Below are positions 1 through 49,547 of a stretch of 49,547 bases of DNA, piece after piece; positions within the stretch are counted from its first letter, which is position 1, and each line of letters starts with the position of its first letter. The stretch comes from Clostridium sp. (lineage in GTDB: Bacteria; Bacillota; Clostridia; Clostridiales; Clostridiaceae). The notes below the pieces were generated by a model. The model searched no databases. It was not told where the DNA came from and worked only from the letters and a program-made list of their open reading frames with translations. The translations under genes were made by a program, and so were the position numbers. The stretch lies in NCBI GenBank assembly GCA_031292145.1, contig JARLHR010000141.1, positions 1 to 49,547 on the forward strand, given 5' to 3'.

Positions 1-3
1 TAA

Positions 4-75
4 ATAGGTGGTTGCACCCACTTTAGCATGCTCCCATTATTCAATGTGACAAGCTAAAGTGGAACAACCACCTAT
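4..75. repeat. Long interrupted inverted repeat
   Basis: ATAGGTGGTTG (4-14) pairs with CAACCACCTAT (65-75), and CACTTTAGC/GCTAAAGTG (19-27 and 53-61) pair inside it. The apical loop is about 25 nt. There is no T-tract on either side, so a simple intrinsic terminator is unlikely. A small mobile palindrome or an RNA structure is possible. Confidence 0.6.
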
Positions 76-277
76 TAAGAACCTTCAACAGCTTATTTTC
101 AAATGCCTATTTCACACATATTTATCTAAGTTCTTTGTGTTTATGCATGTTTAAGTATATATTTGTAACTATATATCAAGCATATAACTTTGTATCTATT
201 AATTAATTCAAACTTGGATTTATTTGATGCCCAAAATTAGACATACCTTTATATTGAACGTAGCATATTCACAGATG

Positions 278-340
278 TTATCCATAGAATGAGGAAGATA
301 TGTGGATAAATTTAAAAATAAAATATGTATCTGTGGATTA
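278..340. promoter_or_regulatory. Cluster of three DnaA-box-like 9-mers
   Basis: TTATCCATA lies at 278-286. TGTGGATAA at 301-309 is the exact complement of the consensus box TTATCCACA. TGTGGATTA at 332-340 has one mismatch. All three fall within 63 bp of AT-rich DNA. DnaA-box clusters occur at oriC and also away from it as DnaA-titrating or regulatory sites. No dnaA or dnaN gene is in the window, so this is not shown to be the origin. Confidence 0.45.
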
Positions 341-537
341 TATTTTTCTATTAAATGAATTATCCTATCATTTGTACAAATAATAAAACTATATTATAAT
401 TTAAGATGTTTAAATTTCAGCTATATTAAGTTGTTAAATTAATTTATTATAGTGATAAGGCATATTCAAAAAAATAATAAGTCAACATATTTGTGCAATG
501 TACATGAAAATTTATACATATGGAAAGGATAAAATAT

Positions 538-1977
538 ATGGAGAATATGAACAACCAAATAAATGATAAGAGGTGGATAATATTACTTACAACTGTATTA
601 CTAACATTTATGGCAACTCTTGATGGGAGTATAGTAAATGTCGCATTACCTGTTATGGCTGAAAAGCTTTCGGTAAGCATGGCACTAATTCAGTGGGTAG
701 TTACTAGTTATTTGATAGTCATTGTAGGAACTATTCTTGTATTTGGGAGATTAGCCGACATTAAAGGAAAAACTAAAATTTTTAAATTAGGAATCGTAAT
801 TTTTACAATTGGTTCCCTTACTTGTGGAATGTCTAATTCATTAATAATGTTAGTTTTTTCAAGAGGTCTTCAGGCAATAGGTGCTGCAGGGACTATGTCT
901 ACAAGTCATGGAATTATCACACATGTATTCCCTAATAATGAAAGAGGAAGGGCTTTGGGCATAAATGGAACATTTGTAGCTCTAGGTTCTATGGTAGGAC
1001 CGCCTATAGGTGGAATAATTGTATCAGTTTTAAGTTGGCAGTATATATTTTTAATAAATGTACCTATAGGAATAATAGCTTTTGCTATTGCAATGAAAAC
1101 ACTTCCTAAGAATAAAATTAATTCAAATGAAAAGTTGGATATAAAAGGAGCAGTATTGTTTGGACTAACTATGGTATTATTATTTGGTTCATTAACTTTT
1201 GGAGATGAAGTTGGATATGAGAATAAAGCTGTTATAAGTGCTGTTATTATTTCAATAGTATTATTTGCTATGTTTATAATGGTTGAGAGAAGAACTATTT
1301 CACCACTACTAAAGTTAGAAATATTCAATAATTCATTATTTTCACTCAGTATATTTTGCGCGTTTATTTCCTTTGTAGCAATAAGCTGCTCAAATATTAT
1401 TTTACCGTTTTACTTGCAGTATGTAATGAAATTAAGCCCATCAGTTACAGGAATATTGATGATGGTATCGCCAATAATATTAGCAGTTGTTGCACCAATG
1501 AGTGGGTATATGTCTGATAGGGTAGGTTCAGAAGTTCTTACGTTTTTAGGACTTATAGGAACTAGTTTAGGATTATTTTTAATGTCAACATTAGACCAAT
1601 ATTCTCATTTGGGAGCACTGGTTGCATTCATAGCAGTATTGACTATGGGGAATGGCATGTTTCAATCTCCTAATAATTCGCTTGTTATGTCTACAGTAGA
1701 TAAACAGAATTTAGGCATTGCAGGAAGTGTAAATGCATTAGTAAGAAATTTAGGAATGGTTTTTGGAATTTCATTATCAACAACGCTTTTATATTATGGT
1801 ATGAGTAGTAAAATTGGATATCATGTTACTGGTTATGTAGAAGGAAGAGATGATGTTTTTGTATATGGGATGAAATATGTATACATATCTGCAGCTATTA
1901 TATGTGCAATAGGAGCAGTGTTAACAGCATATAGACTATATGAAATGAGATCTAAAAGAAAAATTGAAGTAGCATAA
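538..1977 (+). CDS. DHA2-family (EmrB/QacA-like) MFS drug exporter
   Basis: A 479-residue, very hydrophobic protein of the 14-helix DHA2 major facilitator family, which exports toxic compounds by proton antiport. It shows the family's early motif around 'LDGSIVNVALP' (helix 1), the loop motif 'GRLADIKGKTKIF' and a helix-5 antiporter-like stretch 'GSMVGPPIGG'. I place the start at the second ATG (538) because GGAAAGG (522-528) sits 9 nt before it; the earlier ATG at 520 has no ribosome binding site. The gene is single and followed by its own terminator. The substrate cannot be read from the sequence. Confidence 0.88.
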   Translation: MENMNNQINDKRWIILLTTVLLTFMATLDGSIVNVALPVMAEKLSVSMALIQWVVTSYLIVIVGTILVFGRLADIKGKTKIFKLGIVIFTIGSLTCGMSNSLIMLVFSRGLQAIGAAGTMSTSHGIITHVFPNNERGRALGINGTFVALGSMVGPPIGGIIVSVLSWQYIFLINVPIGIIAFAIAMKTLPKNKINSNEKLDIKGAVLFGLTMVLLFGSLTFGDEVGYENKAVISAVIISIVLFAMFIMVERRTISPLLKLEIFNNSLFSLSIFCAFISFVAISCSNIILPFYLQYVMKLSPSVTGILMMVSPIILAVVAPMSGYMSDRVGSEVLTFLGLIGTSLGLFLMSTLDQYSHLGALVAFIAVLTMGNGMFQSPNNSLVMSTVDKQNLGIAGSVNALVRNLGMVFGISLSTTLLYYGMSSKIGYHVTGYVEGRDDVFVYGMKYVYISAAIICAIGAVLTAYRLYEMRSKRKIEVA

Positions 1978-1984
1978 AAATTAT

Positions 1985-2022
1985 GACTGTGGCTAAAAAA
2001 ACTTAGCTGCAGTCTTTATTTT
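1985..2022 (+). terminator. Intrinsic terminator after the MFS gene
   Basis: GACTGTGGCTAA (1985-1996) and TTAGCTGCAGTC (2003-2014) form a stem around a 6-nt A-rich loop, followed by TTTATTTTT. Confidence 0.8.
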
Positions 2023-2066
2023 TAGTTATAATATATTATATTAGTAAAGAGCTGAAGGAGAAAATA

Positions 2067-2546
2067 ATGAACATTACTATAATAACAGTTGGTAAAATTA
2101 AAGAAAAATACTTAAGAGATGCTATAGAAGAATACTCAAAAAGATTAGGGAGGTATTGTAAGTTAGAGATAATAGAGCTAGCAGATGAAAAGACACCAGA
2201 TAATGCATCGGAAAAAGAAGAAGAAGCAATTAAAGAAAAGGAAGGTCAAGGAATACTGAATAAAATTAAAGATAATATGTTTGTAATAGCAATGGATTTA
2301 GGTGCCAAGCAATTGACTTCGGAAGAATTTGCAGATTACATAGAGAACTTAGGTGTAACAGGAAATTCAAACATAGCATTTATAATAGGAGGAAGCCTTG
2401 GAATTTCAAAAAGTGTTTTAACTAGAGCTAATTATAAAATATGCTTTTCAAAGATGACATTTCCTCATCAACTTTTTAGAGTTATGCTGTTGGAGCAAAT
2501 TTATAGAGGGTTTAGGATAATGAAGGGCGAACCATATCATAAGTGA
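2067..2546 (+). CDS. rlmH: 23S rRNA (pseudouridine1915-N3) methyltransferase RlmH
   Basis: A 159-residue SPOUT-class methyltransferase that methylates pseudouridine 1915 of 23S rRNA on the 70S ribosome. It has the expected family length, the SAM-binding loop 'FIIGGSLGIS' and the hallmark C-terminus 'HQLFRVMLLEQIYRGFRI' ending in KGEPYHK. GAAGGAG precedes the ATG. Its last codons contain the integration core GAACCATATCATAAGT, the same part of the gene that SCC elements use in staphylococci (where it is called orfX). The element that follows ends in a second copy of this core at 21701, so the gene is left intact by the insertion. Confidence 0.97.
   Translation: MNITIITVGKIKEKYLRDAIEEYSKRLGRYCKLEIIELADEKTPDNASEKEEEAIKEKEGQGILNKIKDNMFVIAMDLGAKQLTSEEFADYIENLGVTGNSNIAFIIGGSLGISKSVLTRANYKICFSKMTFPHQLFRVMLLEQIYRGFRIMKGEPYHK
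2529..2544 (+). other. attL core of the SCC-like element
   Basis: GAACCATATCATAAGT at the extreme 3' end of rlmH. It matches the known SCC attachment core pattern (GAAGC-n-TATCATAA-r-T) and is repeated with one mismatch at 21701-21716. Taking 21 bp around each copy there are three mismatches. Confidence 0.85.
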
Positions 2547-2602
2547 ATGCGAACTTTACTAAAATTGGATTAATTGTAGTGAATTTTAATAAGTAACATC
2601 GC

Positions 2603-2645
2603 TAATAATAGATATTTCAACATTATGTTGAAATATCTATTATTA
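2603..2645. terminator. Perfect 20-bp hairpin just inside the element
   Basis: A perfect inverted repeat (2603-2622 and 2626-2645) with a 3-nt loop, flanked by T-rich sequence on the right. It would end transcription from rlmH and shield the element. It lies about 60 bp inside attL. Confidence 0.7.
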
Positions 2646-2690
2646 TTGTATAGTATTATACATATCGTATAATTATAATATGTAATGAAA

Positions 2691-2714
2691 AATTGTATTA
2701 AATAATATACAATT
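2691..2714. promoter_or_regulatory. Palindromic operator candidate before the ParA-like gene
   Basis: AATTGTAT (2691-2698) and ATACAATT (2707-2714) form a perfect 8-bp inverted repeat with an 8-nt AT spacer, 26 bp before the start codon. Its placement suggests control of the ParA-SIR2 pair, possibly autoregulation; this is inference. Confidence 0.4.
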
Positions 2715-2740
2715 ATTAAATTGCTGAAATGGAGGTATGT

Positions 2741-3784
2741 ATGAAAGTTATTACTTTCTTTAATAATAAGGGTGGAGTGGGAAAGACCACTACAATAGTA
2801 AATTTAGCAAGTTATCTTAGTATATATAAAGAAAAAAAAATGTTGATTGTAGATTTAGACCCGCAATCAAATTCTACACAAGTTATAATACCAGAAGATA
2901 ATTGGAAAGAATTTTATAATGCTGATGCAAATAAAAAGACAATTTACGATTTTTTTAAACCTATGGATGCCGGTGATGCAACATTAAAAAATTGTGGAAT
3001 ATCAATGAAAGCTGATGAAAATAATTATAAAGTTGATTTAATACCAGGGCATCCTAATTTATCAATAATTGACGACTTGATGAGCAAATGTTGGTCAGGA
3101 ACATTGGGAACTGATAAGGGAGACATTAGAAAATTAAATTGGTTGAATCAATTAAAAAGTTTTTTCCCAGAATATGATTATATTTTTCTAGATGTAGGAC
3201 CTTCATTAGGTGCTTTAAATAGAAGTATATTATTAAATTCTGATTATTTCTTTACTCCAATGGCATCAGATATATTTAGTCTTTTAGGGGTAGAAAATAT
3301 TGAGACATGGATGTGCAGATGGATGGAATTATATCAGGATTCATTAAATAATTTAAGAAAAAGCAATCCTAATATGGATTTAGATGAATTTTTCAGCGAA
3401 TATTTAATAAATTCAGATACTAATAAGACAAGCCGGTTTATTGGATATTCAATACAACAATATTCAAAGCGTAAATTTAAGACTCATATTAGACCAACGC
3501 AAGCGTATGAAAGAGTAATACAAGATATTGATAGTGCTATAATACAACACTTGAGTTCATTAAAGAAGCAAGGATTGAGTAATGAGGATATAAAATTAGG
3601 AGATATCCCATATGTATATAGTATTATTCCATTATCTCAGACTTCTAATATGCCTATATTTGAATTATCTTATAAATCTGGTTTAAGAGGAAATCAGACA
3701 AGCAGTGTGAATGAGTATAAAGAATTTATTGAAAAAATAGCAGTTAATTTTCTTAGAAATGTTGGTGATTATTATGAAAACTAA
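2741..3784 (+). CDS. ParA/MinD-type ATPase paired with a SIR2-like gene
   Basis: A 347-residue P-loop ATPase. The deviant Walker A motif 'NNKGGVGKTTT' is at about residues 7-17, 'LIVDLDPQSNSTQ' follows as the A' region, and the Walker B-like 'YIFLDVGPS' lies near residue 145. This is the Soj/ParA class, which forms ATP-dependent dimers. I start at 2741 because GGAGG (2731-2735) lies 5 nt upstream; the upstream ATG at 2729 overlaps that site. No ParB follows; instead the SIR2-like gene overlaps its stop codon, so the two are translated together. The C-terminal 130 residues are not typical of plasmid ParA. The pair sits at the edge of a mobile element, so defence is more likely than partition, but partition of an excised element cannot be excluded. 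Confidence 0.85.
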   Translation: MKVITFFNNKGGVGKTTTIVNLASYLSIYKEKKMLIVDLDPQSNSTQVIIPEDNWKEFYNADANKKTIYDFFKPMDAGDATLKNCGISMKADENNYKVDLIPGHPNLSIIDDLMSKCWSGTLGTDKGDIRKLNWLNQLKSFFPEYDYIFLDVGPSLGALNRSILLNSDYFFTPMASDIFSLLGVENIETWMCRWMELYQDSLNNLRKSNPNMDLDEFFSEYLINSDTNKTSRFIGYSIQQYSKRKFKTHIRPTQAYERVIQDIDSAIIQHLSSLKKQGLSNEDIKLGDIPYVYSIIPLSQTSNMPIFELSYKSGLRGNQTSSVNEYKEFIEKIAVNFLRNVGDYYEN

Positions 3785-4637
3785 AATTGTTTGGCCAGCT
3801 AATCTGGTGGAAGAAATTGCATATAGAAGGTGCGTTATATTTTTAGGATCAGGTATCTCAGCAACAGCTAAAAATAGTGATATAAAAAGTCCACCAACAT
3901 GGGGAAAATTCATAGAAGATATTAAAGAACTTATTAAATCACCAACAATGGAAGACAATAATTTCATAGATCAAATGATAAAACAAGAAGATTATCTAAT
4001 GGCGTTACAAGCCATATATGATTTGAGTGATGCTGGATCTTATAATAAGTATTTAAAAGATACTTATGCAAGAGGTGGATATACAGCTTCAGAAACTCAT
4101 AAAACTATAAAAGCATTAGACAGTAAAATTGTGATAACTACAAACTTTGATAAAATATACGATAATCTTTGTAATGAAGATGCATATGTGGTATATGATT
4201 ATAGAAATACTCAATCTATAATAGGGAATATTAAATCTCCTGAATCGCTTATAATAAAGGCACATGGAACAATAGATGATACATCTAAGATTATTTTTAC
4301 AGGCAAGCAATATTACAAGGCACAAGCAGAATACCCAGAATTTTATTCATTGTTGCACTCACTATTTTTAACTAATACAGTAGTATTTTTAGGATATAGC
4401 CTAAGTGATCCAGATATAAATTTAGTATTGCAAAACATAAATAACACATCTAATCCAGCTTGTCCACATTATGTTGTTTTGAAAGAAGGAACATCAAAGC
4501 ATAGGATTAAACATTGGAAAGATACATACAATATTGAATCTCTAGAGTTTGGTGATAGTTATGAAGATTTACAAGAAAATCTTATGGAATTAAAAGAATT
4601 AGTAGAGAATCTTAGAGAAGAACGTTCAATATATTAA
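3774..4637 (+). CDS. SIR2-like (SIR2_2) domain protein, candidate defence NADase
   Basis: A 287-residue SIR2-fold protein. Motifs visible are the nucleotide-binding 'VIFLGSGIS' near residue 22, 'KIVITTNFDKIYDNL' in the middle, 'IIKAHGTIDD' with the likely catalytic histidine, and 'VVFLGYSLSDPDI'. This bacterial SIR2 group consists mostly of defence proteins that destroy NAD+ on infection (as in Thoeris ThsA or DSR2), not deacetylases; activity here is inferred. The start at 3774 has GGTGAT upstream inside the ParA gene; the reading frames overlap by 11 nt. There is no other fused domain, so sensing would have to come from the ParA-like partner. Confidence 0.8.
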   Translation: MKTKIVWPANLVEEIAYRRCVIFLGSGISATAKNSDIKSPPTWGKFIEDIKELIKSPTMEDNNFIDQMIKQEDYLMALQAIYDLSDAGSYNKYLKDTYARGGYTASETHKTIKALDSKIVITTNFDKIYDNLCNEDAYVVYDYRNTQSIIGNIKSPESLIIKAHGTIDDTSKIIFTGKQYYKAQAEYPEFYSLLHSLFLTNTVVFLGYSLSDPDINLVLQNINNTSNPACPHYVVLKEGTSKHRIKHWKDTYNIESLEFGDSYEDLQENLMELKELVENLREERSIY

Positions 4638-4644
4638 ATTTGGA

Positions 4645-4682
4645 AAAGTGATATTAGTAATTTATATTAATATCACTTTAAA
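4645..4682. terminator. Hairpin between convergent SIR2 and endonuclease genes
   Basis: AAAGTGATATTA (4645-4656) pairs with TAATATCACTTT (4668-4679) around an 11-nt loop. It lies between two converging genes and can serve both strands, though the T-tracts are short. Confidence 0.6.
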
Positions 4683-4693
4683 TTATTATTAAG

Positions 4694-5296
4694 CTATCTT
4701 AAAGCCCTACCATCAGTACCTTTCTTTAAAGGCGGGATTTCAGAAGAAATCGAATCATGCTCTATTTCATAAATGATTAAAGCACCTTTATTTATATTAT
4801 AATTAGCATATTTCCAAACTGGAAAGTAAGGTTCTAATTCTCTAAAGTTTCCAACTCTATCGGTTAAGTAATTATACATTTCTCTTGAGGGTAATACTAA
4901 GATGCCACAAACTAAAGATCCTTTAAGCAAGCCAGACACCATTTTATTTATTGCTCTATGAGATGAACTAATATTGCCAGTTTCCCATTCTAGAGCTATA
5001 TGAGAATTTTCAAAAGGATAAGTTGCATCAATAGGTCCAGGTTTGCTTACAGTTACACCAACATCTAATCTATATTCTAATATCCAACCATGATTTTGAA
5101 GATTATTCATAAATTCTTCTTTAATAGGTTTAACTCCATTTGATTTGAACTTGGAATGAAGTGTAAAATTGCCAGATCCTATAGGATTATCAATTGCACA
5201 AATTTCCTTTTCTACATTCCTAAGTATTTCAGAAATACCTGTATTATCTAGTGTATCATTAATGTTTAAAATAATATTTTTGCTTTTAATTTTCAT
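4694..5296 (-). CDS. BamHI-like type II restriction endonuclease
   Basis: A 200-residue protein that I recognise as close to BamHI. The shared blocks include 'ALEWETGNISSSHRAINKM' (residues 101-119), 'NYLTDRVGNFRELEPYF' (142-158) and the C-terminal 'KKGTDGRALR'. The metal-binding residues of BamHI (Asp94, Glu111, Glu113) correspond to Asp90, Glu103 and Glu105, so the enzyme looks active. Length agrees with BamHI (213). By homology the target is probably GGATCC, but specificity is inferred. AAGGAG precedes the ATG. It is divergent from its methylase. No separate C-protein gene of the kind found in the BamHI system is visible. Confidence 0.93.
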   Translation of the reverse strand: MKIKSKNIILNINDTLDNTGISEILRNVEKEICAIDNPIGSGNFTLHSKFKSNGVKPIKEEFMNNLQNHGWILEYRLDVGVTVSKPGPIDATYPFENSHIALEWETGNISSSHRAINKMVSGLLKGSLVCGILVLPSREMYNYLTDRVGNFRELEPYFPVWKYANYNINKGALIIYEIEHDSISSEIPPLKKGTDGRALR

Positions 5297-5326
5297 AAAT
5301 ATTCTCCTTTAAAAAATAAAATCCGG

Positions 5327-5352
5327 AAAGTGAGATCCATAAAGTGAGATCC
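5327..5352. repeat. Two 12-bp direct repeats at the endonuclease start point
   Basis: AAAGTGAGATCC occurs at 5327-5338 and again at 5341-5352, a 14-bp period. Read on the minus strand they begin immediately after the endonuclease -10 box, covering about +1 to +27 of the transcript. That is the place for a repressor. The N-terminal region of the methylase is a candidate binder. Confidence 0.7.
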
Positions 5353-5359
5353 TGATGTA

Positions 5360-5388
5360 ATAATATTACAAAAAAATCTATATGTCAA
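5360..5388 (-). promoter_or_regulatory. Sigma-A promoter of the endonuclease gene
   Basis: On the minus strand TTGACA (5383-5388) and TATTAT (5360-5365) are separated by exactly 17 bp. The -35 is perfect. It directs transcription into the endonuclease gene across the two direct repeats. Confidence 0.75.
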
Positions 5389-5454
5389 TAGAATTATAAA
5401 AGAAATTTTATAAAAAGTATGATAGAATATTATAATTAATAAGAGGTGATAATT

Positions 5455-6645
5455 TTGGCTAATAATAAATTTCATATAAATAAACTATTTAAAGTTCTAA
5501 AAATTAATAATAAAAATGATTTGAAAAATACAGCTAAAGAATTGAAAATTTCATTAGCACAACTAGAGTTTTATAATAATAAAATGATATTACCATATAA
5601 AGCAGATCTTAAAAAAATATTAAACTTTACAGGCTATTCAGAATTTGAATTAAAAATAAGACTTGGAATAGTTGATAATGAAATAATAGAATGGATATCA
5701 AATAATCCAGAAGTAATAACGAAGGTCTATTGTGATAAAAACAATAAGGAAAGTGAAAAAAAACATTCACCAGAATTTACAACTGATTATGGAAGGATGT
5801 TTAGAGGGGATTGTTTGGAGATTATGAAACAATTGCCTGATGAATCCATGGAATTAATTTTTGCAGATCCGCCTTTTAATTTAGACAAAAATTATGAATC
5901 AGGAATAAATGATTATGTGTCTGAGCAAGAGTATATTCTTTGGACTGAAAAATGGTTATTGGAATGCATCAGAATATTGGCTCCAGGAGGTTCTATGTTT
6001 ATATATAATTTACCTCAATGGAATACATATATTTCGGCAATATTAAATAAATATTTAAATTTTAGACATTGGATAGCTATATCAATGAAAGGATTAATGC
6101 CAGTAACTAATAAGTTACATCCAGAGCATTATGGTTTGCTTTATTATGTTAAGGGTGAAAAACCTAAAGTATTTAATAAGCAAAGGATACCTATGGAAAC
6201 ATGTAGACACTGTGGTGGAGAAATTAGAGATTATGGAGGTAAGAAAAAAGATTTAGATCCTAAAGGATTATCAATTCCAGATATATTTATGGATATAAAT
6301 CCTGTTAGGCATCAAAAATATAAAAATAGAGAAGCAAATGAATTACCGTTAAAATTACTTTATAGAATAATATCTATTGCGTCAGATGAGGGTAGTACCA
6401 TATTTGATCCATTTGGAGGAAGTGGAACTACTTATGTTGCAGCTGAATACTTGAAAAGAAAATGGGTAGGTGTAGAAATAGGAAGTATCAATGATATAAT
6501 TGAACGGTTTGCCAATAATTCTACAGATTTGGAGTTACTAAAATCTATTGAAAGTCAGAGTAATGTCTTATTTACTAACGAACAAGTAAAATTGAGAGAA
6601 AAAAATGAATTTTGGGGATATGAAAAATTAGAGAAGAAAATCTAA
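5455..6645 (+). CDS. BamHI-type DNA methyltransferase (beta class, probably N4-cytosine)
   Basis: A 396-residue methyltransferase with catalytic motif IV 'IFADPPFNL' (about residues 135-143) ahead of the SAM-binding motif 'FDPFGGSGTT' near the C-terminus, the beta-class order. A small metal-knuckle-like 'CRHCGGEI' lies between. It is the protective partner of the divergent BamHI-like nuclease; M.BamHI is an N4-cytosine enzyme, so the same product is inferred. The first 75 residues resemble a small helical DNA-binding module and could repress the nuclease promoter. I choose TTG 5455 because AGAGGTG (5442-5448) lies just upstream; the GTG at 5446 overlaps that site. Confidence 0.9.
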   Translation: MANNKFHINKLFKVLKINNKNDLKNTAKELKISLAQLEFYNNKMILPYKADLKKILNFTGYSEFELKIRLGIVDNEIIEWISNNPEVITKVYCDKNNKESEKKHSPEFTTDYGRMFRGDCLEIMKQLPDESMELIFADPPFNLDKNYESGINDYVSEQEYILWTEKWLLECIRILAPGGSMFIYNLPQWNTYISAILNKYLNFRHWIAISMKGLMPVTNKLHPEHYGLLYYVKGEKPKVFNKQRIPMETCRHCGGEIRDYGGKKKDLDPKGLSIPDIFMDINPVRHQKYKNREANELPLKLLYRIISIASDEGSTIFDPFGGSGTTYVAAEYLKRKWVGVEIGSINDIIERFANNSTDLELLKSIESQSNVLFTNEQVKLREKNEFWGYEKLEKKI

Positions 6646-6697
6646 TTAAAAAAGGCGAAATGATAAGAAGAATAAATATATATTATAATACTGAAAA

Positions 6698-6735
6698 ACT
6701 CATATCATTAGAAATAGTGATATGAGTCTTTTTTA
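6698..6735 (+). terminator. Terminator of the methylase gene
   Basis: ACTCATATCA (6698-6707) and TGATATGAGT (6718-6727) form a perfect 10-bp stem, followed by CTTTTTTATTT. Confidence 0.85.
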
Positions 6736-6754
6736 TTTCAAGGAGGTAATAAAG

Positions 6755-7105
6755 ATGATAAAATTGTATAAAACAGAACAACTAGAGAAACTAAAAGAAA
6801 AATACCCAAAGGAAATGCTACAAGAAGCAGAAGAAATAATAACGCTATTGGATGAAAACTATGGAGTAAATAGAGAGGTAGACAAAGAACTAGGAGGATA
6901 CATTTCAATATTGGAATCAAAAGAAGATGTTACAGAAATAAAAGCTAGTAGTACAAAAGGACTACTTCCAGAGTACACAGATATTATAAAGAGTGATGAT
7001 GGTATTGATTACTATTCGTCACTTTTTCTATTATCCGATGATTATTCTATTATAGTGTTTTCAACTAAGGAGCTTCACGAAATTCTAATAGAAAAGGAGT
7101 TGTAA
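6755..7105 (+). CDS. Uncharacterised 116-residue protein
   Basis: Starts at 6755 behind a near-perfect AAGGAGG (6740-6746). The protein begins with a charged helical segment (LYKTEQLEKLKEKYP) and ends in a short beta-rich stretch 'YSIIVFSTKELHEILIEKE'. I recognise no family. It forms a two-gene unit with the 100-residue gene five bases downstream, and the pair is closed by a terminator. Its place within the element suggests element maintenance or an anti-defence/defence accessory, but nothing in the sequence decides this. Confidence 0.7.
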   Translation: MIKLYKTEQLEKLKEKYPKEMLQEAEEIITLLDENYGVNREVDKELGGYISILESKEDVTEIKASSTKGLLPEYTDIIKSDDGIDYYSSLFLLSDDYSIIVFSTKELHEILIEKEL

Positions 7106-7110
7106 TTATA

Positions 7111-7413
7111 ATGGCAAAACAGACTGAAACCAAAATAATCAAAGAAACGAGCTATTGCAAAATCTATAATAAAGTAAGCATAGAAGATGATGAATATAAT
7201 AGTTGTATTGAAAGAATATGTGTAAAAAGCAAAAATAGAGAAGAGATAAGGTTTGCACTATACAGAAGTGACGACAGATATATTCCTAGGAGTCTTGACC
7301 TTAGTGAGATACAACTATTGGAGCTTATTAAGCTTGCAATAAAAGAGAAAGTATTCTCAGATGAATTCATTGATATGTTAAAACAAGAATTAAGTAATAA
7401 CAAAAAATCCTAA
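7111..7413 (+). CDS. Uncharacterised 100-residue protein
   Basis: Follows the previous gene by 5 bp with GGAG 11 nt before its ATG, so the two are co-translated. The sequence is mixed alpha/beta: a beta-rich first half with one CIERIC cysteine pair, then a helical 'LSEIQLLELIKLAIKEK'. It resembles many small phage or plasmid proteins, but I know no function. The stop codon lies inside the stem of the terminator that ends the pair. Confidence 0.7.
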   Translation: MAKQTETKIIKETSYCKIYNKVSIEDDEYNSCIERICVKSKNREEIRFALYRSDDRYIPRSLDLSEIQLLELIKLAIKEKVFSDEFIDMLKQELSNNKKS

Positions 7414-7446
7414 TTGCTAAATTAATAGTGATTAGGATTTTTCTAT
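7405..7446 (+). terminator. Terminator overlapping the stop of the preceding gene
   Basis: AAATCCTAAT (7405-7414) pairs with ATTAGGATTT (7431-7440), followed by TTTTTC. Confidence 0.75.
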
Positions 7447-7537
7447 AGATTCGGGTGAAATCTATAAGAGTATTTTACTATAAAAAAGTATTCATATGTA
7501 AGAAAAAATTGATATTAATAAATAATATTTTGAAAAA

Positions 7538-7790
7538 GCCCCGCAAGAAAAAAATAACGGGGCGGAATCCCCCGCTTGTAAACCTAGTAATATCAACAAT
7601 TCCCCCGTAAACCCCGAAAACCCGTTAGAAATGATAGCGTATATAAAAGCTTTTTTGTAAATCTAAAATAAAGAAATGAGTGTAGCATGAAAATTTGGCG
7701 GGAAAGCGGGGATTGCGGGGCAAATGAGTGATAGTAAGCATTTCCGCGTGGGGAATGTAAAAAAGCAAACGGGGGAAACGGGGAAATAAA
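7538..7790 (+). other. GC-rich structured segment, copy 1
   Basis: Unlike its AT-rich surroundings, this non-coding segment has a C-rich half (7538-7625) followed by a G-rich half (7695-7790). GCCCCG (7538-7543) pairs with CGGGGC (7558-7563). Short repeats CCCCG separated by TAAA/AAAA at 7602-7624 can pair with CGGGGG-AAA-CGGGG around 7770-7785. It shares 'AAACCTAG', 'TAGTAATATCAA' and the CCG-n-AAA repeats with the segment at 14687-14912. Candidates are a replication origin or single-strand initiation site for the element, or a regulatory RNA. Confidence 0.55.
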
Positions 7791-7800
7791 TAAAATGTAA

Positions 7801-7932
7801 AGGAATAAGAAAGATACAAATATCACAGAAAGATTAAAGGAATGTGGAAATATACTAGGTATTAAGCTAATTGACCATATAATCATAGGTGATGATCCAT
7901 ATTACAGCCTAAAGGAAAAAGGGATAATCTAA
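7801..7932 (+). pseudogene. radC: C-terminal fragment of a RadC/JAB-domain gene
   Basis: The reading frame gives 43 residues containing '[15 protein letters not shown]' and '[10 protein letters not shown]', the C-terminal signature of RadC (MPN/JAB-like metalloprotein). An in-frame stop lies just before 7801 and no start or N-terminal half is present. The sequence before it is the GC-rich segment, so the 5' part was deleted. RadC-like genes are frequent passengers of SCC and other mobile elements. Confidence 0.75.
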
Positions 7933-7975
7933 AAAATTGTAATAAGCTCAAATAAGAAATGGAGATGTGTAAAAA

Positions 7976-8581
7976 ATGATTATGAATAATAATAACTTTT
8001 CATCAATAATACAAACATTCATGATGAACGAAATAAATTCAGTAATAAATAGATATAGCAATATAGAGGCAAAGAAATTGGAGTATGTAGAAGCTCTAAT
8101 ATCAAAAGTAGATGGTGCATTCAAAGAGGAACTAGTACAAGATTTTGATAAGGCATTGAAATTAGCAACAGAAATTGGGGAAAAACATGTGGACAACTTC
8201 AAAATAAATGTATTTCTGTGGATAAAAAACAATTCTAAATTGGAACTAAATATAAGTGAAGTAATAGAATACATTGAAGAAGCTGAAGAGAATGGATATG
8301 TTCCAATAGATGAAGGTATTATAATCTATAAGAAAAATAGTGATATGACACATTTTGCAAGAAAAAAATTAGAAAATATGCTGGAGCAAGAACGATTTGT
8401 AGATAAACTTTTGGATAAAGATTCACTAATAGAGTACTGGATGAATGGCACTAGCAAAGATGATGTTATACGAGAGCTTGTAAATGGTATTGAAGTAGAA
8501 GAGCTTCTAGACTTTGATTCAAAATTCATAATAGAAAATGAACATGGAGAAGAATATATGTATGCAGAAATAGATTATTAA
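7976..8581 (+). CDS. Uncharacterised 201-residue helical protein
   Basis: A mostly helical, charged protein without membrane segments or a recognised motif. GGAG lies 11 nt before the first ATG. It is followed by a terminator, so it may be its own transcript. Located between the dead radC fragment and the DUF960-like gene; probably part of the element's backbone. Function unknown. Confidence 0.65.
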   Translation: MIMNNNNFSSIIQTFMMNEINSVINRYSNIEAKKLEYVEALISKVDGAFKEELVQDFDKALKLATEIGEKHVDNFKINVFLWIKNNSKLELNISEVIEYIEEAEENGYVPIDEGIIIYKKNSDMTHFARKKLENMLEQERFVDKLLDKDSLIEYWMNGTSKDDVIRELVNGIEVEELLDFDSKFIIENEHGEEYMYAEIDY

Positions 8582-8582
8582 T

Positions 8583-8616
8583 AAGGCTACTTTTCATAGG
8601 AGAGGTAGTCTTTTTT
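8583..8616 (+). terminator. Terminator after the 201-residue protein gene
   Basis: AAGGCTACTTTTC and GGAGAGGTAGTCTT form an imperfect stem around a 3-nt loop, followed by six Ts. Confidence 0.7.
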
Positions 8617-8653
8617 CATATGCCTAAATAAAGTGAAAGAAGAGTGATAAAAA

Positions 8654-8956
8654 ATGTTTAAGCAAGAAAATCGTTATGTAAGCAGACAAGCAAATGAAAT
8701 AGTGCCTGTAGAAATCCAAATTCTAATGTGGAATATGATAGATGAACTAAAATTGAAAATAGAATTGGACTATCTACAAATTTTCAGACTAAAGAAAAAA
8801 GAGGACAGAGTAATAATAGAGCATGAGCAGGAAGTGCCGCCATACAAGGAACAATACGAGTTGCAAGAAGATAATATTTCTATTAAGCATGATATAAAAA
8901 TATATGTAATTGACAGTATAGACTATAGCACGATGATTTTGTCAAGTGAATACTAA
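8654..8956 (+). CDS. DUF960-like protein
   Basis: A 100-residue protein with the pattern I associate with DUF960: an early 'NRYVSRQANEIVP', 'LMWNMID', the central 'ELDYLQIFRL' and 'IEHEQEVPPY'. DUF960 proteins are found beside the recombinase/helicase block of staphylococcal SCC elements and pathogenicity islands; their function is unknown. Its presence supports the SCC-like reading of the island. GAAGAG precedes the ATG at a slightly long distance. Confidence 0.6.
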   Translation: MFKQENRYVSRQANEIVPVEIQILMWNMIDELKLKIELDYLQIFRLKKKEDRVIIEHEQEVPPYKEQYELQEDNISIKHDIKIYVIDSIDYSTMILSSEY

Positions 8957-8971
8957 AAACTGTAATTTATG

Positions 8972-9325
8972 TTATGAATTATCACGTACAACCTTTTTAG
9001 CTTTTAGATAATATAGAAGTTCCTGCTTATCTTCTAAGCTCCAAGAGCTAAAATCATTAAGAAGTTCTAATATAGGAATAAATTCAGTGTCATTATTAGC
9101 AGTATTGTATAGGCTAGTTTTAGACTCTTCAAGAAAATAAGATACTGGAATATCCAAAACACTAGCAATAAGCTTTAACTTTTCTAAGGAAGGATTACCT
9201 CTTCCATTTTCAATATCAGATAAAAAAGATACAGATATTTGATTATTAGTCTTTTCACATAATTGCTTAAGAGAAAGCTTCTTAGATTTTCTACAAGTCT
9301 TTAATTTATCGCCAATCAAACTCAT
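8972..9325 (-). CDS. XRE-family repressor of the element (HTH)
   Basis: A 117-residue protein with an N-terminal Cro/C1-type helix-turn-helix: 'LSLKQLCEKTN' ... 'VSFLSDIENGRGNPSLEKL' (about residues 18-50), followed by a 60-residue helical tail. TAGGAGG precedes the ATG. It faces a second HTH gene across a 158-bp region rich in CCGTA/TACGG sites, the layout of a phage-type switch. It likely represses the element's rightward genes, including replication and recombination. Confidence 0.85.
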   Translation of the reverse strand: MSLIGDKLKTCRKSKKLSLKQLCEKTNNQISVSFLSDIENGRGNPSLEKLKLIASVLDIPVSYFLEESKTSLYNTANNDTEFIPILELLNDFSSWSLEDKQELLYYLKAKKVVRDNS

Positions 9326-9423
9326 AATAACCTCCTATAAAATTCCGTAAATAACGTATATATGAATAGTATAAACAAAACTAAAGAGATTGTAAAATCT
9401 TTGTATTATTGGTCATATACACC

Positions 9424-9445
9424 GTAAAAATACTTGTATTTTTAC
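9424..9445. promoter_or_regulatory. Perfect operator palindrome in the HTH switch
   Basis: Two perfect 10-bp arms GTAAAAATAC and GTATTTTTAC around a TT centre. The second arm overlaps the -35 of the rightward promoter, so binding would block it. Related half sites lie nearby: CCGTAAATAACG around 9344, and CCGTAT (9453-9458) facing ATACGG (9466-9471). Confidence 0.7.
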
Positions 9446-9461
9446 TTAAATACCGTATAAT
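9434..9461 (+). promoter_or_regulatory. Rightward promoter of the HTH switch
   Basis: TTGTAT (9434-9439), 16-bp spacer and a perfect TATAAT (9456-9461), 22 bp before the TTG start of the small HTH gene. Confidence 0.6.
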
Positions 9462-9483
9462 GAAAATACGGGGGGTGGAAATA

Positions 9484-9675
9484 TTGGATAATATAGGTGA
9501 AAAAATAAAGAAAAAGAGGATTGAAAAGAAGTTAAAACAATATGAGGTTGCGAAACTAGCAGATATGTCAAATACGTTCCTATCTGATATTGAAACAGGA
9601 AGGTCAGCACCTGCACTAAAAACATTAGAGAAGATAGCTAAGGCATTGGAAATAGATATCAAAGAATTTTTCTAA
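9484..9675 (+). CDS. Small Cro-like XRE-family HTH protein
   Basis: 63 residues, nearly all helix-turn-helix: 'LKQYEVAKLADMSNTFLSD' followed by IETGRSAPALKTLEKIAKAL. I start at TTG 9484 because GGGGTGG (9472-9478) lies directly upstream; longer readings would run through the promoter and operator. With the divergent repressor it makes a bistable-looking switch; it probably binds the same palindromes. Confidence 0.8.
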   Translation: MDNIGEKIKKKRIEKKLKQYEVAKLADMSNTFLSDIETGRSAPALKTLEKIAKALEIDIKEFF

Positions 9676-9686
9676 AAGGACAAAAG

Positions 9687-9776
9687 ATGTCCAAGCTATT
9701 AAATTACAATAATGCTATCAATCAACTTTCAAAAGAGAAAGTGTTTGAAATACAAAAAGATATTATGGAGGGATAA
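9687..9776 (+). CDS. Possible 29-residue peptide
   Basis: ATG at 9687 behind AAAAGGA, encoding a short helical peptide (MSKLLNYNNAINQLSKEK...). It sits 11 bp after the HTH gene and just before the secreted protein gene at 9782, whose GGAGG lies at its end. It may be a genuine micropeptide or only a coupling frame for the next gene. Confidence 0.35.
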   Translation: MSKLLNYNNAINQLSKEKVFEIQKDIMEG

Positions 9777-9781
9777 TAGTA

Positions 9782-10603
9782 ATGAAAAAGCTAAACTTAA
9801 AAAAGATAATAGTAATGGGATTAATAACAACAAGTATTTTAGGAGTAACTTCAGTAGGAGCTAGTGCTGAATGGAAAAAAGATTCATATGGTTGGTGGTA
9901 TTCAAAAGGAAGTAGCTATTCAACAGGATGGGATAATATTGGTGGTAAATGGTACTATTTTGATGGTAGTGGATATATGAAAACAGGATGGTTTCATGAT
10001 AATAATGGTAGTTGGTACTATTTTAATATTGATGGATCAATGGTTACAACAACAGATATAATTGGTAGCGATATGGTTTTATTTGGTAGTGACGGTGTTT
10101 GGTTAGGTTATGCTAAATCATCAACCACAGATACTCCTGATACTTCATACACATTTGATATGGCTAAAGCTATAGTAAATAAAAATGTTGGGTTTCCTAT
10201 CGGAGAATGTATGGAATATGATGTAACACAAGGAGGTTATAATGGTCGTCCAAAAGAAGATAAAGTATACACACTTGAAATTGGTGGAAAATACTATTCA
10301 TATAGAATAGTAGGAGCAATTGATAAACATACTGGAGAATATGTAGGGTCTGCATATGTATTTGAAAGTGGTTACATCATGGATATGGGATCTAATGTAT
10401 TATTAGGTACTCAAACTAAATTTGATGAAACAACATTCGATATTAGCAATGTTTTACAAACTATCAATACACAAACAACAACTGCAACTAAAACACAAGA
10501 GCAACAAGATCAAGAAGAAATGGACAGAATGATGAATCTACAATATAGAAATGGTCACATGGACGAATATAATAGGTTAATGGCTAAATATGGTAATAAA
10601 TAA
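9782..10603 (+). CDS. Secreted protein with cell-wall-binding repeats
   Basis: 273 residues. An N-terminal signal peptide (KKLNLKKIIVMGLITTS... cleaved near ASA-EW) is followed by about three aromatic cell-wall-binding repeats with the GW/WYYF pattern (residues 30-110), as in choline-binding proteins. A middle domain of about 110 residues with YTLEIGGKYYSYRIVGA is unrecognised; the C-terminus is Thr/Gln-rich and helical. Such repeats hold proteins on the cell surface. A surface protein on an SCC-like element could affect adhesion or phage adsorption, which is speculation. GGAGG lies just before the ATG. Confidence 0.8.
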   Translation: MKKLNLKKIIVMGLITTSILGVTSVGASAEWKKDSYGWWYSKGSSYSTGWDNIGGKWYYFDGSGYMKTGWFHDNNGSWYYFNIDGSMVTTTDIIGSDMVLFGSDGVWLGYAKSSTTDTPDTSYTFDMAKAIVNKNVGFPIGECMEYDVTQGGYNGRPKEDKVYTLEIGGKYYSYRIVGAIDKHTGEYVGSAYVFESGYIMDMGSNVLLGTQTKFDETTFDISNVLQTINTQTTTATKTQEQQDQEEMDRMMNLQYRNGHMDEYNRLMAKYGNK

Positions 10604-10631
10604 AAATGTAAATTAGGTTTGGTGAATATCC

Positions 10632-10772
10632 ATGAGTAATATATTAGAAAAAATAGAGTTATTCAGAAAGTGTGAGTTGTGTCATAAACATATAGCAACT
10701 AAAAGAGTAAGAACTTGTGCAGATAAAAAAATATGGATATGTAAAAAATGCTACAAAATAGTGAAATTCTAA
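10632..10772 (+). CDS. 46-residue protein with two CxxC pairs
   Basis: A small reading frame with GGTGA before its ATG. It encodes a zinc-finger-like protein: 'CELCHKH' then 'CKKCYKIVKF', with basic residues between. It ends 12 bp before the next zinc-ribbon gene, which suggests one small operon. Function unknown; nucleic-acid binding is plausible. Confidence 0.6.
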   Translation: MSNILEKIELFRKCELCHKHIATKRVRTCADKKIWICKKCYKIVKF

Positions 10773-10784
10773 GGAGGAATCGCA

Positions 10785-10988
10785 ATGAACGGTCAAAAAT
10801 GTGCTAACTGTGGTTATAAAATGTCAAGTGGAGAATCTATATTTTCAAGTTTAGGGAAATTGCTGGGAGATATAGTAGAAAGAATCCCACAACAAAATGC
10901 AACAGGAACAAATACACTATCTAATGCTACAAGGTTGAAATGCCCTAAATGTGGAGAAGTAGGACGATGGATAAGAGATGATGAATAA
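10785..10988 (+). CDS. 67-residue zinc-ribbon protein
   Basis: Two CxxC knuckles, 'CANCGYKMSSGE' at the N-terminus and 'CPKCGEVGRWIRD' at the C-terminus, separated by about 45 residues. AAGGAGG precedes the ATG. It is the second of two consecutive small zinc-binding proteins and is closed by a terminator at 11027-11062. No specific family recognised. Confidence 0.7.
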   Translation: MNGQKCANCGYKMSSGESIFSSLGKLLGDIVERIPQQNATGTNTLSNATRLKCPKCGEVGRWIRDDE

Positions 10989-11026
10989 AAGTCTAAGGTA
11001 AAATTAAATATATATTATATAAATAA

Positions 11027-11064
11027 AAGAACTCTTTAGGATAAATCTTAAAGGGTTCTTTTGC
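11027..11064 (+). terminator. Terminator after the zinc-ribbon gene
   Basis: AAGAACTCTTTA (11027-11038) pairs with TAAAGGGTTCTT (11049-11060), then TTTTG. Confidence 0.8.
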
Positions 11065-11099
11065 ATTAAGAAAAATATTAATCAATAGGAGCTGGAAAG

Positions 11100-11243
11100 A
11101 TGAAGAATATAGTTATCATAATACAAATAGCAATTTTAATTTTAGATTTGATTAGAGAGGGGCTTTCAGAAGGTGAAATAATAGTGGCTGTAATGGATAT
11201 GTTTGAAGGTGTAACAGAGGAAGTTATAAGAAAATTTTTGTAG
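11100..11243 (+). CDS. 47-residue protein with a hydrophobic N-terminus
   Basis: ATG at 11100 behind TAGGAG. The first 17 residues (KNIVIIIQIAILILDLI) could form one membrane helix; the rest is an acidic amphipathic helix. It sits between two strong terminators, so it is probably its own transcript. Toxin-like small membrane proteins look like this, but there is no further evidence. Confidence 0.5.
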   Translation: MKNIVIIIQIAILILDLIREGLSEGEIIVAVMDMFEGVTEEVIRKFL

Positions 11244-11251
11244 GAAATAAG

Positions 11252-11281
11252 AAAAGATAGGATTCCTATCTTTTTTTTTTA
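11252..11281 (+). terminator. Strong terminator after the 47-residue gene
   Basis: AAAAGATAGG (11252-11261), 3-nt loop and CCTATCTTTT (11265-11274), running straight into eleven Ts (11271-11281). Confidence 0.9.
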
Positions 11282-11326
11282 GTATAATTATATTAGAGAA
11301 AATAATAAACTAAAGGAGAAAAAAGC

Positions 11327-12250
11327 ATGGATTCAAAAGATTATGTTTCATTAAATAGTATAATAAGTTATTTGTACAGAGAAAAGAAAAAAATTAATAA
11401 CATTGATTATCAAGACACTAAATATAGAAATTTTGTTAAAGAATATAAACTTAAAATAAAAGAATTATGTGAGGCACTTGATATTGATTTACAGTTATAT
11501 AAAGAAGATGATGAATTATACAATATACCATATATATTAGGTGAAATATTAAAAATATATCTTAAACAAGATGGAAAAAAGGGTAGTATTATAAGCAATA
11601 TAAAAAATAAAAACTTTGAGAAAATCACATATGAAGAAAAAATAAAATTTATTGATAAATTTGCAGAAGAATTAAAAGACCAACTTAATGATAATGAAAT
11701 TATTTCAGTGGTAGAATGGTTAAAAAATAATTTAAAAGTTAAAGGTAAATTTAATGAGGACATAAAAGAATTAGCAGAAGGTACAAAAATAGTTGTTAAT
11801 AATTTTATTGATGCACTTGTTGCTAAAATAACAGGAGTTAAAGAAACAGATGGGGTAGCATTTTTTAATCAATATAGAATGATAGATTTGGAAAAAATAG
11901 ATGAGAAGATTTCTGTTGAAGAATTAGTGGAAAAACTTAAATATAATAAAATACCACATAAAGAAACATTAACATTTGATGATAAGGAAGTATTAGTTGA
12001 TTATTTAAAGTATTGGATTATAAATAATATGTCAGATTTCTTACACATAGTTAATGCATTCTCAGAATTAAGAGAAGAGGATTCATCAGAACATTCTCAG
12101 AAAGACTATAAAGATAGTGGGGAACTATTGAAGGAATCAATTAATGATTATAAAGATATGATTAAAGAACAGCTAATACCTAAAAAGCTTCCACCTGATA
12201 ATATTGATAAAATAATGGATGAACTACGAAAAAATTTTCTAAAAGAATAG
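11327..12250 (+). CDS. Uncharacterised 307-residue protein
   Basis: A highly charged, mostly helical, Lys/Asp/Glu-rich protein. AAAGGAG precedes the ATG. No catalytic motif or membrane segment is visible. It has its own terminator and sits between small element genes and the replication block. Because its composition and placement resemble other accessory genes of this element, it is probably cargo; function unknown. Confidence 0.65.
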   Translation: MDSKDYVSLNSIISYLYREKKKINNIDYQDTKYRNFVKEYKLKIKELCEALDIDLQLYKEDDELYNIPYILGEILKIYLKQDGKKGSIISNIKNKNFEKITYEEKIKFIDKFAEELKDQLNDNEIISVVEWLKNNLKVKGKFNEDIKELAEGTKIVVNNFIDALVAKITGVKETDGVAFFNQYRMIDLEKIDEKISVEELVEKLKYNKIPHKETLTFDDKEVLVDYLKYWIINNMSDFLHIVNAFSELREEDSSEHSQKDYKDSGELLKESINDYKDMIKEQLIPKKLPPDNIDKIMDELRKNFLKE

Positions 12251-12274
12251 AATAGAATAGAATTTAATTTTGTG

Positions 12275-12306
12275 ATACCTGCTGACTTAGTGGGTATTTT
12301 TTTTTA
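12275..12306 (+). terminator. Terminator after the 307-residue protein gene
   Basis: ATACCTGCT (12275-12283) and AGTGGGTAT (12289-12297) pair with two wobbles around GACTT, followed by nine Ts. Confidence 0.8.
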
Positions 12307-12413
12307 TATTATACACTGATAGTAAGGGTAATAAAAATATTGTAAGATACATATATCACGTGAGAAAAAAACAAATGCATTTGTTAATTTTAGTATTAGG
12401 AGATGTGTAAGAT

Positions 12414-12836
12414 ATGACAAAGAAGAAATTTTTATTTAATCCAGAGCAATTATCACAAATAATCGGAGCAGGAGAATATGCTGTAACTTTCAAAGACTTT
12501 AACGTAATAGATCCAGTAGAAATAAAAGGTCGTGAGGTTCAAAGATTGCATACAGTATTTAAGGCTGATGAAAATATTGATATTCATCATAATATGTTGA
12601 TGCTTCCAGGCAGAAAGTATCTTCCATCACAATTAATATATGCTATCACAGGTGAATATAGTCCATGTGATATTGCTGATTTAATTGGATATCGAGTTGT
12701 GGTAAATATTGCACATAAGACAGGCGAAGATGGAACAGTATATAGCAATATAGATGCGATATATCCTTGTGATGATGAAGAAGATGTTGTTGATGAAGAC
12801 TTCGAAGAAGAAATTGTTGATGAAATCGACGTATAA
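12414..12836 (+). CDS. Small acidic-tailed protein of the replication module (possible ssDNA-binding)
   Basis: A 140-residue protein with a beta-rich body ('RKYLPSQLIYAITGEYSP', 'DLIGYRVVVNIAHKTGEDG') and a strongly acidic tail (DDEEDVVDEDFEEE...). An acidic C-terminal tail after a compact beta domain is typical of single-strand binding proteins. In SCC elements small ssDNA-binding proteins stand next to the Cch helicase, as here, 75 bp before it. No clear OB-fold signature can be identified by eye, so the role is inferred. GGAGATG precedes the ATG. Confidence 0.55.
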   Translation: MTKKKFLFNPEQLSQIIGAGEYAVTFKDFNVIDPVEIKGREVQRLHTVFKADENIDIHHNMLMLPGRKYLPSQLIYAITGEYSPCDIADLIGYRVVVNIAHKTGEDGTVYSNIDAIYPCDDEEDVVDEDFEEEIVDEIDV

Positions 12837-12852
12837 ATATTGATAAATCTAA

Positions 12853-12890
12853 GGAGGTTGAATTAATCTTCTTAGATTATATCAACCTCC
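12853..12890 (+). other. Hairpin between two replication-module genes
   Basis: GGAGGTTGA (12853-12861) and TCAACCTCC (12882-12890), with AATCT/AGATT continuing the stem inside. There is no T-tract, so it is more likely an RNA processing, stabilising or translation-control structure than a terminator. It contains an SD-like sequence in its 5' arm. Similar hairpins follow two later genes (15535 and 16028). Confidence 0.6.
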
Positions 12891-12911
12891 ATAAAGTAGG
12901 AGGTCAAATAA

Positions 12912-14681
12912 ATGCTAAACATAACTGAAAAAGACTTACAAAATGGAAGGAAATATAAAGTCCAAAGTAATAAAGAATTGTCAGATAAGGGCTTATATTT
13001 ATTAAGTAAACAAGAAGATGGAAGTATAGAAAAACAAAAGATTTGTGAACCAATATTTGTTCCAAAAACAATTGAAAACATAGATAGTGGTGAACATTTC
13101 ATGATACTTGTAAGTAAAATTAAGGGAACATATAGAAAGGAAAAATACTCAAGAGAAATACTCATACCATCAAAGTTACTTGCACTAGTAAGGTATGGAG
13201 TAGATATTCCAGCAGAATTTGAAAAATTACTATCAAGATATTTATCTAATCAGTCAAATAATGTGCCTCATAGTCTTGTCTATAATAAGGTTGGTTGGAA
13301 TCTAGGTAAAAATGAAGAATTGCAATTTAGACTTGATAATTTAATAAGTAATAATGCTAGTGTTATAGCTACAAATGATGTAGATACATTAAAGTTTAAT
13401 GTGAGTTGTAAAGGAAGCCTTAAAAATTGGATTAATATGTATGGTAATGAGGTTCAAGGTAACACAGCATTAGAAACTATGATATGTATAAGTTTTTCAG
13501 CTGTAATAGTTGGATATTTGAATATAACTAATAAGGATGTAGATACGATAATAATTCACCTAGCAGGTAAAAGTACTACAGGAAAAACTACTGGAAGTAA
13601 GTTAGCTTTATCACCTTTTGGATTGCCAGACATAAAAAATAAAGGATTATTAAGAACTTGGAATGCTACAACTAATGCAATGATAAATTCATTGGGAGGA
13701 AATTTTGGAGTACCTATAGCATTTGATGAATTATCTATGGTAAATCAAAATACTATAACTAAAGAATTGTATACGATAGCATCCGGGTTGGAAAAAGCAC
13801 GTCTAAATGATGCAATAGCTCAAAGAAATCAGCAAACATGGGCTACAACAATAATTTCTACAGGTGAGCAATCTATATTTGAAAGAACTAATAACAATGC
13901 TGGGTTAAGAGTAAGAGCAATATCATTTGAGGGTGTAGGATGGACAAAATCAGCAGAAAATGCAGAAAACATAAAAAAAGCAATAAATGAAAACTATGGA
14001 TATCCAGGTGTTGAATTTGTAAAATACATCTTTGAGAAAGGCTTTGAAATAATAGACAGTAAGTTTGAATTTTGGAGAAATAGATCGTTAGAAGTAATGC
14101 CAGAAAGTGAGTTCAAAGACAGAATAGCTAATAAGTTTGCAACAATATTAACTGCAGGAGATATCGCAAATGAAGCTTTAGAGCTAAATATAGACTTAGA
14201 CGGAGTACTAAATTTCCTAAGTGAAAATGAGGCTGAAAATATTAAAGAAAGAGATTTTGCAGAAAAAGCATTCAATGATATGGTACAAGTTATAATTCAA
14301 AACATATCTAAATTCAAAACAAGTGATAGCTATTCAACACCTAGTAACTGTTGGGGAAGAATTGAAAATGGTGCTGGATATTATCAAGTAATGGTGCTTC
14401 AAAATGTTCTAAAAAATAAGATAAGAGAATTGAATAATGAAGATCCTAAGATTGTAATCAAAGAATGGAAAGCTAAAGGCTATCTAGTAAGTGAAGGTGA
14501 TAGATCAACTATACGCAGACGTGTATTCACAAAAGACGAACAACAACAAAGAAAGGAATCTTTAGGAAAAACAAAAGTATCTAAGGACAATTTGGCTGAT
14601 ACAGTATATATTCTAAAAGTTCCAAGACAATATCTAGAAAAATATTTAACATCTAATACATTTCCAAAACCCGTTTCATAA
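12912..14681 (+). CDS. DUF927-family helicase-like protein (SCC Cch-like)
   Basis: A 589-residue protein with a P-loop 'HLAGKSTTGKTTGSKLA' near residue 220 and a following ATPase core including 'IAFDELSMVNQNTITKEL'. This is the DUF927 arrangement found in the Cch proteins of staphylococcal SCC elements, where related enzymes are MCM-like self-loading helicases. It would unwind DNA for replication of the excised element. Shine-Dalgarno AGGAGG lies just before the ATG. It is preceded by the acidic-tailed small gene and followed by a GC-rich segment that may be an origin. Winged-helix-like C-terminal 'TIRRRVFTKDEQQQR'. Confidence 0.8.
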   Translation: MLNITEKDLQNGRKYKVQSNKELSDKGLYLLSKQEDGSIEKQKICEPIFVPKTIENIDSGEHFMILVSKIKGTYRKEKYSREILIPSKLLALVRYGVDIPAEFEKLLSRYLSNQSNNVPHSLVYNKVGWNLGKNEELQFRLDNLISNNASVIATNDVDTLKFNVSCKGSLKNWINMYGNEVQGNTALETMICISFSAVIVGYLNITNKDVDTIIIHLAGKSTTGKTTGSKLALSPFGLPDIKNKGLLRTWNATTNAMINSLGGNFGVPIAFDELSMVNQNTITKELYTIASGLEKARLNDAIAQRNQQTWATTIISTGEQSIFERTNNNAGLRVRAISFEGVGWTKSAENAENIKKAINENYGYPGVEFVKYIFEKGFEIIDSKFEFWRNRSLEVMPESEFKDRIANKFATILTAGDIANEALELNIDLDGVLNFLSENEAENIKERDFAEKAFNDMVQVIIQNISKFKTSDSYSTPSNCWGRIENGAGYYQVMVLQNVLKNKIRELNNEDPKIVIKEWKAKGYLVSEGDRSTIRRRVFTKDEQQQRKESLGKTKVSKDNLADTVYILKVPRQYLEKYLTSNTFPKPVS

Positions 14682-14686
14682 GGCGT

Positions 14687-14912
14687 ACCGGGAAGAAATT
14701 CCCGGTGCTAAACCTAGAGGAATAAAGGAAACCTCCGTAAAATCCGAAAATCCGATATAAAAAAGTCTATCTAAAAAGCTTTTTTTTGAAGAGTAACTCT
14801 AAAAATGGGACATAGATTTCTATCGGGGAACCGGTTTTTTCGGATAACATTAGTAATATCAAGCCTTTGAGGACGGGAGCGAAGAAAGCAAGAACGGAGC
14901 TACCGGAGTCTA
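14687..14912 (+). other. GC-rich structured segment, copy 2
   Basis: Non-coding and GC-richer than its neighbours. ACCGGGAA (14687-14694) pairs with TTCCCGGT (14699-14706). Blocks shared with the segment at 7538-7790 are AAACCTAG, the CCG-n-AAA repeats at 14732-14754, AAAAGCTTTTTT, and TAGTAATATCAA at 14851-14862. The same C-rich then G-rich order is seen. Position right after the helicase gene fits an origin or ssi site, but a cis-acting RNA is equally possible. Confidence 0.55.
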
Positions 14913-14952
14913 ACTATAAAATATCGGTATAAAATTGAAAGGATGAAGTAAT

Positions 14953-15522
14953 ATGTCAGTAAAAAGAAGAATACAACCAGAAAATAATATGAATGGAGAA
15001 GTGGTAAACATGGATAAAAACATACAAGAAACAAATGTACAAGCAGAAGAAATAGTAACAGAAGGACAAGCTCCAGAAGCAACTATAACAGAAAATACAG
15101 AAGAAACTGCAACAATAGACGAAGCCAATGTAACTGAAATAGTAAGGAATGCAACTCCATGTTCGGCTAAAAATATCATAAGAGCAACTTCTAATAAAGG
15201 AGGTTTCTCAGTAGTAAAAGCCCAATCAGGCAATAGGGCTACAATTGCAAAACAAGGATATGAGCATCTAGGAAAGCCACGCGCATTGCAATTTGCATTC
15301 ACTGATACAAGTGTAATAATTGGAGCTAATTTACCTAATAACAATAATGATTTTAATGTAAAAGATAGCAATGGAAAAGCAATTGTATACTCAACACCGC
15401 TGGTAAGAGAAATTGCAGAAGCATTTGAGCTAGATTTCGATAACAGAACGTCCATGACTTTTGGAGATATCCAATACACTAATAGCGAAAACTCACCAGT
15501 AATAATAGTAAAAATCAAGTAA
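14953..15522 (+). CDS. Uncharacterised 189-residue protein with disordered N-terminus
   Basis: The first 70 residues are rich in Glu, Thr, Asn and Ala and probably disordered; the C-terminal 110 residues look folded (GFSVVKAQSGNRATIAKQGY, ... FTDTSVIIGANLP). AAAGGATG precedes the ATG. It lies between the helicase and the recombinase and is followed by a strong hairpin (15535-15561). No family recognised; a DNA-transaction role is suggested only by position. Confidence 0.65.
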   Translation: MSVKRRIQPENNMNGEVVNMDKNIQETNVQAEEIVTEGQAPEATITENTEETATIDEANVTEIVRNATPCSAKNIIRATSNKGGFSVVKAQSGNRATIAKQGYEHLGKPRALQFAFTDTSVIIGANLPNNNNDFNVKDSNGKAIVYSTPLVREIAEAFELDFDNRTSMTFGDIQYTNSENSPVIIVKIK

Positions 15523-15534
15523 TGCCAATAACAA

Positions 15535-15561
15535 GTCTTGGAGGAACAAAACCTCCAAGAC
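15535..15561 (+). other. Hairpin after the 189-residue protein gene
   Basis: GTCTTGGAGG (15535-15544) and CCTCCAAGAC (15552-15561) form a perfect 10-bp stem around a 7-nt loop. There is only a short A-rich stretch after it, no T-tract. The stem sequence is nearly repeated at 16028-16058. Confidence 0.65.
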
Positions 15562-15598
15562 GATAAAAACAAATCTAAGTGATAAGGAGTTTTGTGTA

Positions 15599-16021
15599 AT
15601 GTATAACTTTGGAATGGGTATAAATGATAAATTTGAAAATAATGAGATAAAGTCTAGTATTGAATTTCTACAAGGAAATGGCAATTCTAATAGTCAAGAT
15701 GGAGCAATGAACTATGGATTCAGAATAAAAATTCCAAAGAATCCCCTTGAAGATACAAAAGCACTAAGGTACATTAGCAATTTGTTGAAAGATAAAAGCA
15801 TAGATGTATCTATAAACATAAATGAAATCTCAGTAGAATTCAAAATAACCTATGAAAACCATATTGATGTAAACACAATATCAGAGCTAAACTCATGTGT
15901 TGAAACTAACATAAATGTAGTAACAAAAGCACTAAATGTTTTTGAAATACATGAGTATGAGGTAATAAGCCTATTCTATCTTGGATGTGAACAATTAGAA
16001 ATGGAAGATATACTAATGTAA
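15599..16021 (+). CDS. Uncharacterised 140-residue protein
   Basis: AAGGAG lies 10 nt before the ATG. The protein starts with a Gly/Asn-rich segment and continues as an alpha/beta domain ('LLKDKSIDVSININEISVEF'). It is the last gene before the recombinase unit, and a hairpin follows (16028-16058). Function unknown; its constant place beside ccr-type genes would need comparison with other elements. Confidence 0.6.
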   Translation: MYNFGMGINDKFENNEIKSSIEFLQGNGNSNSQDGAMNYGFRIKIPKNPLEDTKALRYISNLLKDKSIDVSININEISVEFKITYENHIDVNTISELNSCVETNINVVTKALNVFEIHEYEVISLFYLGCEQLEMEDILM

Positions 16022-16027
16022 CAAAAT

Positions 16028-16058
16028 GAGTCTTGGAACACAGAAAATTCCAAGACTC
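16028..16058 (+). other. Hairpin before the recombinase unit
   Basis: GAGTCTTGGAA (16028-16038) and TTCCAAGACTC (16048-16058) form a perfect 11-bp stem around a 9-nt loop. No T-tract follows. It nearly repeats the stem at 15535-15561. Confidence 0.65.
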
Positions 16059-16143
16059 CATACTAGACAAATGTTTGCTAAATGAATCATAAATATTTAT
16101 CAAATATATATTATAAATTGGATACTAGAAAGGATGAATAAAG

Positions 16144-16296
16144 ATGGAAAACAAAAGGGAACAGGCAACTATAAATGAAATAATTGAGGTGATATCTGAA
16201 ATCATCCTTAAAGCTAGTATCAAGAAATTTGATAGTAGGGATGTGGATAAGAATGTCAAAGAAAGTAGCAATATATACGAGAGTTTCAACTACTGA
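16144..16296 (+). CDS. 50-residue protein overlapping the recombinase start
   Basis: ATG at 16144 behind AAAGGATG encodes a small charged helical protein (ENKREQATINEIIEVISEII...). Its last 44 nt overlap the recombinase gene in another frame. The recombinase's own ribosome binding site is poor, so reading this frame probably delivers ribosomes to it. A recombination directionality factor would be of this size, but no similarity is visible. Confidence 0.5.
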   Translation: MENKREQATINEIIEVISEIILKASIKKFDSRDVDKNVKESSNIYESFNY

Positions 16297-17917
16297 ACAA
16301 GCAGAAGAGGGATACAGTAGTGAAGAGCAAGAGAAAATAGGAACTAAATATTGTGCCGATAATGGATATGAGGTATATAAAATATATTCTGATAAAGGTA
16401 TAAGTGGTAAATCCATAAAGGCAAGACCAGCAATGAAAGAGCTTTTAAAGGACGCAGAAGAAAAAAAGTTTGATATGGTCATAACATGGAAAATCAATAG
16501 AATAGCAAGAAATATGTTAGACTTACTTAAAATAGTGGATTTGCTAGAGAAGAATAATATATCATTCAAATCATATTCAGAGAACTTTGAAACAGAAACA
16601 CCTATGGGAAAATTCTCACTACAAATGATGGGAGCAGTTGGAGAGCTAGAACGTGGAACAATAGCACAGAATGTAAAGATGGGAATGTTAGCAAGGGCTA
16701 GAGAAGGTCGTTGGAATGGAAATATATTACTTGGATATAATTTGAAGGAAAGAACTGATTCAACTAATAAAAAGAGAAAAGATACAGAACTAATAATAAA
16801 TGAATCAGAAGCAGAGATTATAAAAACCATTTTTACTATGTACTCAGAAGGCAATGGGTATAAGGCAATAACAAGTTATCTAAATAGGTTGGGCTATACA
16901 ACTAAAAGAGGAAATCCATTCTCGGTAAATGCAATAAAGGACATACTCAAAAATCCAGTCTACATAGGAAAGATAAGGTACAATGTCCTACAAAATTGGA
17001 GTGAGAAAAGAAGGAGACATAAAAATGCTAATCCACTAATAGTAGATGGAATACATGAACCAATAATAGACCAAGAGCTTTGGGATAAAGTGCAAAAAAT
17101 GATGGAAGATAGCAAGGGAAAGCCATCTAGAATATATGATGGAGAGTTTCCACTAACTGGAATTCTAAAATGTCCTGTATGTGGTTCTGGTATGGTAATC
17201 ATGAGAAGTACTAATACAAGAAAAGATGGGACTAAGCATAGGATTGAATACTATTGTTGTGGTGCTTGGAAGAATAAAGGAACGGCAGTTTGCCATAGTA
17301 ATTCAATCAATGTTAATAAGGCTAATGATTATGTGTTTGGTAAGCTATCAGAACTACTAAATAATGATAAGTTAATCAAAGATATAGTAGCTAATATAAA
17401 TACAACTAGAAAAGCTATGGTAGACCCATCAAAAGATGAACTAGAAAAGATTTTGAAGGAGCTGGAAAAGGTTGAAGCTAAGAAGAAGAAAGTATTTGAA
17501 GCCTACGAGGAAGAAATAATAACTAAAAAAGATTTCTCAGACAGAATGGCAGACATAAAATCTAGGGAAGAAATGCTCCAACAGGATGTAAACAACCTAA
17601 AGAGCAACATCCTAGATGATGGTGTGCAGGAGGTTTCGTATGAGTTTGTAAGAGAAATACTATCAAGTTTCAGTAAGATGCTATCAGAGTTGCAGTCAAG
17701 AGAGCAACAGAAAAGACTACTACATATGTTAATTTCTAAAATAACTATAAATAAAACTAGAGATATAGAATCAATAGAACTTAACATCAATGATAACTTA
17801 ATAATGTACCTACGTAATGGAGGAGAACCAAATCCAGATGGAGGCGGTTCTCCTTCTTATTTTGCACCTAGAAGAAGATTGATGATAGATCCTGTAAATA
17901 TAAAAATTTTTATATAA
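16253..17917 (+). CDS. Large serine recombinase (CcrC-like integrase)
   Basis: A 554-residue recombinase. The resolvase-type catalytic domain starts with 'VAIYTRVSTTEQAEEG', whose serine (residue 11 or so) is the nucleophile, and continues with 'DMVITWKINRIARN' and 'FSLQMMGAVGELERG'. A recombinase domain (YNLKER ... GYKAITSYLNRLGY), a zinc ribbon 'CPVCGSGMVIM ... CCGAWKNKG ... C' and a coiled coil (about 390-470) follow, the standard large-serine-integrase order. It should insert and excise the element at the rlmH core. I start at ATG 16253, after the weak GTGG; earlier codons have no site. As a single gene it resembles CcrC rather than CcrAB. Confidence 0.92.
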   Translation: MSKKVAIYTRVSTTEQAEEGYSSEEQEKIGTKYCADNGYEVYKIYSDKGISGKSIKARPAMKELLKDAEEKKFDMVITWKINRIARNMLDLLKIVDLLEKNNISFKSYSENFETETPMGKFSLQMMGAVGELERGTIAQNVKMGMLARAREGRWNGNILLGYNLKERTDSTNKKRKDTELIINESEAEIIKTIFTMYSEGNGYKAITSYLNRLGYTTKRGNPFSVNAIKDILKNPVYIGKIRYNVLQNWSEKRRRHKNANPLIVDGIHEPIIDQELWDKVQKMMEDSKGKPSRIYDGEFPLTGILKCPVCGSGMVIMRSTNTRKDGTKHRIEYYCCGAWKNKGTAVCHSNSINVNKANDYVFGKLSELLNNDKLIKDIVANINTTRKAMVDPSKDELEKILKELEKVEAKKKKVFEAYEEEIITKKDFSDRMADIKSREEMLQQDVNNLKSNILDDGVQEVSYEFVREILSSFSKMLSELQSREQQKRLLHMLISKITINKTRDIESIELNINDNLIMYLRNGGEPNPDGGGSPSYFAPRRRLMIDPVNIKIFI

Positions 17918-17941
17918 AAATTAAGAAAATATTGTAAAATA

Positions 17942-17950
17942 TGCTATAAT
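17942..17950 (+). promoter_or_regulatory. Extended -10 promoter for the cyclase-like gene
   Basis: TGCTATAAT matches the extended -10 pattern TGnTATAAT. It lies 81 bp before the next start codon. The -35 region is weak, as usual for this promoter type. Confidence 0.5.
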
Positions 17951-18030
17951 TAATCCATTACGATGTAGAAATGATAATTTGTATTCTGTAAAGATAAAGA
18001 GAACACATTAAAGTATAAAGGAGAGGTAAA

Positions 18031-18708
18031 ATGAATAGTACCAAGCTTAAAAACTACTATATAGCATATATTGATATTTTAGGAATGAAGAATAAGATGG
18101 AAAAATATACTGAACAAGATTTTAATGAGTTATGTAATAAAATATCGAAGTTAGTTAAGAGTATAATTTCAGGAAATCAATCTAATGAAAAATATGGAGT
18201 TGCGCATATTGACTTTCATATGTTTTCAGATAATATGATTTTTCTTTGTGAAGATTTTAGTACTCTAATTGATTTCATTGCACTTTTGCAACGTCGAATA
18301 ATTGTGCAGTTGAAATTATTAATTAAGGGAGGAATAAATTACGGAAGCGTATACTATGAAAAAGGTCAGTTTTTACTTGGCAAGGGTTTGCTTTATGCAT
18401 ACAAGTTAGACGAAGATTACCATAATCCAGCTATTAGGATTGAAAAATCAATAGCAGAGAAATATGATATAGGAACGACTATTAAGCAACTATCTTATGA
18501 TGAATTTATTGTTGACTATTTATATCATTCCTTGGGTTATGATAGATATGATTTTGAAGAATATGATTTGCCTTCTCATAAGAATATTATAGTTACTGGA
18601 TTGAGTAGTAATAAAAACTTTAAAGTTTTAGAAAAATATAATTGGCTAAAAGAATATCATAATTTATTTTGTAGAGAGCAGAATTTATTGGGGCAAATTA
18701 TTGATTGA
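18031..18708 (+). CDS. Cyclase-fold-like protein (YIDILG family), possible nucleotide signalling
   Basis: A 225-residue soluble protein. Motifs resemble a divergent class III nucleotidyl cyclase: 'YIAYIDILGMK' with a candidate metal-binding Asp at residue 14, 'HMFSDNMIF' with a second Asp, and 'IKGGINYGSVYYEKGQ...GKGL..AY', which recalls the conserved 'GI.tG.V' region. Some class III cyclases (Pycsar) make cCMP or cUMP to trigger phage defence. Catalytic activity is not shown and the fold assignment is by eye. AAGGAGAGG precedes the ATG. It is followed by a HEPN protein 88 bp later, which could be its effector or an unrelated gene. Confidence 0.5.
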   Translation: MNSTKLKNYYIAYIDILGMKNKMEKYTEQDFNELCNKISKLVKSIISGNQSNEKYGVAHIDFHMFSDNMIFLCEDFSTLIDFIALLQRRIIVQLKLLIKGGINYGSVYYEKGQFLLGKGLLYAYKLDEDYHNPAIRIEKSIAEKYDIGTTIKQLSYDEFIVDYLYHSLGYDRYDFEEYDLPSHKNIIVTGLSSNKNFKVLEKYNWLKEYHNLFCREQNLLGQIID

Positions 18709-18796
18709 GACATATAAGTTTATACAATCTACTGAGTTATTTAATGTAATATCAATGAAATGATGTAGATAAATAGTAAATTTGTGGAGGTGTTAT

Positions 18797-19798
18797 ATGG
18801 GACTTACAATGCTCGGAAATGGGCTTGATTTTATCATAAATTCAATAATACATTTAAAAGAAGCAGAGCAGGAAAGTTGCAAAAGTAAAGAAAAAGAAAT
18901 TAAGTATAGTTTATTACATTTGTCATCAGGAATAGAACTTATATTAAAGAGTAGGTTATATAGGGAACACTGGACTTATATTTTTTCAGATATGAATAAA
19001 GCAAATAAAGAGAATTTGAAAAATGGATCTTTTAAAAGTGTGGAAAGTGCTATCCTTATTGATAGGTTGAAAATATTATGTGGTATTAATATAGATAACG
19101 ATAGTAAGAATGCGTTTGAAAATCTGAGAAAATTAAGAAATCAAATGGAACATTTTACAATAAAGGACAACTTCCCAGCAGTTGAAGCTTGTATTAACAA
19201 AGCTTTAGTGGAAGTAAGTAAATTTATTACTAACAATTATAATGATTTTACATCTCCATTAACAATGAGCTTTAAGGATGATGATGATGAATTTGGATTA
19301 ACACAAGAAGAAGAAAAGTTAATTGAAGAATTAATTAAATATATAGCTAAACTTAAGGAACATTATGATGATGCTATAAAAATAGCAACAGTTAAAGCAC
19401 AGGATGAAGCTGTATTACATGAATTATTGAAATGTCCATCTTGTAAGGAAAAGTTATTGAAGTGCAATTATGACGATAATATGTGTCATTGCTTTTTTTG
19501 TACATATGAAGAAAAGGGTGAAAAGGTTGCTGAAGAATACCTTAATGAAATACAAGGATTAAGCCAATATGAAATTGTTAAAGATGGAGGAAAATATCCT
19601 TTGTATAAATGTCCAGATTGTGATAGAAATTCTATGGTTAATGTTGGTGGAAAGTATGTATGTTTTTCTTGTGGAATGTATTATAGAGAGAATGAGGTAG
19701 CATTTTGTGATAAATGTAGTGTGTTATATATAAAGGAAGATGATAATTCAGAACTATGTCATTCTTGCGCTGAATATAAAATTGTAGAGAACAAATGA
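18797..19798 (+). CDS. HEPN-domain protein with C-terminal zinc ribbons
   Basis: A 333-residue protein. The N-terminal 150 residues are helical and contain 'LRKLRNQMEHF', in which R114-x4-H119 is the RNase motif of HEPN domains. The rest holds at least three CxxC zinc-ribbon motifs ('CPSCKEKLLKC', 'CPDCDRN ... CFSCGM', 'CDKC ... CHSCAEYK'). HEPN RNases cleave RNA in toxin-antitoxin and anti-phage systems; the zinc ribbons may recognise nucleic acid or mimic ribosomal parts. I start at 18797 behind GGAGGTG; the frame extends upstream only through that site. Confidence 0.7.
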   Translation: MGLTMLGNGLDFIINSIIHLKEAEQESCKSKEKEIKYSLLHLSSGIELILKSRLYREHWTYIFSDMNKANKENLKNGSFKSVESAILIDRLKILCGINIDNDSKNAFENLRKLRNQMEHFTIKDNFPAVEACINKALVEVSKFITNNYNDFTSPLTMSFKDDDDEFGLTQEEEKLIEELIKYIAKLKEHYDDAIKIATVKAQDEAVLHELLKCPSCKEKLLKCNYDDNMCHCFFCTYEEKGEKVAEEYLNEIQGLSQYEIVKDGGKYPLYKCPDCDRNSMVNVGGKYVCFSCGMYYRENEVAFCDKCSVLYIKEDDNSELCHSCAEYKIVENK

Positions 19799-20201
19799 TA
19801 AACTACTTTCATGACTAATTAGTAATTACACAAATCCAAATTGTACCATAGGCTAATGGTAATTAACAGAGCAGGTGGAAATTCTCTCAATAAGGTTTAG
19901 CAAACTAACGGTAACGAGTGTTGAGTTGTCATGAGTAATGGTGGAGTTAAGGTTAAGTGTGTGACAGCGAGAAAGTAGGGTTGAGTCTCGAAATTTTTTA
20001 TATCAGAGGGCTGACGTCTTAATTGGTGCGGAAAGCAACATTTCATCTATGTCGGAATGTCAAGAACTATGTTGCACTTTAGGTGAAAAGGACTAATCAT
20101 GATTCGAATTGTGGTTAATTAATATAGAAGAGCCAAATTAGATAGAAGTAGTGATCTTTTTTCTTTTGTTGGGATAAGAAAGTTGGTGAAAAATTATTCA
20201 A
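19799..20201. other. 400-bp gene-free stretch holding a possible structured RNA
   Basis: No convincing open reading frame in either strand. Base composition changes between about 19830 and 20130 to G-rich, less A/T-rich sequence, unlike the flanking coding DNA. The candidate RNA is listed separately. The last 60 bp before 20202 return to the usual composition. Confidence 0.6.
19830..20130 (+). ncRNA. Candidate structured RNA of unknown class
   Basis: Evidence is composition and local pairing. GCAACAT (20034-20040) pairs with ATGTTGC (20069-20075), and AAAG/CTTT extend that stem past a 2-nt bulge. CGAGA pairs with TCTCG across 19968-19990. AGTTGTCATG, GTGTGACAGCGAGAAAG and GAGGGCTGACG recall the purine-rich joints of large RNAs. 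I could not assign it to a known family: no group II domain V, no tRNA-like or retron partner. It sits between the HEPN gene and the zinc-knuckle gene and might be the RNA partner of either. Confidence 0.4.
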
Positions 20202-21668
20202 ATGAAAAATGAAATAACAATGCAAGATTATAAAAAAGTATTGCCTAAAGTTGAAATTTATGCAACAAATGTATGGAATGATATAATTAATGAAAATCAA
20301 ATAGAGGCATACAATTCATATAGAAAATTAAGTAAAAGTAGAAAGGATGATTGGAAAACAAAGCATGATTGCATGTTTCCTGGTTGCTTAAAAAAATCAA
20401 TTTCTCAATCACACTCAATTCAAAAAGCTGTGTTAAGTAAATTCATAGCCGAGAACGATCATGTGTATCATTTTGTATGTAGTGATGAACCAATGAATAC
20501 TAAGCTAGAAATGAAAGATGTAAGTATAAATGTTGCTTCTACATTTCCTGGATTTTGTATTAAACATGAATCTGATTTTAAATTTGAAAAGTATAGAAAA
20601 ATAGATACAGAAGATGATTTTGTATTACAAATTTTTAGAACCGTATGTAGAGATCTAGCTGAAAAGAAAAATACGCATGATAATTTAAAAAAGATGTATC
20701 AGAAAAGTAAAGATAAAATTTATCCTAAAATAAAAAAGAAATTTGAAAATCATTTAAATAAATCTATGAATGAAGAAATGTATGAACAATTAAAAAAGGA
20801 TTTTTTCTATGTTAATTATGAAATGAAATTATTAGTTGAAAGATTTAAGCATGAAGTTACTTTGTATACAAAATTTTATGAAGAAGCTTGTAAAACCTTA
20901 TTAAAAAAAGAAAAAAGACTAATATATAAATATTTAGAAGTAGATGTTGAGTTACCTATATGCCTAGCTGGTACGGTTGGAGTTAGGAAAACTGAAAATA
21001 GTGAAGATGGATTGTTTATTTTCAATATCTTACCTAATAATAATAAATTATTGATTTGCATAGCTACTTTAGAGGAATACAAAGATTTAATGGAAACATT
21101 TTTTGATGAAAGAACAGTTAATAAACTAAATATTTTAGGCATGATAGAAAGTTTGATGGTTTATGGTACAGAACAGTGGTACATAAAGAAAAGTGAATGG
21201 TTAAAAATTGATAAAGATAAAAGAAATATTATTATGAATGATATAGTAGATTGCTCGCATAATTTTTCTGAACCATATAAATTTTCTATTTTTGATGATC
21301 TTAGAAAAAAATATATTGAAGAATACGAACTCAATATTGATAAAGAGTTATTAGATGAAAATAGTATTAGTGAAGCCATTCAGAATATTTACAATATAAT
21401 AATAGAGAAATTTGGTGATAGGGAGATTAATGATGAAATTTGGGATAAATACTTAGATAATAATGAGGATATCAAAAAGTATCAAGAAAATATGAAATTA
21501 TATCATATAGTTGAATTAAATAAAGATATATTAAATAAAAAAGCTAATATAAATGAGATAAAAACTATAGAAGAGATAATAGATAAAAATAGATGTTCAT
21601 ATTTAGGTTGTAAGGCAAATCTAAAGCATGAATATTATAGTAAACATGCTATTTACTATAATAAGTAA
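20202..21668 (+). CDS. Uncharacterised 488-residue protein with zinc knuckles at both ends
   Basis: Near the N-terminus 'CMFPGCLKKSISQSHSIQKA' gives C-x4-C-x8-H, followed by 'STFPGFCIKHES' with a further Cys-His pair, together an HNH-like or zinc-finger arrangement. The last 25 residues repeat the idea: 'CSYLGCKANLKHEYYSKHA'. In between is a long charged helical region. I have no named family. Genes with the 'FPGC...SHSI...FPGFC..H' pattern occur among defence genes in my memory, but that is not evidence here. It is the last gene before attR. Its ribosome binding site (GGTGA, 11-12 nt upstream) is weak. Confidence 0.6.
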   Translation: MKNEITMQDYKKVLPKVEIYATNVWNDIINENQIEAYNSYRKLSKSRKDDWKTKHDCMFPGCLKKSISQSHSIQKAVLSKFIAENDHVYHFVCSDEPMNTKLEMKDVSINVASTFPGFCIKHESDFKFEKYRKIDTEDDFVLQIFRTVCRDLAEKKNTHDNLKKMYQKSKDKIYPKIKKKFENHLNKSMNEEMYEQLKKDFFYVNYEMKLLVERFKHEVTLYTKFYEEACKTLLKKEKRLIYKYLEVDVELPICLAGTVGVRKTENSEDGLFIFNILPNNNKLLICIATLEEYKDLMETFFDERTVNKLNILGMIESLMVYGTEQWYIKKSEWLKIDKDKRNIIMNDIVDCSHNFSEPYKFSIFDDLRKKYIEEYELNIDKELLDENSISEAIQNIYNIIIEKFGDREINDEIWDKYLDNNEDIKKYQENMKLYHIVELNKDILNKKANINEIKTIEEIIDKNRCSYLGCKANLKHEYYSKHAIYYNK

Positions 21669-21692
21669 TTTAACCGATTATCACTTGCTACT

Positions 21693-21710
21693 GATACGGT
21701 GAACCGTATC
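21693..21710. repeat. Perfect palindrome overlapping attR
   Basis: GATACGG-TGAA-CCGTATC: 7-bp arms around TGAA. The right arm overlaps the attR core. Only the attR copy is fully palindromic; the rlmH copy has A instead of G at the key position. Serine recombinase sites are often imperfect palindromes. Confidence 0.6.
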
Positions 21711-21716
21711 ATAAGT
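21701..21716 (+). other. attR core of the SCC-like element
   Basis: GAACCGTATCATAAGT, differing from the core inside rlmH (2529-2544) only at the sixth base. Marks the right end of the element, 33 bp after the last element gene. Confidence 0.83.
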
Positions 21717-21865
21717 AACGTAGACTCTCTACTAAGCATGATTAGGATTAGAGTTGAGGAGATCTATGAATAATTAAATTGTGCATTGGAATATATCTAC
21801 ATATAGACTTAAACATGGAAATGTGCTATGATATATTAAATAAACTATGAAAGGTGTTGATTTGT

Positions 21866-21901
21866 GTGAAAGTATTGTCTGTTAAGGTGAGTTTCCTATA
21901 A
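21866..21901 (+). CDS. Putative 11-residue leader peptide
   Basis: GTG at 21866 is preceded 9-10 nt upstream by AAGGTG and reads MKVLSVKVSFL before a TAA. Short leader frames before drug-efflux and ABC-F genes make the ribosome stall and open the downstream terminator. The role is inferred from its position. Confidence 0.45.
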   Translation: MKVLSVKVSFL

Positions 21902-22013
21902 TTTAATATTTGTGTAAAAGGTTTTGCAAAAAAGCAGGTGTAGTATCTGTTTATTTGTGTTGCCATTTACAAGCTAGGAATAATCTTTCAGACTGCATAT
22001 TTCATACAGGTAG

Positions 22014-22038
22014 CACGATACGGTTATCGTGTTTTTTT
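22014..22038 (+). terminator. First leader terminator
   Basis: CACGATA (22014-22020), short loop, TATCGTG (22025-22031), then seven Ts. Confidence 0.8.
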
Positions 22039-22075
22039 ATACCCATTTTTACGAAAATATAGGTATTGAGCCTTT

Positions 22076-22112
22076 ATGCCCGCAACAGGTTATCCATTTG
22101 CGGGCATTTTTA
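22076..22112 (+). terminator. Second leader terminator
   Basis: ATGCCCGCAA (22076-22085) and TTGCGGGCAT (22098-22107) form a perfect 10-bp GC-rich stem, followed by TTTTTATTT. Confidence 0.85.
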
Positions 22113-22259
22113 TTTCCTTTTTGAATAAATAAGAGCCTGAAACGATAATAAATCCTGGCATTTTTGGAACCTATTTAAATAATTGATATTTTACACTTTT
22201 GCTTCTAAAGAACAATACGTATGTTCTTGAAGCTGTTATGAATTGAATGGAGGAAGAAA

Positions 22260-23237
22260 ATGATTATACAAACACGAAATTTAACAAAAACCTATAAACT
22301 TTTCGAAAAGGAAGCAGGACTCAGGGGCAGCATAAAGTCCTTATTTAATCGAAAGTTTATAGATAAAACTGCGTTATCAAACTTCAACTTGGAAGTAAAG
22401 GAAGGCGAATTCGTAGGGCTTATTGGACCAAATGGGGCTGGGAAAACTACCCTTGTTAAGATGCTAACAGGAATTATTGCTCCTACATCAGGAGAGCTAT
22501 CTGTACTAGGATATTATCCAAACAAACTTGAAAATGCTTTCAAAAAGCAGTATGCCGTAGTAATGGGACAAAAAAGCCAATTGTTTTTTGAATTATCATC
22601 GGCTGATACATTCCTGCTGTTCAAAGAACTTTATGGCATACCAATGGAGGAATACCAAAAGAATTTGGACTATTTTGTGAAGTTGTTTGAAGTTGAAAAA
22701 CTTCTTAATGTTCAAGTGCGAACTCTATCACTAGGTGAACGTATGAAAATGGAATTGATTGTTGCCCTGCTGCACAACCCCAAGGTTCTGTTTTTAGATG
22801 AGCCTACCATTGGACTTGATGCTGTGGCACAAAAGCAAATCAGGAGGTTTCTCAAGGAGGTAAATGAAACCAGGGGTACAACCATCATATTAACATCCCA
22901 CTATATGGAGGATATAAAAAGTCTGTGTAAGCGTTGTGTGGTCGTGAATAGTGGTGAAAAAATTTATGACGGTAGTACAGATGCATTGTTTGAAAAATAT
23001 CAGACTCATAAGAAGGTTTCTCTTTCATTTGTTGAGGAAACTAATTTTGTGCTTCCAAGCACTTGTACACTCATTGAGCAGCATCCTTTGAAAGATGTTT
23101 TTATGGTGCCAGTTTCAAACTCTCAGGAGATTATAAATTCATTAATGAAACAATATGTCCTTAGAGACATCACAATTGAGGAAGATGAAATTGGCAGCGT
23201 AGTAGAAAGAATATATAGCGAAAGGCAGGTAAAATAG
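22260..23237 (+). CDS. ABC exporter ATP-binding protein
   Basis: A 325-residue ATPase with Walker A 'GLIGPNGAGKTTLVKM', signature 'LSLGERMKME', Walker B 'VLFLDEPTIGLD' and the H-loop 'TSHYMED'. It powers the two membrane proteins that follow. The N-terminal extension (YKLFEKEAGLRGSIKSL) and the pair of permeases are typical of the three-gene ABC-2 exporter group related to viologen and peptide exporters. GGAGG precedes the ATG. Codon use is less AT-biased than in the surrounding chromosome, suggesting transfer. The leader with two terminators suggests induction by a ribosome-targeting compound. Confidence 0.88.
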   Translation: MIIQTRNLTKTYKLFEKEAGLRGSIKSLFNRKFIDKTALSNFNLEVKEGEFVGLIGPNGAGKTTLVKMLTGIIAPTSGELSVLGYYPNKLENAFKKQYAVVMGQKSQLFFELSSADTFLLFKELYGIPMEEYQKNLDYFVKLFEVEKLLNVQVRTLSLGERMKMELIVALLHNPKVLFLDEPTIGLDAVAQKQIRRFLKEVNETRGTTIILTSHYMEDIKSLCKRCVVVNSGEKIYDGSTDALFEKYQTHKKVSLSFVEETNFVLPSTCTLIEQHPLKDVFMVPVSNSQEIINSLMKQYVLRDITIEEDEIGSVVERIYSERQVK

Positions 23238-23239
23238 AA

Positions 23240-24034
23240 GTGAGGAAGTATGTAGAAATTGCAAAAATCCTTTTTAAAGCACAAATAGCATATAGGTTTG
23301 ATGTTGCCATGACAGTACTCTTTACAGTGACAAAAATCCTATTTGCATATATTCTTTGGGGGGCTATTTTTGGGCAGAACAAAACAGTTGCTGGATTTAC
23401 CTTCCCCATGATGCTGTCGTATTACATTATAAGCTCGTTTTTAGCACAAATAGAAATGTCAAATGGCGTAAGTGGCGAAATTAGCGAGCGAATCAGAGGA
23501 GGAACATTCTCGAAATACATGGTAATTCCTGCAGATACACAAGGATATTTTATTGCGCAGACTTTTGGTGCAATGGCATTTTATCTATTGTTTATCTTTG
23601 CTGCAACAGTTGTTTGGGTATTTGTGTTTGGGGTTAAGCTTACTATAACAAGCAGTGCAATCTTAATTTTATCTGCTGTGGTTATGGTGGTTTTAGGGCT
23701 CCTTTTTATGGTCCAGTTAAACTATTTTTTAGGTATTCTTGCATTTAAGTTTCAGGATATTAGCATTTTCTTAATGATAAAGGGGAACATCGTATCATTT
23801 ATAACAGGAACTTTGGTTCCACTTGTATTGCTACCGTCTAGTGTTGTTTCAATAATGCGCTTTTTTCCGTTTTATTATGTGACCTATCTGCCATCCATGC
23901 TGTTAATTGGGAAAAATGAAAGTGAAGCCTTTATAGGTATTGTTGTATTAGCAGCTTGGTTGTTAGTTTTTACTATACTTAATAAATTTGCTTATAATAA
24001 ATTGAGAGTTGTATATGATGGGGTGGGAATATGA
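23240..24034 (+). CDS. ABC-2 type exporter permease, first subunit
   Basis: 264 residues with about six membrane helices and the ABC-2 pattern of an amphipathic N-terminus (KYVEIAKILFKAQIAYRFD). It belongs with DUF990-type permeases that work in pairs. Starts with GTG two bases after the ATPase stop, with AGGCAGG upstream. It overlaps the next permease by 4 nt (ATGA), so the three proteins are made together and probably form one transporter. Confidence 0.82.
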   Translation: MRKYVEIAKILFKAQIAYRFDVAMTVLFTVTKILFAYILWGAIFGQNKTVAGFTFPMMLSYYIISSFLAQIEMSNGVSGEISERIRGGTFSKYMVIPADTQGYFIAQTFGAMAFYLLFIFAATVVWVFVFGVKLTITSSAILILSAVVMVVLGLLFMVQLNYFLGILAFKFQDISIFLMIKGNIVSFITGTLVPLVLLPSSVVSIMRFFPFYYVTYLPSMLLIGKNESEAFIGIVVLAAWLLVFTILNKFAYNKLRVVYDGVGI

Positions 24035-24822
24035 AGAGAAATTTACGATTTATACTGATGCTGTTTAAAATGAAGCTATCCAAGATGATGGTGTATCGGC
24101 TTTCCTTCTTTGGCGGAACCTTTGTGGATGGCAGCTTGTTTCTTCTATGGCTTTTAATGTTTAATGCCATATATTCGCAGGTGGATTCTATCGGTGGTTG
24201 GAGCAGAGGGCAGGCAACTATTTTTCTTGGAACATTTTCATTACTCAATGCCATTAATATGACCATTTACTTCTTTGGCGTTATTGGTATTCCCAACAAA
24301 ATTAGAAATGGAGAACTTGATCATTACTTAACAAAGCCGATTAATCCGCTTTTACGGATTACTTTTGAAAATATTAACTTAGGATCTGCACCGCTTATAT
24401 TTTTTAGTATAGGTATCATTGCATATGGGGTATCAATGCAAGGCATGGTCATTCATGCAGGTACCTTGGTGCTATATATTTTGTTTATTATACTTATGGC
24501 AATTCTGTATTACGATATGGAGTTAATCGTTCGTACAGTACCATTTCTCGTTATTTCTGCAAGTAGTATAGAGCGCTTAGAGAATGCTGCTTTTGACTTA
24601 TGTATGCGTGTACCAGGTGTACTTTTTAAAGGAGCATTTAAAGTTCTGTTTTACTTTATACTCCCTTATGGCATTATGGCAACAATCCCAACACAAATTA
24701 TTTCAAATTCAGTATCTGGGATAATGATAGCAACTTCTGCGGTTATTGTTGTTGCATTTACTGTATTTGCACAGCGGTTTTGGCGGTTAGGACTCCAAAA
24801 CTATAAAAGCGCAAGTAGTTAA
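24031..24822 (+). CDS. ABC-2 type exporter permease, second subunit
   Basis: 263 residues, about six membrane helices, similar in layout to the first permease and overlapping it. 'GIPNKIRNGELDHYLTKPINPL' is the conserved cytoplasmic loop of the DUF990 family. With 22260 and 23240 it completes the exporter. No clear terminator follows within the next 100 bp. Confidence 0.82.
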   Translation: MKRNLRFILMLFKMKLSKMMVYRLSFFGGTFVDGSLFLLWLLMFNAIYSQVDSIGGWSRGQATIFLGTFSLLNAINMTIYFFGVIGIPNKIRNGELDHYLTKPINPLLRITFENINLGSAPLIFFSIGIIAYGVSMQGMVIHAGTLVLYILFIILMAILYYDMELIVRTVPFLVISASSIERLENAAFDLCMRVPGVLFKGAFKVLFYFILPYGIMATIPTQIISNSVSGIMIATSAVIVVAFTVFAQRFWRLGLQNYKSASS

Positions 24823-25606
24823 TAAATAAAAGAAAAGTAAAAGATTTAAAATCAGCAAAGGCTGGTAGCAACCTGAAAAGAGTCTACGTTATACCCGTTA
24901 CGTAAATAAAGGATAATAGTAAAAATAAAATAAAAATAGGATAAAACATACGTCAAGAGGTTTTAAAACCCATGGTATTACCATAATTTTTATGGAATTA
25001 AAAAATTGGGATACTTCCAATTGGATTCGGATGTGCTATTTTTATATAGATTGTATATAATGTATAGATAATATATACAATTTGCTATTGGCGCTAAGTT
25101 ATAATTAATATATATTTAAGGTTAGGTAATATAATTACCATATGATTGACATACAAAAGAATATTAAACATGGAATTAATTTGGAAGTAATTATTTATAA
25201 AGCAATAGTGGTATAATCACCATATTAAATTATTCAAATAGAATATAAAATTCATATGATATTTATAATTTGCTAATATATTAAGTGATATGGCGAATAT
25301 TATTACTGAGGTTTGTAGTGAAATATATACTTGATATTTTTGGTACATGAAGAACAATTATATTTGAAGATAGTGAAAGAAAAACATTAGGTATTATGCT
25401 GTCAGATGATTATGAGTTTGGTATATAAACATAAATATTGAATTGAATGAAATTGACAAAGGATATAGAATAAATAGTCAGTTTCATTTTTTATATCTAT
25501 TTTTAATTCTACACCAAACGAAAAATATGCAATGAGATAAATAGATGACTGATGCAACTAAAATAATTCTATTATTAACGAAGGTAATAATATTAGTAAA
25601 AATGAT
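24823..25606. other. 784-bp region without a gene, probably decayed
   Basis: AT-rich sequence broken by stops in all frames. It contains only short in-frame pieces, none of which I can assign, until the histidine-kinase remnant. The look is of decayed DNA between the exporter and the pseudogene. Confidence 0.55.
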
Positions 25607-25948
25607 TTGGTGAAAATATTTGATGAAATGTATAGAATAGATAAATCTAGGAATGTTGAGATTGAAGGTTCTGGACTTGGTCTTCCTATTTCAAAGAAAA
25701 TTATTCAACTTCAAGGGGGAAGAATCTGGGCGGAATGTACAGGAACTAAAATTAATCTGGATACAATAAATCCAGATGGAGGAGTTATTATAAGAGACTC
25801 TGAGACAAATGAGCCAACAGGAGTTCTATTAGAAAATGCTGCATTTGCAGTTAAAGCTTTAATGCTGAGGAAATACAATCAATTGAAGCAATTACAACTA
25901 TTGTTGGAGAAAAGATTGTATATCAAAGTAATAAATGAAAAGAGATAA
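25607..25948 (+). pseudogene. Chimeric remnant: histidine-kinase ATPase end joined to amidohydrolase piece
   Basis: The first 45 residues are the end of a sensor-kinase HATPase domain: 'IFDEMYRIDKSRN', 'GSGLGLPISKKIIQLQGG' (G2 box). They then change without a break into 'NPDGGVIIRDSETNEPTGVL' 'LENA', a stretch of YtcJ-type amidohydrolases (Amidohydro_3). Neither protein is complete. Kinase-like codons can be read upstream to about 25565. The join looks like a deletion that fused two dead genes. No ribosome binding site of note. Confidence 0.7.
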
Positions 25949-26312
25949 AGGTAATTTCAAGTTTTTTCAAAGCTAGCTTAAGCAATGCTTTTTTATAGAT
26001 ATCCAATTTAATAACTAGACATATAGTTGGAAGAACAAAGAAAAATGTTAACCAAGCTTTGGTAAATTGCTGCACTAGAAATAAGTAACATATTGTGTGG
26101 AGTGTTTCATTGGAATTTTGATGGTAATGATTCTTGACTAGAAGTTGTTCCATAATGCTTGTTCAACGCCTGTCGTTGAGGCAAGCATTGTGGATGCAAC
26201 GTCTAGTCGTAGAATAATCCATCAAAATTCCTGGAAACCGGAACACAATATGTTACTTATTTCGGTTAGCTATTGTATAAGTCTAGATTACACGTTATTT
26301 ATCTATAGATTA
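25949..26312. other. Gene-free stretch dominated by a 187-bp inverted repeat
   Basis: Nothing coding is supported. The inverted repeat at 26078-26264 fills the middle; the flanks are ordinary AT-rich DNA. Confidence 0.6.
26078..26264. repeat. 187-bp interrupted inverted repeat (MITE-like)
   Basis: Perfect 20-bp outer arms (26078-26097 and 26245-26264, starting GAAATAAGTAAC). Further pairs: GGAATTTTGATGG with CCATCAAAATTCC, then ACTAGA and ATAATGCTTG with CAAGCATT and TCTAGT near the centre. The whole unit can fold into one long hairpin. There is no transposase. It could be a non-autonomous element or the remnant of an insertion sequence; no clear target duplication is visible. Confidence 0.65.
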
Positions 26313-27068
26313 CTATTTATCTGATAATTCTAGCCACGCTTCATAGTAATTATACCTTTTATCCTCGCAAGCAGAAATTAGATAATTTCCTGTTATAGTA
26401 TTTGCTTTATATCCCAATTTTTCAGCATCAAGTATTAATTCACTAGAATTGTTATTATGTATATCATCAACATCAATCTTTAATAAGCCTTTTAAGTATA
26501 ATTTTTCACAGCGGTCTTTCTCTCTAAAAATATTATTGGAAGTTTCAGATGTAAAAACACCATAATCTACAATTGATTTTTCAGGATCAATAAATACTAA
26601 AAATTCATCTGGATTAGAGAGGAACAATTGAATCATTTCTTTATTCAAGCAATTTTCAGAATAATTAAATAACTTAATAGGTAAAAACGTATGCTTTTCA
26701 ATGCAATAAGGATTGTATTGAAGATATTTAACTTTTTCTATATTTTTTTCTTGTGATTCAATTTTTTTTATGGTTTTTTGTAGGTTATGTAATTCTTCAA
26801 GGAGCTTTTTTCTATTTTCAGTGAGAGTAGATTCCAATTCATTAACATTCATAAAAGGTATTTGCTTAATTTCTTTTAGTGGAATAGAAAGATCTTTATA
26901 AAATGCTATATACCAAATGTTCAGTATTGTTTCTAAGGAAGGGGATCGATAATTATTTTCTTTATCTCTTGGAAATCCAAGAAGAGACTGAGCTTCCCAA
27001 TATCTCAATGTAGAAGACGGAATTTTAAATAAATCTGAAATCTCCCCTATGTAATTTCTATTTTTCAC
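26313..27068 (-). CDS. MerR-family transcriptional regulator
   Basis: 251 residues with an N-terminal MerR winged helix: 'YIGEISDLFKIPSSTLRYWE' (residues 5-24) and the wing around 'NNYRSPSLETILNIWYIAF', then a coiled coil (about 80-110) and a C-terminal ligand-binding domain of the effector type (GyrI-like fold possible). Starts at GTG 27068 behind GGGAGG. MerR proteins activate promoters with long spacers; such a promoter lies 44 bp away on the other strand. The inducer is unknown. Confidence 0.85.
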   Translation of the reverse strand: MKNRNYIGEISDLFKIPSSTLRYWEAQSLLGFPRDKENNYRSPSLETILNIWYIAFYKDLSIPLKEIKQIPFMNVNELESTLTENRKKLLEELHNLQKTIKKIESQEKNIEKVKYLQYNPYCIEKHTFLPIKLFNYSENCLNKEMIQLFLSNPDEFLVFIDPEKSIVDYGVFTSETSNNIFREKDRCEKLYLKGLLKIDVDDIHNNNSSELILDAEKLGYKANTITGNYLISACEDKRYNYYEAWLELSDK

Positions 27069-27518
27069 ACTAAATCCTCCCTTATAAATAAAAATTCTAA
27101 TTAAATTTATATTGACTTTAAAGTAACTTTAAGCTTTATACTACCACTATAACATGAATTAACATTAAATATCTAGATATAATTATTATTCATTATAAGA
27201 TAATCATACTAGAACATTGAGCATTACTATAAATAGTACAAGCTCTTCAACAATAGATATAAACAGACAGTCTGGTAATTATAAAAAAATGGTTATTTAA
27301 AGAAATTTTATTGGATAAAAAATAATTAAATAGAAATATATTAAAAAAGTACCTAAAATATCAAATTAATTTGTATTATATAGCGGAAAAGGAAATAAAT
27401 ATAAAATAATTAGTTATATTGTGTCGCTAGAGATAAAAAATTCAAAGATAAATTTAATTGTATTATACATCACAATATAAAATAATTATAAGGTTATAAA
27501 ATAGGAGGAAAAATATTT
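27069..27518. other. 450-bp intergenic region between MerR and surface-protein genes
   Basis: Holds the MerR-type promoter (27112-27142) near its left end. No open reading frame follows it for 375 bp, where the sequence is AT-rich and featureless, until the surface-protein gene. Confidence 0.55.
27112..27142 (+). promoter_or_regulatory. MerR-type promoter with 19-bp spacer
   Basis: TTGACT (27112-27117) and TATACT (27137-27142) are separated by 19 bp. The spacer is filled by a CTTTAAAG/CTTTAAG dyad, the classic MerR arrangement. It reads toward the surface-protein gene, 375 bp away. Confidence 0.7.
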
Positions 27519-29573
27519 ATGATAAAAAGAGCAAATAAAATGACAGCATTATTATTAGCAGCAGCATCAGCTATGGCAACTATTCCAGCCATGGCTGCAG
27601 ATTCAACTTCAAGATTAGAAACTAAAGATGGTACTATCGAAAATGCAATTGCATACAAAGATGGTAAATACGTATATCAAGGATACAAGAGTGATAATGA
27701 TACTGATGCTATCTACTACAACGACGGAAACAAGGACAAGCAATTAGACAATCTTTCAAGTGCAGATCTTAATACAACATATGAAGATAAATATGCATTT
27801 GCTAATGATGGATCAGATCAATATTTAGTTGATTTGACAAATGGTTCAGTAACTGATGAATCTACTCCTGTAGATGATATAGATACTGCTGCAACCAAAT
27901 TACAAACTAAACTAAACAAAGCTGATAGATATAAAGGAAGCTCAAGTGTTAGTGTACGAGCTACTGACTTATATGCTGGCCAAAGTAATGCCAACAATAC
28001 AGTATTAGCTATTCCAGGAAGTAAATTTGGAGATACCTGGTATTCATATGGTGTTCAAACATCCGCGTCAGATGCAAAAAAATGTGTTGATAAGAGCGGC
28101 AATTTATATGGGTTTACTGACGGTTCAGGTAAATATATAGATACTTCTTACACAGCAAATATATATGCTTACAGCACAAAACAAGGTAAAACCGTTAAAA
28201 TAGAAGACTATAGTAATAGCTATGACGATGTAGATAGTGATAGTGGTTTATTAGCTACATTAGTTCAACAACCAGTTGCTTTAACACAAGATAACAATTA
28301 TATTTATGCTTTAGTAACAGTTGCTATAACAGATACAGCCCCAAATGCGGTAGCCACTGGAGCAACTCTAGCTACTACACAAGCAAGTGTTTATACTGAT
28401 GCTGCGGCAACAGATAAAACAACTACAACTCTACGTACTTATATTCAAAAGATTTCTAAAGCTCAAGGGGATCAAAAGGATGGAGCATACCTTCCAAAAA
28501 CTGTAGAATCTTATGAAATTGGAAATTATAACACTAGTTCTAATGGTAAAACTGAATATAATTGTGGGGATGCTCATGATGCATATGATGCAATTGCATC
28601 AGCAATTAGCGTCTCTGATTTAACAAAAGCAACACAAAAAGATGTAATAGGATCAGCAAGTAGCAATGGAATAGTTAAACCAATATTTACTATAAGTAAT
28701 GGAAACTTAGTTGTTATTAAAGCAAATTCTGATAAAGTAGACGCATATACTTTAAAATTCAAGAAAGATAAAGTTAAATTCCAAATACAACCAGGATATA
28801 AAACTCCTGATACAACAACAACTACAGCTTCAGCTGTAAACTTTGATTATACAAGTAATAAAGTTGACACTTACTTCGTAGAAAAAGATTCTGATGACAG
28901 TGTTGATTTAAATAGTAATGCTAAATCACCATACGAAGCATATGATGTTGATGCTGACGGAAATGTTTGGGTGATTGCAGATGGAAAAATCTATGAATAC
29001 AAGAATGGTTCTATGACTAAAGTTTATACTTGTGATTCTGGATTAGATTCAATAAGCGTTTATGGCGCTAACAGCTTAATTGCTTGGGAAGACAACGGAA
29101 ATATATACACAACTATTAATGGAGGAAAAACTCAAACTACAGAGGCAACTACAGTAAACCCAAATAAAACTGGCTGGAATCAATTAGCTGATGGAAGCTG
29201 GAATTATTATAATGAAGCTGGTAATAAAGTTGTTAGTGATTGGGTTAGCACTGGCAGTAACTGGTATTATTTAGATGCAAACGGAACTATGGCAAATGGA
29301 TGGCAATATGTGGGAGGAAACTGGTACTATTTAAATCCAAATTCTGATGGAACTAAGGGAGCTATGAAAACTGGCTGGCAATATGTAGATGGTAATTGGT
29401 ATTACTTAAATCCAAATTCTGATGGAACTAAAGGAGCCATGAAAACTGGCTGGCAATATGTAAATGGTAAATGGTATTATTTAAATCCAGTTTCAGGTGG
29501 CCCATTAGGAGCTATGTTAGCTAATACAACTATTAATGGATATGCGCTAGGAAGCGATGGAGCTATGATTTAA
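27519..29573 (+). CDS. Secreted protein with C-terminal cell-wall-binding repeats
   Basis: 684 residues. A signal peptide (NKMTALLLAAASAMATIPAMA) with an AMA-AD cleavage site, about 520 residues of Asp/Thr/Ser-rich beta-type sequence, and at least four aromatic cell-wall-binding repeats of the 'GWQYVGGNWYYLNPNSDG' kind at the C-terminus (550-684). The two central repeats are nearly identical. Likely a surface-anchored protein; no catalytic motif was seen in the large middle part. It begins with AGGAGG before the ATG. May be controlled by the neighbouring MerR-type promoter. Confidence 0.85.
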   Translation: MIKRANKMTALLLAAASAMATIPAMAADSTSRLETKDGTIENAIAYKDGKYVYQGYKSDNDTDAIYYNDGNKDKQLDNLSSADLNTTYEDKYAFANDGSDQYLVDLTNGSVTDESTPVDDIDTAATKLQTKLNKADRYKGSSSVSVRATDLYAGQSNANNTVLAIPGSKFGDTWYSYGVQTSASDAKKCVDKSGNLYGFTDGSGKYIDTSYTANIYAYSTKQGKTVKIEDYSNSYDDVDSDSGLLATLVQQPVALTQDNNYIYALVTVAITDTAPNAVATGATLATTQASVYTDAAATDKTTTTLRTYIQKISKAQGDQKDGAYLPKTVESYEIGNYNTSSNGKTEYNCGDAHDAYDAIASAISVSDLTKATQKDVIGSASSNGIVKPIFTISNGNLVVIKANSDKVDAYTLKFKKDKVKFQIQPGYKTPDTTTTTASAVNFDYTSNKVDTYFVEKDSDDSVDLNSNAKSPYEAYDVDADGNVWVIADGKIYEYKNGSMTKVYTCDSGLDSISVYGANSLIAWEDNGNIYTTINGGKTQTTEATTVNPNKTGWNQLADGSWNYYNEAGNKVVSDWVSTGSNWYYLDANGTMANGWQYVGGNWYYLNPNSDGTKGAMKTGWQYVDGNWYYLNPNSDGTKGAMKTGWQYVNGKWYYLNPVSGGPLGAMLANTTINGYALGSDGAMI

Positions 29574-29707
29574 GTTTAAAAAATATTTAAATACTAATAA
29601 ATTTTATATCTATAATAAAAGTTGTAATTTTATTAATTTCTGTGTGCTCTTAGCAGAAATTTAAGAAAATCTTTTAAACAATTCCCTGAATTTTTTGAAT
29701 TTATATG

Positions 29708-29740
29708 TTGCTGGAAGCTTATGTTTCCAGCAATACTTTT
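29708..29740 (+). terminator. Terminator after the surface-protein gene
   Basis: TTGCTGGAA (29708-29716) and TTCCAGCAA (29725-29733) form a perfect 9-bp stem, followed by TACTTTTA. Confidence 0.8.
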
Positions 29741-29825
29741 ATATTAAGGACCTTTTAAGGCACATGAAAGAAGGGAAATATATAATTGAAAAGCTTACAT
29801 TAAAGTGATAATTTTGACATAGAAG

Positions 29826-29918
29826 TTATATGATTGATGGAAGTGGAATTAACCACATAAAGTGTAACAAGCAATAAGCCGACCGTCTAGGCAAAAGTCT
29901 GGATAGTGGGCTTTTTAT
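29826..29918 (+). ncRNA. Degenerate ZTP (pfl) riboswitch
   Basis: Contains a GTGG/CCAC hairpin (29843-29846 with 29853-29856), AGTGTAACA, and the conserved 3' block GCCGACCGTCTAGGC (29878-29892) of ZTP riboswitches, followed by a stem ending in GGGCTTTTTATT. The 5' block reads GATTGATGG, and ATAAAGTG stands where G-rich sequence is usual, so some key bases seem lost. ZTP riboswitches sense the purine intermediate ZTP/ZMP and commonly precede purH-like genes. A dead gene of that kind follows 27 bp later, which supports the call. Confidence 0.7.
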
Positions 29919-29944
29919 TGTTGGAAAAGGAGTGTAACAATTAA

Positions 29945-30034
29945 ATGAAAGAATTAAAATTAAAGTATGGGTGTAATCCAAATTAAAAACCAGCTGGAAT
30001 TTTTATAAAGGGTGGTGAGCTTCCTATAAAATAA
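29945..30034 (+). pseudogene. Dead start of an AICAR formyltransferase (PurH-type) gene
   Basis: Behind AAGGAG the frame reads MKELKLKYGCNPN, a stop, then KPAGIFIKGGELPIK and another stop. This matches the N-terminus of clostridial AICAR formyltransferases (LKYGCNPNQKPARIF...GGELPI), in which the Gln codon CAA has become TAA. Nothing of the gene remains after about 30034. Presence of the ZTP-like riboswitch before it confirms the identity. Confidence 0.75.
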
Positions 30035-30179
30035 AATTGAGCAGTAAAAAATGTAGAAAGTCAAAACTAGCGCTTTCAGGCGTTAATCAGAGAAAAAAGC
30101 CTTATAGCTTTAAAATATAACAAGTTACAGGTTTCTACGGTCAATTATGCAATAAAAATGGTAAAGTTAAAGTTGAAAA

Positions 30180-30224
30180 GTATACGTATGAAGTATACAA
30201 TTAATGTATACGGTTTAAGTATAC
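30180..30224. promoter_or_regulatory. Four GTATAC palindromes at exact 13-bp spacing
   Basis: GTATAC starts at 30180, 30193, 30206 and 30219. The spacers are all 7 nt and differ in sequence, so this is a set of binding sites rather than a tandem duplication. It lies 196 bp before the acyl-CoA dehydrogenase fusion gene. The binding protein is unknown. Confidence 0.6.
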
Positions 30225-30419
30225 ATTTCAGTAAGATGCTTCATAATATGGTTAGCGCATTAAAACATGTTGTTTCCATGATTTCAAATGCGAAAAGGAA
30301 TTAAAGAAATCAACTGAATTTGAAAAATTTTGCTTGTGGCAGATTTATGTTGTGATTTTACGAATTTCATAGAACGACATTAGGAATATGAAACCGTATT
30401 AATAAAAGGAGGTGTATTT

Positions 30420-32324
30420 ATGTTTTTTAAAACTACAGAACAACATGAAAATTTGAGAACAAAAATTAGAGAGTTTGCTGAAGGGGATGTTAAGCCTATT
30501 GCATTTATGTTGGATCAGGAAAATAAATTCCCTTCAGAAGCAATTCATAAGTTAGCAGATATGGGAATGATGGGAATTCCATACGCAAAAGAGCACGGGG
30601 GAGCAGGATTGGATGTAATAAGCTATGCGATAGCCGTTGAGGAATTATCAAGAGTGGATGGTGGTACAGGTGTAATTCTTTCAGCTCATACGTCTTTGGG
30701 AACCTATCCAATTGCTGCGTATGGAACAGATTATCAGAAACAAAAATACCTAGTTCCACTAGCAAAGGGAGAGAAACTCGGTGCATTTGGTCTCACAGAG
30801 GAAAATGCAGGTAGCGATGCAAGTGGTACAGAGACTACTGCTGTATTAGAAGGAGATCATTACATTTTAAATGGTGAAAAGATATTCATTACTAATGGTG
30901 GAGAAGCTGATATTTATGTTGCTTTTGCAGTTACTTCACCTAATATTGGTACTCGTGGCATAAGTGCATTTATTGTGGAGAAGGGATGGGAAGGATTTAG
31001 TTTTGGAAAACATTACGATAAGATGGGTATCCGTTCTTCTGCCACTGCAGAACTAATTTTTAATGATGTGAAAGTGCCTAAGGAAAATTTATTAGGTAAA
31101 GAGGGTGACGGTTTCAGGATTGCCATGTCAACCTTGGATGGTGGGCGCATTGGTATTGCAGCGCAGGCGCTAGGTATAGCACAAGGTGCTTACGAACATG
31201 CTCTTGAGTACTCAAAAGAAAGAATTCAATTTGGCAAACCTATCTGCCAGCAGCAAATAATATCTTTTAAGCTAGCGGATATGGCTACAAAGCTTAGAGC
31301 AGCTAGATTGCTGATTTATAGTGCAGCAGAACTTAAAGAGAATCATGAAAATTATAGTATGGAAGCTGCCATGGCAAAACAATATGCGTCTGATGTTTGT
31401 CTTGAAATTGTCAACGATGCTGTTCAAATATTTGGTGGAAGCGGTTATCTTAAAGGAATGGAAGTTGAGCGTGCTTATAGAGATGCTAAGATTTGTACAA
31501 TATATGAAGGAACCAATGAGATTCAACGTGTTGTAATTGCTGCAAATATCATAGGTAAAATGCCTAAGAATGAGTATGTGGGTAAAGCTAAAAGTGAACC
31601 TGCCACAGGTTATCGTAAGAAAGTGATTTTCAAGACTGGAACTCCTGAAGAAAGAGTTAACGCTCTTGTAGAAGCCCTTAAGGAGGATGGTTATGATTTT
31701 ACAGTTGGAATACCTATGAATACCACTATCAGTAAGGCTGAAAGGGTAGTAAGTGTAGGTCAAGGAATTGGAGAGCAAGAAAATATGAAACTCATAGAAG
31801 ATTTAGCTGCTCAAGCTGGTGCGACTATAGGTTCTTCTCGTCCGGTAGCAGAAACCCTTAAATATGTACCGTTAGATCGTTATGTTGGTATGTCTGGTCA
31901 AAAGTTTAATGGAAACTTATATATTGCCTGTGGCATATCAGGTGCAGGTCAGCATTTAAAAGGTATAAAGGATGCGACTACAATTGTAGCTATAAATATT
32001 AATCCAAATGCAAAGATTTTTAAAAACGCAGACTATGGTATAGTTGGAGATCTGATGGAAATATTGCCACTACTTACTGATGCCTTAGATAATGGAGAAC
32101 CAAAGAAGGAAGCTCCGCCAATGAAGAAGATGAAAAGAGCTGTTCAGAAGAAAGTTGTTCCAGCTTGGAAACATTATGTATGTAATGGCTGCGGTTATGA
32201 ATACGATCCTGGTGTAGGGGATTTCGAAGGAGAAGTAGTTGCTGGCACACTCTTTGAAAATTTACCTGAAGAGTGGACTTGCCCTGCTTGTGGTGAAGAA
32301 AAGGAAATGTTTATAGAAGTCTGA
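30420..32324 (+). CDS. Acyl-CoA dehydrogenase / EtfA C-domain / rubredoxin fusion
   Basis: 634 residues in three parts. Residues 1-385 are an acyl-CoA dehydrogenase with 'FGLTEENAGSDASG', 'GGRIGIAAQALGIAQGA' and 'IYEGTNEIQR' carrying the catalytic Glu. Residues 400-570 are the FAD-binding C-terminal domain of EtfA ('GSSRPVAETLKYVPLDRYVG', 'YIACGISGAGQHLKGI'). Residues 585-634 are rubredoxin with two CxxCG-type knuckles ('CNGCGYEYDP', 'CPACGEEKE'). Electrons could pass from substrate FAD to Etf FAD to the iron. EtfB is not present. The flavodiiron gene 43 bp downstream is the natural acceptor, so the pair may use acyl-CoA electrons to reduce O2 or NO. GGAGGTG precedes the ATG. Confidence 0.92.
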   Translation: MFFKTTEQHENLRTKIREFAEGDVKPIAFMLDQENKFPSEAIHKLADMGMMGIPYAKEHGGAGLDVISYAIAVEELSRVDGGTGVILSAHTSLGTYPIAAYGTDYQKQKYLVPLAKGEKLGAFGLTEENAGSDASGTETTAVLEGDHYILNGEKIFITNGGEADIYVAFAVTSPNIGTRGISAFIVEKGWEGFSFGKHYDKMGIRSSATAELIFNDVKVPKENLLGKEGDGFRIAMSTLDGGRIGIAAQALGIAQGAYEHALEYSKERIQFGKPICQQQIISFKLADMATKLRAARLLIYSAAELKENHENYSMEAAMAKQYASDVCLEIVNDAVQIFGGSGYLKGMEVERAYRDAKICTIYEGTNEIQRVVIAANIIGKMPKNEYVGKAKSEPATGYRKKVIFKTGTPEERVNALVEALKEDGYDFTVGIPMNTTISKAERVVSVGQGIGEQENMKLIEDLAAQAGATIGSSRPVAETLKYVPLDRYVGMSGQKFNGNLYIACGISGAGQHLKGIKDATTIVAININPNAKIFKNADYGIVGDLMEILPLLTDALDNGEPKKEAPPMKKMKRAVQKKVVPAWKHYVCNGCGYEYDPGVGDFEGEVVAGTLFENLPEEWTCPACGEEKEMFIEV

Positions 32325-32367
32325 TTCATATAATAATTAAGCTTTTAGCGTAAAGGGGGATTAATCC

Positions 32368-33567
32368 ATGTATTGTGTTAGAGAAATAACTGAGGATCTT
32401 TATTGGGTTGGTGGCAATGATCGTCGCCTTGCCCTATTTGAAAATGTTCATCCTATTCCAAGAGGTGTTTCCTATAATTCTTATTTACTTTTAGATGAGA
32501 AAACAGTACTTTTTGATACTGTGGACTGGTCAATTTGCCGTCAATTCCTTGAAAATATTAAAGGGGTTCTAGGAAATAGAACTTTAGATTATATGGTAAT
32601 AAATCATATGGAGCCAGATCATGCAGCATGCATTGAAGAAATTGTTCTTCGTTATCCAGCTGTAAAGATTATATGCACTGAAAAAGCGTTCATGTTTATG
32701 CACCAGTTTGGTTTTAACATTGATAAAAATGTAATGCAAGTTAAGGAAGGAGATACTATGTCCTTTGGAAAACATAACGTTGCATTTGTGGCTGCTCCAA
32801 TGGTACATTGGCCAGAAGCTATGGTGACATTTGATACTACTGATGGTGTATTATTTGCTGCTGATGCCTTTGGTTCTTTTGGAGCCTTAGATGGTAAGCT
32901 ATTTAATGATGAAGTGAATTTTGATAGAGATTGGATTGATGATGCCAGAAGGTATTATACAAACATTGTAGGTAAGTATGGCCCACATGTTCAAGCTCTT
33001 TTGAAGAAAGCTGGAGGTCTCGATATTAAGGTTATCTGCCCATTGCATGGACCTGTATGGCGTAATGATTTTGGATACTTTTTAGATAAGTATGATAAGT
33101 GGAGTCGTTATGAACCAGAGGAAAAGGGCGTAATGATAGTTTATGCAACAATGTATGGAAATACAGAGGCTGCTGCCAACGATTTAGCCACAAGGTTGGT
33201 GAAAAAGGGAATGACTAATGTAGTTATGTATGATGTTTCAAAAACTCATGTATCATATTTGATATCCGAGACATTCAAATATAGCCATGTAGTTCTTGCA
33301 ACTGTAACTTACAACCTAAAAATTTATCCACCAATGCTTAACTATATAATGGATATGAAGGCATTAAATCTTCAAAAGCGTACTTTTGCTCTTATAGAAA
33401 ATGGTTCATGGGCTCCTCAATCCGGAAGATTGATGCGTGAACTTTTAGATGAGATGAAAGATATGAATATTTTAGATAATGAAGTGTCAGTGAACTCCAG
33501 TATGAAGGAAAGTGATGCAGATTTAATGGATTCCATTGCTGACAGCATTATTGATTCAATGAAATAA
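32368..33567 (+). CDS. fprA: Flavodiiron protein (A-type flavoprotein, FprA)
   Basis: 399 residues. The metallo-beta-lactamase-like diiron domain has 'INHMEPDHAACIEE' (H-x-E-x-D-H) and further ligands 'AAPMVHWPEAM', 'FAADAFGSFG' and 'CPLHGPVWR'. The flavodoxin domain starts at 'MIVYATMYGNTEAAA' (about residue 252) and binds FMN. These enzymes reduce O2 to water or NO to N2O with electrons from rubredoxin. It follows the rubredoxin-bearing fusion gene, with GGGGG before its ATG, and forms an operon with it. An Fe-S Rrf2 regulator is divergent downstream. Confidence 0.95.
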   Translation: MYCVREITEDLYWVGGNDRRLALFENVHPIPRGVSYNSYLLLDEKTVLFDTVDWSICRQFLENIKGVLGNRTLDYMVINHMEPDHAACIEEIVLRYPAVKIICTEKAFMFMHQFGFNIDKNVMQVKEGDTMSFGKHNVAFVAAPMVHWPEAMVTFDTTDGVLFAADAFGSFGALDGKLFNDEVNFDRDWIDDARRYYTNIVGKYGPHVQALLKKAGGLDIKVICPLHGPVWRNDFGYFLDKYDKWSRYEPEEKGVMIVYATMYGNTEAAANDLATRLVKKGMTNVVMYDVSKTHVSYLISETFKYSHVVLATVTYNLKIYPPMLNYIMDMKALNLQKRTFALIENGSWAPQSGRLMRELLDEMKDMNILDNEVSVNSSMKESDADLMDSIADSIIDSMK

Positions 33568-33604
33568 TTTTAGAAAAATATAAATTTTAGGAATATAAAA
33601 GAAA

Positions 33605-33646
33605 ATAATAGACCAGAATGTTTGTATATTTTGGTCTATTATGTCT
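33605..33646 (+). terminator. Terminator after fprA
   Basis: ATAATAGACCA (33605-33615) and TGGTCTATTAT (33632-33642), loop of 16 nt, short T-run. May act for both strands. Confidence 0.65.
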
Positions 33647-33760
33647 GTTTCTATGATATCGAAAATTTCTGCAAGTTTATCTAAAGTTTCTGGACTCTTT
33701 ATTTTAATTGTAATAAATATAAAAGGCGTTCGCCTCCTATTGTGTTAATTGAATCTAGAA

Positions 33761-34174
33761 TTACCAAGGACTATTCTTAAGTTGTTCAAAGGTTACTTTA
33801 TTTAATTCATTTAGCATTGTATTTTGAATATTACATAGAGCTTTATGTATAGAACAATGACCGGTTTTATGGGCACTACATGCTTCTTTATCATAAACAC
33901 ATCTGTTTATAATAATGGGACCTTGTATAGCTTCAACTACATCCTTTAGGGTTATATTTTTAGGTTCTTTTGTTATTGCATATCCACCGTTAACACCTCT
34001 ATATGATTTTACGATTCCAGCGTGAGTAAGTTTTCTTGTTAACTTTAGTAAAAATCTAAGAGGAATATTCCCTTGTTCTGATAAAGATTTAGCATCTAAT
34101 TTATTGTCTAAACCTTCCTTACATAGCATAAGTATTATTCTAAATGCATAATCAGATTCTTGATTAATATTCAT
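33761..34174 (-). CDS. Rrf2-family regulator with Fe-S cysteines
   Basis: 137 residues with the Rrf2 winged helix ('ESDYAFRIILMLCKEG', 'IPLRFLLKLTRKLTHAGIVKSYRGVNGGY'). Three cysteines in 'RCVYDKEACSAHKTGHC' match the Fe-S-binding loop of NsrR/IscR-type members, which sense NO, O2 or Fe-S status. Lies next to and converging with the fprA operon; it probably regulates that operon, but the shared operator is not identified. Promoter seen at 34214-34242. AAGGAG precedes the ATG. Confidence 0.87.
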   Translation of the reverse strand: MNINQESDYAFRIILMLCKEGLDNKLDAKSLSEQGNIPLRFLLKLTRKLTHAGIVKSYRGVNGGYAITKEPKNITLKDVVEAIQGPIIINRCVYDKEACSAHKTGHCSIHKALCNIQNTMLNELNKVTFEQLKNSPW

Positions 34175-34213
34175 ACATCTTACTCCTTAAAGTACACCTA
34201 TTTAGTATAATTT

Positions 34214-34242
34214 ATAATAGTACAGTTTTATAATCTTGTCAA
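34214..34242 (-). promoter_or_regulatory. Sigma-A promoter of the Rrf2 gene
   Basis: Minus-strand TTGACA (34237-34242) and TATTAT (34214-34219) with a 17-bp spacer. A palindromic ACTGTACTATTATAA-type stretch overlaps the -10 and may be the autoregulatory site. Confidence 0.7.
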
Positions 34243-34433
34243 CATTTTGTTATTACAATTGTTAGTTATGTATTTACATCAACCTTACGTATAGCTTGTA
34301 GCGGGAACATGTTTACAAAATGTAATAATAGATATTTAAATTATAAAAACAAGTCCCAAATTAATTTTTTTAACATAATAATTATATGACGAATATTATA
34401 TAAATAAGAATAATTTATTTGGGGTGAGTATTT

Positions 34434-35321
34434 ATGTTTGGTGCTTTAATAACAATGCTTACTGGAATCCGAATAATAAAAAATATAAATAAAGATGGTT
34501 TAGAAAGTGTAGATGGAGACAATATCATAGAAAAAGGAATAGCGCTTGCAGGTTATGCTTATGATGCTGAGCAAGATATATTTTACTGTAGTATGAATTC
34601 ATGGCAAAGAAATATGGGATATAGTCACTTGTATGATGAATCAATGGCTTTATTTGGAATGATTGTAGATTGTGAGCCAATTTACTTTGAATATAATAAT
34701 AAAATGTGGTTAATTGAATTGTGGAAAGGACAATATGATTTAAATACTGGATGTGAGGTGGGAATATACACAGCTGATAAACCAAATTTAAATGTTCCTG
34801 AAATATATAAGTATATGTTTTACAATTGTGCAAGTGATGAAGAACGTCTAACAATGTCTTTTACTTTAAAAAAGAATGGTAAAAATCTTTTTTCAAGAGA
34901 TGAGAAGCATTGGTGGTTAGCAGGTTTTAAACTTGGGGAGTATTCAGAACCTTCAGAGCTTACAATGAATTTAAATATTACCTTAAAAAATAGTATCATG
35001 TGTCATGCATTCATAGAAGGATTAATAAATGCAGGATATTCAGAAGATGAGATTATTGTAAATGGAAATAATGTAGGGTTAACGTTTGATGAACCACGAA
35101 CACCACAACCAACTACACGAACAGAGAAAAGTGATAAAATGATACAAAAGAAGAATGAATTATTATGTGATAGTTATAATGATATTATTGAAATATATGA
35201 TAAAATTGATGATAAAATAGATGTAATTAAAAATCAAGCTCCTGATATTTACCAAGAAATAATGGAGAAAGCAACCTTAATAAGATATTTGAGAAATATG
35301 AAGGATTCTGGAATCTTATAA
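34434..35321 (+). CDS. DUF4474-domain protein
   Basis: 295 residues. Core motifs of the DUF4474 family: 'ALAGYAYDAEQDIFYCSMNSWQRNMGYSHLY' region, 'CEPIYFEYNNKMWLIELWKG' and 'GCEVGIYTAD' (about residues 40-125), then 'WWLAGFKLGEYSEPSELTM'. The last 50 residues form a coiled coil. No membrane segment except possibly the first hydrophobic residues. Function of the family is unknown. GGGGTG precedes the ATG. Confidence 0.75.
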   Translation: MFGALITMLTGIRIIKNINKDGLESVDGDNIIEKGIALAGYAYDAEQDIFYCSMNSWQRNMGYSHLYDESMALFGMIVDCEPIYFEYNNKMWLIELWKGQYDLNTGCEVGIYTADKPNLNVPEIYKYMFYNCASDEERLTMSFTLKKNGKNLFSRDEKHWWLAGFKLGEYSEPSELTMNLNITLKNSIMCHAFIEGLINAGYSEDEIIVNGNNVGLTFDEPRTPQPTTRTEKSDKMIQKKNELLCDSYNDIIEIYDKIDDKIDVIKNQAPDIYQEIMEKATLIRYLRNMKDSGIL

Positions 35322-35438
35322 ATAAAAATATATGAGATAATGTGGCTGCTGCAAATTGATTAAAATTTAATCGGAGTGATGCTCATTTTGGGTTCAAAGT
35401 AAAGAATCTCTAAATAATGGTAAATTTTTTATATTTTT

Positions 35439-35475
35439 GGAAGTAGAATGAATAGAATTCTACTTCCTTGTTTTT
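35439..35475 (+). terminator. Terminator after the DUF4474 gene
   Basis: GGAAGTAGAAT (35439-35449) and ATTCTACTTCC (35457-35467) form a perfect 11-bp stem, followed by TTGTTTTT. Confidence 0.85.
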
Positions 35476-35528
35476 AGTTATAACAATTATATTTATGACT
35501 AGAATAATGTAGTTATGAAATTGGAATA

Positions 35529-35660
35529 ATGCCTTATGAAAACACGTGTTTAGTATTTCCAGTTGGATGGAATGACAATATTAATATTATTAAAAATAAG
35601 TTAAAAAATACGGGAATATTTAAAATATATTTAGTTTTACCAACAATATTCGATAAATAA
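35529..35660 (+). CDS. Possible 43-residue protein
   Basis: ATG at 35529 reads MPYENTCLVFPVGWNDNINI... with a plausible alpha/beta composition, but no clear ribosome binding site precedes it. It may be a remnant of a longer gene or noise. Confidence 0.2.
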   Translation: MPYENTCLVFPVGWNDNINIIKNKLKNTGIFKIYLVLPTIFDK

Positions 35661-35723
35661 ATCAAATATATATATTAAATTATTATAATATATGTTAAAA
35701 AATGATTAAGAGGAGAAAGAATT

Positions 35724-37694
35724 ATGTTTAAACATTTAAAGTTAGGAACGAAAGTAATATCTTTGCTTATAATTCTTGTTATATTATCTGTGTCGGTAAT
35801 AGGAGTAATTTCAACTAATGCCCAAGTTTCTGTAATTAGTAATAACTTGGCTTATACAACAACGGAATTATCAACAGGATTAAGTGAGAAGATAAATGGA
35901 TTTTTAGTTGAACATATTTCAGTATTGGAATCTATAGCAGAAACTAATGATTTGAAATTATATAATACTGAAAATCAAAATAGGTTACTTAAAGAAATAA
36001 ATCAGAAGCATTCAGATTTTGCCACTATATTTGTAACAGATATTACTGGGCAGCAGGTAGCAAAATCAGATGATACCGAACTCACTAATAATTCGGACAG
36101 AGATTATTTTAAAGCAGTAATATCAAAGAAAAAAACAGTTGTTAGTGATGTTTTAATTTCGAAAACAACAGGAAAACCAGCAGTAGTTATTGCTGTGCCT
36201 ATCTTTAATGCTAAAAATGAATTACAAGGAATCTTAGGAGCAACTTTAGATTTAAGTTCACTGGAGGACATGAGAAATAAAATTACACTTGGACAAACAG
36301 GATATGCTTTCATTACTGATACTCAAGGTCAAATTTTAGCTCATCCTGATGCAAAAATGGCTGGAGATAGAACGAATGTTTCAGATATGGAGATTGTTAA
36401 GAAAGCATTAGCTGGGGAATCAGGGGCACAATCATATGAATATCAAGGAAATCAATCCTTTGGAAGTTATACAAATGTACCAATCACTGGATGGACAGTT
36501 GTTGTTACACAAAGTCAAAATGAGGCATATTCTTCTATTACTAATACTAAGATAAAAATGATTGGTATAGCAGTATTTATTTTAATTATTACTATTATAA
36601 TTGGAGCTATTTTATCAAAAAGCATGATAAAACCACTAGTAATTTTAAAAGAAGCCGCAAAGGAATTAGCTCAAGGAAATTTATCATATGAGTTTAAAGT
36701 AAATATAGGTGGAGAGATAGGGGAACTAGCTGAATCATTTATAGATATGAGAGAAAGTTTAAAGAGTTTAGCTAAGCAAATTTCTTCAGCAGCTGATAAT
36801 GTGACAGCATCATCAAAAGATGTATTAGATTCATCAAAACAAGCAGAAATTGTAGCTGGTCAAATTGCTGAAACAACAACTCAATTAGCATTGGGAGGAG
36901 ATGAACAAGCAAGGAGTGTTCAAAATACCTTAGATTCCATGAATAAAATTGTTGAATCTATTGAGGAAATTGCAAGTAGCAGTAGCCATTCCTTTGAATC
37001 ATCAATCAAAGCTGAGGAATTAGTTAAATCTGGAGTTAAAATTGTGGATATACAAAATATAAAGATGCAAGAAAGCACTAATGCAGTTGAAGAAGTATCA
37101 CAAGTTATTTTTACATTAAATGATAAGACAATTCAAATTGGACAAATTATACAAGTAATTGAGAGGATAGCTGAACAAACAAATTTGTTAGCATTGAATG
37201 CTGCTATTGAAGCTGCAAGAGCAGGTGAACAAGGGAAAGGATTTGCTGTTGTTGCAGATCAAGTTAGAAAGCTTGCAGAAGAGTCACAATCATCAATTGG
37301 GAAGATTCAAACAATTATTAAAGATATTCAAAATACAACTAACATAGCAGTTAACAGTGCTAAAAATGCTAATGATACTATTAATGACCAAAATGAATCA
37401 GTACAAAATACTTCTAATATATTTAATGATATTTTGAAAAATGTAAATTTGATAGCAATGGAAATTCAAGATATTTCAAGTTCTACAGATGGGGTAAAGC
37501 ATGCAGGTGAAAATATTCAACAAGACATGGAAAGAATTTTAGCTGTATCAGAACAAACTGCTGCAAGTACCGAAGAAGTAACAGCTTCTACAGAAGAGCA
37601 AGCAACTTATAGCGAGAACATTGTAAATGAAGTTGAAAAGTTAAGTGTGTTAGCTGAAGAATTAAAAAATTGTATTACAAGATTTAAGATTTAG
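35724..37694 (+). CDS. Methyl-accepting chemotaxis protein (dCache sensor)
   Basis: 656 residues: a membrane helix near residues 12-32, an external dCache sensor (about 40-270, with '[25 protein letters not shown]' region and a second lobe near '[20 protein letters not shown]'), a second helix near 280-300, HAMP, and a methyl-accepting hairpin with the conserved tip '[20 protein letters not shown]'. It signals to CheA/CheW. No CheR-docking pentapeptide at the end. GAGGAG precedes the ATG. Ligand unknown; Cache sensors often bind amino acids or organic acids. Confidence 0.92.
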
Positions 37695-37700
37695 TATATG

Positions 37701-37737
37701 GAAAGGGGAGTTCACTTAAAAGTGGATTCTCCTTTTC
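37701..37737 (+). terminator. Terminator after the chemoreceptor gene
   Basis: GAAAGGGGAGTTCACTT and AAGTGGATTCTCCTTTTC pair with one internal mismatch zone around a 2-nt A loop; the T-run is inside the 3' arm and tail. Confidence 0.7.
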
Positions 37738-37787
37738 AACTTTAAGGATGAACTTTAAAACATCCCTTTTTTATGGCAAGAAATATT

Positions 37788-39923
37788 TTAGCTAAATAAT
37801 GCTACAAATACTAATGTCAAAGTACTAACAAGCTTTATTAACACATGAAGTGATGGACCAGCAGTATCTTTAAATGGATCACCAACTGTATCACCAACTA
37901 CACTAGCTTTGTGGGCTTCCGAATTTTTGCCACCATGTTCACCTAACTCTATGAGCTTTTTGGCATTATCCCATGCACCACCGCCATTATTTAAGAAAAG
38001 AGCCATAATGACACCAGAAATTGTAGTTATCATTAAAAAGCTAGCAGCAGCTTCTTTACCTAAAAGAATTCCAACTATTACGGGAGTGCATATTACTATT
38101 ATTCCTGGAAGTATCATTTCTTTTAGTGCTCCTTTTGTAACTATATCAACACAACGAGCATAATCGGGTTTTGATTTTCCTTCCATTATGCCAGGAATTT
38201 CTTTGAATTGTTGTCTAACTTCAAGTATTACATATTGAGCAGCTTTACCAACAGCTCTAATTGCTGTTGAACTAAATAAGAACACTATCATAGCACCTAT
38301 AAAACCACCAATAAATACTTCTGGTTTTCCTATATCAACTGAAAACCAAGAATCTAAAGGCTTGCCCAATATTCTCTTAACTTCATCTAAGTATGCAGAG
38401 AATAATAAAAATGTTGCTAAAGCAGCTGAGCCTACTGCATATCCTTTTGTTAATGCCTTTGTTGTATTACCACAAGCATCTAATCTATCAGTTACATTTC
38501 TAATTTCTTCAGGAGCTCCAGACATCTCTGTAATTCCACCTGCATTATCAGTTATAGGACCAAAGGTATCCATAGCAAGAATATAAGTACATGTTGAGAG
38601 CATTCCCATAGTAGCAATTGCTGTACCATATAAGCCTGCATTTGAAACACCAGGTAGGGCTAATTCACTTAACTTGTAAGATATAAATATGCAAATTGAT
38701 ATGAATACTACAGGTAATGCAGTTGATTCCATGCCAACTGATAATCCAGTTATTATGTTAGTCCCAGCTCCAGTCTTAGAAGATTCAGCTATTTCTTTTA
38801 CAGGTTTATGAGTTATTGAAGTATAGTAATCAGTTAAAACTACAAATGCATAACTAAGTAGTACACCAGCAACGGCACATCCATATAAATAAATAGAATT
38901 TACCTTTCCACCTGTTAGGAGTGAACCACTTAACATATTGTTAACTACAAAAAATAGAATGACTAAGTTTATTATAGAAGTTATAACAAACCCACCTTTT
39001 AAAGCCTTCATAGGATCATCAGTATTATTTTTTACTTTAACAACAAAGATGCCAATTATAGAAGCTATAATACCAAAAGCACGTGCGACAAGCGGAAATA
39101 AGATACCCTTCCATCCGAAGATAGGATAGAGTCCAACACCGAGAATCATAGCACCAACATTTTCAGCGGCTGTGGATTCAAAAAGGTCAGCTCCTCTACC
39201 AGCACAATCACCAACATTATCGCCAACAAGATCAGCAATAACTGCAGGATTTCTTGGATCGTCTTCTGGAATGCCAGCTTCAACCTTTCCAACAAGATCA
39301 GCACCAACATCAGCTGCTTTTGTATATATACCGCCGCCAAGTTGAGCAAAAAGCGCAACGAAAGATGCACCAAAACCAAAACCAACTAAAAGTGATGGAG
39401 CTTCTTTTATAAGAGTATCGTCACCAGAACTACCTCCATATAAGAGGAATAAAGTAGCAACACCCAATAGAGATAACGATGTAACAGCTAGTCCAGTAAC
39501 TGCACCTCCCTTTAAAGCTATTTGAAGAGCGTTGTTCAATCCTTTTTTTGCGCCAGCAGCAGCTCTTATGTTTGAATTAACGGCCATATACATACCGATA
39601 TAACCTGATAAGGCAGAGCAAAATGCACCTGTTATAAACGCTATGCCAGTATGAAATGAAATTGATATAGCTACTCCAGAGCCTTTTGATGTATTACCAA
39701 AATAATTTGATAATATAATTAAAAATAAAGCTACAATAGATAAAATAGAGATAGTTTTATATTGTCTTTTAATGAACGCCATAGCACCTTCCTTAATGTA
39801 AGTTGATATTTCTTGCATTTGGCTAGTGCCTTTATCTTGAGCAAATGTGTACTTTACTAAGTAGACGATTACCATAAGTGAAATAATGATAACACTATAA
39901 ATAAGTATAAAATATGGTACCAT
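37788..39923 (-). CDS. hppA: Membrane pyrophosphatase, H+-pumping, K+-independent type
   Basis: 711 residues with about 16 membrane helices. The acidic substrate motifs are 'DVGADLVGKVEAGIPEDDPR' and 'DNVGDCAGRGADLFES', and the C-terminal 'GDTVGDPFKDTAGPS'. It couples pyrophosphate hydrolysis to ion pumping. In 'DACGNTTKALTKGYA' the residue after NTT is Lys; K+-independent H+-pumps have Lys here while K+-dependent ones have Ala, so this is inferred to be a K+-independent proton pump. AAGGAG precedes the ATG on the minus strand. Confidence 0.94.
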   Translation of the reverse strand: MVPYFILIYSVIIISLMVIVYLVKYTFAQDKGTSQMQEISTYIKEGAMAFIKRQYKTISILSIVALFLIILSNYFGNTSKGSGVAISISFHTGIAFITGAFCSALSGYIGMYMAVNSNIRAAAGAKKGLNNALQIALKGGAVTGLAVTSLSLLGVATLFLLYGGSSGDDTLIKEAPSLLVGFGFGASFVALFAQLGGGIYTKAADVGADLVGKVEAGIPEDDPRNPAVIADLVGDNVGDCAGRGADLFESTAAENVGAMILGVGLYPIFGWKGILFPLVARAFGIIASIIGIFVVKVKNNTDDPMKALKGGFVITSIINLVILFFVVNNMLSGSLLTGGKVNSIYLYGCAVAGVLLSYAFVVLTDYYTSITHKPVKEIAESSKTGAGTNIITGLSVGMESTALPVVFISICIFISYKLSELALPGVSNAGLYGTAIATMGMLSTCTYILAMDTFGPITDNAGGITEMSGAPEEIRNVTDRLDACGNTTKALTKGYAVGSAALATFLLFSAYLDEVKRILGKPLDSWFSVDIGKPEVFIGGFIGAMIVFLFSSTAIRAVGKAAQYVILEVRQQFKEIPGIMEGKSKPDYARCVDIVTKGALKEMILPGIIVICTPVIVGILLGKEAAASFLMITTISGVIMALFLNNGGGAWDNAKKLIELGEHGGKNSEAHKASVVGDTVGDPFKDTAGPSLHVLIKLVSTLTLVFVALFS

Positions 39924-40054
39924 TCAAAACATCTCCTTTATTTTTAAATAGAAAAATATTCTACCCTTATATTATATAATAAAATATTCAGAATATTACA
40001 AAAGTTCTTTGTTTTTCCACGGTATAGATAATAAAATAAAAGAGAAGAGAGAAA

Positions 40055-40094
40055 TAGATATCTATAGAGGTTTTGGTGAGTCTATAGATATCTA
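40055..40094 (-). terminator. 14-bp hairpin, probable terminator of the small gene
   Basis: Perfect inverted repeat with 14-bp arms, TAGATATCTATAGA (40055-40068) and its complement (40081-40094), loop 12 nt. On the minus strand it is followed by a T/C-rich run. It lies between the 49-residue gene and hppA. Confidence 0.6.
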
Positions 40095-40198
40095 CTTTAT
40101 TAAAGCATATTAAATAATGGCAAGTTAACAGGTCAGTTTATTTTAGCCTTAATATAAATTTGCATAGGCTATATTTCGATATGAATTCTATACTGTAT

Positions 40199-40348
40199 TT
40201 AAAATTTAGGGTTTATTTCATCTCTTTGAATTCTTTTTAAATCTTTTAATCTTAGGTGAGTTTTTTCCATTATAGTATCCCAAGGTTCACCATCAATCAT
40301 CATTTTTTTAGCCTTATCATGTAAGGAACTATTCTTTTCATCATTCAT
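40199..40348 (-). CDS. 49-residue protein
   Basis: A short frame with a strong AGGAGG 7-8 nt before its ATG. It encodes a charged helical protein containing 'MMIDGEPWDTIMEKTHLRLK' with a helix-turn-helix-like look, ending KRIQRDEINPKF. Ribosome binding site and codon use make a real gene likely. A helix-turn-helix role is speculative. Confidence 0.65.
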   Translation of the reverse strand: MNDEKNSSLHDKAKKMMIDGEPWDTIMEKTHLRLKDLKRIQRDEINPKF

Positions 40349-40502
40349 AAACTATAACCTCCTATTAATATTTTTATATAAATTTAGTTTATCATTAAAT
40401 AAAATATATATTCATTTAAAGTCATATATCGTTGTCTTGTAATTAATGCAAGTTATAATAGTGATTCTAATGGTAGGAATTAATTAACTATTACAAGTAT
40501 TT

Positions 40503-41150
40503 TTGGATAGGCTATTAATTAATGAATTTCTTGGAATTGAAAATCATATAAAAAGTCAGGTAGATAAGATGCAAAAGATAGATAGTGATGTAAATGGTGT
40601 ATATGTAACATTTGAATCAACATTTTCATCTACATCTGAGATTGCTATCTCATCTGAAGAACAATATAAAATAACAGAAAATACTTTTGAAAGATTAAGT
40701 AATCTTAATAATATGAATAAGGATATAAAAAAACATATAGCTTCATTCATAAAGAATTACAAAATAGACAGTGAAAAGCAGAACTATATTAATAATGGAA
40801 TTGCTACATTAAAACAAATAGCTGCTAACTCAGTACTTAAGACTATGGAATATTCAAAGACTACACCAATATTAATGAAGCAGATAAATAAATATCCATA
40901 CTTTGAGTTGCTTGCGTTAATGCAAAAGGATGGGTTACGTAAGGCTATTACATTAAATTATTTAGAGGAAGAGGTGTATGTTAATTTTGCACATAGACCA
41001 TATTTTAAAGAAGCAATTGCTGGTAATGACTTTATTTCTGAACCATACATCTCTGTTGATACAAACAACTATTGTATTGCAATGTCGGTACCTGTAAAAA
41101 ATAATGATGGTGAAATATTTGGCATATTAATGGCAGATTTAAAGTTATAA
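40503..41150 (+). pseudogene. 5'-truncated chemoreceptor-like protein with PDC/Cache end
   Basis: About 215 residues. The first part resembles the helical signalling region of soluble chemoreceptors but lacks the conserved tip. The C-terminal 110 residues are a Cache/PDC-type sensor ('RPYFKEAIAGNDFISEPYIS', 'SVPVKNNDGEIFGILMADL'). The frame opens at a TTG with no ribosome binding site, and an in-frame stop lies six codons before. An internal start at ATG 40570 is possible. I read it as a gene that lost its 5' half, less likely a short intact protein. Confidence 0.55.
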
Positions 41151-41294
41151 ATAAGTTTAAAAAGTATATTAGTAAAGATATAAATTATTATAATTAATAA
41201 TTTAACATAAACAATATGACAATTAATGATAATGCAATTAAAGTGGTAGGGATTGTTATATTAATACTAAGATTTAGTAAGCATAATGTATTAA

Positions 41295-41335
41295 AAAGGC
41301 TGATAAATAAATCAGAAATTTATTTATCAGCCTTT
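41295..41335 (-). terminator. Terminator of the liv operon
   Basis: Perfect 18-bp stem (41295-41312 and 41318-41335) with a 5-nt loop, starting AAAGGCTGATAAAT. On the minus strand it is followed by TTTTTAATAC. Confidence 0.9.
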
Positions 41336-41357
41336 AAATATGTGCAACTTAAATTAT

Positions 41358-42062
41358 TTATTCACCAAGATAAGCACTCTTAATGCTTTCGTCATTAAGA
41401 AGTTCCTTTGCATTTCCAGACTTCACTATATTACCAGTTTCAAGAACATAAGCTCTATGTGCAATAGCAAGTGCCATATTAGCATTTTGCTCAACTAGAA
41501 GTATAGTTGTACCTGCCTTGTTGATTTCAACAATTGTATCAAAGATATCTTTAACAACAAGAGGTGCAAGCCCCATTGATGGTTCATCTAATATAAGCAT
41601 TTCCGGTCTATTCATTAATGCTCTACCTATTGCAAGCATTTGTTGTTCACCACCAGAAAGAGTTCCGGCTTGTTGCTTTAATCTTTCTTTTAATCTTGGA
41701 AATTTAGCAAATACCATTTCCATGTCTTGCTTTATTCCAGCTTTATCATTTCTTAAATAAGCACCTAATTCCAGATTTTCTAAAACTGTTAATTGAGGAA
41801 AAACTCTTCTTCCTTCTGGAACATGAGAAAGACCTAAAGTAACTATCTTATTAGCAGGGATCTTATTTAACTCTGAATTTTTAAAAGTAACTGTACCAGA
41901 TTTTATTGGTTCTAATCCTGATATAGCTCTAAGGGTAGAAGTCTTACCAGCACCATTAGCTCCTATTAGTGTAACTATTTCACCTTGTTTTACCTCAAGG
42001 GAAATATCCTTTAATGCATGAATTACACCATAATATAGATTTATATTATCTACTTTTAACAT
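41358..42062 (-). CDS. livF: Branched-chain amino-acid ABC transporter ATPase LivF
   Basis: 234 residues: Walker A 'LIGANGAGKTSTLRAI', signature 'LSGGEQQMLAIGRALM', Walker B 'MLILDEPSMGLAP'. With LivG it energises uptake of leucine, isoleucine and valine (or a related amide). Last gene of the five-gene operon livJ-H-M-G-F; AGGGGG precedes the ATG, 2 bp after livG. Confidence 0.95.
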   Translation of the reverse strand: MLKVDNINLYYGVIHALKDISLEVKQGEIVTLIGANGAGKTSTLRAISGLEPIKSGTVTFKNSELNKIPANKIVTLGLSHVPEGRRVFPQLTVLENLELGAYLRNDKAGIKQDMEMVFAKFPRLKERLKQQAGTLSGGEQQMLAIGRALMNRPEMLILDEPSMGLAPLVVKDIFDTIVEINKAGTTILLVEQNANMALAIAHRAYVLETGNIVKSGNAKELLNDESIKSAYLGE

Positions 42063-42064
42063 CT

Positions 42065-42823
42065 TTAAGCCCCCTCTCCAAGGTAAGCTTCAATTACCTT
42101 AGGGTTGTTTTTAATTTCTTCTGGAGTACCTTCAGCAATTTTCTTTCCATAATCAAGAACTGCTATTTTATCACAAATTCCCATAACAAGCTTCATATCA
42201 TGTTCAATTAAAAGAATTGATATATTAAATTTATCTTTAATCCAATTTATAAGTTCCATAAGTTCTACGGTTTCTTGAGGATTCATACCAGCAGCAGGTT
42301 CATCCAATAATAATAATGATGGTTCAGCTGCAAGAGCTCTTACTATTTCGAGTTTTCTTTGTTCTCCATAAGGAAGATTACTAGCTAATTCATCCTTTTT
42401 TGAATCAAGAGAAAAAACTTTTAATAGTTCAATACTCTTATCTATTATTTCAGATTCTGTTTTTCTAAACTTAGGAGTTCTAAATATAGAATCAAAAAGA
42501 GAATAATTTATTCTATAATTAAAACTAACTTTAACATTATCAAGAACAGTAAGGTTAGAAAATAGACGAATATTCTGAAAGGTTCTAGCTATCTTCTTTT
42601 TTGTAATATTATAAGGCTTAAGACCTTGTATTTTTTCTCCAAGATAAGATATAGTACCTTCAGTTGGAGTATAAACACCAGTTAGCATGTTAAATACCGT
42701 AGTCTTACCAGCACCATTAGGTCCTATAAGTCCAACAATTTCTTTATCGGCTATTGTAAGACTAAAATCTGAAACTGCCTTTAAGCCACCAAAGACAATT
42801 GATAAATTTTGAACATCTAACAT
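42065..42823 (-). CDS. livG: Branched-chain amino-acid ABC transporter ATPase LivG
   Basis: 252 residues: Walker A 'LIGPNGAGKTTVFNML', signature 'LPYGEQRKLEIVRAL', Walker B 'LLLDEPAAGMNP', H-loop 'LIEHDMKLV'. The paired ATPase of the importer. GGGGGC precedes the ATG; 4 bp follow livM. Confidence 0.95.
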   Translation of the reverse strand: MLDVQNLSIVFGGLKAVSDFSLTIADKEIVGLIGPNGAGKTTVFNMLTGVYTPTEGTISYLGEKIQGLKPYNITKKKIARTFQNIRLFSNLTVLDNVKVSFNYRINYSLFDSIFRTPKFRKTESEIIDKSIELLKVFSLDSKKDELASNLPYGEQRKLEIVRALAAEPSLLLLDEPAAGMNPQETVELMELINWIKDKFNISILLIEHDMKLVMGICDKIAVLDYGKKIAEGTPEEIKNNPKVIEAYLGEGA

Positions 42824-42827
42824 TGAA

Positions 42828-43793
42828 TTAAGCCCCCTTTCTGTCGTTTGACTTTTTACTAGGTAATATATTTTTTATTATATTAAGAGAAACTTCCTTA
42901 TCTCCAAGTAATCCTTCAGGTCTAAATATCATAAGCAGTATTAATGCCAACGGATATATAACCATTCTAAAATCGCCCATGCCTCTTAAAAGTTCTGGTA
43001 AGAAAGTTAATACTATGGCAGCAATAACCGAACCAGATAATGATCCCATACCACCAAATACAACAAAGGTTAAATAATCTATTGATTTATTAAAATCAAA
43101 AGAATCTGGCTTTATATATCCGGCATAGTGAGCATAAAGTCCACCAGCAAGTCCAGCAAAAAATGCAGCTACAACAAATGCCATTATCTTATATTTAAGT
43201 GCATTGATTCCCATAGATTCAGCGGCTATTTCATTTTCACGAACAGAAAGCATTGCCCTACCTTGAGAGGAGTTAATTATATTTTTTATTACAATAATAG
43301 TAATTACCATAAATATAAAGGCAACTGTAAAAGTAGTTTTTATTGGTATGCCTGTAAAGCCACGTGCTCCACCAACTACATTAATATTCATAATTATTAT
43401 TTGGATAATTTGACAAAAAGCTAAGGTTGTTATTGCAAAATAGTCACCTGTAAGCTTTAGTGTAGGATAACCAATTAAAGCCGCTAAGATGCAAGCAATT
43501 ATTGCACCAATAAGTATTGAAGCAACAAATGGCATATGTGCTTTTTGTGATATTAGAGCAGATACATATGCTCCAATTGACATGAATCCAGCATGTCCTA
43601 AACATAATTGACCTGTAAATCCAACGATTAAATTTAGTGATACAGCCAATATAACATTTATTAAAGCAAAAGTAATAATTCCTTTATAGTATGAGTTAAT
43701 AACATTTGCACTAATTAAGCCGAATAGTACTGCATATGTAATCAAAACTCCTAATATGATAGAAATAGTCTTTTTGTTAAAAAAATTCTTCAT
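42828..43793 (-). CDS. livM: Branched-chain amino-acid ABC permease LivM
   Basis: 321 residues with about nine membrane helices. 'NLIVGFTGQLCLGHAGFMSIGAY' region and the cytoplasmic 'SVRENEIAAESMGIN' are typical of LivM. I start at ATG 43793 behind AGGTG; the GTG at 43802 would overlap that site. Start lies 10 bp after livH. Confidence 0.94.
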   Translation of the reverse strand: MKNFFNKKTISIILGVLITYAVLFGLISANVINSYYKGIITFALINVILAVSLNLIVGFTGQLCLGHAGFMSIGAYVSALISQKAHMPFVASILIGAIIACILAALIGYPTLKLTGDYFAITTLAFCQIIQIIIMNINVVGGARGFTGIPIKTTFTVAFIFMVITIIVIKNIINSSQGRAMLSVRENEIAAESMGINALKYKIMAFVVAAFFAGLAGGLYAHYAGYIKPDSFDFNKSIDYLTFVVFGGMGSLSGSVIAAIVLTFLPELLRGMGDFRMVIYPLALILLMIFRPEGLLGDKEVSLNIIKNILPSKKSNDRKGA

Positions 43794-43802
43794 AATTAAC
43801 AC

Positions 43803-44678
43803 CTACACTTTCACATTGGTCTTTTTACCTAGTAGACCAGAAGGCTTAATTAAAAGTATTATAATTAAAATTGCAAATACAATTGCATCTGAGAAGTTGG
43901 TTGAGATATACGCTTTAGAAAAAGTTTCAAGTAATCCAATAGCAATTCCACCAACAAGGGCTCCAGGTATACTTCCAATTCCACCAAGTACTGCAGCAAC
44001 AAATGCTTTAAGTCCAGGCATAGCTCCCATATAAGGAGTAATGCTAGGATAAGATATTGCAACTAAAACGCCAGCTATACCAGCTAAAGCAGAGCCTATA
44101 GCAAATGTAAGAGAGATAGTGTTATCAACATTTATACCCATAAGAGAAGCTGCCTCCATATCTTGAGAAGATGCTCTCATAGCTTTTCCAACTTTAGTTT
44201 TATAAACAATAAATTGAAGCAAAATAACTAGAAGTGCAGAAACTCCAAACATTAATATTGTTTTAACTTCAATTTGGATAGGTCCTATATTGATATTCCC
44301 AGCATTAATTAAATCAGGAAATGGTTTTGGATTAGATCCAACTAATAATCTCATAGCATTTTGTAAGAATAAAGAAACTCCAATAGCTGTAATAAGCAAA
44401 GCAATTCTTGGAGAATTTCTTAATGGCTTATAAGCAATTTTCTCTATTATTATTCCAGCTAATGCCGAAGCTACCATTGCAACTAATAATGTTGGTATTA
44501 ATGGTAATTTTAGCGTTGAAGCACAATAGAAGCCTGAGAAGGCTCCTATCATATATATTTCACCATGAGCAAAGTTTATTAATTGTATTATTCCATATAC
44601 CATCGTATATCCTAATGCTAGGAGGGCATATACACTACCTAAGGCCAAACCATTAATTAATTGTTGTAAAAATTCCAT
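43803..44678 (-). CDS. livH: Branched-chain amino-acid ABC permease LivH
   Basis: 291 residues with about eight membrane helices. 'GLALGSVYALLALGYTMVYG' at the N-terminus and 'AVLGGIGSIPGALVGG' are LivH hallmarks. GGAGG precedes ATG 44678; the earlier GTG at 44693 contains that site. Partner of LivM in the membrane. Confidence 0.94.
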   Translation of the reverse strand: MEFLQQLINGLALGSVYALLALGYTMVYGIIQLINFAHGEIYMIGAFSGFYCASTLKLPLIPTLLVAMVASALAGIIIEKIAYKPLRNSPRIALLITAIGVSLFLQNAMRLLVGSNPKPFPDLINAGNINIGPIQIEVKTILMFGVSALLVILLQFIVYKTKVGKAMRASSQDMEAASLMGINVDNTISLTFAIGSALAGIAGVLVAISYPSITPYMGAMPGLKAFVAAVLGGIGSIPGALVGGIAIGLLETFSKAYISTNFSDAIVFAILIIILLIKPSGLLGKKTNVKV

Positions 44679-44702
44679 AGTATATTCCTCCACATTAAAT
44701 TA

Positions 44703-45869
44703 TTAAGGGTTAACTTTACCAGCTAAAACTTTATTAGTTCCATCAACTTTAATAATAGCTGCACTCTTTATAGCACTTCTATCACTACCAAATTTGATGT
44801 TACCAGTAACACTGTTCATTTCCATTCCAGCTAAAGCATCTTTAATAGCAGCACCATCTGTTTTACCAGCTTTTTCAATTGCTTTAACTAAAATTTTAGA
44901 AGTATCATATGAAAGAGCAGCAAAAGCATCTGGTTCTTTGTTGTATTCTTTCTTATAAGAATCAACAAATGTCTTTACAGCAGGATCTTGATCACCAGAA
45001 TAGTAGTGATTAATGTATAATGCACCATTTACAGCATCTCCACCAATCTTTGTTAACTCTTCTGATTCCCAACCATCTCCGCCAAGAAATTGTGATTGTA
45101 TTCCCATCTCTCTAGCTTGTTTAGCAATAAGGCCAACAACATTGTAATAATCAGGTAGTACTATTACATCTGGATTTAAAGTCTTAATCTTAGTTAATTG
45201 AGCTTTAAAATCAGTATCTTTATCATTGTAAGTAAGGAATTCACCAACTTGTCCACCAGCACCTTCAAATTTTGCTTTAAAGCTATCAGCTATTCCTTTT
45301 GAATAATCTGAACCAGCATTGTACAATACAGCAGCTGTTTTAGATTTTAATGTTTCGCTAGCATATTTACCAAGAACATCACCTTGGAAGGAATCAACAA
45401 AACAACCTCTAAACATGTAATCTCCACCAACGTTTGTTATAGTTGGTTCTGTAGCAGTTGGAGTAATCATTGGAATTTGTTTTGCTGTTGCATTTGGAGC
45501 AACTGCAAGTGTTGCACCTGATGTAACAGGCCCTAAGATAGCACATACCTTTTCATCATCAACTAATTTGTTAAAAGCTTGCATTGCTGAATTTGGATCA
45601 GCTTGGTCATCTTCAAAAACAAATTGAATTTTTTTACCATTGATGCCGCCAGCAGCGTTAACTTCCTTTTCTAATAATTGAGCACCTTCTTTTACTGAAA
45701 CCCCATATGTAGATGCTGCACCAGATAAAGGTCCAATAGCACCAATTTTAATAACATCCCCTGCACTATTTCCGTTTGAACTACTACCTGCTGAATTTCC
45801 ACTACAACCTACAAGAAGTGTCATAGCCATAGCAGAAGCTAAGATTCCAGAAACTAATTTTTTTTTCAT
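44703..45869 (-). CDS. livJ: Branched-chain amino-acid binding lipoprotein (LivJ/LivK)
   Basis: 388 residues. Lipoprotein signal with lipobox 'LLVGCSG' (Cys near residue 22), then the periplasmic-binding fold type I: 'IKIGAIGPLSGAASTYG', 'CAILGPVTSGATLAVAPN', 'NAGSDYSKGIADSFKAKF'. It captures the substrate outside the membrane and delivers it to LivHM. First gene of the operon. Start at 45869 behind GAGGAGG; the ATG at 45884 overlaps that site. Confidence 0.95.
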   Translation of the reverse strand: MKKKLVSGILASAMAMTLLVGCSGNSAGSSSNGNSAGDVIKIGAIGPLSGAASTYGVSVKEGAQLLEKEVNAAGGINGKKIQFVFEDDQADPNSAMQAFNKLVDDEKVCAILGPVTSGATLAVAPNATAKQIPMITPTATEPTITNVGGDYMFRGCFVDSFQGDVLGKYASETLKSKTAAVLYNAGSDYSKGIADSFKAKFEGAGGQVGEFLTYNDKDTDFKAQLTKIKTLNPDVIVLPDYYNVVGLIAKQAREMGIQSQFLGGDGWESEELTKIGGDAVNGALYINHYYSGDQDPAVKTFVDSYKKEYNKEPDAFAALSYDTSKILVKAIEKAGKTDGAAIKDALAGMEMNSVTGNIKFGSDRSAIKSAAIIKVDGTNKVLAGKVNP

Positions 45870-46330
45870 AAATATCCTCCTCATTTACCATAAACAACAA
45901 TATCAATATGACAATTTGAGCGATGAAATATTGATAAAGTAATACATTATGATTAATTTCATTATTGATATAATATCATATGAACTCGATAACTACAAGA
46001 ATGATATTTAATATTTTATATAAAAAATAATAAATATTAATTGAAAACAATATCATGCTAATAGAACAATTGTAAATAATGTTATGTGTGAAAAAATGAA
46101 TGAGGTAAGGGAGTAAAAATTTACTTCTGTTATTAAAAAATACGAAGTATGTAGTACTTATTATGGTAATATTGAATTAAGAGATATTTAAAAAAATAAG
46201 AAGTCAATATTCCATTATATTTGATTTGTTATTTTCTTTCGGATGTCTAATGTTAGGTATAAAATAATAAAGAATTACTAATTAAAGCAATTAACAGCGG
46301 TAAATATATCAATCAAGTGAGGGAACTAAA
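45870..46330. other. Intergenic region upstream of the liv operon
   Basis: AT-rich, no frame. It holds the liv promoter candidate (45970-45998). I saw no T-box, S-box or CodY-like motif that would explain amino-acid control. Confidence 0.5.
45970..45998 (-). promoter_or_regulatory. Candidate promoter of the liv operon
   Basis: Minus-strand TTGTAG (45993-45998) and TATTAT (45970-45975), spacer 17 bp, about 100 bp before livJ. Flanked by the dyad GATATAATATC. Confidence 0.5.
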
Positions 46331-47296
46331 TTGAATGAAGAAGTAATAAATTTAAAAAATAGCAGCAACAATTATAGAGGATACTTTTACTCTATTAATT
46401 ATCCAGTATTTGAAGAAGAGTTATGTAAGATGGAGATGAGGTGCATTTTTAATAAAACTCCATGTGAAAAATATTTATTTTCAGATTTGTATATTGATAT
46501 ATCAAGAAGTCCATTTATAAAAGATATGATTTCAATAATATATGAAGAAGATTCCTTAGAGCAAATTCTAGATAATATTATAAAAGATAAATTAGCTTAT
46601 GATGATTTTAAGGTTTGTTATATAAAACAAGAAAATGGAGATATAGATTATAAAGAAAGGCTGAGAAGCCTTAGTAAAATAGGATTTGTAATAACAGGTG
46701 AACCTGAAATGCATAATCCGAAAGTTATGCTTGGAATTACTAAGATATATGGAAAATGGATATTCGGAAAATATGAGAAAAACAATTATGAGTGGCATAT
46801 ACATGATAAAAAGCCTTATTCATATTCAAATTCATTAAGCTTAAGGGTAGCTAGAGCATTAGTTAATATAGCAGTTAAAAATAACTTGCGCTGTAAATTA
46901 ATAGATCCATGTTGCGGAGTGGGAACAGTTATTATTGAAGCTGTTTCAATGGGTATCAATGTAGTGGGCTGTGAAATTAATAAAAGTATTGCAGAAAATG
47001 CTCGAAAGAACTTAGAATTCTTTGGGTATAAAAATGTAATAACTAATGGTGATATGAATAATATAGAGGAGAAATATGATGTTGCTATTATAGATTTGCC
47101 ATATGGGTTATTTACACCAACAACTCTAGAGGAACAAACTGCACTTATTAGAAGCGCTCGTAGGATAAGCAAAAAATTAGTTATTGTAACTTTTGAAAAT
47201 ATGGACAAAAGCATTACTAATGAAGGGTTTAATATTATTGATAAATCCCATGTTTCAAAAGGAAAGTTTAAGAGATATATAAGTATCTGTGAATAG
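46331..47296 (+). CDS. TRM11-like SAM-dependent RNA methylase
   Basis: 321 residues. The C-terminal half holds 'LIDPCCGVGTVIIEAVSMG' (SAM-binding), 'VVGCEINKSIAENARKNL' and the catalytic 'AIIDLPYGLF' (D-x-PY type, as in N2-guanine methylases); the N-terminal half is THUMP-like but divergent. It likely methylates a tRNA or rRNA guanine; exact target not known. Starts with TTG 46331 behind GAGGG. Confidence 0.85.
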   Translation: MNEEVINLKNSSNNYRGYFYSINYPVFEEELCKMEMRCIFNKTPCEKYLFSDLYIDISRSPFIKDMISIIYEEDSLEQILDNIIKDKLAYDDFKVCYIKQENGDIDYKERLRSLSKIGFVITGEPEMHNPKVMLGITKIYGKWIFGKYEKNNYEWHIHDKKPYSYSNSLSLRVARALVNIAVKNNLRCKLIDPCCGVGTVIIEAVSMGINVVGCEINKSIAENARKNLEFFGYKNVITNGDMNNIEEKYDVAIIDLPYGLFTPTTLEEQTALIRSARRISKKLVIVTFENMDKSITNEGFNIIDKSHVSKGKFKRYISICE

Positions 47297-47349
47297 AAAG
47301 TTCAGAGAAAGTGAAGGGTTAAATGAGCTTTTCTAATAAGCTCTGTGAA

Positions 47350-47390
47350 ATGTATGGGTACATTTGCATTGTATCCATACATATTTTATT
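47350..47390 (+). terminator. Hairpin between the methylase and pdxS
   Basis: TGTATGG (47351-47357) with CCATACA (47375-47381), continued by GTACA/TGTAT inside, 7-nt loop, then TATTTTATT. A terminator or an attenuator before pdxS. Confidence 0.65.
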
Positions 47391-47424
47391 ATATAAGCAT
47401 CATAAAAAAGGGGGATTCTTGTAT

Positions 47425-48294
47425 ATGGAAAGAAAAGTAGTAAATAAAAATCTTGCTCAAATGTTAAAGGGCGGAGTAATCATGGATGTTGTTAATAAAG
47501 AAGAGGCTATTATTGCAGAAAAAGCAGGGGCATGTGCAGTGATGGCACTTGAAAGAGTACCTTCTGATATAAGAAAAGAAGGCGGAGTAGCTAGAATGTC
47601 AGATCCTAAGATGATTAAGGAAATTCAAGAAGCAGTATCAATTCCTGTTATGGCTAAAGTTAGAATTGGACATTTTGTGGAGGCACAAATTCTAGAAGCA
47701 TTGAATATTGATTTTATAGATGAGAGTGAAGTTCTTACACCAGCAGATGATAAGTACCATATAAATAAAGAAGACTTTAAGGTTCCGTTTGTTTGTGGTG
47801 CAACTAATATTGGTGAAGCGTTAAGAAGAGTTGGTGAGGGTGCATCAATGATAAGAACAAAGGGAGAAGCAGGAACTGGAGATGTAGTGCAAGCCGTTAA
47901 ACATATGAGAACTATGAATGAAGAGATAAAAAAAATACAAAGTGCTTCTAAGGAAGAATTAATGACCATAGCTAAGAATTTTGGTGCGCCATATGAGTTA
48001 GTTAAGTATGTTTGGGAAAATGGTAAGCTACCTGTAGTAAATTTTGCAGCAGGAGGTATTGCAACTCCAGCAGATGCCGCACTTATGATGCAATTGGGAT
48101 GTGACGGAGTATTTGTAGGATCAGGAATATTTAAATCTGATAATCCAGAAAAGAGAGCAAGAGCAATTGTACTTGCTACTACTTACTATAATGATCCTGA
48201 AAAATTAGCAGAAGTTTCTACTGATTTAGGTGGAGCGATGAGTGGAGTTTCAGCAGAAGAAATTCAGACACAGTATTCTAAAAGAGGATGGTAA
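47425..48294 (+). CDS. pdxS: Pyridoxal 5'-phosphate synthase, synthase subunit PdxS
   Basis: 289 residues, the usual family length. Makes PLP from ribose 5-phosphate, glyceraldehyde 3-phosphate and ammonia. Conserved '[16 protein letters not shown]', the catalytic lysine in '[18 protein letters not shown]', '[14 protein letters not shown]' and '[21 protein letters not shown]'. I start at ATG 47425 behind GGGGG. Next gene is its glutaminase, one base after the stop. Confidence 0.97.
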
Positions 48295-48295
48295 A

Positions 48296-48859
48296 ATGAA
48301 GGTTGGAGTTTTATCATTCCAAGGTGGTGTAATTGAACATTTAAATCAAATAGAGGCATTAGGTCATATGGGAGTGCAAGTAAAAAAGGAAAAAGATTTA
48401 AATGATATTGATGCAATAATATTACCAGGTGGAGAGAGCACTAGTATTGGTAAGATTCTTAAAATAACGGGATTAATTGAGCCATTACGGAAAAAAATAA
48501 AAAATGGGTTACCTGCATGGGGAACTTGTGCAGGAATGATACTGCTAGCAAATGAGGTAGAGGGGCAAGAAGAAAAATATCTTCAGCTTATGGATATAAA
48601 GGTGAGAAGAAATGCATTTGGAACTCAGATAGATAGTTTTAAGACTTATAAGGCAATAGATGGAATATCAAAGGATGAGATAGAACTTGTTTTTATTAGG
48701 GCTCCATATATAACTGAGGCAAAAGATAAGGTAAAGATTTTATGCAAGATAGATAATAAGATAGTGGCTGCTAAGCAAGATAATATTGTAGTTACATCTT
48801 TTCATCCGGAGTTAACAAATGATCTAAAGTTTCTAACTTACTTCTTAGAAAATATTTAG
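48296..48859 (+). CDS. pdxT: Pyridoxal 5'-phosphate synthase, glutaminase subunit PdxT
   Basis: 187 residues. '[15 protein letters not shown]', the oxyanion-hole segment '[12 protein letters not shown]', nucleophile Cys in '[11 protein letters not shown]', and the His-Glu pair in 'SFHPELTND' complete the catalytic triad. It releases ammonia from glutamine for PdxS. Starts at ATG 48296 behind GAGGATGG. Confidence 0.97.
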
Positions 48860-49392
48860 TTTAGTTTAAATTAAGGTATATATAAAAAATATACTAGTAT
48901 GTTGAATTATTATCTTTTTGAATATTCCTAATATTAAAATGTTTGATTAATAATAGAATAACTAAAATAAACTACTAAACATACATATTAAGAGAATAGC
49001 TAACTGTTTTCTGAATTGTATTTATAGTAGTTTTTTTTATTTATTCATAGATAATAAATTGGATATAAAACAAAATAGCGTTTAGACTACTAAATTTAAA
49101 TTGAATATTTTAGATTGATATATATAAGGAATAAGCTTTTTATAATAATATTTATGGTTAATATTTATACAAGCTGTAATTAACTCTGCGGGGCGTATCA
49201 GTAGTTGAATAATGAAGGAAAATAGAGAATAACCTGGAATTATGATGTTAAATTTAAAATATAATGATTTAAGTCATATTTTGGACAAGTATATATGTTA
49301 AGATAAAACACGTCGCTAAGAGCGGTAAGCAATTTAAGAAAATCGGTAAAAGACTCTAAAATAAAGAGTTAAAAAAGATTTTGAAAAAGTTG
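48860..49392. other. Region between pdxT and the rrn promoter
   Basis: No gene. A weak hairpin, AAACTACTA (48969-48977) with TAGTAGTTT (49025-49033) and a T-run, could end pdxST. The remaining sequence is AT-rich, with only the small hairpin GACTCT/AGAGTT near 49350. Confidence 0.55.
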
Positions 49393-49421
49393 TTGACAAG
49401 CTTGAAGCCAAGTGATAAGAT
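49393..49421 (+). promoter_or_regulatory. rRNA operon promoter
   Basis: Perfect TTGACA (49393-49398), 17-bp spacer and TAAGAT (49416-49421). The sequence preceding it is rich in A-tracts (UP-element-like). It reads toward the right window edge. Confidence 0.82.
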
Positions 49422-49547
49422 AAGAAAGTCGCTTGATGGCGATAAACAAAGCATTACAGCGAAAGTTGTAAGAAAGAAAATGGTCTTTGAAAATTGAACA
49501 GAATAATATAAGTACATTTAAGTAAACCAGCAATTTTTATTTGAGTA
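49422..49547 (+). other. 16S rRNA leader (precursor), truncated by the window edge
   Basis: The stretch after the rrn promoter includes 'GGTCTTTGAAAATTGAACAG' (about 49483-49502), a sequence typically found just before clostridial 16S rRNA genes, and ends in AT-rich DNA that leads into the mature 16S start. The 16S gene itself lies beyond the window. Confidence 0.75.

Follow-up and report, generated by a model that had tools for sequence, protein, structure and literature searches.

The window analysed here, the whole 49,547-nucleotide stretch of a Clostridium sp. contig, carries an intact rlmH gene followed by a block of genes that a first-pass annotation had read as an SCC-like mobile element. 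SCC elements are known for the spread of methicillin resistance, and how they gather their cargo is poorly understood. We take as their defining properties insertion at rlmH, a ccr complex, flanking repeats, Cch, excision as a circle, and a host that is a staphylococcus or a close relative. The features of the locus are as follows.

2067-2546, plus strand: rlmH, the target gene, frame intact (PF02590, 3.8e-62)
2505-2546, plus: attL, an rlmH-type left half (TTTAGGATAATGAAGGGC) and the core GAACCATATCATAAGTGA
2729-3784, plus: ParA-like ATPase (AAA_31, 1.6e-32)
3759-4637, plus: SIR2-like protein, candidate defence cargo (SIR2_2, 3.9e-24; ThsA models of PADLOC, 4.8e-22)
4694-5296, minus: BamHI-type restriction endonuclease (PF02923, 2.7e-53; REase_II, 6.1e-72)
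5446-6645, plus: DNA methyltransferase (N6_N4_Mtase, 3.8e-39; MTase_II, 1.7e-143)
6722-7105, plus: 127-aa backbone ORF
7111-7413, plus: 100-aa backbone ORF
7976-8581, plus: 201-aa ORF, common to part of the elements
8654-8956, plus: DUF960 protein (PF06124, 3.4e-23)
8972-9325, minus: HTH_3 regulator (6.6e-15)
9409-9675, plus: HTH_3 regulator (2.6e-15)
9782-10603, plus: protein with choline-binding-type repeats (6.4e-12)
11327-12250, plus: 307-aa ORF, no family above cut-off
12414-12836, plus: 140-aa ORF immediately 5' of the helicase gene (weak NF046043 match, 7.5e-05, below cut-off)
12912-14681, plus: Cch-type DUF927 helicase (PF06048, 1.9e-43; PDB 5dgk, 5.2e-62)
14682-14952: intergenic stretch 3' of the helicase, containing short repeats, both direct and inverted
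14953-15522, plus: 189-aa ORF, modelled with an ordered C-terminal alpha/beta part
15599-16021, plus: 140-aa ORF, common to two close elements
16229-17917, plus: Ccr-type large serine recombinase, single copy, nearest CcrB, with the invariant YxRVS serine
18031-18708, plus: 225-aa cargo ORF (phrog_23933, 2.6e-15, a family of unknown function)
18782-19798, plus: PDC-S64-like protein, candidate defence cargo (PADLOC, 3.3e-23)
20202-21668, plus: 488-aa cargo ORF, no family matched
21677-21718, plus: attR, a P-type left half (TATCACTTGCTACTGATACGGT) and the core GAACCGTATCATAAGTAA
21719-30150: second block, with an ABC-2 transporter operon, a MerR regulator and a choline-binding-repeat protein (right edge ~30150-30350)
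30420-32324, plus: acyl-CoA dehydrogenase/ETF/rubredoxin gene (Pfam), chromosomal right flank

The window also contains a ZTP riboswitch; when it and six further loci were searched with Rfam, the sole other match was a T-box at 5143-5441 of locus L144.

The only PF02590 match in the whole genome is rlmH. The 16-bp core and its 15/16 copy proposed in the first-pass annotation are present as GAACCATATCATAAGT (2529-2544), which forms the last codons of rlmH, and GAACCGTATCATAAGT (21701-21716), on the same strand and 19,172 bp apart. A third match to the 16-mer in the window has three mismatches, a looseness at which 1.4 matches are expected by chance; therefore, the 16-mer on its own carries only moderate weight. 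At the sequence level, the flank of the right copy is stronger evidence: the 24 bases preceding it recur with the core at six places on contig C270 of the same genome, with 2-3 mismatches in 37, using a search pattern derived from the window site itself. The element is flanked by direct repeats containing TATCATAA, with a dyad at the far end, and P-type sites are near-palindromic (GATACGG TGAA CCGTATC). The presumed crossover dinucleotide is GA at 2529-2530, as suggested by the dyad centre and the literature (PMC10581047). Resealing in silico leaves the RlmH tail unchanged, giving a predicted rlmH of ...GAAGGGCGAACCGTATCATAAGTAACG... and, computed from the att sequences, a predicted circle junction of ...GATACGGTGAACCATATCATAAGTGAATG....

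The position of the left site and empty sites in relatives together place the insertion at the rlmH 3' end. An unoccupied rlmH was found in three relatives (G002, G003, and G013), in which it adjoins the acyl-CoA dehydrogenase/ETF/rubredoxin gene, but the expectation that the sequence between 2545 and 21716 would be missing as one block was borne out only in part, as the missing stretch extends through a second block to ~30.2-30.35 kb. Because homology to these relatives resumes only at ~30.2-30.35 kb of the window, we describe the locus as a 19.2-kb element followed by an 8.4-kb second block. The empty sites lack ~27.6 kb, and no genome was found from which 2531-21702 alone is missing; a search of 68 genomes with the right flank (21730-30400) for a clean empty site gave no match adjoining rlmH. 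The end at 21716 is set from the sequence of the att site, not by a genome lacking exactly that block. We rejected the reading in which a single element fills all 27.6 kb as far as the syntenic flank, as a right-end site of the consensus type (consensus of 50) already lies at 21701 and the second block has no recognised right-end site and nothing site-like at its right edge.

The recombinase has Resolvase, Recombinase, and zinc ribbon domains. Compared with the NCBIfam Ccr models, it scores 410 bits for CcrB, 362 for CcrC, and 99 for CcrA, so that the anticipated Ccr homology is seen, but all three scores fall below the curated cut-offs of 900, 900, and 700 bits. In a tree that had no CcrC among its sequences, CcrB had a long branch and was placed next to Paenibacillus relatives, a placement flagged as unsure by the program. 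The Clostridium enzyme is the one recombinase among the ORFs scanned, rather than half of a CcrA+CcrB or ccrAB pair. The helicase is homologous to staphylococcal Cch, as its matches to 5dgk and to PF18662 ("Cch helix turn helix," 6.4e-26) attest, with an NF047345 score (307 bits) below the cut-off of 700. Cch lies beside ccr as in the SCC replication operon; LP1413 itself was not identified, and the 140-aa ORF at 12414-12836 appears to hold the position that LP1413 has in staphylococcal pattern-1 SCC (PMC7581432). The repeat-bearing stretch at 14682-14952 is a candidate origin. DUF960 and the 127- and 100-aa ORFs occur in all 14 other Ccr-bearing Clostridium regions compared, and Cch (E<=1e-5) in 6 of 14 related elements. 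Predicted folds of the 127- and 189-aa ORFs gave no Foldseek match at E<=0.001. No radC-like gene, which had also been reported here, was matched among the ORFs scanned against Pfam.

The description of the cargo as defence-type holds clearly for the BamHI-type enzyme and the methyltransferase, its presumed partner, and provisionally for the SIR2-like protein and the PDC-S64-like protein, whose DUF3644 score of 21.5 bits is below the Pfam cut-off of 27.6. As claimed, no resistance gene is found among the Pfam matches. Large serine recombinases are common in integrative mobilizable or conjugative elements and prophages, and ParA is present, yet it is very improbable that the element is one of these with a Ccr-like integrase: the ORFs scanned included no gene for a relaxase, a coupling protein, or a virion component, and both Cch and DUF960 have homologues among SCC genes.

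We observed sites of the same type across the genus. The right-end pattern (last 27 bases) gave 148 matches in 68 genomes versus 0 in a reversed control, including 12 in G012 and 15 in G023 (12 in each far from rlmH), and rlmH-like left ends numbered 61 versus 0, with 35 away from rlmH. Between two sites, segments with a full ccr mostly start at rlmH (11 of 13; 11.8-19.2 kb). Sites away from rlmH frame small ccr-less cassettes, often as arrays, although the 53 ccr-less segments may include ordinary DNA that happens to lie between two sites. No recognised right-end site lies near the left-type site in at least 20 of the regions fetched, including G012e and G000_C146, within the stretch taken. 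In a search that scored 20 candidates per genome, no Ccr at E<=1e-60 came from seven genomes with arrays or cassettes (G002, G003, G007, G012, G013, G022, and G023), for which a resident enzyme is therefore not known.

Near-palindromic P-type sites, the many solitary left-type sites, and the many site-bearing genomes without Ccr at E<=1e-60 would fit Ccr moving only rlmH elements, with the dispersed sites being an unrelated att-like intergenic repeat of the hairpin or terminator type. Several observations nevertheless make this quite unlikely. Homology switches at sites in both partners: a site marks the start of 12 and the end of 11 of the 118 homology blocks in each partner, versus means of 0.018 and 0.012 in a shifted-site control (maxima of 2 and 1 in 2000). 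Five of the 12 starts represent one MarR+MATE cassette, and five of the 11 ends come from a single shared right-end segment. One and the same MerR+TrmO cassette occupies rlmH in G023 and a different locus in G003 (89% over 1678 bp), with homology spanning B-17 to Q+21 and ending at both sites in each. For the secondary left halves, agreement with the rlmH half-site is confined to a footprint of ~-25 to -1 and does not extend into the coding sequence upstream, and 10 of 11 regions with at least three sites have a single orientation.

Could arrays instead have been born at rlmH as composite SCC and later scattered by chromosome rearrangement or homologous recombination rather than by site-specific insertion? 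Composite SCC are already known (PMC10061031, PMC6222049), and C270 and the rlmH island of G033 have a common right flank. However, judged by sequence, the same docking site carries different DNA in different species, as loci common to two species differ after the left site in three pairs (G007C7/G049C118, G031C239/G049C100, and G013a/G003vanZ), and a promoter-like leader is found at 18 of 40 secondary left ends versus 0 of 19 rlmH sites. We therefore consider scattering unlikely, though less so than an unrelated repeat.

At one locus the number of cassettes differs among G013, G002, and G003. The right-end half-site follows the Ccr clade, with all 5 members of the clade at >=79% identity having TATCAC...GGT and all 10 others ending in GGA, and in six ccr-less segments a remnant of the ccr 3' end persists 34-68 bp in from the left site. 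We consider it likely that 2529-21716 is an SCC-type integrative element and, within a cassette system driven by Ccr, the autonomous member. A single CcrB-like serine recombinase would recombine a circular form, with the site P-core-P', into B-core-B' at the rlmH 3' end; crossover would take place at the central GA, leaving RlmH with its C-terminus. Cch probably starts replication of the excised circle, and maintenance of the element and protection of the host would be aided by ParA, the BamHI-type system, and the SIR2-like protein. Short ccr-less cassettes, which share these ends and form unidirectional arrays both at rlmH and at secondary docking sites carrying its B half-site, also appear to be substrates of this recombinase family; they would need Ccr from an rlmH element in trans. 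We infer excision, the circle, its replication, and mobilisation in trans from these features.

The broader reading, to which we give an even chance, is that Clostridia own a Gram-positive counterpart of the integron, in which the Ccr of rlmH-SCC captures small cassettes and shuffles them into arrays at promoter-bearing docking sites chromosome-wide, SCC elements being the autonomous members and some cassettes SCC deletion products with a ccr 3' remnant. If true, cassette capture, order, and loss would become directly testable in a genus that arrays att-framed cassettes, each of one or a few genes, and has the same cassette at rlmH and elsewhere; this would suggest that array-style gene capture extends beyond tyrosine-recombinase integrons. 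Among the matches listed in full-text searches of mostly open papers, arrays of this kind in Clostridium appear in no title or opening of an abstract.

Integrons and integrase-less clusters have one-orientation arrays of small single-site cassettes and a promoter-bearing docking site. The Clostridium loci match this in layout only, with a docking site bearing a promoter-like leader and arrays of single-site cassettes, and, like integrase-less clusters, arrays occur in genomes without a detected recombinase. An integron proper was rejected, as the element's recombinase is of the serine rather than the tyrosine (IntI) family; here the sites are dyads with a GA centre, and cassettes often have their own regulators.

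Insertion at the rlmH 3' end and defence-type cargo are shared with staphylococcal pattern-1 SCC, which has CcrA+CcrB and LP1413-Cch where the Clostridium element has one recombinase. Identity to staphylococcal SCC proteins is 29% over 533 aa for Cch, 46% over 382 aa for CcrB, and 40% for DUF960, and the direct repeat reads GAACC(A/G)TATCATAAGT(G/A)A, compared with GAAGC(A/G)TATCATAA(G/A)TGA in one staphylococcal SCC (PMC10581047). Unlike staphylococcal SCC, the element has the 127- and 100-aa backbone ORFs, and related sites are arrayed away from rlmH. We class it as SCC-like rather than SCC because its host is neither a staphylococcus nor a close relative. Such elements are already known in Enterococcus (ECC; PMC6222049) and several Bacillota (PMC10061031, PMC10581047). 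ECC likewise insert at rlmH, with ~50-bp att sites containing TATCATAA and a dyad in attR, but they carry ccrAB, span 21-78 kb, and have fewer than five att matches per genome, mostly near ccrAB (PMC6222049), whereas the right-end pattern matches 12 times in G012 and 15 times in G023. Bacillota rlmH islands with Pol-SSB pairs resemble the element in their helicase, large serine recombinase(s), and conflict genes (PMC10061031), whereas the ORFs scanned here include no A-family polymerase; the consulted portions of that account make no mention of dispersed cassette arrays. Pseudo- and composite SCC comprise att-framed ccr-less blocks and more than one rlmH-end repeat (PMC10061031, PMC6222049), but the Clostridium cassettes occupy many loci behind left ends with a common half-site and often a leader. 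The rlmH element is thus a further member of a published SCC-like group, not the first outside staphylococci; what goes beyond known SCC, in our best reading, is the recurrence of att sites away from rlmH, framing arrays of ccr-less and presumably mobile cassettes.

The window is the whole of contig C23, one of the 282 contigs of a 6.34-Mb genome, in which a genome-wide search found rlmH (2067-2546) as the sole SPOUT methyltransferase match. The core repeat claimed in the first-pass annotation is present: GAACCATATCATAAGT lies in the last codons of rlmH, and a 15/16 copy is found at 21701 on the same strand. Here we call the rlmH-type site the left end (B-type half) and the far-end site the right end (P-type half).

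Genes between the two core copies (element 2529-21716)
ParA-like ATPase
SIR2-like protein
BamHI-type restriction enzyme and methyltransferase
two small ORFs, 127 aa and 100 aa
201-aa ORF
DUF960
two HTH regulators
choline-binding-repeat protein
DUF927 helicase with Cch-type HTH domain
one large serine recombinase, then three cargo ORFs

The first-pass annotation was right about the large serine recombinase, the DUF927/Cch-like helicase and DUF960, but not about radC, which was not found among the ORFs scanned. The helicase matches PDB 8tch and 5dgk (E 5.2e-62, title “Active helicase”), the latter of which we take to be the Cch of SCC. With a staphylococcal SCC copy carried on a plasmid as reference, it shows 29% identity over 533 aa to the SCC helicase, bearing out the proposed homology to Cch. 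In the same comparison the recombinase shares 46% identity with CcrB over 382 aa and 23% with CcrA, and DUF960 shares 40% with its counterpart. The suggested search against Ccr families (NCBIfam) gave matches to CcrB (410 bits), CcrC (362 bits) and CcrA (99 bits), every score falling below the curated cut-off. The element is SCC-like, of a kind already known, and is itself newly found.

An empty rlmH site, of the kind the annotation proposed to look for, exists in three relatives (G002, G003, and G013), where rlmH is followed by ~0.46 kb of intergenic DNA and an acyl-CoA dehydrogenase gene with its window counterpart at 30420. However, homology to these relatives restarts only at 30351-30353 (BLAST) or ~30150 (by eye); the window insert therefore consists of two blocks, and the missing stretch is the 19.2-kb element plus a further 8.4 kb carrying an ABC-2 transporter operon. 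This second block has no match beside rlmH in the 68 genus genomes, and so none of them shows the loss of the 19.2-kb block alone. When the flanks are rejoined in silico at the central GA, the RlmH C-terminus stays the same. Near the right edge of the second block, a ZMP/ZTP riboswitch (29820-29899; 39.5 bits, gathering threshold 39) may be a remnant.

Recombinase matches at E<=1e-60 occur at 22 places in 19 of the 68 genus genomes; this count takes in a pair of fragments from G047 and one relative at 34% identity from G028. One Ccr relative, G009 C13:60305-61942, has one in-frame TAA. Full ccr genes between two sites define 13 segments, 11 of which begin at rlmH and span 11.8-19.2 kb: those of the window, G029, G031 (Clostridium sp. 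LS), G033 (sp. C2-6-12), G049, G064 (C. thermobutyricum), G063 (C. tertium), G014, G011 (C. gasigenes), G009 (C. cuniculi), and G059. The other two are in G059, away from rlmH, and in G062, starting at a contig edge. The 127-aa ORF, the 100-aa ORF, and DUF960 are present in all 14 other Ccr-bearing regions compared, and Cch in 6 of 14 (E<=1e-5). Among 79 loci with Ccr relatives, rlmH lies inside the fetched flank (<=10 kb) at 25, excluding L276 (28% identity) as doubtful, and is in opposite orientation at 13 of these, mostly Paenibacillus. At L275, L285, L287, L291, and other Paenibacillus loci, rlmH is antiparallel to ccr and within ~0.3 kb after it, so insertion there seems to have placed ccr at the rlmH end. 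The right-end half-site tracks Ccr clade (5/5 versus 10/10). An rlmH-linked Ccr locus from another class, L241 (Thalassobacillus sp. CUG 92003), encodes relatives of the BamHI-type enzyme (55%) and methyltransferase (51%) at 3404 and 4758; judged by these similarities, it has restriction cargo in common with the window element.

Sites of both types also occur away from rlmH. The right-end pattern has 148 matches, spread over 49 of 68 genomes, and its reversed control has none; the 148 include right ends of rlmH elements, at least four rlmH ends fitting the loose pattern (G001, G018, G032, and G037), and four near-palindromic sites that each score once per strand (G003, G007, G012, and G028). 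In the richest genomes, all 12 matches (G012) and 12 of 15 (G023) are far from rlmH. The rlmH-like left end has 61 matches in 30 genomes (control, 0); a comparison of coordinates assigns 24 to rlmH itself, 2 to contig edges, and 35 to other loci. Order-wide, one or more right-end matches are found in 128 of 225 genomes (the 68 among them) and in 36 of 56 genera, with 5 reversed-control matches altogether. Contig C270 of the window's own genome holds one left-type and six right-type sites on one strand within 30 kb (25887-55931), and the right flank of this array is homologous to that of the G033 rlmH island. Counting against the cassette reading, 20 or more fetched regions contain a left-type site but no recognized right-end site in the stretch taken.

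Right ends (n = 50) read TATCACTTgCtAcTGATACGGt/GAACCaTATCATAAaTaA, a dyad centered on GA, and left ends away from rlmH (secondary left ends, read as docking sites; n = 40) read aaggTTTAGGATAATgAAgGGT/GAACC, the columns being informative between about -25 and +18; because the sites were picked by similarity, part of the conservation inside the search patterns follows from the selection itself. At rlmH sites (n = 19), conservation reaches further upstream, as coding sequence. Segments in G007C16 (3216, 6867) and G012c (6017-11576) have a B-type, not P-type, half as right boundary, which may bear on the spread of docking sites. A leader, ATRTNTATAATGGGAAGTTGATG (<=6 mismatches), starts 64-77 bp upstream of GAACC in 18 of 40 secondary left ends, a flattering count because the motif was derived from some of the same sites; it occurs at 0/19 rlmH sites and 1/73 right-end sites, and the shuffled mean is 0.24. 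Across ten genomes it has 30 matches versus 10 reversed. Copies also occur without a site, several of which we read as lying ahead of a start codon, as expected of a promoter; as a putative promoter, the leader is reminiscent of that of integrons.

Neighboring sites bound 66 segments (median 3.1 kb, range 0.9-19.2), 53 of them without full ccr, some of which need not be cassettes. In six ccr-less segments a ccr 3' remnant comes first, 34-68 bp in from the left site, and another four segments have one deeper within; these look like internally deleted elements. In the window, the ccr 3' end (~17819-17855), which belongs to the stretch retained by such remnants, carries an inverted repeat, GGAGAACC...GGTTCTCC, with a possible cis function. 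Among 20 cassette proteins sampled were nitroreductase+LysR, MFS+LysR, MarR+MATE, MerR/GyrI+TrmO, LysE+HTH-cupin, short-chain dehydrogenase, sigma factor+DUF4179, and others.

Homology borders coincide with these sites. Of 118 blocks (>=350 bp, >=75%, omitting pairs with both partners in rlmH regions), 12 have their start, and 11 their end, at -32 to +40 bp relative to a site in both partners; across 2000 random shifts of the site positions, the means are 0.018 and 0.012 and the highest counts 2 and 1. The rows are not independent (5/12 represent one MarR+MATE cassette and 5/11 one shared right-end segment), and merging repeats leaves ~8 distinct beginnings and ~7 ends. The clearest case is the MerR+TrmO cassette, which takes first position at rlmH in G023 and also at another locus in G003, here called VanZ after an upstream gene that is presumably VanZ; the copies are 89% identical over 1678 bp, the homology in both running from 17 bp ahead of one core to 21 bp past the other. 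At the VanZ locus, G013 has three cassettes, G002 has one, and G003 has three or more segments. In G013, its MarR+MATE cassette comes last, ahead of the right-flank gene; in G002 it is the sole cassette, separated from the flank gene by transposase-like DNA; and in G003 a broken flank-gene copy and more DNA follow it, the other cassettes lying toward the docking site. The G064 rlmH element also has the same left end as a non-rlmH element in G059 (98%, 2874 bp). Orientation is uniform in 10 of 11 regions with at least three sites and 129 to 1 over all regions, where single sites are + by construction because each region was oriented by a reference site. At the sequence level, these data show shared sites with exchange borders at them, from which we infer that Ccr moves cassettes in trans.

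SCC-type insertion at rlmH is known in Enterococcus, where each genome has fewer than 5 att matches, mostly close to ccrAB (PMC6222049), and in other Bacillota outside staphylococci (PMC10061031; PMC10581047). Clostridioides difficile is named with insertion at rlmH (PMC10581047), and C. difficile and C. perfringens examples sit in ssrA (PMC10061031). Among the titles and abstract openings listed in the literature searches, none describes cassette arrays of this kind in Clostridium, and the wider arrays are, to that extent, a new form. PMC7581432 describes two SCC patterns, LP1413+Cch with CcrA/CcrB (pattern 1) and CCPol-MP-Cch2 with CcrC (pattern 2). The window element matches pattern 1 in helicase type, but its recombinase is single rather than a CcrA/CcrB pair.
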